DNA from: a virus
Length of the DNA: 24,828 nucleotides
Reading direction: 5' to 3' (one strand)
IMG/VR virus record: IMGVR_UViG_3300048024_000791
Span: 1-24,828 of that record
Shown: positions 1 through 24,828 of the stretch, one piece after another
Layout: the number at the start of each line of letters is the position of its first letter
How positions within the stretch are numbered: the first letter of the stretch is position 1
Translations under genes and position numbers: made by a program
Notes under the pieces: model-generated
Databases searched by the model: none
What the model was told of the DNA's origin: nothing
Seen by the model: only the letters and a program-made list of their open reading frames with translations

Positions 1-222
1 ATGAAGCTTTCAATAGCGGATGAGTTTGGAAGATACGACGCAATGCTTTTAAATTCAAGAAGAGGGAATTTTTATGACAGATATTTTGATTCAAAAAATA
101 AAACCCCGCTTAAAAAGAGCATAGTTGTGGCCTTTGGAAGGAAAGGAGAAGATATAGTCTTCCTTGATTCGTTAAATATAATGAATGAAAAGATATATAT
201 GAAAATGTCGGACGTTAAATAA
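1..222 (+). CDS. Probable DNA polymerase III alpha subunit, C-terminal end (5' truncated by window)
   Basis: The reading frame is open from the first base of the window and ends in TAA, so the ATG at base 1 is probably an internal methionine of a larger gene. The 73 visible residues look like the C-terminal OB-fold of bacterial-type replicative polymerase (DnaE/PolC-like): an 'IADEFGRYDAMLL' strand pair, a 'SIVVAFGRKGEDIVFL' strand pair, and an ending 'EKIYMKMSDVK' that resembles the tail of phage DnaE proteins. The polymerase identification is from pattern memory on a short fragment and is tentative; another OB-fold nucleic-acid protein is possible. It is followed after 16 bases by the Clp gene on the same strand. 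Confidence 0.45.
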   Translation: MKLSIADEFGRYDAMLLNSRRGNFYDRYFDSKNKTPLKKSIVVAFGRKGEDIVFLDSLNIMNEKIYMKMSDVK

Positions 223-228
223 TTTAGA

Positions 229-236
229 GTGTAAAT
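229..236 (+). promoter_or_regulatory. GTGTAWWW upstream element (site 1)
   Basis: GTGTAAAT, 2 bases before the ATG at 239 and 8 bases before the in-frame ATG at 245 of the Clp gene. It is one of nine similar elements placed before unit-leading genes in this window. Its role (promoter or start signal) is inferred. Confidence 0.4.
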
Positions 237-238
237 CA

Positions 239-2725
239 ATGAAGATGACGCCAAAACCAAACTTTACGCCGCGAGCACAACAGGCAATTAATGAAGCTAA
301 AAAAGTTGCCCAAAAGTACGGAAATGAGTATGTGACCCTAGATCATTTATTTTTCGGAATGGTCAGCCTGAACGCTGGAATTCTTAGCGAGATACTATTT
401 TTATTACAAATTGATGACGAAAAACTAAAAGAAAAAATAGAAAAATCTCTGTACATTGTTTCAGAAAACGAAAGCATTCAGTCTTTTTCGCCGGAGGATA
501 TAGACTCAGTGTACGACGAACACTTTCACTTAGTGCTAAAAGTATCAGCTTCTATAGCCGAGAAGCTAGGACATGAATATGTCGGAATAGAGCATATACT
601 ACTAGCTTTATTGAAGTACGAAGAATCTAATATATCCGAATACTTTGAATCATTTAACGCTTCAGAAAATGATATAATATCTCAAGTAAGAGAATATCTT
701 CATATATCAAAAGACTCCGCTGCAGAAAGACACAAAAAAACAAGACCTATAAAAACCAAAATAGCCCCAAAAGAACCAAAAATTCAAAACCTAGAAAAAT
801 TTGCAACAAACTTAAACGCAATGGCTTTGCAGGGAAAGTTCGATAGTATTATAGGGAAAGAGTCTGAGATATATGACGTATGTGAAATACTTTGCAGGAG
901 AACAAAAAATAATCCCGTACTATTAGGAGAGCCTGGGGTGGGGAAAACAGCCATAGTTGAAGGGTTAGCGCAGAATATAACGAAAGGAGAATGTTCTGAT
1001 TTTCTTATTAGTAAAATTATATATTCCTTGGACCTAGGATCCCTTATAGCTGGAACTAAATACAGGGGGCAGTTTGAAGAAAGGTTGAAATTAATCATTG
1101 AAGAAGTGAAAAAGAATAAAGATATTATTCTTTTTGTTGATGAAATTCATACCTTAGTTGGGGCGGGAAGTGCAGAAGGAAGTATGGATGCCGCGAATTT
1201 ACTAAAGCCCTTGCTCGCAAGAGGAGAAATAAAGTGCATAGGAGCCACTACGCAAGATGAATACAAGAAATCAATATTAAAAGACGGAGCTCTAGACAGA
1301 AGATTTCAAGCTGTAAAGGTCATCGAGCCAACAAAAGAAGAAGCCAGGGAAATAATAAAAGGAATCAAGCATAAATACGAAGAATTTCATAGTATTCATT
1401 ACCCAGAAGAGGTGTTAGATTTAGTGATAGACTTGACCTCTAGATATGTACTCGACAAACAATTCCCAGATAAAGCAATAGATATACTCGATCAAGCTGG
1501 ATCAAAAGTTAAAATAAAAAATATCGAAAGACCTCAGGCTGCAAAAGATATTGAACAGAGGTTAGAAGACCTAGCTTTAAAAGAATCAAGCTTAAGTTCT
1601 GAAGATTTTAGCTCTCACTACTCGATACTGCAAGACGAACAGCTTGATTTGCTAGAAAAGTATGACGAGATTATATCCAAATGGGCGAAGAAAACAATGA
1701 AGTATAAAATATCTGTAAAGAAAAAAGATATATATGAGGTAGTATCCTCTCGAACCGGAGTCCCTATTTCAGATATCTCAAAGAAAGATTCAGAAAAAAT
1801 GCTCGGGCTATTCAACAAACTAAATAAAAAAATCGTAGGTCAGAGAGAAGCGCTGCAAGAAATTTCAGAATGCATACTTAGATCCAAGTCAGGACTTCAA
1901 GACAGCAACAAGCCAGTAGGAAGCTTTCTTCTTGTTGGAGCCAGCGGAACCGGAAAAACTTATACCGCAAAGTGTATAGCGGAATTTATATACGGAGATA
2001 AAAATAAGCTTATACAAATAGATATGAGTGAATTTTCTGAAAAAATATCGGCAAGTAGGCTAATTGGCGCGTCTCCAGGATATGTCGGCTATGAAGAAGG
2101 AGGAGAGTTGACAGAGAAAGTCAGAAGAAATCCTTACAGCGTTGTTCTATTTGACGAAGTCGAAAAGGCTCACCCAGAAGTTTTAAACATATTACTGCAA
2201 ATTTTAGAAGAAGGATCGGTAACAGATAACTCGGGAAGAAAAATCAACTTCGCTAATTGCACAATTATATTAACAGGTAATATTGGTAGTGAAAAAGTCG
2301 CAAAACCATATATCGGGTTTGGAGAAAAATCGAGCCCCACGAAAGACATGGAAAAGCTTAAAGAAGAACTAAAGACTTTCTTTAGGCCTGAATTCCTAAA
2401 TAGATTAAATGAGATAATTTTATTTAAAAACTTCTCCACAAAGGATATTCAAGACATAACCAAAATAGAAATCAATCACTTATCAAGCAAACTTTCTTGC
2501 AAGAAAATAAAGCTTTCTATTACCCCTAAGGTATGCAAACTTATAGCAGAGAAAGCTGAAGAAGAAAAAATGGGAGCAAGACCAATAAAAAGATTAATTC
2601 AGAAGAATATAGAAAATAAACTATCTAAACTAATTTTAAGTAAAGAATTAAAAGAAAATCAAGAAATAAAATTTTCAGTCTTGAAAGATTCTATTGTATA
2701 TAATATTACGGAAGGATTGGCTTAA
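239..2725 (+). CDS. ClpC/ClpA-type Hsp100 AAA+ unfoldase
   Basis: An 828-residue two-ring AAA+ unfoldase, normal length for ClpC. Order: a Clp N-domain with its two repeats (about residues 8-155), first ATPase with Walker A GEPGVGKT (230-237) and Walker B VDEIH (300-304), a short ClpC-size linker rather than the long ClpB middle domain, second ATPase with GASGTGKT (567-574), pore loop GYVGY, Walker B FDEVEKA (D639), arginine finger FRPEFLNR, and a D2 C-domain with MGARPIKR. An I-G-F tripeptide at 692-694 sits where ClpA/ClpC carry the ClpP-docking loop. All catalytic residues appear intact, so it should be an active ATP-driven unfoldase, probably delivering substrates to a host ClpP because no ClpP is encoded here. 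The start could also be the ATG at 245. The 3' end overlaps the convergent gene by 20 bases. Confidence 0.93.
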   Translation: MKMTPKPNFTPRAQQAINEAKKVAQKYGNEYVTLDHLFFGMVSLNAGILSEILFLLQIDDEKLKEKIEKSLYIVSENESIQSFSPEDIDSVYDEHFHLVLKVSASIAEKLGHEYVGIEHILLALLKYEESNISEYFESFNASENDIISQVREYLHISKDSAAERHKKTRPIKTKIAPKEPKIQNLEKFATNLNAMALQGKFDSIIGKESEIYDVCEILCRRTKNNPVLLGEPGVGKTAIVEGLAQNITKGECSDFLISKIIYSLDLGSLIAGTKYRGQFEERLKLIIEEVKKNKDIILFVDEIHTLVGAGSAEGSMDAANLLKPLLARGEIKCIGATTQDEYKKSILKDGALDRRFQAVKVIEPTKEEAREIIKGIKHKYEEFHSIHYPEEVLDLVIDLTSRYVLDKQFPDKAIDILDQAGSKVKIKNIERPQAAKDIEQRLEDLALKESSLSSEDFSSHYSILQDEQLDLLEKYDEIISKWAKKTMKYKISVKKKDIYEVVSSRTGVPISDISKKDSEKMLGLFNKLNKKIVGQREALQEISECILRSKSGLQDSNKPVGSFLLVGASGTGKTYTAKCIAEFIYGDKNKLIQIDMSEFSEKISASRLIGASPGYVGYEEGGELTEKVRRNPYSVVLFDEVEKAHPEVLNILLQILEEGSVTDNSGRKINFANCTIILTGNIGSEKVAKPYIGFGEKSSPTKDMEKLKEELKTFFRPEFLNRLNEIILFKNFSTKDIQDITKIEINHLSSKLSCKKIKLSITPKVCKLIAEKAEEEKMGARPIKRLIQKNIENKLSKLILSKELKENQEIKFSVLKDSIVYNITEGLA

Positions 2726-3200
2726 CAGGGTCAGGTAGCTCTGGTTCCTTAACCTCCATGGGGTCTTCAAATTTTTCTCCTGGATTCTGTTGGTCGGCGG
2801 AGTCTTTTTGATTATCATTATAAATTGACATGCAAGCTCCAAAACGATCGGCCTGAACAGGATACCTCTTTTTCATGTTGGCATCAAGTATACAACGCGT
2901 AACAAATTGATCTCCCCCTTCTTGAGCTACAGGAACTGGAAACCTTTTATCTTGATTGGATAAGAAATTATTCTTTTCATTCTCAGGAGTTTCTTCTTTT
3001 TTATTGGGAAATATTTCCTCGTATTCAATAAATCGCATAGCTTCGTCAATTAATTCGTAAGCTTGAGTTATATTTTTCTTTACCCAATCGTCGAGAGAAG
3101 GCTTTTCCTTCAAAGACTCATACATGATTCTTGCTTTTTTCCAAATATGAAATAATTCGGATTTCACTTTTTTAGTGTCATTTTCAGATAATTCGCTCAT
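2706..3200 (-). CDS. Hypothetical phage protein with paired-Cys C-terminal motif
   Basis: 164 residues, function unknown. The N-terminal half is helical and charged (two predicted helices, about 8-60). A low-complexity linker follows. Near the C-terminus is a compact motif (about residues 99-128), 'FVTRCILDANMKKRYPV' followed by R-F-G-A-C-M-S-I-Y, with cysteines at 103 and 123. Motifs of this shape (Cys, about 20 residues with a Y/F-P turn, Arg, Cys) occur in several phage virion-associated proteins in my recollection, but I cannot name a family with confidence. The tail is rich in Pro, Glu and Asp. The gene is preceded by a GTGTAAAT element 6 bases before the ATG and follows the 3218-3736 gene by 17 bases. 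Its 3' end runs 20 bases into the convergent Clp gene. Confidence 0.75.
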   Translation of the reverse strand: MSELSENDTKKVKSELFHIWKKARIMYESLKEKPSLDDWVKKNITQAYELIDEAMRFIEYEEIFPNKKEETPENEKNNFLSNQDKRFPVPVAQEGGDQFVTRCILDANMKKRYPVQADRFGACMSIYNDNQKDSADQQNPGEKFEDPMEVKEPELPDPVKPILP

Positions 3201-3206
3201 AATTAC

Positions 3207-3214
3207 ATTTACAC
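3207..3214 (-). promoter_or_regulatory. GTGTAWWW upstream element (site 2)
   Basis: GTGTAAAT on the minus strand, 6 bases before the ATG at 3200, lying in the short gap between two genes. Same 8-mer as site 1. Role inferred. Confidence 0.4.
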
Positions 3215-3217
3215 CTA

Positions 3218-3736
3218 TTAATTAGAATATTCGTCAAGGCTTGATCCTTGATTAGTTGAAGGAGAGTCCTTGCCTACTACTTGACTTGGCTTGGCGCCAT
3301 ACAAGTTATATGCATAAACAAGGTCTTTGATTCTTTCTTGAGATTTAGCATATGCGTCAAGATACGATTTAGCAGTAACATTTTTATTGGTTCTTTGAAT
3401 CATAGAGTCTCCCTCTCGGATTACCTGAAAGTCAGAATCTCCATTGCTGCCATCTATCCCCCTAAGAACTCTCCTGTGGGCCTTCCTGTTATATTCAGAG
3501 ATATACATCTCTTTAAGTATTGACTGTTCCTCCAGATTTAAACCTTCGGGGCTTTCTCCGCTAAAGCAAGTAAATATTAAATTGTTTAGCTCGCCCAAAT
3601 GACCTTCTAGCCAACCAGATATTAAACCTACTTCTGCGTTTCTAACTTCCCCATGAGAATGAAATCCAATCTCTTGGTCGTAGATATTTACAGCCAATTT
3701 GCCTAGGTTTGTATCTGGGAACAGATCGTGTGCCAT
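3218..3736 (-). CDS. Hypothetical phage protein, possibly neck or tail-completion protein
   Basis: 172 residues with no recognised domain. It is soluble, mostly helical, with no signal peptide or membrane segment. The middle contains a 'ISEYNRKAHRRVLRG' basic helix and the end a 'SYLDAYAKSQERIKDLVYAYN' helix (quoted in part), followed by a Ser/Pro-rich tail. It starts one base after the stop of the SAP-like gene, so it is cotranscribed with it. Its place downstream of the capsid gene fits a small head-completion, neck or tail-initiation protein. That is inference from position only. Confidence 0.72.
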   Translation of the reverse strand: MAHDLFPDTNLGKLAVNIYDQEIGFHSHGEVRNAEVGLISGWLEGHLGELNNLIFTCFSGESPEGLNLEEQSILKEMYISEYNRKAHRRVLRGIDGSNGDSDFQVIREGDSMIQRTNKNVTAKSYLDAYAKSQERIKDLVYAYNLYGAKPSQVVGKDSPSTNQGSSLDEYSN

Positions 3737-3737
3737 T

Positions 3738-4157
3738 TTAATTATTCAAGAAATCTATAACCTTTGAATGCTGTGGGTTAGAAGGGTCAAGCTTAACTGG
3801 TTCTCCCATAACTTGAACACTACCTTTTCCGTGAAGGCTAGAATCAAATGCTCTTTTTATTTTATTTTTTAATACCGTTTTATTTCCAGAAGGGAAAACT
3901 CCAACTTTCACAGCAAAGGATTGAAGATCTGTAAGATTCATGTCTTGCAACATGTCAGCGAATACGCGTTTATCATTTGTCTTGAATGGATTGATCTTTG
4001 CAATCCCTAAAATGTCCTCAAGTTCGCGTGCCTTAGCGACTTGATCTTCATAGCTTTTACCGTTTGTTTGTTGAAGATTGTCAAGTTTACTTTTCTTTTC
4101 TGTAGAAGTTTTTTTCGAAGAAGTAGACCTGCTCGATTTTGTTTTTTTGTTTGCCAT
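3738..4157 (-). CDS. Lys-rich protein with SAP-like domain
   Basis: 139 residues. The first 25 are almost only Lys, Ser and Thr, a disordered basic tail. Residues about 72-105 form a two-helix unit 'MNLTDLQSFAVKVGV..K..LKNKIKRAFD' in pattern, which matches a SAP-type fold (helix, Gly/Phe turn, K-x-x-L-x-x-K-I). SAP domains usually bind DNA. The gene lies just downstream of the capsid terminator, with an element GTGTATAA 25 bases upstream and a Shine-Dalgarno-like AAGGAAAAAGG between that element and the ATG. It could be a capsid-associated DNA-binding protein or a head-completion factor. SAP-like assignment is moderately sure; the role is not known. Confidence 0.75.
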   Translation of the reverse strand: MANKKTKSSRSTSSKKTSTEKKSKLDNLQQTNGKSYEDQVAKARELEDILGIAKINPFKTNDKRVFADMLQDMNLTDLQSFAVKVGVFPSGNKTVLKNKIKRAFDSSLHGKGSVQVMGEPVKLDPSNPQHSKVIDFLNN

Positions 4158-4182
4158 AATTTATACCTTTTTCCTTATAGGG

Positions 4183-4190
4183 TTATACAC
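4183..4190 (-). promoter_or_regulatory. GTGTAWWW upstream element (site 3)
   Basis: GTGTATAA on the minus strand, 25 bases before the ATG at 4157 and 20 bases after the 3' arm of the capsid-gene terminator. Its position directly after a terminator and before a leader with a Shine-Dalgarno-like AAGGA supports a promoter role. Confidence 0.5.
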
Positions 4191-4210
4191 TAATATATAG
4201 TAAATTGATA

Positions 4211-4244
4211 AAATAAAAAATCCACCCCAGTTTCCTGAGGTGGA
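4211..4244 (-). terminator. Rho-independent terminator of the capsid gene
   Basis: On the minus strand a 10-bp stem TCCACCTCAG / CTGGGGTGGA (one T-G wobble) closes a GAAA tetraloop and is followed directly by TTTTTTATTT. It lies 28 bases after the stop of the major capsid gene. The plus strand has an A-run on one side and a weaker T-run on the other, so the design favours minus-strand transcripts. Confidence 0.9.
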
Positions 4245-4272
4245 CATTTTATAAAACGTTAATTTGTTTAAA

Positions 4273-5421
4273 TTAAACGATAAGACCAAGTAACACACGG
4301 TCATCGATGATCATTCGGCCTTCTTCAATAGAGCCATAATAACCAATCTTTGATTGACGTGTTACAAATTGATCGTCGGATACAAGACTAAACTCATCTC
4401 CGGACTCGGAATCGGTAGCTACTGCACGAATCATTGATTCACGACTAAGGTCGACACCAACAAGAATTTGTTCTTTGTCTGTACCTCCGTCAAACACTTT
4501 TGGAGTAGATGTTCCGCTAGCGTAGTGATCAGCATACTGTGTGGTGTCTGCAGCGACGTCAAATACGTCGTTCCATTTTTGACCAGCGCCCATTTCGTTA
4601 TATTCCTGAATGGATACGCCATAGAACTCAGGAATGCCAGCGCTATTAAAAATAGCGTCACGCATACTGTCTGTTCCTGCAATGCCATCTCCACCAGTAG
4701 GTGCGCCACCAGCGCCTCCACGACTATTAATCGGATTGTAAGCTAGCCCACGAATTTCTTCTACAATTTCAGGAGAAACAAGAAGATCTGTAATTCCACG
4801 TCCACGACGCTCAGCAGGAGTTCCTCCGGTCCAAGAAGTATTAATTCTTTTCGCTTTGGTGAACAACTTGTTAAGGTCGGAAAGTAAGAACCGTCCTGAT
4901 TGAGCAGAACGCATAACGTGTTTTTCGCTATTTGTTGTAGCGCTAGCCAATGCAGTCATGATCATGCTGGCAGAAGTTTTCTCTTGCTTGAGAAGAATTT
5001 CTTGAGCCATGCGTGTGAATGTCTTGCTGACTACATCAAGTCTAGAACGAGAAGCATAACGCTTGTCGAAACTCAATGCGCTATCGAGAGTATAAGTTGT
5101 GAACTTAAGCTCGCTTTGTGATGGAGCGACTTGGTTGGTAGGAAGTCCGCCAGGAACTGATTGACTCCAAACTTGAATGTAATCTTCGTCAGTCATATCG
5201 TGATAAAGATCCAATGGAATACTTGGACTCTCTTCGCTGTTAAACTGAAGACTAGTAAACATGTTACTTACAGTAGGAGCTGTGTTAACAACTTCTGCTA
5301 AAACTGGACCAATAAATTCAGCCAATGCAGTTTGAGCTTCGTAAGCTACGTCTCTATTCTTTGAAGCCATAGCTTTAATAAGCTCGACTTGCTCGGGTGT
5401 TCTATCTAAAGTAATTTTCAT
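4273..5421 (-). CDS. Major capsid protein (putative, HK97-fold)
   Basis: 382 residues, a typical size for a major capsid protein. Placement is strong: it follows the large terminase, the protease-scaffold protein and a small beta-rich decoration-like protein, and precedes an efficient terminator. Features seen: a helical N-terminus, 'SPSIPLDLYHDMTDEDYIQVW', a 'TYTLDSALSFDKRYASRSRLDVV' E-loop/spine-helix-like region (quoted in part), a long central helix with 'MAQEILLKQEKTSASMI', a Gly-rich loop (GGAGGAPTGGDG), and a C-terminal 'DRVLLGLIV' strand. The base composition is less AT-rich than the flanks and codons look optimised, as expected of a highly expressed gene. A Shine-Dalgarno-like AAGGAA lies about 9 bases before the ATG. 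The family call rests on context and architecture, not on a diagnostic motif. Confidence 0.85.
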   Translation of the reverse strand: MKITLDRTPEQVELIKAMASKNRDVAYEAQTALAEFIGPVLAEVVNTAPTVSNMFTSLQFNSEESPSIPLDLYHDMTDEDYIQVWSQSVPGGLPTNQVAPSQSELKFTTYTLDSALSFDKRYASRSRLDVVSKTFTRMAQEILLKQEKTSASMIMTALASATTNSEKHVMRSAQSGRFLLSDLNKLFTKAKRINTSWTGGTPAERRGRGITDLLVSPEIVEEIRGLAYNPINSRGGAGGAPTGGDGIAGTDSMRDAIFNSAGIPEFYGVSIQEYNEMGAGQKWNDVFDVAADTTQYADHYASGTSTPKVFDGGTDKEQILVGVDLSRESMIRAVATDSESGDEFSLVSDDQFVTRQSKIGYYGSIEEGRMIIDDRVLLGLIV

Positions 5422-5439
5422 TTTTTTAAATTTCCTTTC

Positions 5440-6069
5440 TTAGAAGCTGACTTTGCAGAGATATTTCTTAGTTGTATTATCATCGCTTTCTTCTCCGATT
5501 GCGATAACAGTTCCAACTGCTGCACCAGAACTCTTCACAGTAAGCTTTCCTCCGGTTGCGACTTCAAGTTCATCTCCAAGTGCGACAGTGCCACTTATAG
5601 CTCCTGCAGCGAGAAGAACGAGACCCTTTGTCAAAACAGGAACTGTTTGACCAGGAAGAACTCCTTGAGCTTCATCAAGTTTTTGTTTGTAATAGAGCAT
5701 TTTCTCTCCATTCTCGTCGAAAGCCAAGGTTTCACGTAATGTGATTCCAAGTCCACGACTGCCAGCAGCAGCAGGAGCAACGGTCATACCTGTGTTAGCG
5801 GGGTATCCGTTGAATCCAATATGCGCTCCGCTAAAACTAGCGCCTAGATAGCCTCGGAGGGCATCGCTAGATTCAGCACGCAATTCGGAAACCTCACCAG
5901 GTAGAGCTCCCGCACTTACAGAAACGACAACGCCTGCATCGAAATCTCCTGATCCATTAGAAACCATTCCAGCCAACGTTGTAGCTGTTGCGGATGATAA
6001 ATCAAGAGAAAACAAATTAACAACATCGTGTTCACTGTAGTCTCGGTATGGTAGTATTCTTTTTGCCAT
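5440..6069 (-). CDS. Putative capsid decoration / head-stabilising protein
   Basis: 209 residues, rich in Ala, Gly, Val and Ser and predicted to be nearly all beta. The N-terminus 'MAKRILPYRDYSEHDVVNLF' is followed by a low-complexity Gly/Ala/Ser region. The last about 65 residues show alternating strands with a 'LVLLAAGAISGTVALGDELE' hairpin and 'GTVIAIGEESDDN', the look of DUF2190-like capsid decoration domains. It sits between the protease-scaffold gene and the major capsid gene, spaced by 18-19 bases on each side, the usual position for a decoration protein. Its composition resembles the capsid gene, suggesting high expression. A head fibre or minor capsid protein is an alternative. Confidence 0.65.
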   Translation of the reverse strand: MAKRILPYRDYSEHDVVNLFSLDLSSATATTLAGMVSNGSGDFDAGVVVSVSAGALPGEVSELRAESSDALRGYLGASFSGAHIGFNGYPANTGMTVAPAAAGSRGLGITLRETLAFDENGEKMLYYKQKLDEAQGVLPGQTVPVLTKGLVLLAAGAISGTVALGDELEVATGGKLTVKSSGAAVGTVIAIGEESDDNTTKKYLCKVSF

Positions 6070-6088
6070 AATTTTTTTCTTCTATTTT

Positions 6089-7687
6089 TTAGTATGAAAT
6101 TTTAACAGATTCTTTAAAAGTTTTTGCGAATCTATCTTTAAGGGAAACTTGGTCAGAAGAGCTTTCGTTGTTATTAACAACAGCAGCCTCTTCAACTTCG
6201 AGAGAGTCAAGAGCTTCAGAAACTTCGTCTGAACTTTCTTCTTGAGCTTCTGATGCTTGAGAAACCTCAACTTGTGTTTCTTCTTTTGTTGCGGCTTCGA
6301 CTGTTTCGAGTCGTTTTGCAACTTCTGAAGCTACTCGATCTTCAAATGCTTTTTGTTCAGCAGCGATGAAATCTTTATTTTTATGTTTCCAAACCTTGGC
6401 TAGTTTTTCTTGGTATCCAGCGAAACTCTCTTCAGTTTCGTCGAGACTAGAAAGCTCAGACGCCACAATTTTGGAATCTTCTTCATCAAGCTCATAAACT
6501 TCATTCAAGAGCTCCATGCGTGAATTAAATCTAACCTCAGCTTCGCGAGCTGCATTTTCTTCTTCAAGAGAAGTCAACTTTTCTTTTGTTGACTGTAGCT
6601 GTTGTTCAACTTCGCCCATTTTCTCTTGAAGAGAATTTTGAGCCAGAACAGCTTCTTCTTTTTCAGCTTTAGCTTTTTCGAGATCGGCGACATATTGTTC
6701 ACCTTTCTCTCGGATAGCTTCGATAAAAACTTTGGAGATGCTTGCGACACTCTCTTCAGAAAAATCTTGGCTGCCAAGCTTTTCGTCTAAAGCTGCTCGG
6801 AATTCATTTATAATTTGATCTTTATCCATAATAGTATTATTAGGTTCTTTGTTTAGTACATTTTCTTTGGGTGAATGGGAAGTTTTTTTACTTCTTGTAA
6901 TTAATTGGTCGATCGGCTTATTACTGCTTGACACTTCAGGCGTGGATTTTCCTTGGTCTGCGATAAGACCTTTTACATCTGCAGCAGGGTTAGAAGTAAA
7001 GCCTATACCTAAGGGGTAAATTTCTCCTACGATAAGTCGGTTAACTTTTCTTCCGTCTTTTAAAAGCCCTTTTCCTCCTAAAGATTTTAAATAAGGAGAA
7101 TAAGCCTCGACTTCTTGAGGGTCGGAGATAATTGTCGAATCGCACAAATCATCACCTCCTACAGAAATAACGTAATCATTAAAACCTACCTCCCAGCTAG
7201 CAGAAACAGTTGAGTAGTAATCGCTGTCTTCATCAGTAGAACTTAAAACAAGGTCGGAAAACTCCTTGCTTGCTGTTTTATAAACTACAGCTGCGAGCGC
7301 AATATTGTAAGCATTCTCTTCAATTAAAGCTTCATCGTCACTCATCAAAGAGGAGGAATCATCATACTTTGAAAAGCCTGCGGAAACAATATGGCCAACA
7401 ATCTTATCTCGATCATGTTCTATATTCGTAGGCTTATGAATAAAAAAATCTTTAATTTTTACCGCCGCTTCACTATCTATACCATCTCCATTTTTATTAA
7501 ATTTATTTACCACTGCAGCATTAAAAGCAACTCCAAGAAGGTCAATATTTTTTTCCAAGTTTATATCTTGAGGAATTAAAGGTCTAAGAGATTCCAATGA
7601 AGCTTTACTAATTGAGGACTTCTCTATGTCGCTTGAAGCGAAAACTACATTATCAAAAGTTGCGGTGTATTTATATTTTTTAGACAT
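6089..7687 (-). CDS. Prohead protease fused to scaffold/core protein
   Basis: 532 residues from the ATG at 7687 (a TTG two codons upstream is also in frame). Residues about 1-245 are an assemblin/prohead-protease-like domain: a 'NKNGDGIDSEAAV' segment, 'NIEHDRDKIVGHI' with candidate catalytic His91 (or His99), and 'YYSTVSASWEVGF' with candidate nucleophile Ser162 or Ser164. This fits the S77/S78/U35 class in general. After a Ser/Lys-rich linker (about 250-285), residues about 290-532 are a long acidic coiled coil ('LQEKMGEVEQQLQSTKEKL') typical of scaffolding proteins, with a C-terminal basic tip 'DRFAKTFKESVKISY' that may contact the capsid protein. An internal Met287 (ATG ending at 6829) opens the scaffold half and could yield a separate 246-residue scaffold. 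It lies directly between terminase and the decoration/capsid genes. Confidence 0.85.
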   Translation of the reverse strand: MSKKYKYTATFDNVVFASSDIEKSSISKASLESLRPLIPQDINLEKNIDLLGVAFNAAVVNKFNKNGDGIDSEAAVKIKDFFIHKPTNIEHDRDKIVGHIVSAGFSKYDDSSSLMSDDEALIEENAYNIALAAVVYKTASKEFSDLVLSSTDEDSDYYSTVSASWEVGFNDYVISVGGDDLCDSTIISDPQEVEAYSPYLKSLGGKGLLKDGRKVNRLIVGEIYPLGIGFTSNPAADVKGLIADQGKSTPEVSSSNKPIDQLITRSKKTSHSPKENVLNKEPNNTIMDKDQIINEFRAALDEKLGSQDFSEESVASISKVFIEAIREKGEQYVADLEKAKAEKEEAVLAQNSLQEKMGEVEQQLQSTKEKLTSLEEENAAREAEVRFNSRMELLNEVYELDEEDSKIVASELSSLDETEESFAGYQEKLAKVWKHKNKDFIAAEQKAFEDRVASEVAKRLETVEAATKEETQVEVSQASEAQEESSDEVSEALDSLEVEEAAVVNNNESSSDQVSLKDRFAKTFKESVKISY

Positions 7688-7696
7688 ATACAAAAA

Positions 7697-7704
7697 TCTT
7701 ACAC
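7697..7704 (-). promoter_or_regulatory. GTGTAWWW upstream element (site 4)
   Basis: GTGTAAGA on the minus strand, 9 bases before the ATG at 7687 of the protease-scaffold gene and immediately after the terminase stop codon. Role inferred from recurrence. Confidence 0.35.
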
Positions 7705-9576
7705 TTAGTTTATAAACATGGGAGTAAAAGTATAATTCACGTTATTAACTTTAGAGTTCATTATATCATAGTAAAGTTTAATCATCCAATTGCCAAGTAT
7801 TAATGCAGAATAACTATCTTTTCTCGCTTTTTCTGGGCCGGTTTGACGCTTTAAACTAGGAGGAAGATCAAATGTTTGAGTTCCTCCTGCAGAAGTAGAT
7901 ATCTGAATTAAAGAACATTGAGTTTTAATAAGATTCATCATATCAAATTGATGCTCAACAAAGTCAATCATTTTCGCTGCATTTGTTTGGCGCTCTAAAC
8001 TTTGAGATGTTCTTAAAAATTTTAAATCCTGAATTGGTATTTTTTTATTTCTTTGTTCGTTATAAGCATCATCAATTGCTCTTGCCCCAAAGAATATCCG
8101 ATGATGATCAAAGTTGGCCTGAAGCAACTCGTTCGCCAACCTAATCCACTGACTAGTAGGTTTGCGCAAATAACAAATCGTTTTATCTTCTAAATTATAT
8201 TCTTTTTTCCCTTCTATTATTTTTTCTTGATAATGTTCTAAGTCATCAAAGTTAGTATTTAAACATTTTATATTCATTTTATTTTTCTTGAACAAACTAC
8301 TTTCATTACAAGCATTAATAAACTGCACTCCTCCATTATAATCTCCAACAATAGATACAATATTAAAATGAGTAAGTAAATAATAAAAATAAAAAATATG
8401 TTGTTTTAAATTTGTGCCGCTTAAAGCGTAGCTATGCACGACAGTCCCAATCTTCTTGTCGTCGTTAAGCTTGAGCACCATCATAGCAAAGTCATCACTA
8501 CTTTCACTTTCTGCCCAACTCGGATCAAATGCCAAAATATATTTTTGCCCAACCTCCCCGCGCACTTCAATAGTTGGAGTCTCTCCATCTTTCAAAGTGC
8601 ACGAAGCCATCTTGGAGGTCTTAAAATATCCGCTGCTATCGTCAGTAAAAATTGAACCAAACTCTCTGTCGAACTGGCTCTGACTCATTGTAGACTTCGC
8701 CTGATCCAAAAGATTTTGGTCGTACAACTGCTTTGGGGCGCAGTCATAACTAAACTGCATGATAACCCTGTGCGCATCACTTTGTTTTGAGCTGCCTTGG
8801 CGAATCAAATCTTCAAATTGCTCGTAAGCTTTGTACATGTACTCAAACTTATAACTTGCTGAAGAAAGAGCTATTAGCTTATTGTTGCGCCAAACGTGCC
8901 GCTCGTCTTCGTTCATCTTTCCTTGCTCAATTAAATTCGTCTCAAGGTTAAATAAAGCCTCCCTTTGAGTCGGGTTTTCGACCACACTCAAGAACGGTAT
9001 TATAACCTCATTATAAATACGCTCGGGCATAAGGGCAAACTCGTCTATAATAATTCTATGAAAACGAAATCCTCGAAGCTTCTCTCCATCTCCAAGAGGT
9101 AGAGCTCGGATCCTACTGCTACCGATCTCAAGTAGCCATTCATCGTTGCTTTTTGATTTATGCGTTATACATTGAGCTAGATATGTTGCCCCAGGCTTCG
9201 AGGCAATATCTTCAATTTTTTTGAATATCATCTTGGCTTGCCGGAAGGATTTTGAGAGTATTCCTATCTCGACTCCTTGATTCATTATAGCGTCTAAATA
9301 TGCATATATGGCAGTAGTGAATGACTTACTCATTCCTCGAGACCATACCCCCATGAAATAATCTGTTTCAAACATAGCCTTTATCGCCATATGCTGAAAA
9401 GGAAAAAGCTGAACTCCGCTAACTAAATCTGCAGTAAATGTGATATTCTCCCTCAAGAACTTGTATAGTAAAATCTTAGCTTCTTTTTCTTCTATAAACC
9501 CTTTCATTTCTTCAAGTTGTTCATTGAAGTTTTTTTCTTCAGCCCTAGATAATTGATTTCCTGTTTCCCAAGTCAT
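7705..9576 (-). CDS. Terminase large subunit
   Basis: 623 residues, usual size for a DNA-packaging motor ATPase-nuclease. The ATPase half has a Walker-A-like WSRGMSKS (78-85), in which the usual first Gly is replaced as in many large terminases, and a Walker B 'RIIIDEF' with D178 and E179. A coupling-type motif follows around 'LIALSSAS' (233-240). The C-terminal RNase-H-like nuclease has 'YILAFDPSW' (D351), 'IVGDYNGG' (D412) and 'RKDSYSALILG' (D587), the three expected metal-binding acidic residues. It cuts and translocates DNA into proheads. The start ATG overlaps the stop of the upstream ERCC4 nuclease gene by one base (TAATG), which suggests coupled translation. A short tail after D587 ends the protein. 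Confidence 0.95.
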   Translation of the reverse strand: MTWETGNQLSRAEEKNFNEQLEEMKGFIEEKEAKILLYKFLRENITFTADLVSGVQLFPFQHMAIKAMFETDYFMGVWSRGMSKSFTTAIYAYLDAIMNQGVEIGILSKSFRQAKMIFKKIEDIASKPGATYLAQCITHKSKSNDEWLLEIGSSRIRALPLGDGEKLRGFRFHRIIIDEFALMPERIYNEVIIPFLSVVENPTQREALFNLETNLIEQGKMNEDERHVWRNNKLIALSSASYKFEYMYKAYEQFEDLIRQGSSKQSDAHRVIMQFSYDCAPKQLYDQNLLDQAKSTMSQSQFDREFGSIFTDDSSGYFKTSKMASCTLKDGETPTIEVRGEVGQKYILAFDPSWAESESSDDFAMMVLKLNDDKKIGTVVHSYALSGTNLKQHIFYFYYLLTHFNIVSIVGDYNGGVQFINACNESSLFKKNKMNIKCLNTNFDDLEHYQEKIIEGKKEYNLEDKTICYLRKPTSQWIRLANELLQANFDHHRIFFGARAIDDAYNEQRNKKIPIQDLKFLRTSQSLERQTNAAKMIDFVEHQFDMMNLIKTQCSLIQISTSAGGTQTFDLPPSLKRQTGPEKARKDSYSALILGNWMIKLYYDIMNSKVNNVNYTFTPMFIN

Positions 9577-10499
9577 TATATTAGTTTTCGATCAAGATAG
9601 TACTGAAGGTCTACGTCCCAAAGCTGTTTTCCTAAAGTCAATATTTTTGGAATTAAATGTTCAGACTCCTCCCTGCTGCCCGTAAAAATGAACTGGCAGC
9701 TACCTTTGAATTTATGCGCTAGAGTACGCATGTTATGATAAATATACTTCATGTTTGACATGTGTGGGGCCCATCGATTATTTTTTTCTATGCTGTTTAT
9801 GCTTCCTTCAGTTACCACGAACAAATAACTATCAAAGTCTTTCGTTCGTTGAAGTTCGTACTCGAATCTATTTAAATTATTTTTGCTCAATGTGGATTTA
9901 AAATCTTGCTCGCTTTTTCTATCCGCGTAAGTATAATCATAATGTTCTTTGCCTACAGCATAATCTCCAAAATCTAGCTTAAGAAACTCTGAATTAGGAA
10001 ACTCTAAAGGCTGCTGCTCTCTTGTGTCTATAAAAATTTTAACCGAATCATCAACCTTTCTTCCCCATTCTTTTGGCAATCGAGACCCAAACATTGGAAG
10101 AACCCCTGCGGCCTTACAAGCTTCGGTATAAGAGCCGAAATGTTTTTGATATAGTTCTATGGTAGGCATTTCATTTACCTCTAGCTCTATATGGGAAGGT
10201 CCGAACTTTAAGTTTTTATCTTCAACCCTATGCTTGAGCATTTTTAATATATATTCCCTAACAGTTTCATCTGATTGCGCGTTGCACCATTTTAATAACT
10301 GATCCCTGTTTGAAAAATCTCGCCCGAAGTATTGTTCTTTATTTTTAAATGGCAATAAATCTCCTGTATATAGATTATGACGCGGATAGTATTTTATGTA
10401 ATATTCTGCGAGAGTAACCTTGTGAGACCTCAAGTGCATATGAAGTTTTTTTTCGCTTTCAAATTCCAGCGAACATATCTTACAAACATTAAATGACAT
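9576..10499 (-). CDS. C2H2 zinc finger / ERCC4-type nuclease fusion
   Basis: 307 residues with three parts. An N-terminal C2H2 finger has C6, C9, H22 and H26 (C-x2-C-x12-H-x3-H). Residues about 103-133, 'MPTIELYQKHFGSYTEACKA' then AG, match the homing-endonuclease-associated (HNH_repeat-like) DNA-binding repeat. Residues about 154-300 are an ERCC4 (XPF/Mus81-family) nuclease: 'IFIDTREQQPLEFP' (D158, E161), GDY (178-180), and 'DRKSEQDF' (193-200), a conservative variant of the E-R-K-x3-D active site with Asp for Glu. XPF-family enzymes cut branched DNA. Its position between the possible small terminase gene and the large terminase, with an 11-base overlap upstream and a one-base overlap downstream, suggests a role in resolving branched DNA before or during packaging, as T4 endonuclease VII does; this is inference. 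Confidence 0.85.
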   Translation of the reverse strand: MSFNVCKICSLEFESEKKLHMHLRSHKVTLAEYYIKYYPRHNLYTGDLLPFKNKEQYFGRDFSNRDQLLKWCNAQSDETVREYILKMLKHRVEDKNLKFGPSHIELEVNEMPTIELYQKHFGSYTEACKAAGVLPMFGSRLPKEWGRKVDDSVKIFIDTREQQPLEFPNSEFLKLDFGDYAVGKEHYDYTYADRKSEQDFKSTLSKNNLNRFEYELQRTKDFDSYLFVVTEGSINSIEKNNRWAPHMSNMKYIYHNMRTLAHKFKGSCQFIFTGSREESEHLIPKILTLGKQLWDVDLQYYLDRKLI

Positions 10500-11541
10500 C
10501 TTCTTTAGAAATGCCCAAAACCCTAGCTTTCCAGTCAGGCATCGATTCGAGTCTTCCAGCTTCTTCTTTTGCCGCCTCTCTTTGCAATCTCGCGATTTTT
10601 ATCATAACCTCTCGCTCTTCCTCTTCCTGAAATAGTTGGACAAGCGACAACAAACTTGCATTTTGCTGGTGCTTGCTGGATATTCTTTTTGATCGGTCTC
10701 CCTGAAGTTTTTGAATCAATGACTCCATTCTTTTTTCGCACTGATTGTATTCTTCGCTTTTAGTTTTAAGCAATTCTGCTAATCTTACAGTTAAATCCTG
10801 TTGGTCTTCCGCTTCATCGAACATTCTATTTAACTTATTAATTGCGCTTTGAATGTTTTTCAAATGAATGTAATCCATACACACGTTGATGTATAAATTA
10901 ATCTCGTCACTTGTTAAGTCAGGCTTATCCCAGGTAGCCCTAACAAACTCTGCCTCAAATAAGTCTCTATCCGCCTGACTATCGTAAGTGTTGATTACCT
11001 GAATAAATCTAGGTGACGCTAAAAAGCCTCCCAAGGATTCGATGCCCTTTCTCTCGGACATGGTGAGCTTTTCTTCGTTTATACTTGTTTGGGCATAGTC
11101 ATTTATCTTTTTTATTATTTTACTAGAAGCCTTTGGAGGGGAGTATCTTTTATTTATTGCATCCTCAGATGCGGGAGTCTTTATTTCATCATTTTTATCA
11201 ACGTATTCAAATACAGCTTGATATTCTTTTGAAGTATGCGTTACTCGGATTTCCGGGAAAAGCACTGCTGCTGCTTGAGCGCAGGTCATACCATCTGAGA
11301 CAGATTGGTCTACAAAGTCTTTTTGCTCCTGGGTTAATATAATATCATCCTTCGGGTAGATGTGTTTTGTTTCATACTCTATCTCGTTATTCAATAAAAA
11401 TTTCCTAACGGCCCTACCCTGTTTACTTCTTCCGTCAACTTTATCAGAGTCGGGAAAAGCTAACTTGGTTAATTCGGTTAAATCAGAGACTTCATTTGCG
11501 TTAGACCTGATAACGTTTTTCTGTTCGTCGTTTAGCTCCAT
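10489..11541 (-). CDS. Two-repeat coiled-coil protein, possible small terminase / DNA-recognition protein
   Basis: 350 residues, no family recognised. The N-terminal third holds two related units of about 48 residues: one from residue 6 (EQKNVIRS, then LTKLAFPDSD and SKQGRAVRKFL) and one from residue 72 (EQKDFVDQ, then AAAVLFPEIR and SKEYQAVFEYV). Each looks like a small helix-turn-helix-like bundle. A middle helical domain (about 140-240) is followed by a long charged coiled coil (about 235-330) ending in 'RLESMPDWKARVLG'. It lies two genes upstream of the large terminase. N-terminal DNA-binding plus central oligomerising helices is the layout of small terminases, but 350 residues is long for one and no direct motif supports it. 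It overlaps the sigma-like gene upstream by 10 bases. Confidence 0.7.
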   Translation of the reverse strand: MELNDEQKNVIRSNANEVSDLTELTKLAFPDSDKVDGRSKQGRAVRKFLLNNEIEYETKHIYPKDDIILTQEQKDFVDQSVSDGMTCAQAAAVLFPEIRVTHTSKEYQAVFEYVDKNDEIKTPASEDAINKRYSPPKASSKIIKKINDYAQTSINEEKLTMSERKGIESLGGFLASPRFIQVINTYDSQADRDLFEAEFVRATWDKPDLTSDEINLYINVCMDYIHLKNIQSAINKLNRMFDEAEDQQDLTVRLAELLKTKSEEYNQCEKRMESLIQKLQGDRSKRISSKHQQNASLLSLVQLFQEEEEREVMIKIARLQREAAKEEAGRLESMPDWKARVLGISKEDVI

Positions 11542-12275
11542 GGAGGTACAGCCCTAACGGCGATAATGTCTTCTCTTTTCAAAATGTCTTGAGCTTTTTC
11601 TTTAAAAATTTTCTTTAAATTTTTTATCTGCTTATATCCAGCTTTTCTTCCTTTTTCACTAGTTTTATACCCCATTTGTTCGGCAACCTCTTCTTCGTCA
11701 ATATTATCAATAAAAAGCAACTTGTAAACTTGATACTGCTTGCTAGAAAGCTCTTTTTTCATATGCTTGTTTAATTTCTGCTGAGACTCGATTATATTGA
11801 AATTATGATCCTGCATAGCTCCGACCTCGTAAGAATGATTCTCAAGAGCGAGCGCCATTTTTATTCCGTAAGCAGGCTTTTTTGTTCTTTCCCATTTTGC
11901 ATAAAGAGGGCAAGAGGAGTCCTGTAATCCGCTTTTTGTAAAACCACATAAAGAAGCTTCTCCTCCGTCCTTTGTGGCGCATGATTGATTAAAAGGGCAG
12001 TTTAAACATGGTCTGACAAAGTTGCTGTAATTATTTCGCAATATATTTTTCATTTGATTGGTAATAATCTTATTGATCCAAGGCTTCAATGATCTAGATT
12101 GGTCCCATTGATGCCATTTTTTGTGAATGTGAGCCTTTATAATTTGCTCAACATCTTCAAAGTCAAACCAAGCGAGAGAATCAAGGAACCATTTACCCTT
12201 TCTTTTTCTTACTTCTAAGTCGATTTCGTCCGACTTGTCCTCGTATTTAAATTCAGGCTTTTTTTGGTCGTCCAC
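11532..12275 (-). CDS. Sigma-70 family RNA polymerase sigma factor with Cys-rich insertion
   Basis: 247 residues from a GTG at 12275; an in-frame TTG at 12299 is the other start candidate, and there is no ATG before region 2. Region 2 is seen at about 42-85: 'FEDVEQIIKAHIHKKW' and 'LKPWINKIITNQMKNIL', the helix pair that binds core polymerase and the -10 element. Region 4 is at about 175-225: 'ELSSKQYQVYKLLFIDNI' followed by 'EEEVAEQMGY' and a basic recognition helix. Between them lies an unusual insertion with five cysteines (C90, C93, C99, C110, C122), a likely zinc or iron-sulfur site. Size and layout recall T4 gp55-like late sigma factors. It overlaps the zinc-ribbon gene upstream by 23 bases and the next gene by 10, so all three are one unit. 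Confidence 0.8.
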   Translation of the reverse strand: MDDQKKPEFKYEDKSDEIDLEVRKRKGKWFLDSLAWFDFEDVEQIIKAHIHKKWHQWDQSRSLKPWINKIITNQMKNILRNNYSNFVRPCLNCPFNQSCATKDGGEASLCGFTKSGLQDSSCPLYAKWERTKKPAYGIKMALALENHSYEVGAMQDHNFNIIESQQKLNKHMKKELSSKQYQVYKLLFIDNIDEEEVAEQMGYKTSEKGRKAGYKQIKNLKKIFKEKAQDILKREDIIAVRAVPPWS

Positions 12276-12624
12276 GTTTTTTTGGTTTTTTTGGAGCAAC
12301 TTTTTCTGGGTCTAGATCTTCAAGTGGAATTAGATCTTTTAGGTTAAATTTATTTTTATCCTGTTCTACGCTGTACGATAGTTTAGATATTGACGGAACC
12401 TCATATACATCGCTTCCATCTGGGTCATAAGACTCGTCAAGCAACTCAGGAGATCTTCTAACCCTACGAGCGGGATTGGGCGTGAGAGTTTTTTTTGAAA
12501 CGCTTGAGGTTGTTTTTGCTGCAGATAATATACTCAAACCCTGCCCACAGCCACCACAAAATTTTGGAGCCTGGATAGAGTACATGTTCTTGAAGCCACA
12601 GTGAGGACAGTAAGAAAAAGCCAT
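12253..12624 (-). CDS. Zinc-ribbon protein with C-terminal AT-hook
   Basis: 123 residues. The N-terminus has a zinc ribbon with two knuckles, C6-x2-C9 and C23-x2-C26 ('SYCPHCGFKN' and 'KFCGGCGQG'). The middle is a disordered, charged linker with 'RRVRRSPELLDESYDPDGSD'. The last residues 'KKPKKRGRPKKA' contain the R-G-R-P core of an AT-hook, which binds the minor groove of AT-rich DNA. Such zinc ribbons are common in FmdB-like and transcription-related small phage proteins. It is the first gene of the unit with the sigma-like factor, and their genes overlap, so a role as a transcription partner is plausible but unproven. The upstream sequence is AT-rich (GCTATAATATATTATT) without a GTGTA element. 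Confidence 0.8.
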   Translation of the reverse strand: MAFSYCPHCGFKNMYSIQAPKFCGGCGQGLSILSAAKTTSSVSKKTLTPNPARRVRRSPELLDESYDPDGSDVYEVPSISKLSYSVEQDKNKFNLKDLIPLEDLDPEKVAPKKPKKRGRPKKA

Positions 12625-12651
12625 AATAATATATTATAGCTTAAAAAAAAA

Positions 12652-13242
12652 TTATATCAAATAACCGCTTATTATTCTACTTTGCTTTCTCGAGAACTCT
12701 TCTGCTTCCTCGCTCCACTTTCTGTTTTCTTTTACATACTCAAAGCAAAGAACTCCCAAGATTTTTCCGTTTAAAGTTTTTACTGGCCGCGCAAAAAAAC
12801 TTTTCACGCCTTTTTGCTCCAGAAAAGACTTGAATCCGATATCATCATTGTACTCTTCTAGATTAGGACACTTGAATGTTTTTTCCTGAGATACTGAATG
12901 CGTAAGTCCGTGAAAATTAGAAGTTCTTATATTTTGAAGGGTCTGACATTCGGAACTTATTCCTTCGCTAACGACCTCATAAGTGCAACTTAATTTTTGC
13001 TGACTTCTTCCGGAAAAATAATGCTCTCCATTATGAAACTCTAAAATATATACTCTATCTGCATCAGCTTCATCGAGAACATAATTTAAGGCAGAAATTA
13101 CATTGCTATGGCAATTAGGGTCGTAAACAAATTGTTTACTTTTCTTTTCATCATATTTTATTTTCAACCACATACCGATAACCGCAGTTGCGGCAGAAAC
13201 TACACCAGTAAGCACGCTTAATATATCTAGACCATTATTCAT
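12652..13242 (-). CDS. Membrane-anchored GAF-domain protein
   Basis: 196 residues. Residues 7-26 form one N-terminal membrane segment, followed by a short basic stretch 'KIKYDEKKSK', so the rest should lie in the cytoplasm. Residues about 45-190 are a GAF-like domain: 'NVISALNYVLDEADADRVYI' (helix then strand), 'EFHNGEHYFSG', a central 'YEVVSEGIS', 'KGVKSFFARPV', and 'GKILGVLCFEYV' followed by a terminal helix. GAF domains bind small ligands, haem or sense redox; cysteines at 44, 86, 99, 125 and 166 are of note. The start overlaps the stop of the lipoprotein gene by ATGA, coupling it to the holin-like cassette. The GAF call is by fold pattern and reasonably sure; ligand and output are unknown, and no catalytic output domain is attached. 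Confidence 0.78.
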   Translation of the reverse strand: MNNGLDILSVLTGVVSAATAVIGMWLKIKYDEKKSKQFVYDPNCHSNVISALNYVLDEADADRVYILEFHNGEHYFSGRSQQKLSCTYEVVSEGISSECQTLQNIRTSNFHGLTHSVSQEKTFKCPNLEEYNDDIGFKSFLEQKGVKSFFARPVKTLNGKILGVLCFEYVKENRKWSEEAEEFSRKQSRIISGYLI

Positions 13243-13466
13243 TTTTTAAAAATTAAAGAAAAGAGCGAAATAAAAAAAACTAAACCTATTACCATTCCAA
13301 ACCATATCCACGGCCCAGTATGATCATAATTCTGAGGATCGCTCACTATAGATAGTACATTCGATTCGTCGCCAGGAGAATCTAATTTAGCAATTTCTTT
13401 TGGTTTCTGTATGATTTTTCTCGAACAAGAGAAGAAAAATAAAATTATCAGCCAGCAACCCCTCAT
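13239..13466 (-). CDS. Short lipoprotein with C-terminal membrane segment (spanin-like)
   Basis: 75 residues. The N-terminus 'MRGCWLIILFFFSCSRK' looks like a lipoprotein signal with the lipidated cysteine at 14 (F-F-S-C, a somewhat weak lipobox). Residues about 15-50 are a polar, Pro/Asp/Ser-rich linker. Residues 52-72, 'GPWIWFGMVIGLVFFISLFS', are a membrane segment followed by Lys-Lys. Outer-membrane lipidation plus an inner-membrane anchor is the layout of unimolecular spanins such as T1 gp11, though the linker of about 36 residues is short for that. A plain inner-membrane protein is the alternative. The gene is coupled by ATGA overlaps to the holin-like gene before it and the GAF gene after it. 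Confidence 0.68.
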   Translation of the reverse strand: MRGCWLIILFFFSCSRKIIQKPKEIAKLDSPGDESNVLSIVSDPQNYDHTGPWIWFGMVIGLVFFISLFSLIFKK

Positions 13467-13897
13467 CGACGCTTACTGGGAATCGCATAAAATCCAACAA
13501 CCATGAAACACAAATCCATAAACGATGCAAGCATCAAGCCTCCTGTCATTTGAACTACTTCCCAGTCTTTTGCTCCGAATATCCAACTAAAAAACCCCCA
13601 CTTTGTGCCTTCCCCTTTAGGGACAATTAAATTGTATGTAATATGAGGATTCATTGCATAATAAATCATCAAGAAACACATGGTAAACGTGATACTCATA
13701 AAAAGTATTCTTCGGCTAACCTTCACAAAAGGATCTTTAGCATTTTCCGACTGACTAGAAATTAAAGCTTCTAGCATTTTTTCGTCTCGCGCGGCTAAAG
13801 CTAGCTGATCTTGCCTCTTTTGCTCTAGCCATGCGTTTATTAGATTGCAGGCCAATTTTATTCCCGCTCCTATAATAGTATTCAATATTGGGCCCAT
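13463..13897 (-). CDS. Holin-like membrane protein
   Basis: 144 residues. An amphipathic N-terminal helix (1-22) is followed by a charged helix 'AWLEQKRQDQLALAARDEKM', a membrane segment at about 64-82, a short loop with 'GEGTKWGFFSWIFG', a second membrane segment at about 118-139, and a basic tail SKRR. This layout resembles the three-helix holin family found in gene transfer agents and many phages (Holin_3TMs-like). It would form lesions in the inner membrane at the end of infection. It leads a coupled three-gene cassette and has a GTGTATAT element 6 bases before its ATG. No endolysin gene is recognised next to it, so the lysis role is inferred. Confidence 0.68.
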   Translation of the reverse strand: MGPILNTIIGAGIKLACNLINAWLEQKRQDQLALAARDEKMLEALISSQSENAKDPFVKVSRRILFMSITFTMCFLMIYYAMNPHITYNLIVPKGEGTKWGFFSWIFGAKDWEVVQMTGGLMLASFMDLCFMVVGFYAIPSKRR

Positions 13898-13903
13898 ATA
13901 AAT

Positions 13904-13911
13904 ATATACAC
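13904..13911 (-). promoter_or_regulatory. GTGTAWWW upstream element (site 5)
   Basis: GTGTATAT on the minus strand, 6 bases before the ATG at 13897 of the holin-like gene. It lies in a 58-base divergent gap that also holds site 6 on the plus strand. Confidence 0.45.
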
Positions 13912-13939
13912 AAAAATAATTTTACAAAAAAATAAATAT

Positions 13940-13947
13940 GTGTAATA
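13940..13947 (+). promoter_or_regulatory. GTGTAWWW upstream element (site 6)
   Basis: GTGTAATA on the plus strand, 8 bases before the ATG at 13956. With site 5 it makes a divergent pair whose inner ends are 28 bases apart. Confidence 0.42.
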
Positions 13948-13955
13948 TATAGTAT

Positions 13956-14153
13956 ATGTCACAAAAATCTATCCTGGAAATGCTTAGTAAAAATTTAAAC
14001 TCATACCAGTCTACATGTTGGTTAAAAACTGAAAATGCAAAATTAAATGGATCCACTCCTGCAGAATTGATGATGGAAAATCAAACAGACAAAGTATCAA
14101 GAATATTGCCAGAAGAAATAAAAAGAATAAAAAGTAAAAAAAATACTAATTAG
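13956..14153 (+). CDS. Small protein resembling the MbcA/ParS/Xre toxin-binding domain
   Basis: 65 residues. Residues about 20-50, 'TCWLKTENAKLNGSTPAELM' and onward to 'DKVSRIL', follow the pattern W-L-x-T-x-N-x-x-L-x-G-x-T-P-x-E-L of the C-terminal domain of antitoxins in RES/Xre and MbcT/MbcA systems (PF09722-like). The rest is a short N-terminal helix and a Lys-rich tail; there is no room for the Xre-type DNA-binding domain. It is the only plus-strand gene in this part, divergent from the holin cassette and convergent with the 14150-14761 gene, with which its stop codon overlaps (TTAG). No RES-type toxin is seen nearby. It may act alone as a trans-acting antitoxin or have been recruited for another task. 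Confidence 0.68.
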   Translation: MSQKSILEMLSKNLNSYQSTCWLKTENAKLNGSTPAELMMENQTDKVSRILPEEIKRIKSKKNTN

Positions 14154-14761
14154 AAGGCCCAGGCGTACACCCAAAACTCTTGACTCTGCGCATCAGAAAT
14201 AGGACAACGGAATAGAGCGTGATTGTCTTCGCTCAAAAAATGGGATTCATTTGACCTAGGAATTTTATTTGCCACATCAATATCATCATATTTAAATACA
14301 TTCATTATGGGGTATTGCATATTCTCGAACACATAGTTTTTTTGGTCAGAAGGAAATCTCGACCATCCTCTCTCGTCTAGAAATTCTAAATTTGTTTGGT
14401 TCATTGTGAGAATAATGTTTTTGGCCTCTGGCGGAACTAATTTTCCATCCTTGGCTATAAAATCAGCGACCCTTACGCTAATATAGGCATAATTATCTAT
14501 TGCTATCTCATTAGGGTCCAAGGGAAGCTTCAAGCCTTCGTTCGTCAGCCTTTTCGGCGCAAAAGAAGGCTTTTGGTCAGGAGCAACATAATTCCACTCG
14601 TTTAATTCGCCGATATAATAAAAGTTAGCCACATCAAGCAATAAGTTGAAGCTTATAGTTCTCAATTGAAAATTTTCCTTTTGGATCAAAAATAAATCCT
14701 CCTCTGGAGAAAATTCACTTGGATTTAAGTCAGGCAAGGTCGATAGACTTTTACTTCTCAT
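14150..14761 (-). CDS. Putative fibre/appendage protein, tandem paralogue 3
   Basis: 203 residues. The N-terminus 'LSTLPDLNPSEFSPEEDLFL' followed by I-Q-K shares a motif with the two genes upstream: short Leu-Pro helix, F-x-P-x-x-D, L-V/I-x-Q, then a segment where a Ile/Leu-rich strand meets a short helix. This 'parameter-list' N-terminus is common in phage fibre and baseplate-associated proteins. The rest is predicted beta-rich, with 'YAYISVRVADFIAKDGKLVP', and ends in 'SQEFWVYAWAF', like the C-terminus 'FYVKMLAWA' of paralogue 1. There is no enzyme motif. A 6-base gap follows paralogue 2. Confidence 0.62.
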   Translation of the reverse strand: MRSKSLSTLPDLNPSEFSPEEDLFLIQKENFQLRTISFNLLLDVANFYYIGELNEWNYVAPDQKPSFAPKRLTNEGLKLPLDPNEIAIDNYAYISVRVADFIAKDGKLVPPEAKNIILTMNQTNLEFLDERGWSRFPSDQKNYVFENMQYPIMNVFKYDDIDVANKIPRSNESHFLSEDNHALFRCPISDAQSQEFWVYAWAF

Positions 14762-14767
14762 GTCAAA

Positions 14768-15613
14768 TCACCCAAAATTAGAGTAAGCTATAACCTGAAA
14801 AGAATATATTTTACCAATATTATTGGAGGGAAAAGGAGAAAGTGAGACCGAGGTATTATCAATAGAATCTAGATTCGAGCTTTCGGGCCCTGTTGGGGTA
14901 AGACCTGTCAGTGTTAACGGGCCGACCTCTTTATGTCTATTTGGGTCTCGAGAAAAAAGATCGTTCATCGCAAAAGTTGCAGCAGGCGAAACGTTGGAGG
15001 TTGAATTTCCGAAAACCTGGTTCTCGTAAGGCAGATCTACGTCAGCCATGCTCGACCAAGGCCCTGTATTAAGATTACCTGGAATATTGTGTGAGTTATA
15101 CTGCCATATGGTAGTCTCTTTTGTTGTAGGAATATTTTGAATATTTTCCATTGGAAAAATTGAAACATGCTTTTCGCCTCCAGGAATATCAAGAGAAAAC
15201 TCGAACGATTGCCTCCATTTTATTTGAATTCTTACATTCTCTGCAATTAACTTTATGAGGACCCTTCTAACCCCAGCAGGAACCCCAGATTGAAGGTCTG
15301 CAATTTTTACATTAAAACTTCCTTGACTATTTATTTCTAACGGATCGCTTAACGACATAGTTTCTGGTTGCCCGACGCTTGTAAGATACTTATCGCTTAA
15401 AGAAATCTTTGAAATCGGGCTTTCGATCACATTATTTTTTTCAAGAAACTTCCAGGATGTTTTTTCGCTAGGGCGCGCCCGAGTATTTAGAATAGACTGT
15501 ATATCAAACAAAGTCGTGTAAAAAGTTTTTCCGTTTTGCTCGACCAGTATTTTATCATTAACTGGGTCAAAGTCTGAAGAGCTTAAAATTTCCGGTAAAG
15601 AGTCTATTTTCAT
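14768..15613 (-). CDS. Putative fibre/appendage protein, tandem paralogue 2
   Basis: 281 residues from the ATG at 15613, one base after the stop of paralogue 1; an upstream TTG at 15628 would overlap that gene. The N-terminus 'MKIDSLPEILSSSDFDPVND' then K-I-L-V-E-Q-N-G-K repeats the shared motif. The body is beta-rich, with 'VRRVLIKLIAENVRIQIKW' and a Ser/Thr/Asn-rich second half, and ends in a strand 'KIYSFQVIAYSNFG' matching the last strand of its neighbours. No membrane segment or catalytic motif is seen. By analogy with similar phage N-termini it is probably a virion surface or fibre-tip component. Confidence 0.62.
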   Translation of the reverse strand: MKIDSLPEILSSSDFDPVNDKILVEQNGKTFYTTLFDIQSILNTRARPSEKTSWKFLEKNNVIESPISKISLSDKYLTSVGQPETMSLSDPLEINSQGSFNVKIADLQSGVPAGVRRVLIKLIAENVRIQIKWRQSFEFSLDIPGGEKHVSIFPMENIQNIPTTKETTIWQYNSHNIPGNLNTGPWSSMADVDLPYENQVFGNSTSNVSPAATFAMNDLFSRDPNRHKEVGPLTLTGLTPTGPESSNLDSIDNTSVSLSPFPSNNIGKIYSFQVIAYSNFG

Positions 15614-15614
15614 A

Positions 15615-16391
15615 TCAGGCCCAAGCAAGCATTTTTACGTAAAATAATTCAGAGTGATAATACGAATCTGAGACACTTGAGCTAAGTCCATCCCTCCCAG
15701 ACCTGCGGCGATCCGAGCGTGCGGTTAAAAAATAAGCCTGAGTATCAATTTCAAAAGTAACACGAGAGCCGTCGTCAATAGCAATCTTGTTTCCGTGGCC
15801 CAGAGTTCGATCTTGCGGAATTCCGACGTGATCTACAATAAACAAAGACTCAAGAGGCATTCCGTCTCCCGTTACAGAAGGTCCATGCTTATGCCAAGCT
15901 AGACGCATATGATCGTTTTTAGACCCTGTGAATTCGGAAAGTATTTTAATGTTGCTGACGGGTGTTGATCTTGCCCTAAAACACTTAAAGTTGCAGTCTC
16001 TCGTAAAGGCGGACATCAATACAGATCTAGCTGAAGAGGGAATGCTTGAAGCCTCTTTTTTTCCGTCGACTTCTTTTTGCAGCCAAGAAGCGCTGATCTT
16101 TTCTTTATGGCTGTTTGCCGGTGCCCGAGCTCCTCCAGTCGCTTCCGTAGCGAGGTTACCGGCCTTTCGCACAAAAGTGCCTCGATACCCAATCAAATCC
16201 TCTGGCTCATCTAGCCAGTTCCACGCCCAACTTTTCGTTCCCGGTAAATTGGCGCTAGGAGAGTCAATTAGGTGTGTTATGCTAGATTTATAAGTTCCCC
16301 CGCCTTTTTTCTGAACCAAAAAATTGTCTGTTGCGGGATTAAAGTCCAACTTGTCTAAGTTGCGGAGCTCATGTATTTGCTTGTTTGACAT
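15615..16391 (-). CDS. Putative fibre/appendage protein, tandem paralogue 1
   Basis: 258 residues. 'NKQIHELRNLDKLDFNPATD' then N-F-L-V-Q-K-K is the clearest copy of the shared N-terminal motif. The middle has 'SSARSVLMSAFTRDC', which lines up with 'PAGVRRVLIKLIAEN' of paralogue 2, so similarity extends past the N-terminus. The C-terminus is 'SELFYVKMLAWA'. This gene leads the three-gene run and has a GTGTATAT element 7 bases before its ATG. Base composition is richer in G+C than its neighbours around 16000-16300. Function is inferred as a virion appendage; a host-interaction protein cannot be excluded. Confidence 0.62.
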   Translation of the reverse strand: MSNKQIHELRNLDKLDFNPATDNFLVQKKGGGTYKSSITHLIDSPSANLPGTKSWAWNWLDEPEDLIGYRGTFVRKAGNLATEATGGARAPANSHKEKISASWLQKEVDGKKEASSIPSSARSVLMSAFTRDCNFKCFRARSTPVSNIKILSEFTGSKNDHMRLAWHKHGPSVTGDGMPLESLFIVDHVGIPQDRTLGHGNKIAIDDGSRVTFEIDTQAYFLTARSDRRRSGRDGLSSSVSDSYYHSELFYVKMLAWA

Positions 16392-16398
16392 TTATTCT

Positions 16399-16406
16399 AT
16401 ATACAC
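16399..16406 (-). promoter_or_regulatory. GTGTAWWW upstream element (site 7)
   Basis: GTGTATAT on the minus strand, 7 bases before the ATG at 16391, heading the three tandem paralogues. It lies in a 188-base, very AT-rich divergent gap (16392-16579) that holds no gene. That gap also has a weak 5-bp hairpin at 16430-16444, a tandem AAACTATATT pair near 16480-16500, and on the plus strand AGTATATAA at 16566-16574, 5 bases before the ATG at 16580, a possible degenerate version of the element. Confidence 0.45.
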
Positions 16407-16579
16407 TATTTTATACTTAAAAGATGCTTGCAGATATCTTCTGCACATTATTATAATATTTTATTTTATATTTTATACTCAAACTATATTTAAACTATAT
16501 TCAAATCATAAATTAATTGTTTTTATTTTTAGCTGTATTTATTGAAAAACAAAAAAACAAAAGCTAGTATATAACATAC

Positions 16580-16777
16580 ATGAAAGATTCATTGAGCGTG
16601 GTTAGTGTTTTATTGGTTATATTTTATATGGGGTGGTTTATGTGGAAGCAGAGAGAGCTAATACAGTCGCAGAACGACTATATCGATCAACTCGAACATG
16701 ACGCAATAATTCAAAATATATTATTACAGCAAGTAATTCAAGAAAAAGAAAATCCAATATATAAAAGAGCTATATAA
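16580..16777 (+). CDS. Small membrane-anchored coiled-coil protein
   Basis: 65 residues. Residues about 5-22, 'LSVVSVLLVIFYMGWFMW', are one N-terminal membrane segment. A coiled coil follows from 23 to about 56 ('ELIQSQNDYIDQLEHDAIIQ'). This N-in, single-pass layout with a coiled ectodomain resembles small i-spanins, Rz-like proteins and many phage membrane proteins of unknown role; 65 residues is short for an i-spanin. It is followed after 63 bases by the next plus-strand gene. Confidence 0.65.
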   Translation: MKDSLSVVSVLLVIFYMGWFMWKQRELIQSQNDYIDQLEHDAIIQNILLQQVIQEKENPIYKRAI

Positions 16778-16840
16778 TTGCCGCGAAAACTAATCAATAT
16801 TTTAGTTTAATTTTTTATATACTTTTATATAATAGTACAT

Positions 16841-17161
16841 ATGACAGACGCAACACTAGAAAATCCAGAAGAAACTGAAAAGAAAAACGCCGAATCAACA
16901 GAAAACAAAGAGTTGACTGATGAGCAAAAACTAGATTACGATATGGCTATTGCTGCTATAGCGAATCAATTTCTTGATAAAACTAATTTGGCAGAAGCTT
17001 TCAGCACTGTACCATTAAGTACGTTAATTCAATCGGTTCAAAGCCAGGCAGTCACACAAGCTAAAGAAACAATCAAGCAAATGCCCGCCGAAGACTATAA
17101 CGGACTTGTTAATGACCTCAAAAATCAGTCAGAGAACCAAGAAAGCGAAAAAACAGAATAA
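16841..17161 (+). CDS. Hypothetical acidic protein
   Basis: 106 residues. The first 30 residues are a Glu/Lys/Thr/Asn-rich disordered tail and the last 20 are also low-complexity. Between them, 'DYDMAIAAIANQFLDKTNL' and 'LSTLIQSVQSQAVTQAKETI' predict a small helical bundle. No family is recognised and there is no membrane segment or metal site. The upstream sequence TATATAATAG lies close to the ATG. A strong rho-independent terminator lies 27 bases after the stop, so this gene ends a plus-strand unit. Confidence 0.68.
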   Translation: MTDATLENPEETEKKNAESTENKELTDEQKLDYDMAIAAIANQFLDKTNLAEAFSTVPLSTLIQSVQSQAVTQAKETIKQMPAEDYNGLVNDLKNQSENQESEKTE

Positions 17162-17188
17162 ACTTTTAAAAATCTATATTCCATGAAG

Positions 17189-17219
17189 ACCAACGGTGAT
17201 CATTTGCCGTTGGTTTTTT
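17189..17219 (+). terminator. Rho-independent terminator after the small plus-strand genes
   Basis: A perfect 8-bp stem ACCAACGG / CCGTTGGT with a 10-base loop is followed by TTTTTT on the plus strand. On the minus strand no T-run follows the stem, so it works for the plus strand. It ends the 16580-17161 unit and abuts the convergent gene at 17218. Confidence 0.88.
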
Positions 17220-17520
17220 ATTTTAATTTACTTATAATGTAATTTAAATTGTCGCAAGTTATTTTATCGACCGAAATATCTGCACACTTATCAGTTTTTA
17301 AAGTAAATCCAGATTCTCTCTCAGTGTCTATTATTAGATAGCTTATAAAGTCATGCGCGCCAAACCCTTTGAGCCAGCTCCAATACATACTACGAGTGCC
17401 TGGCGGGCATTCTAGAAGCACATCCTCGAACTTGTATGTTCGAGCATATAATGTAACATCTCGAAAACAAGAAATTTCACTGGGAGGCTCACTCAAGCAG
17501 GACTCGATAATTAATTTCAT
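17218..17520 (-). CDS. Hypothetical protein
   Basis: 100 residues, no recognised family. Five cysteines (8, 18, 38, 79 and 89) are scattered with no clear metal-site spacing. A mix of strands and helices is predicted, with 'RSMYWSWLKGFGAHDFISYL' in the middle. No signal peptide or membrane segment. It overlaps the upstream membrane coiled-coil gene by ATGA, so the two are coupled, and its stop codon lies at the edge of the plus-strand terminator. Confidence 0.65.
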   Translation of the reverse strand: MKLIIESCLSEPPSEISCFRDVTLYARTYKFEDVLLECPPGTRSMYWSWLKGFGAHDFISYLIIDTERESGFTLKTDKCADISVDKITCDNLNYIISKLK

Positions 17521-17750
17521 TTTTCTAATTTTTCGAAGAGTCGAACAACATCATTTCTTCTATCCTCCAAAAGTCTTTGAGTTTGTTCCCATCGTTCTGC
17601 ATCTCTAGCTCCGTTTTTAGCTAAATCAACTTCCATTCTTCTTAGTTTCGATCCTAGTTTTTCGATTTTTAAGCTTTCTCTTTTTAAATAGAAGGCAATA
17701 ATCGACACTAATATGCCAACTCCTATTATCAATATTTCTTGCATTTCCAT
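17517..17750 (-). CDS. Small membrane-anchored coiled-coil protein
   Basis: 77 residues from the ATG at 17750, chosen because the GTGTATTT element then sits 6 bases upstream as at other genes; ATGs at 17756 and 17744 and a TTG at 17768 are also in frame. Residues about 5-22, 'EILIIGVGILVSIIAFYL', are a membrane segment. The rest is a charged coiled coil, 'RESLKIEKLGSKLRRMEVDL' to the C-terminus. It mirrors the plus-strand protein at 16580-16777 in layout. Possible i-spanin-like or membrane scaffold role; unproven. Confidence 0.68.
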   Translation of the reverse strand: MEMQEILIIGVGILVSIIAFYLKRESLKIEKLGSKLRRMEVDLAKNGARDAERWEQTQRLLEDRRNDVVRLFEKLEK

Positions 17751-17756
17751 ATACAT

Positions 17757-17764
17757 AAATACAC
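17757..17764 (-). promoter_or_regulatory. GTGTAWWW upstream element (site 8)
   Basis: GTGTATTT on the minus strand, 6 bases before the ATG at 17750. A 70-base gap without genes separates it from the stop at 17835. Confidence 0.38.
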
Positions 17765-17834
17765 GCAAGACGGGGGAACCCTTAATACGAATTTTCTATA
17801 AATTAGTTTATGTAATTATTCTTAACAAAAAGAA

Positions 17835-18227
17835 TTAATTAGAATTTTGCTGTTTTTGCTTATAAATTTTTCCCCTAATGATTGCGGGTTGACATAGAAA
17901 ATCTCTACATATTCTTGGTCTATCTTTATATATTGAGCAAGACTTGATACCTTTATCTCCATCACCCTTTAATTGCTTGCATTTTAAGCAATGAGAACCA
18001 CGCTTTAGTTTAGACTTGTCTTCGAATACGGCATCATAAAGATCTTGAGCTTCTTTGTTCTTTGGGTCGTAAAAAAATAACTTGCAGCAATAATTCTTCT
18101 TCAAGCATCCTGACCAATTCGAGCTAGTACCATGTTCTTTGATATAAAGGTCGACCTCTCGCTTGGCCCCTTGCAATGAAATCTTTTTAGATGGCGAATA
18201 AAAAAAATATTGATCATCTTTGCTCAT
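17835..18227 (-). CDS. YkgJ-like cysteine-cluster protein
   Basis: 130 residues with eight cysteines (41, 47, 48, 80, 83, 97, 107, 112). The end pattern 'CLKCKQL' then 'CSIYKDRPRICRDFLC' follows the R-P-x-x-C-R-x-F-x-C signature of the YkgJ (CxxCxxCC) zinc/iron-chelating family. These proteins are thought to bind Zn, Fe or an iron-sulfur cluster, and some relatives take part in protein methylation or modification; the exact role is unclear. The start overlaps the stop of the oxygenase gene by ATGA, suggesting the pair acts together. The Lys/Gln-rich tail is probably disordered. Confidence 0.75.
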   Translation of the reverse strand: MSKDDQYFFYSPSKKISLQGAKREVDLYIKEHGTSSNWSGCLKKNYCCKLFFYDPKNKEAQDLYDAVFEDKSKLKRGSHCLKCKQLKGDGDKGIKSCSIYKDRPRICRDFLCQPAIIRGKIYKQKQQNSN

Positions 18228-18967
18228 ACAAAATCTTTAAAAGTATATCGAGAAAAAGAGTCCAGCTCTTTCAAACTCATTGATGTCCTGCAGGAGCTTA
18301 GGGCAGCCGCCATAGAAGGAGCGTCCTCTTTAACCTCGGAGTGCCACTGATTGAATGTTGGTCCAAACGTAACAAAGAATACATTTCTTTCAGTATTTTC
18401 GCTAGTATTGGGCGTACCTTGATGCAACACTGCCGTATCATAACAAAAAACAGAGCCAGCCTTTAATGAAATTTTTTTAATATTTGAATTTGAAAAATAT
18501 TTTCTATAAAAATTATGTTCTCTTTGACTCTGAAAATACAAATCCTCAATACTTTTATTATTTTGATTTCGAAATATTCTCTGGCTTCCTGGAATATAAT
18601 TGAAAGTTCCAGTTGAATAATTTATATCCGAAAGACAAATGCCAACAGTATACCATCTCATCAAATCATTTGGCGCATAATTATCTGCATGAATTGGCTG
18701 TCCCTGCTCTCCAGGCACAGTGGTCATCAAAATAGACTCGCAGATATGATCATGAGTTAAACAGCAGGAAATTTGGTCTTTTATTTGCCTTATTGCCTTT
18801 TTTATAAATACAATAATATCTTGATTCAATTCAATATTCTTCCAGAATCTAGTTCCAAATTTATGGGCACGCGGCTTTTTGGAAACAAGTAAAAGAAAAT
18901 TTTTGATTTCCTCTGGTTTAAAAACTTGCTTCGAGTATATTAATCCCTCATCAAGCAAATCAACCAT
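18224..18967 (-). CDS. Phytanoyl-CoA dioxygenase-like 2OG-Fe(II) oxygenase
   Basis: 247 residues from the ATG at 18967, which overlaps the stop of the fibre gene by 8 bases; a further upstream Met at 19009 lies inside that gene. The PhyH-type double-stranded beta helix shows 'GQPIHADNYAPND' with the H93-x-D95 pair, distal H182 in 'TAVLHQGTPN', and R194 in 'TERNVFFVTFGP', the usual 2-oxoglutarate-binding Arg. 'GTFNYIPGSQR' matches the typical substrate-side strand. All metal ligands are present, so it should hydroxylate a small molecule, lipid, protein or nucleic-acid target. Its place at the end of the fibre operon, coupled to a Cys-cluster protein, suggests virion or host-surface modification, but the substrate is unknown. 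Confidence 0.85.
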   Translation of the reverse strand: MVDLLDEGLIYSKQVFKPEEIKNFLLLVSKKPRAHKFGTRFWKNIELNQDIIVFIKKAIRQIKDQISCCLTHDHICESILMTTVPGEQGQPIHADNYAPNDLMRWYTVGICLSDINYSTGTFNYIPGSQRIFRNQNNKSIEDLYFQSQREHNFYRKYFSNSNIKKISLKAGSVFCYDTAVLHQGTPNTSENTERNVFFVTFGPTFNQWHSEVKEDAPSMAAALSSCRTSMSLKELDSFSRYTFKDFV

Positions 18968-19988
18968 ACACGTCAGCGATATAAATCTGACTATTGGTAG
19001 GCGCTCCAATATCAGTCCATATATTTGTTAAATCTGCATGATTCGTGAACAATTCATCTGCCGTATAACCGCCTAGATCACTTAAGATTGATGCCTCGGA
19101 GTATATGCTTGAATATTGGTTTCCTTTTGCATTGCTATCACTTGTTATCATCAGCCCAAATCCAGCTTGCGGTTCTACCAGGCAAAAATAAAGTCTATCT
19201 ATATTGGAATTATCGACTGCAGACCCAAGAAGTTGGGGCTGATTACCTCCATAGGATGAGTTTATTGAATTGAGACTGACCTTATAGTAATCTGATGGAA
19301 CCCAAGCGCTAGACATCGTCATCTGAAGTATAGCATAAGAGCTAGTATTATTTTTAAATGTCGCAAATGAATACGAATAGTAACTACTTATATCAGATCG
19401 GCCCATGAATGGAAAATTTTTAGGGTCAGAACATATTTGGGTATAGGCAGTGCTAGCGCCTAAACCCGTTGCTTCTGGGCCTTTCGCCCGCATTGTTGCA
19501 ACAATATTTCCTGAGCCACTACCGCTTCCTCCAGCAGATGCAACAACTTTGATATATGGGTAAGTCGTAAAATTAGAGTTGCTTACATTATATGTGGCTC
19601 CAATATTTGGAATGAGCAATCCCTGACTACCTAGTACAACTTGTATTGTGTTGCTAGTAATTAATGCTTGGCTTCCATAATCAGCTCTAGGAGCATCTGT
19701 CTGAGATATTTCATGATTTGATATATCTATAGCATCAGTTCCAGAGTTATCTTTTGCAGCATAAACATTGTAAACTAAATCTGTCGTTCCCAAATTGTGA
19801 TCAAATTGCATTTTAGCTCCGTTCGCAACATCTGTTCCGCTTGCATCTTGATTTATCCATCCAGTGCTAAAATTTCCGCTTGTTCCTGCTACGCTTGCAA
19901 TATCATAAATATTGTTTGCGCCTCGTTTTATGAATTTTTTACCTTTTATAGTAAAACTGTTTTCTCCGTTGTATGATGATAATGACAT
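18960..19988 (-). CDS. Tail-fibre-like protein 3
   Basis: 342 residues, beta-rich and Ser/Asn/Gly-rich. The first about 150 residues match the N-terminus of the 491-residue fibre upstream: 'SFTIKGKKFIKRG', 'YDIAS', 'NFSTGWINQDASGTDVANG', 'FDHNLGTTDLVYNVY'. A linker 'SAGGSGSGSGN' then leads to a different C-terminal domain with 'YTQICSDPKNFPFMGRSDIS' and 'RLYFCLVEPQAGFGLMI'. Modular N-terminus plus variable C-terminus is typical of phage receptor-binding fibres. It follows the previous fibre by 12 bases, and its stop overlaps the oxygenase start. Confidence 0.75.
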   Translation of the reverse strand: MSLSSYNGENSFTIKGKKFIKRGANNIYDIASVAGTSGNFSTGWINQDASGTDVANGAKMQFDHNLGTTDLVYNVYAAKDNSGTDAIDISNHEISQTDAPRADYGSQALITSNTIQVVLGSQGLLIPNIGATYNVSNSNFTTYPYIKVVASAGGSGSGSGNIVATMRAKGPEATGLGASTAYTQICSDPKNFPFMGRSDISSYYSYSFATFKNNTSSYAILQMTMSSAWVPSDYYKVSLNSINSSYGGNQPQLLGSAVDNSNIDRLYFCLVEPQAGFGLMITSDSNAKGNQYSSIYSEASILSDLGGYTADELFTNHADLTNIWTDIGAPTNSQIYIADVYG

Positions 19989-20000
19989 GATATTTTAAAA

Positions 20001-21476
20001 TTAAAAAACTATAAGTGAAATATAAGCGGAATCATACCAGAGATTATTAGACCCCAGCCCAATTTTAATAGAATTGTTTCCCACATTATAGAGATCAGAA
20101 TACAAAATAGGATGCCCATCTGATCTTTCTGAATTATCATGAAACGCAACCGGATTCGGTACTGGACTAGTAAAAGTAACAGTATACTGACCAGCCTGAT
20201 GGTCGGTAATACTTGACACATTAAAGCTATTAGAAGCACTTAATTCTGTGGTCATATTTGATGCAGTTCCATCAAATTCTACATATGCGCGTGGGCCTGA
20301 GCCGCCACCGCCACCAGACGCAATGATTTTGATACGATATGCTGTGTTCCCAACTATATTTAAGTAATTTAATTCTCCAGGTGTCGCGGCACTCTCTCCA
20401 AGAATTTTTTCAAATATACGTATTGTGCCAGTATTTGAATCAATAGGATTGTAATGCACTCCTGAGTCTGTACTCACACTCCATTCGTCTGACTGCAGGC
20501 CAATATTCTGCTCTTTTCCGGTAGATACATCTTGTATGTAAACTTGTACTACAGGATATTTATTGCCAAGCATATGTGATATTGATAAGTCTGCGTAATT
20601 ATCGCTAGAGCCGGCAGCATAATTTGGCACCTCCAGCCAACCACTATCAAAATTCCCTCCGCTGCTTCCGCCGCCACCACCGCCAGCCAATAAATTGGTT
20701 CCTACTACATCAGCGCATTCAGTTAAATCGAGGTATGCACCCCTAAAAGGCGAGGCGCCTTCAAAAAATCTTAATCGATTTTCACATTGATCAAAATGTA
20801 CATAACTTCCTCCGAGCGTAGAATTCGGAGCTTTTTCGAAAGCCATTTCTCCACCTTCGTTTCCAGATACAATTCCAGAACCAACTATCATTCCTGGAGC
20901 AAAAAGATTGCTGCCATCAAATTTTAAATTTACATTGGCGCCAAATGCTCCATTGTCATTGAATTGAAGTTGACGATCTGATCCGGCAGGCGTTCCTCCT
21001 CCACCACCAGATCCCATTTTTGCAGATACAACAACTTTTACATATTTTGAAGCCCAGCTTTCTTTACTCCAGGTTCCAGAGCTGGAAACATTAAAAAATC
21101 CTCCAGCACCTAATTGAAGAGAAAGCTGGGTTTCGGATATGTTATCAATAATAGCTCCATCCATTTTTGAGCCGGCACTAGATGCAGCGCTATCAGTAAA
21201 TATTTGATACGCGTTGCTTCCCAACGAATCATGTGATACCCAAATTTGAATCACAAAATCTGTCGTTCCTAAATTATGATTAAAAGTCAAAGTCGCACCA
21301 TCTGCAACTGCTGTGGTTCCATCTGTGTTGACCCATCCAGTACTAAATGCAGAACCATCTGTTCCTGCTGAGATATCATAAACCACTGCGCCGTTATCAA
21401 CTCTTCGAGTATAAGTTTTTCCTCCAAATGAAAATGAATTCATGGAGTTGTTGGTTAATGTATCTTTAATTGACAT
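20001..21476 (-). CDS. Tail-fibre-like protein 2
   Basis: 491 residues, beta-rich. Order: an N-terminal 'STGW...HNLGTTDFVIQIWV' module (about 14-155) shared with fibre 3; a Gly linker; 'SDRQLQFNDNGAFGANVNLK' (a motif common in phage fibres); a Gly linker; a second, diverged 'DSGWLEV...SHMLGNKYPVVQVYI' module (about 275-385); a Gly linker; and a C-terminal domain from about 393. That domain opens with a stretch identical in protein and DNA to fibre 1 (residues about 397-422) and then diverges. No catalytic or signal motif. It sits 3 bases after the 21480-21716 gene. Role inferred: receptor-binding or virion decoration. Confidence 0.78.
   Translation of the reverse strand: MSIKDTLTNNSMNSFSFGGKTYTRRVDNGAVVYDISAGTDGSAFSTGWVNTDGTTAVADGATLTFNHNLGTTDFVIQIWVSHDSLGSNAYQIFTDSAASSAGSKMDGAIIDNISETQLSLQLGAGGFFNVSSSGTWSKESWASKYVKVVVSAKMGSGGGGGTPAGSDRQLQFNDNGAFGANVNLKFDGSNLFAPGMIVGSGIVSGNEGGEMAFEKAPNSTLGGSYVHFDQCENRLRFFEGASPFRGAYLDLTECADVVGTNLLAGGGGGGSSGGNFDSGWLEVPNYAAGSSDNYADLSISHMLGNKYPVVQVYIQDVSTGKEQNIGLQSDEWSVSTDSGVHYNPIDSNTGTIRIFEKILGESAATPGELNYLNIVGNTAYRIKIIASGGGGGSGPRAYVEFDGTASNMTTELSASNSFNVSSITDHQAGQYTVTFTSPVPNPVAFHDNSERSDGHPILYSDLYNVGNNSIKIGLGSNNLWYDSAYISLIVF
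20212..20288. repeat. 77-bp perfect direct repeat, copy A
   Basis: Identical base for base with 22793-22869 (offset 2581). It lies in the C-terminal domain of fibre 2, in the same reading frame as in fibre 1, just after a Gly linker. Confidence 0.97.
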
Positions 21477-21479
21477 GAT

Positions 21480-21716
21480 TTATAGATTTTGTAATTTTTC
21501 TTTTAATTGCTCGGCATCTGTGCAAGCATCAATTTCGTCCTGCATGGTAGTATATTTTGCGCGAATTTTAACGCGCTCAGCTTCTGCATCATCGAAATCA
21601 TTGCCTGGAATTTGTTTCATAATAATTTCGTCATACGACTTAAATTCTTCGGCTCTAGCTTCACGACGAGCAGAATGTACAATTTCTTTTGCTTTTGGTA
21701 AATTAATTTTGATCAT
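21480..21716 (-). CDS. Small fibre-associated protein
   Basis: 78 residues from the ATG at 21716, chosen because GAGGA lies about 8 bases upstream; an upstream in-frame ATG at 21749 would lie deep in the previous gene. 'IKINLPKAKEIVHSARREAR' then 'AERVKIRAKYTTMQDEIDAC' form two charged helices. Small proteins of this pattern ('I-x-I-N-x-x-K-A-x-E-I') are common next to tail-fibre genes in phages and may be assembly factors or part of a fibre shaft. The start overlaps the end of the coiled-coil gene by 14 bases. Confidence 0.7.
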   Translation of the reverse strand: MIKINLPKAKEIVHSARREARAEEFKSYDEIIMKQIPGNDFDDAEAERVKIRAKYTTMQDEIDACTDAEQLKEKLQNL

Positions 21717-22545
21717 CTTGATTTTCCTCGGGTTGTGGCTCAGATTCAACTTCTGGCTCGGGTTCTGGTTGAGGTTCTTCGTATCCTCTGCGACTTTCCA
21801 AAGGAAGCTTGGTTAATAATTCTTGTAATTTGCTTTCGCATTCAGCAACATCTGCTTGATATTGTTCAACCATAGCTTCAATTTCAGAAACTGCAGATTC
21901 AATAGATTCTGCAACACCTTTAAGGCTTTCAAGATCAGCTTTTTTCGAATCAAGTTCTGTAGTTGCTTCTGCAGCTGCTCGCTTTTTGGCAAACAAATCA
22001 TCTTGAACTTTAAATGCTTCATCTGCAACCTTACGCAATTCAATGGCGCTATTTTTTTGCTCTTCGGTTGGTTCTTCAGAATCTGCTACAACAGCTTCTG
22101 CAGCAGATAATTTGGTTTCCCAGTCTGTTTTTTTCTCGAAAGCTTCTGCTTTTACAACTTCCCATGCAGCAAGTAATTCTTCTTGTTTAGGTTCAAGCTC
22201 AGCAATTTCTTGCTTAAGCGATTCGATGCTTTCATTGTTTTTGGATAAATTTTCTTTTTCTTCGCTCAAACGTGATTCTACATATTTAAGGTTAGATTTG
22301 CAGTTTTCAAGTTTTGCTTGAGCTTCTACTTCGCCGCCAATTCCATCATTCAAATCGGCGTCATCAATATCCCAGGCGTCGCGAAATGTTCGGTCAGCAG
22401 GAACTTCGTCGGTTGTGCCGATTCTGTATAGTGTTCCGAATTTGAGCATTTTTTGCGCCTGCTCGTGAACTTTGTCAACCGATAAATTGTCCACAAAATG
22501 TGTGACGGCTACGGTTGGATCATTATATATTAATATATTTTTCAT
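21703..22545 (-). CDS. Fibre-associated protein with long coiled coil
   Basis: 280 residues. Residues 1-62 hold the motif 'LYRIGTTDEVPADRTFRDAW' which occurs beside tail-fibre genes in many phages. From about 72 to 245 there is a long coiled coil ('ENCKSNLKYVESRLSEEKEN' and onward), enriched in Ala and Glu. The tail is Pro/Glu-rich ('EEPQPEPEPEVESEPQPEEN'). The long coil is unusual for this family, which is generally short; it could trimerise or form a fibre shaft, or act as an assembly chaperone. It follows fibre 1 by 9 bases and overlaps the next gene. Confidence 0.72.
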   Translation of the reverse strand: MKNILIYNDPTVAVTHFVDNLSVDKVHEQAQKMLKFGTLYRIGTTDEVPADRTFRDAWDIDDADLNDGIGGEVEAQAKLENCKSNLKYVESRLSEEKENLSKNNESIESLKQEIAELEPKQEELLAAWEVVKAEAFEKKTDWETKLSAAEAVVADSEEPTEEQKNSAIELRKVADEAFKVQDDLFAKKRAAAEATTELDSKKADLESLKGVAESIESAVSEIEAMVEQYQADVAECESKLQELLTKLPLESRRGYEEPQPEPEPEVESEPQPEENQDDQN

Positions 22546-22554
22546 GATTAAAAA

Positions 22555-24150
22555 TTAGTGAACTATAAGCGAAACATAACTGGGATTATGGTGACTACCA
22601 AGGTTACCACCGCTATCTATTTCATTGATTCTGAGTACTACAGCCGAGCTTGAAACGCTAGATATTCTGGCAAGAACATGATTATCGCTGCCAACGGAGG
22701 TGTTCGGGTTGAGGGCGTGCGCATTGACTACCGGGTTAGTTACTGGGCTTGTAAATGTGATAGTATAGATTCCAGTTCCACCATCTGTGATGCTTGACAC
22801 ATTAAAGCTATTAGAAGCACTTAATTCTGTGGTCATATTTGATGCAGTTCCATCAAATTCTACATATGCACGCGGACCAGTTCCGCCACCACCGCCGCCA
22901 TTTGCTTGAATCCATCCGCCAATTGAATCGGTATAAACATAAAGTGCAGCGCTACTTTCGTCGTACCATAAATCTCCATCAGATGCGCTAGCTGGAACAG
23001 TCTCATCAGTACTAACACTTGCTCCGCCGCCTCCGCCGCCTCCGCCGCCACCACCAGCATTAATTTTGAATATTGAAAGCCTACCTTTTAACGTGGGAAC
23101 GTTATCGGAGCTACAGGTGTATTCAAAGTAAAGCTTATTCCCTGCATTTAAATATCTTGCGCCTGAAAAGTTTAAAGTTTCTTGGTTTTCTCCTGCTACT
23201 TGGCCTGCTGCAGCTAAATTTTCAGGAGAACCATTCGGAATGGTGTCTCCTGTGTGCAGTCGTAAGGAGATTGATGTAGAAGTATTTACATTAAGTTGAA
23301 TTGACGCATTAAGTTGATAAAATCCACTATCCGGCACGGTAAATACTGCGGCTCGATCAGTGCCCGTACCGCTTCCATTTCCTGTTGATAAACTGCTTGT
23401 ATCATCTGTATGAATTGTTGCGGTAATATTTGCAGCGCTATCGTCAAAGCAAAACCATCCTCCGCCTCCAGACATGTGGGCTGCATTTGCCGTAAATTCA
23501 GCATCAATATTTACCGCAGCACTTGATCCACCAACAGCTCCATTGGTTTGAATCCATGCATCTCTATCTGCAAAGTATACATACAATGAAGCAGTATCTG
23601 AATCCCACCATAAATCGCCATCGCTTGGCGAGCCAGGAGCATCTGTCGAAACAGAAATTGAACCACCGCCTGTACCGGGTGTGCCTCCAACACCTCCTTT
23701 TGTTATGATTTCATTTATTTTTGTACGAATTTGATCAACAGAAACTGATGCTCGAGCTCCACCAAGATTATTTCCGGGCAATAAACCAGTACCGTATCCA
23801 TCTTCAGGGCCACCATTTACGACTGGATGAGAGACTTTTATCTTTCCATTCATTACAGGATGAGAACTACAAACATATGTATACGAACCTTCTCCAAGTA
23901 AATTTGCATCAGATATTAAAGCAATTTGTCCGTTCGATTCGGTCACTTGCCACGAAACATAATCTGCGCTCAAATTCATTACATGACCGCCGCTAGCATT
24001 GGTTATGGTTATATCGTCATCGCTGCGAATATAAATTGTCGGATTTGGAGCATCTTCTAAACCGTGTCCGTTCCATAAATATGCAGAGTTGTCAGATGCA
24101 GCAGTAACAGTATAATTATACGATTTAGATAAATTGGTTCGATTACTCAT
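22555..24150 (-). CDS. Tail-fibre-like protein 1 with cupredoxin-like and C1q-like domains
   Basis: 531 residues, multi-domain. Residues about 10-108 are cupredoxin-like: 'NASGGHVMNLS' (H56) and 'GSYTYVCSSHPVMNGKIKV' (C94, H97, M100), the four ligands of a type 1 copper site, with C-x2-H-x2-M spacing shorter than plastocyanin. Then come a 'DGDLWWDSDTASLYVY' module (about 166-201), a C1q/TNF-like jelly roll (about 210-362, 'FTVPDSGFYQLNASIQL'), a run of 11 Gly, a second 'DGDLWYDESSAALYVY' module (about 377-416), a Gly linker, and a C-terminal domain from about 424 shared in its first part with fibre 2. It is the first gene of the fibre operon, with a GTGTAATC element 7 bases upstream. Role inferred: virion adhesin. 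Confidence 0.82.
   Translation of the reverse strand: MSNRTNLSKSYNYTVTAASDNSAYLWNGHGLEDAPNPTIYIRSDDDITITNASGGHVMNLSADYVSWQVTESNGQIALISDANLLGEGSYTYVCSSHPVMNGKIKVSHPVVNGGPEDGYGTGLLPGNNLGGARASVSVDQIRTKINEIITKGGVGGTPGTGGGSISVSTDAPGSPSDGDLWWDSDTASLYVYFADRDAWIQTNGAVGGSSAAVNIDAEFTANAAHMSGGGGWFCFDDSAANITATIHTDDTSSLSTGNGSGTGTDRAAVFTVPDSGFYQLNASIQLNVNTSTSISLRLHTGDTIPNGSPENLAAAGQVAGENQETLNFSGARYLNAGNKLYFEYTCSSDNVPTLKGRLSIFKINAGGGGGGGGGGGASVSTDETVPASASDGDLWYDESSAALYVYTDSIGGWIQANGGGGGGTGPRAYVEFDGTASNMTTELSASNSFNVSSITDGGTGIYTITFTSPVTNPVVNAHALNPNTSVGSDNHVLARISSVSSSAVVLRINEIDSGGNLGSHHNPSYVSLIVH
22793..22869. repeat. 77-bp perfect direct repeat, copy B
   Basis: Identical with 20212-20288. It encodes residues about 428-453 of fibre 1, just after a Gly linker. 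Confidence 0.97.
23024..23056. repeat. 9-bp tandem repeat coding for poly-Gly
   Basis: Three consecutive 9-base units (CCGCCGCCT, CCGCCGCCT, CCGCCGCCA), then two more CCA triplets, encode most of the 11-Gly linker of fibre 1. Such arrays can change length by slippage in steps of whole codons. Confidence 0.85.
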
Positions 24151-24157
24151 TCTATTT

Positions 24158-24165
24158 GATTACAC
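24158..24165 (-). promoter_or_regulatory. GTGTAWWW upstream element (site 9)
   Basis: GTGTAATC on the minus strand, 7 bases before the ATG at 24150. It lies in the 21-base gap between the PhoH stop and the first gene of the fibre operon. Confidence 0.45.
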
Positions 24166-24171
24166 TATAGT

Positions 24172-24828
24172 CTATTTTTTGCTTTGAATTTTTGTTATTA
24201 CAAATTTTAGTATTTCACTTCGCATGATATCTTCTGCGCCAAAGTGAAAAGTATGAACTCCTTGAGCTTTACTTTCTTCGTCATTAAATAATCGATACAT
24301 ATCTGCAAATCCACTTTTGCCATTAATGTCACTCTGCATAGGATCACCGCAAATGATCAATTTGCTGCCCTCGCCAAGTCGAGTCATTAATGTTGTCAAT
24401 TCTTTGAATGTGAAATTTTGAGATTCATCCGCGATTACTATCTCATCACGCCAACTAGCTCCGCGCAAATAATTGACAGGCATACCTTTAACAATGTCTT
24501 TCTCTTTGACAATACTTGCTTGCCCAGGAATCAATAACTCGTCGAGCTTTTCATTCATTGGCATCATATATGGATTGATTTTCTCGGCCATTTCTCCGGG
24601 TAATGCGCCAAGACTTTTTTCGCCACTTTCAGCAATCGTGCGAACATATGTAATGCCGCGCTCATTTTTCATATTGTATAATTGTAATGCGCCGTAAATC
24701 GCGACATACGTTTTACTCGTTCCGGCGGGCCCACTTATAAATATTATCTTTGATTCACTGTCAAATATTATTTTTAATAATTGGTTTTGTTTTTCAGTTA
24801 AATTTATTTTCTTTAACTTGATGTTTAT
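24172..24828 (-). CDS. phoH: PhoH-family ATPase (N-terminus beyond the window)
   Basis: The frame stays open to the right edge, giving 218 residues, so the true start lies outside the window; the Met at 24672 is internal. Near the visible N-terminus is 'INLTEKQNQLLKI' and then Walker A GPAGTSKT (fragment residues 33-40). Walker B is 'DEIVIADESQN', followed by 'LTTLMTRLGEGSKLIICGDP', matching the PhoH P-loop ATPase core. PhoH proteins are cytoplasmic ATPases, possibly RNA helicase or RNase-linked, and are common in marine phages, though their role in infection is not settled. It ends 21 bases before the fibre operon. Confidence 0.92.
   Translation of the reverse strand: MNIKLKKINLTEKQNQLLKIIFDSESKIIFISGPAGTSKTYVAIYGALQLYNMKNERGITYVRTIAESGEKSLGALPGEMAEKINPYMMPMNEKLDELLIPGQASIVKEKDIVKGMPVNYLRGASWRDEIVIADESQNFTFKELTTLMTRLGEGSKLIICGDPMQSDINGKSGFADMYRLFNDEESKAQGVHTFHFGAEDIMRSEILKFVITKIQSKK

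Follow-up and report, generated by a model that had tools for sequence, protein, structure and literature searches.

Phage-coded sigma factors that read -10-type late promoters are already known, as are single leaderless phage mRNAs. In phage T4, the sigma factor gp55 reads late promoters that consist of a -10 element alone, TATAAATA; gp55 lacks a sigma4 domain, needs the sliding clamp and depends on co-activation by gp33/gp45. The late mRNAs of Thermus phage P23-45 are leaderless, and this phage is not known to encode a sigma factor. The middle and late promoters of P23-45 are described as extended -10 promoters that are less affected when the -35 contact is blocked, and the phage acts on the host sigmaA holoenzyme via gp39 (PMC7403470). 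The closest described system is phage phiEco32, in which the ECF sigma factor gp36 is encoded by the phage and the middle and late promoters have the form tAATGTATAtA, with the motif 6-8 nt upstream of the start (PMC4281155). In bacteria and archaea, a -10 signal about 10-12 nt before the start codon is an in-silico mark of leaderless genes, and leaderless initiation was found early in phage lambda (PMC3160421). One paper states that phage transcripts are often leaderless (PMC5312081). A leaderless-register programme run by two sigma factors, or GTGTA phage promoters, was not found in the open-access literature, which was searched mostly by title.

The window analysed here is a whole IMG/VR record of a phage, 24,828 bases in length. 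Profile searches against Pfam and PHROG identify a terminase, a Clp-type AAA+ protein, a PhoH-like fragment and a sigma-like protein. Neither database has a family that matches the gene at 4273-5421 or that at 6089-7693 at E 0.01, and the labels SAP-like, protease-scaffold, holin, paralogue and fibre given in an earlier note on this DNA remain unconfirmed, the fibre-like genes having been outside the scan. The names capsid, protease-scaffold and fibre are that note's own or based on position. Among the best 20 of 73 matches to isolates, the terminase reaches an identity of at most 26.4%, and the window sigma factor has no match in the phages collection; the group is thus uncultured as far as that collection shows. 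Terminase relatives are encoded in at least 599 IMG/VR stretches, from which 80 loci were retained. Open reading frames in the relatives were called simply, with ATG starts only. A limitation of all counts given below is that the records are related, so that the counts overstate independence.

The earlier note had listed nine copies of an element GTGTAWWW ahead of unit-leading genes, and all nine are present at the positions and on the strands it gave. They are set out below, with distances in nucleotides counted from the G of GTGTA to the A of the ATG.

229 to 236, plus strand: GTGTA element of the Clp-type AAA+ gene; first ATG 239 at distance 10, in-frame ATG 6 nt further on at 16
3207 to 3214, minus strand: GTGTA element; ATG 3200 at distance 14
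4183 to 4190, minus strand: GTGTA element, leadered variant; ATG 4157 at 33 nt with a Shine-Dalgarno sequence between; recurs in relatives
4220 to 4245, minus strand: terminator-like hairpin of 11 pairs with a T tail, upstream of the 4183-4190 element
7697 to 7704, minus strand: GTGTA element at the junction that follows the terminase gene; ATG 7687 of the next gene at distance 17
13904 to 13911, minus strand: GTGTA element; ATG 13897 at 14, first gene of a same-strand run that later includes the sigma gene
13940 to 13947, plus strand: GTGTA element, divergent partner of 13904-13911; ATG 13956 at distance 16
16399 to 16406, minus strand: GTGTA element; ATG 16391 at distance 15
17757 to 17764, minus strand: GTGTA element; first ATG 17756 at 8, in-frame ATG 17750 at 14
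24158 to 24165, minus strand: GTGTA element; ATG 24150 at distance 15

The proposed consensus holds in seven of the nine; its last three W positions are broken at 7697-7704 (GTGTAAGA) and 24158-24165 (GTGTAATC). The site at 4183-4190 is as it had been described, downstream of a terminator-like hairpin, 33 nt from its ATG and with AAGGAAAAAGG ahead of that ATG. Two exact matches missing from the original list lie at 7665 and 15516, both on the plus strand, and neither leads a main gene. In number the motif does not exceed chance, with 9 copies of GTGTAWWW against 5.9 ± 2.3 in window shuffles and 18 copies of GTGTA against 22.4. What departs from chance is position: for eight of the 18, an in-frame ATG of one of the 28 main genes follows at 14-17 nt (P ~6e-17), and the positional score of GTGTA in the window is the highest among all 1024 5-mers.

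The relatives display the same bias. Across 880 distinct upstream regions from the window and 80 relatives, the five 6-mers most in excess over genome background all contain GTGTA, and GTGTAA alone is found 92 times against 5.5 expected. With the opposite strand of these regions as the reference, A/G-rich words come out on top and GTGTAT takes fourth place. Intergenic DNA holds 355 copies of GTGTA in 248,448 strand positions, compared with 182 sense and 179 antisense copies in 945,801 coding positions each. The register was measured in 11 long relative records and the window, which hold about 1,340 called genes, 172 of them with GTGTA no more than 60 nt upstream. Removal of near-duplicates left 150 sites, in which the distance to the first ATG is 14 in 43, 15 in 29, 16 in 11 and 17 in 11; distances of 14-15 account for 72 of the 150, and not one site has a distance of 13. 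Eight of 11 sites whose first ATG falls below 13 have an in-frame ATG at 14-18. Counted as occurrences within 60 nt, 107 of 175 lie at 14-17, as opposed to 12.5 for a flat distribution. At distance 14, 44 of 46 sites have a pyrimidine at -1; the share is 46% among 636 genes that carry neither GTGTA nor TTGAC. Judged from the letters alone, the pattern is the usual pyrimidine-purine step of a transcription start. The preference is weak at distances 15, 16 and 17 (17/31, 8/13 and 7/11), and as the step is unmarked there, some leaders of 1-3 nt are likely. The real start sites are inferred, in the absence of RNA data.

At the junction that follows the terminase gene, GTGTA is found in 71 of 74 loci, and the letters between it and the start vary. 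The ATG lies at 14-17 in 61 of the 74 loci and at 19-24 in seven; by eye, a GTG codon stands at 15 in L043 and at 14 in L062, and L077, L080 and L081 have no GTGTA at this place. A -35 box for the GTGTA class was sought in either clade and rejected in both. One clade carries ACTTT tracts upstream of GTGTA at this junction, which are absent from most other sites of that clade in three records.

A second class of promoter, defined by TTGAC, occupies a register of its own. Unexpectedly, an unsupervised positional table of 5-mers places TTGAC exactly 35 nt before ATG first, with 82 genes. Of 241 occurrences within 60 nt, 137 fall at 34-37, where a flat distribution would give 17. The alignment of 81 non-redundant sites reveals an A/T-rich stretch near -45 to -39, then CTTGAC(A/T), and a -10 box (TAnnnT from -12) with T at -12 in 64%, A at -11 in 79% and T at -7 in 90%; a pyrimidine stands at -1 in 68 of the 81. 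In sequence this class is a textbook sigma70 promoter, set so that the inferred +1 falls on the A of the ATG. It calibrates the GTGTA class, since both put the start on the ATG. Many promoters of the relatives' replication genes are sigma70-type in the same leaderless register. The TTGAC class fits the TA-led leaderless bacterial genes with a -35 box in addition, and the GTGTA class has a motif other than theirs (PMC3160421). Control phages analysed by the same script, with small counts, have neither peak: TTGAC lies at 34-37 in 1 of 4 occurrences in T4 (100 kb), 0 of 11 in HTVC008M (100 kb) and 0 of 7 in phiEco32, and GTGTA lies at 14-17 in 0 of 4, 0 of 7 and 1 of 11, respectively. Shine-Dalgarno-like words are among the top positional words of all three. 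Under strict motif definitions, 56% of 128 divergent genes are left without either element; 20% are preceded by a near GTGTA and 19% by a sigma70 leaderless match.

The naming of the two classes as late and early is inferred from gene content, and their timing rests on that inference. Among 72 GTGTA-led proteins of six records, the Clp-type protein is found six times and PhoH twice, and many belong to no family. The 104 TTGAC-led proteins of six records include DnaB-like helicase (5), a DNA polymerase family (5), UvdE (3), ligase (2), the ribonucleotide reductase small chain (2) and RIIB (1). One GTGTA-led ribonucleotide reductase large chain is a misfit for a purely late class. The classes are arranged in blocks along the records, in 88 runs compared with 128.8 ± 7.2 after shuffling, where the minimum of 5000 shuffles was 101. 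The order of the classes is clear in records G003 and G017 and mixed in G004, G010 and G011.

A candidate reader of GTGTA is encoded in the window itself, behind a promoter of the other class.

11532 to 12299, minus strand: gene of an ECF-like sigma factor, the proposed GTGTA reader, with sigma2 at residues ~13-91, a Cys-rich linker and a sigma4-like domain at ~164-248
12253 to 12624, minus strand: small gene behind the sigma70-type promoter; its 3' end overlaps the start of the sigma ORF
12633 to 12660, minus strand: sigma70-type promoter, TTGATA-16-TATAAT; ATG 12624, which opens the gene upstream of the sigma gene, follows after 8 nt

Identification of this protein as a sigma factor relies on profiles and on a structure model. 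The Sigma70_r2 profile is matched by 11 of 11 sigma homologues (best 1.9e-6), with the window protein itself at 23.6 bits, below the curated cut-off of 24. In the model, residues 16-91 align with the N-terminal domain of SigE (8b3z) with a Z of 7.9 and an rmsd of 2.2 over 72 residues. Region 4 (PF08281) is weak by sequence, with matches in 4 of 11 homologues (best 0.015); PHROG sigma families match residues 142-235 (E 1.9e-4 and 0.0066), and modelled residues ~164-248 align with several sigma4 domains at Z ~7 and an rmsd of 2.2-4.1 over 63-72 residues. Confidence in the model is low to medium (pLDDT 68), and the VIA Z values are ~8 or less. A Foldseek search with it returned no hit below E 0.001 (best 0.012), yet sigma factors top the list. 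A homologue with 58-87% identity is present in 25 of 25 records searched; these records were picked by a terminase a few kb away, so that its presence is not independent evidence that it reads GTGTA.

The promoter ahead of the sigma operon is the sole 11/12 match among 60 promoter-like matches in 3000-17900. Across the window and 50 relatives, the threshold of the sigma70 leaderless score is reached at 23 of 51 sigma loci, compared with 11% of 1020 random windows. Of the 28 loci that fall short, at least eight can be seen by eye to carry the same boxes at a different spacing to the ATG. A GTGTA-led ATG is found in the sigma operon of one locus of the 51. The sigma70-type promoter of the operon suggests a cascade from host sigma70 to phage sigma to GTGTA promoters. 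The sigma gene also lies downstream, on the same strand, of the GTGTA-led gene at 13897, and it may be inferred that readthrough from that unit could amplify sigma expression.

In the main reading, to which a probability of about 0.8 is assigned, GTGTA(W)(W)(W) acts as a -10-type promoter element that has no -35 box; its reader is most likely the phage ECF-like sigma factor, and its products are near-leaderless late mRNAs. In the proposed sequence of events, host RNA polymerase with sigma70 would read TTGACA/TAnnnT and produce near-leaderless early mRNAs together with the sigma mRNA; the phage sigma would then bring the host core enzyme to GTGTAWWW for near-leaderless late mRNAs. The G of GTGTA would sit at about -14, with transcription starting at the A of the ATG or 0-3 nt before it. 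Many late mRNAs would begin at or near the start codon without a Shine-Dalgarno sequence, and many early and replication genes, with a sigma70-type promoter whose TTGAC lies 35 nt before the ATG, would likewise be leaderless. A phage-specific -10-type promoter with several near-leaderless mRNAs was the reading that the earlier note had put first, and it gains support from the fixed spacing, the -1 pyrimidine, the conserved sigma factor and, as discussed below, a two-strand avoidance and a leadered variant.

Among the described systems, phage phiEco32 likewise encodes an ECF-type sigma factor, its TAATGTATA is one core base apart from the TAGTGTATA-like form of the window group, and its spacing applied here would put the start at or beside the ATG (PMC4281155). 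The two sigma proteins have no BLASTP similarity (best 13.5 bits, E 4.8), which rules out gp36 homology by that search; the GTGTA system works like that of phiEco32 but is for this reason not filed as a member. Unlike the window group, phiEco32 has a Shine-Dalgarno core in 64% of called genes and neither promoter register. T4 stretches also differ, with Shine-Dalgarno peaks and no GTGTA or TTGAC register, and the window sigma, unlike gp55, has a sigma4-like domain in the model. P23-45 resembles the GTGTA class in its extended -10 middle and late promoters and differs by its use of host sigmaA and gp39 (PMC7403470).

The earlier note had offered a translation-start signal as its alternative, which would place GTGTA in the mRNA for recognition by the ribosome or a phage factor. 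The short fixed distance to the ATG would suit such a signal, as would the lack of a Shine-Dalgarno core at near sites, where it is found in 4% of 106 (shuffled 9%) as against 32% of 34 far sites (shuffled 10%). This lack discriminates only moderately, because Shine-Dalgarno use is low in these genomes anyway: genes without GTGTA have the core in 17% of 774 cases (shuffled 11%) and closely spaced genes without GTGTA in 24% of 205 (shuffled 8%), with random positions at 13%. Within coding DNA, GTGTA is avoided relative to synonymous shuffles on both strands and therefore acts on DNA, and the avoidance is stronger on the antisense strand (195 vs 541 expected) than on the sense strand (161 vs 326), which counts against a signal in the mRNA. 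The combined GTGTA/TACAC count of 356 against 892 expected is the second lowest of 512 5-mer pairs. Avoidance on both strands suggests that the word is recognised in double-stranded DNA and that stray promoters are costly, although other words, such as CCGGT and ACGTA, are depleted in coding sequence about as strongly. At the locus behind the hairpin that follows 4273-5421, GTGTA lies ~33 nt before the ATG with a AAGGAAAAAGG-like stretch between, a layout that recurs in relatives (11 distinct sequences including the window, collected with a pattern fitted to the start of the gene behind the element); that GTGTA can stand ahead of leadered as well as leaderless genes is what one would expect of a promoter, not of a translation signal. 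Moreover, GTGTA precedes only about one gene in ten, and the -1 pyrimidine marks a transcription start. The translation signal is a poor fit and very improbable; its rejection rests mainly on the antisense avoidance and the leadered variant.

Equally improbable is that GTGTA is an operator or activator site overlapping ordinary promoters, with leaders made elsewhere; degenerate signals could escape 5-mer statistics, and in one clade G is weakly preferred at 18 nt upstream of GTGTA, but no second strong element is found within 50 nt upstream and the ATG register holds to within a few bases. Chance, or the base composition of compact genomes, can draw on the window totals, which are not above shuffles, and is nonetheless ruled out to a practical certainty by the position tests, repeated in relatives, and by the absence of a peak in the control phages. 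Promoters of a phage RNA polymerase have no support from the records searched, which are fragments: PF04998 is found in 0 of 13, with 14 of 14 controls positive. PF00940 is likewise found in none of the 13 fragmentary records, without a working positive control. The rival that retains some weight, though unlikely, keeps the leaderless promoter and changes its reader to the host, as sigma70 with a phage activator or as an alternative host sigma. No experiment links the phage sigma to GTGTA, the sigma was found in records chosen via the neighbouring terminase, and it bears no BLASTP similarity to phiEco32 gp36, so that its role as reader is inferred. Against a host reader, the GTGTA class has neither the -35 box nor the -7 T that mark the sigma70-type promoters alongside it in these genomes. 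An ECF-like sigma is conserved in all 25 records searched, and the phage sigma of phiEco32 reads the near-identical tAATGTATAtA at a like spacing (PMC4281155).

With the phage sigma retained as the likely reader of the late messages, many early and late messages of this phage group probably have almost no leader, as far as genome sequence can indicate. The wider proposal, that an uncultured lineage common in IMG/VR runs largely leaderless early and late programmes with two sigma factors and bypasses Shine-Dalgarno recognition, stands at even odds. Leaderless translation itself is inferred. One possible benefit is an advantage for phage messages if infection hampers the leader-dependent initiation that host messages need. 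Phage copies of ribosomal protein S21 and IF3, which might bear on leaderless translation, were each found in 0 of 13 records. If the reading is true, a phage group whose two promoter classes are both aligned with the start codon to the exact base would form a natural system for leaderless translation, and DNA sequence by itself could then reveal start codons in many uncultured genomes. The phage group also offers a testable sigma-promoter pair. By name, the metagenome-assembled genomes (MAGs) that contain terminase relatives are Halobacteriovorax, uncultured bacterium, Flavobacteriaceae and Verrucomicrobiales. Among the matches listed for the Halobacteriovorax and Verrucomicrobiales MAGs, the spacing from TTGACA to ATG has by eye no clear peak at 35. 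A few TTGACA at 35 are present among the matches listed for contig C12 of the Halobacteriovorax MAG, which may be a phage contig.

GTGTA, a short element close upstream of the start codon, leads the gene for a Clp-type AAA+ protein in the window; the GTGTA-led genes of six long relatives include six that encode proteins of this type. In two relative phage records (L124 and L096), PSCyt2/PSD1 and DUF1501 proteins are the products of GTGTA-led genes.

Window 239-2725: GTGTA-led gene for the Clp-type AAA+ protein (domains Clp_N, AAA and AAA_2)
L124:5635-7902, minus strand: GTGTA-led gene of the PSCyt2/PSD1 and DUF1501 set
L096:6239-7519, minus strand: GTGTA-led gene of the same set

The PSCyt2/PSD1 and DUF1501 families are characteristic of Planctomycetes and Verrucomicrobia, and the genes in L124 and L096 may therefore be a clue to the host, or unusual cargo.

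In the coding sequence of the window and 11 long relative records, CCGGT/ACCGG is avoided more strongly than GTGTA, and the next most avoided words include ACGTA, ACGTG, and CCGGC. Restriction or host-defence pressure is a possible cause of the avoidance of these words other than GTGTA.

At the junction after the terminase gene, repeated ACTTT tracts lie immediately 5' of GTGTA in one clade (many of the relative loci L060-L086). The product of the window gene at 9576-10499, which adjoins the terminase gene, matches a C2H2-type zinc finger as well as a homing-endonuclease-associated repeat and an ERCC4 nuclease domain. Two predicted window proteins (20001-21476 and 22555-24150) share a stretch near their C-termini that starts GPRAYVEFDGTASNMTTELSASNSFNVSSIT.

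Follow-up and report, generated by a model that had tools for sequence, protein, structure and literature searches.

The stretch of DNA analysed here, a 24.8 kb virus fragment referred to below as the window, carries tail-fibre-like, terminase, capsid, ClpA-like and PhoH genes, named by eye and partly by synteny. On its minus strand lies a trio of short genes: a two-segment membrane protein of 144 amino acids, a candidate holin (13463-13897); a short lipoprotein of 75 amino acids (13239-13466); and a protein of 196 amino acids with one N-terminal membrane segment and a predicted cytosolic GAF domain (12652-13242), which we call TM-GAF. The stop of each gene overlaps the start of the next in the four nucleotides ATGA, at 13463-13466 between the membrane protein and the lipoprotein and at 13239-13242 between the lipoprotein and TM-GAF. 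The original prediction had described three minus-strand genes joined by two ATGA overlaps, and both the reading frames and the overlaps lie exactly where it placed them. Downstream on the same strand follow a zinc-ribbon protein (12253-12624) and a sigma-70 region 2-like protein (11532-12299). A scan for promoters and terminators around the trio gave weak consensus matches and nothing more. Divergent from the trio, on the plus strand, is a small ORF (13956-14153) that keeps about 81% identity across 40 loci and weakly resembles the Xre/MbcA/ParS antitoxin C-terminal domain (PF09722, E = 2e-4); small ORFs like it are also found divergent to PhoH-GAF in loci L051, L147, L148 and L206. Further along, 17835-19009 on the minus strand encodes a protein with a sub-threshold match to a CxxCxxCC iron/zinc-binding domain, and its neighbour looks, by eye, like a phytanoyl-CoA-type dioxygenase.

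The TM-GAF protein was assigned by Pfam, PHROG, a structural model, the charge rule and a lysis-cassette HMM. Its GAF domain (PF01590, E = 1.9e-7, 32.1 bits versus a cut-off of 22.4) spans residues 55-183 (12694-13080, minus strand) and bears, from Pfam and family alignments, the signature ADRvyi.EFHNGehY..G...K.SctYE....GI; no output domain was found in the protein besides GAF. The hydrophobic segment at residues 7-25 (13168-13224, minus strand), located by hydropathy and charge count, is followed on its C-terminal side by KIKYDEKKSK, and the count of five K/R after the segment and none before it predicts an N-out/C-in protein with the GAF domain in the cytoplasm. For 20 of the 21 TM-GAF proteins tested, charge bias places the GAF domain in the cytoplasm, though only marginally for the one from Nonlabens. 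The exception is gp232 of Salmonella phage Arash (L006 5776-6432), the only tested member with a predicted N-in, C-out topology, like that of T4 holin T. An AlphaFold2 model built from a 19-row family alignment (mean pLDDT 86) shows a single helix at the N-terminus and a GAF fold after it, and its structural matches in the PDB are GAF domains, mostly of the phytochrome type (best Z 19.8, 145 aligned residues, rmsd 2.3). The expectation of one membrane segment and a GAF domain without an output domain is thus borne out by a Pfam score above cut-off, by the modelled fold and by the predicted cytoplasmic side. A bilin photoreceptor was considered and rejected: the top PDB matches are cyanobacteriochromes, but the Cys-His pair at 44-45 is not kept in relatives, and the likeness is one of fold only. 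Conserved residues of the GAF domain include R63, H70, N71, S85, Y88 and E89.

The trio occurs in the same order at 48 distinct related loci, a recurrence that exceeds chance. The overlap between the two-segment protein and the lipoprotein is ATGA in 47 of the 48, and that between the lipoprotein and TM-GAF is ATGA in 35 and the 8-nucleotide ATGRATAG in 12, one or the other being present in 47. Mean pairwise identity is highest for the two-segment protein (85%), followed by the terminase (82%), the sigma-like protein (80%), TM-GAF (67%) and, far behind, the lipoprotein (35%). Conservation of the triplet in other phages, which the original prediction had proposed as a check, is thus seen in 48 loci, but the GAF and two-segment genes are each found without the other alongside, which is part of what it had named as counting against it. 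TM-GAF has neither the two-segment gene nor the lipoprotein alongside in L051, L053, L056 and L148, where the order is PhoH, TM-GAF, zinc ribbon, sigma-like; the two-segment gene often occurs without a GAF gene alongside, as in L108-L136, and with the lipoprotein alone in L098 and L132. On two contigs of 195-200 kb (G004 and G006) the two-segment gene and the GAF gene are about 87 and 110 kb apart on the linear contigs as drawn, and the GAF loci of these contigs (L206 and L207) have the PhoH/zinc-ribbon/sigma order.

The deep synteny of the marine clade is instead GAF, zinc ribbon, sigma-like, often beside PhoH, and it is more constant than the association with the two-segment gene and lipoprotein: the zinc-ribbon gene lies directly downstream of TM-GAF in most marine-clade loci, with or without the trio, and the sigma-like gene is the second gene downstream. 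The two genes, which together occupy 11532-12624 on the minus strand of the window and are possibly late-transcription genes, trail TM-GAF also in L051, L148, L196, L206 and L207. Among marine-clade loci the trio is not what is conserved as a unit, and its modules are separable, so that adjacency here would not by itself support a claim of lysis. The persistence of the GAF-zinc ribbon-sigma order where the two-segment gene and lipoprotein are absent or distant would suit a non-lysis protein whose partners are the products of those two genes, acting either at the membrane or in the control of late genes, with its adjacency in the trio being incidental. We consider this unlikely, given the overlap coupling of the trio across 48 loci, the presence of a trio on a separate branch of the GAF tree (L140) and the TM-GAFs of other phage groups described below, beside which lysis genes occur and no zinc-ribbon or sigma genes were seen.

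The short lipoprotein of the original prediction is present, but its description was incomplete, as the protein also has a C-terminal membrane segment. Between a lipobox-like site at Cys14 and this segment lies a linker of about 37 residues, with no periplasmic cysteine; the lipobox is atypical in the window copy (FFSC) and better in relatives (SGC, NGC, SSC). The layout resembles that of unimolecular spanins of the T1 gp11 type: an N-terminal lipobox, a C-terminal membrane segment and the lack of a periplasmic cysteine are common to all 58 u-spanins of a published survey (PMC6139136). The linker, however, is short for a spanin, about 37 residues versus a minimum of 62 in combined two-component spanins (PMC6139136). 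Judged by its reading frame, its relatives and the spanin criteria, the product is probably spanin-like, of a small unimolecular kind; that it evolves fast is in keeping with a lysis function. Spanin-like layouts also follow the endolysin in cassettes of the L232 and L239 types. In L030, L037, L047, L132, L137 and L140 an EF-hand-type calcium loop lies within the linker (Pfam EF-hand matches fall just under the cut-off in L047 and L037); the window copy lacks it.

The label 'holin-like' for the 13463-13897 protein has as its sole grounds the size and the two membrane segments. The protein matched none of the holin models of Pfam, PHROG and NCBIfam, nor any of five holin candidates compared by hhalign. 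Assignment as a GTA-type holin was rejected (no PF11351 match, hhalign 0.2%), and a structural model (pLDDT 61.6) was too poor for a structure search. A holin more conserved than the terminase would be unusual. We retain the protein as a candidate holin, on its size and predicted segments. Another holin candidate in the window is encoded at 17517-17768 on the minus strand (83 amino acids, with an N-terminal membrane segment and a sub-threshold Phage_holin_6_1 match, E = 0.039). Eleven large marine-clade contigs gave no match above cut-off to seven holin and endolysin Pfam models (PF11351, PF08291, PF00959, PF01520, PF01510, PF13539 and PF05838); PF00959 gave one sub-threshold match, the PF05838 control was also silent and PF13539 was positive in one control genome only. 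No endolysin was identified within three genes of the window TM-GAF, in the window or its flanks.

Relatives of TM-GAF in other phages provide a second line of evidence. The window protein matches PHROG families 38864 (E = 2.9e-8) and 14038 (E = 1.5e-6), and with its relatives from lysis cassettes included, the families matched are 38864, 14038 and 30125; in the sources consulted all three are labelled as of unknown function, with no name or lysis link attached. The lysis-cassette HMM was built from TM-GAFs of Bacteroidota, Bacilli and Flavobacteria loci only, with no marine sequence included, and it recovers residues 8-183 of the window protein, membrane segment and GAF domain alike, at E = 3.6e-33. 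Cellular GAF proteins from nine loci and holins of the T4/T5 type gave no match to this HMM at E<=10, and a profile-profile comparison of the cassette TM-GAFs with the marine clade gave 99.9% (E = 1.4e-33). These matches show that the window protein belongs to a coherent, uncharacterised phage TM-GAF family of about 200 amino acids, whose signature is roughly ADRvyi..HNG ... K.S..YE....G, with the Bacteroidota group deviating at HNG. A first, wide TM-GAF alignment (A2) was too divergent to serve in the collection scan. Four matches of TM-GAF queries to fecal contigs were rejected; the two that were read (L218 and L219) are larger soluble proteins in seemingly cellular genes and are not TM-GAFs.

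In Bacteroidota gut phages (L005, L220-L241) TM-GAF lies directly, or two genes, before an endolysin of the Amidase_3, GH108 or M15 family, and at many of these loci the endolysin precedes a lipoprotein that ends in a membrane segment, or adjoins DUF6808. An endolysin was found by BLAST within three genes downstream of TM-GAF at 18 of 23 Bacteroidota loci, and a GH108 endolysin was added by HMM in L239. Metagenome-assembled genomes of Bacilli and Gastranaerophilales (L173-L190) and the viral contig L192 show the order tail genes, TM-GAF, small holin or candidate, endolysin; the holin or candidate and the endolysin are both downstream of TM-GAF at 15 of 18 such loci, with the endolysin no more than three genes away, the holins being Hol44-like, r1t-type or unclassified small membrane proteins and the endolysins Amidase_2, GH25 or M23. 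Among flavobacterial phages, P12024S (Nonlabens) has TM-GAF, M15 and an annotated holin in succession, and L138 has TM-GAF, a small TM protein and Amidase_2. Endolysins of six families and holins of several types thus share one constant partner, TM-GAF; the loci are not independent, but with so many unrelated endolysins and holins beside one partner, descent of a shared gene block is hard to invoke. Other TM-GAF lineages (Mel-JY01, Arash, L060, L191) lie in tail or capsid regions without nearby lysis genes. Within the literature searched, no report of GAF proteins in phage lysis cassettes was found.

The earlier suggestion of a GAF protein in a lysis cassette is partly supported: members of the family sit in lysis cassettes of Bacteroidota, Bacilli and flavobacterial phages, but in the marine clade trio adjacency is weak evidence. 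Given these cassette neighbours and the HMM match that leaves out cellular GAF proteins, the family likely acts in lysis, and for the window copy such a role is plausible. A role of TM-GAF and its two-segment neighbour in superinfection exclusion, in antidefence or in the virion is improbable. Their membrane location would be compatible with such roles, and Arash gp232 falls within a block annotated as structural, but that label was applied to every gene in the stretch, and TM-GAF recurs beside endolysins of six families; a PADLOC search for defence and antidefence genes gave no match.

From gene order, family and fold, we infer with somewhat better than even confidence that 12652-13242 encodes a phage TM-GAF of lysis modules, most likely an inner-membrane holin partner that sets lysis timing, and possibly the holin itself where there is no other. 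The GAF domain would pair with itself or bind a ligand or protein, and the resulting state would favour or block holin assembly; in phages with no other holin in the cassette, TM-GAF would perhaps form the hole. A more specific proposal, that in phages from three or more bacterial groups a membrane-anchored GAF protein gates the holin on a cytosolic signal (small molecule, redox state or partner protein), is doubtful at present; if true, lysis would be timed by a general clock that responds to a ligand, something without an earlier description. When to lyse is the chief life-history decision that a lytic phage makes, and T4 T/RI is among the few lysis systems with a known sensory input. Found beside interchangeable holins and endolysins in Bacteroidota, Bacillota and marine phages, TM-GAF is a specific candidate for signal-dependent lysis that can be cloned, and a probable function can be assigned to three PHROG families labelled unknown.

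For the T4 RI/RIII analogy drawn in the original prediction, the nearest precedents are the GAF-fold domains of SpoIISA and, as a likeness of fold alone, of holin T. T4 holin T (PF11031, with antiholin RI) resembles TM-GAF in combining one membrane segment with a regulatory globular domain, which in T serves lysis inhibition (PMC12162936; PMC11413866), and the T4 t gene is also located after tail-fibre genes. In T, however, the globular domain is periplasmic, with N-in/C-out topology in most members, the opposite of TM-GAF, and an N-terminal amphipathic helix is essential (PMC12162936); the window TM-GAF has about six residues before its membrane segment, no such helix, and a C-in topology by the charge rule. 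The window protein did not match PF11031, versus 1.5e-118 for T4 T itself. Foldseek aligned the TM-GAF model with T-type holins of Proteus phiP4-3, Stubb and Serratia PS2 (E about 2e-6 to 6e-6), and one profile comparison of T with TM-GAF covered 133 columns at a score of 33.7, versus at most 21.4 in 150 column-permuted controls, but other profile builds gave a probability of 0.6-4.5%. True homology to T was rejected, as the similarity is not robust across builds and the topology is opposite; a fold-level resemblance is kept. These same matches bear on the reading that makes TM-GAF the holin, as an inverted analogue of T with a GAF domain. TM-GAF holds the first place of the holin, endolysin, spanin order in Bacteroidota phages, and L232-type cassettes consist of TM-GAF, GH108 and a lipoprotein with a C-terminal TM segment, with no other membrane gene adjoining in the stretch read. 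We nevertheless think it rather unlikely, since a small holin or candidate adjoins TM-GAF in the Bacilli and flavobacterial phages, L235 and L237 carry small membrane ORFs just upstream, and the likeness to T is limited in the ways given above.

The closest mechanistic precedent for TM-GAF is SpoIISA, a type II toxin of Bacillus subtilis (PF14171), which shares the membrane anchor and cytosolic GAF-fold domain. The GAF-fold domain of SpoIISA dimerises, holin-like killing has been proposed for the protein, and the small protein SpoIISB docks on that domain and neutralises the toxin (PMC6562991). SpoIISA differs in having three membrane segments versus one in TM-GAF, and in being part of a chromosomal toxin-antitoxin pair. 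One Bacilli TM-GAF gave a sub-threshold match to PF14171 (E = 0.018); the window protein gave none, and no SpoIISB-like antitoxin gene was identified. Taken together, SpoIISA, T and TM-GAF suggest that GAF-fold regulatory domains have joined membrane-killing proteins more than once.
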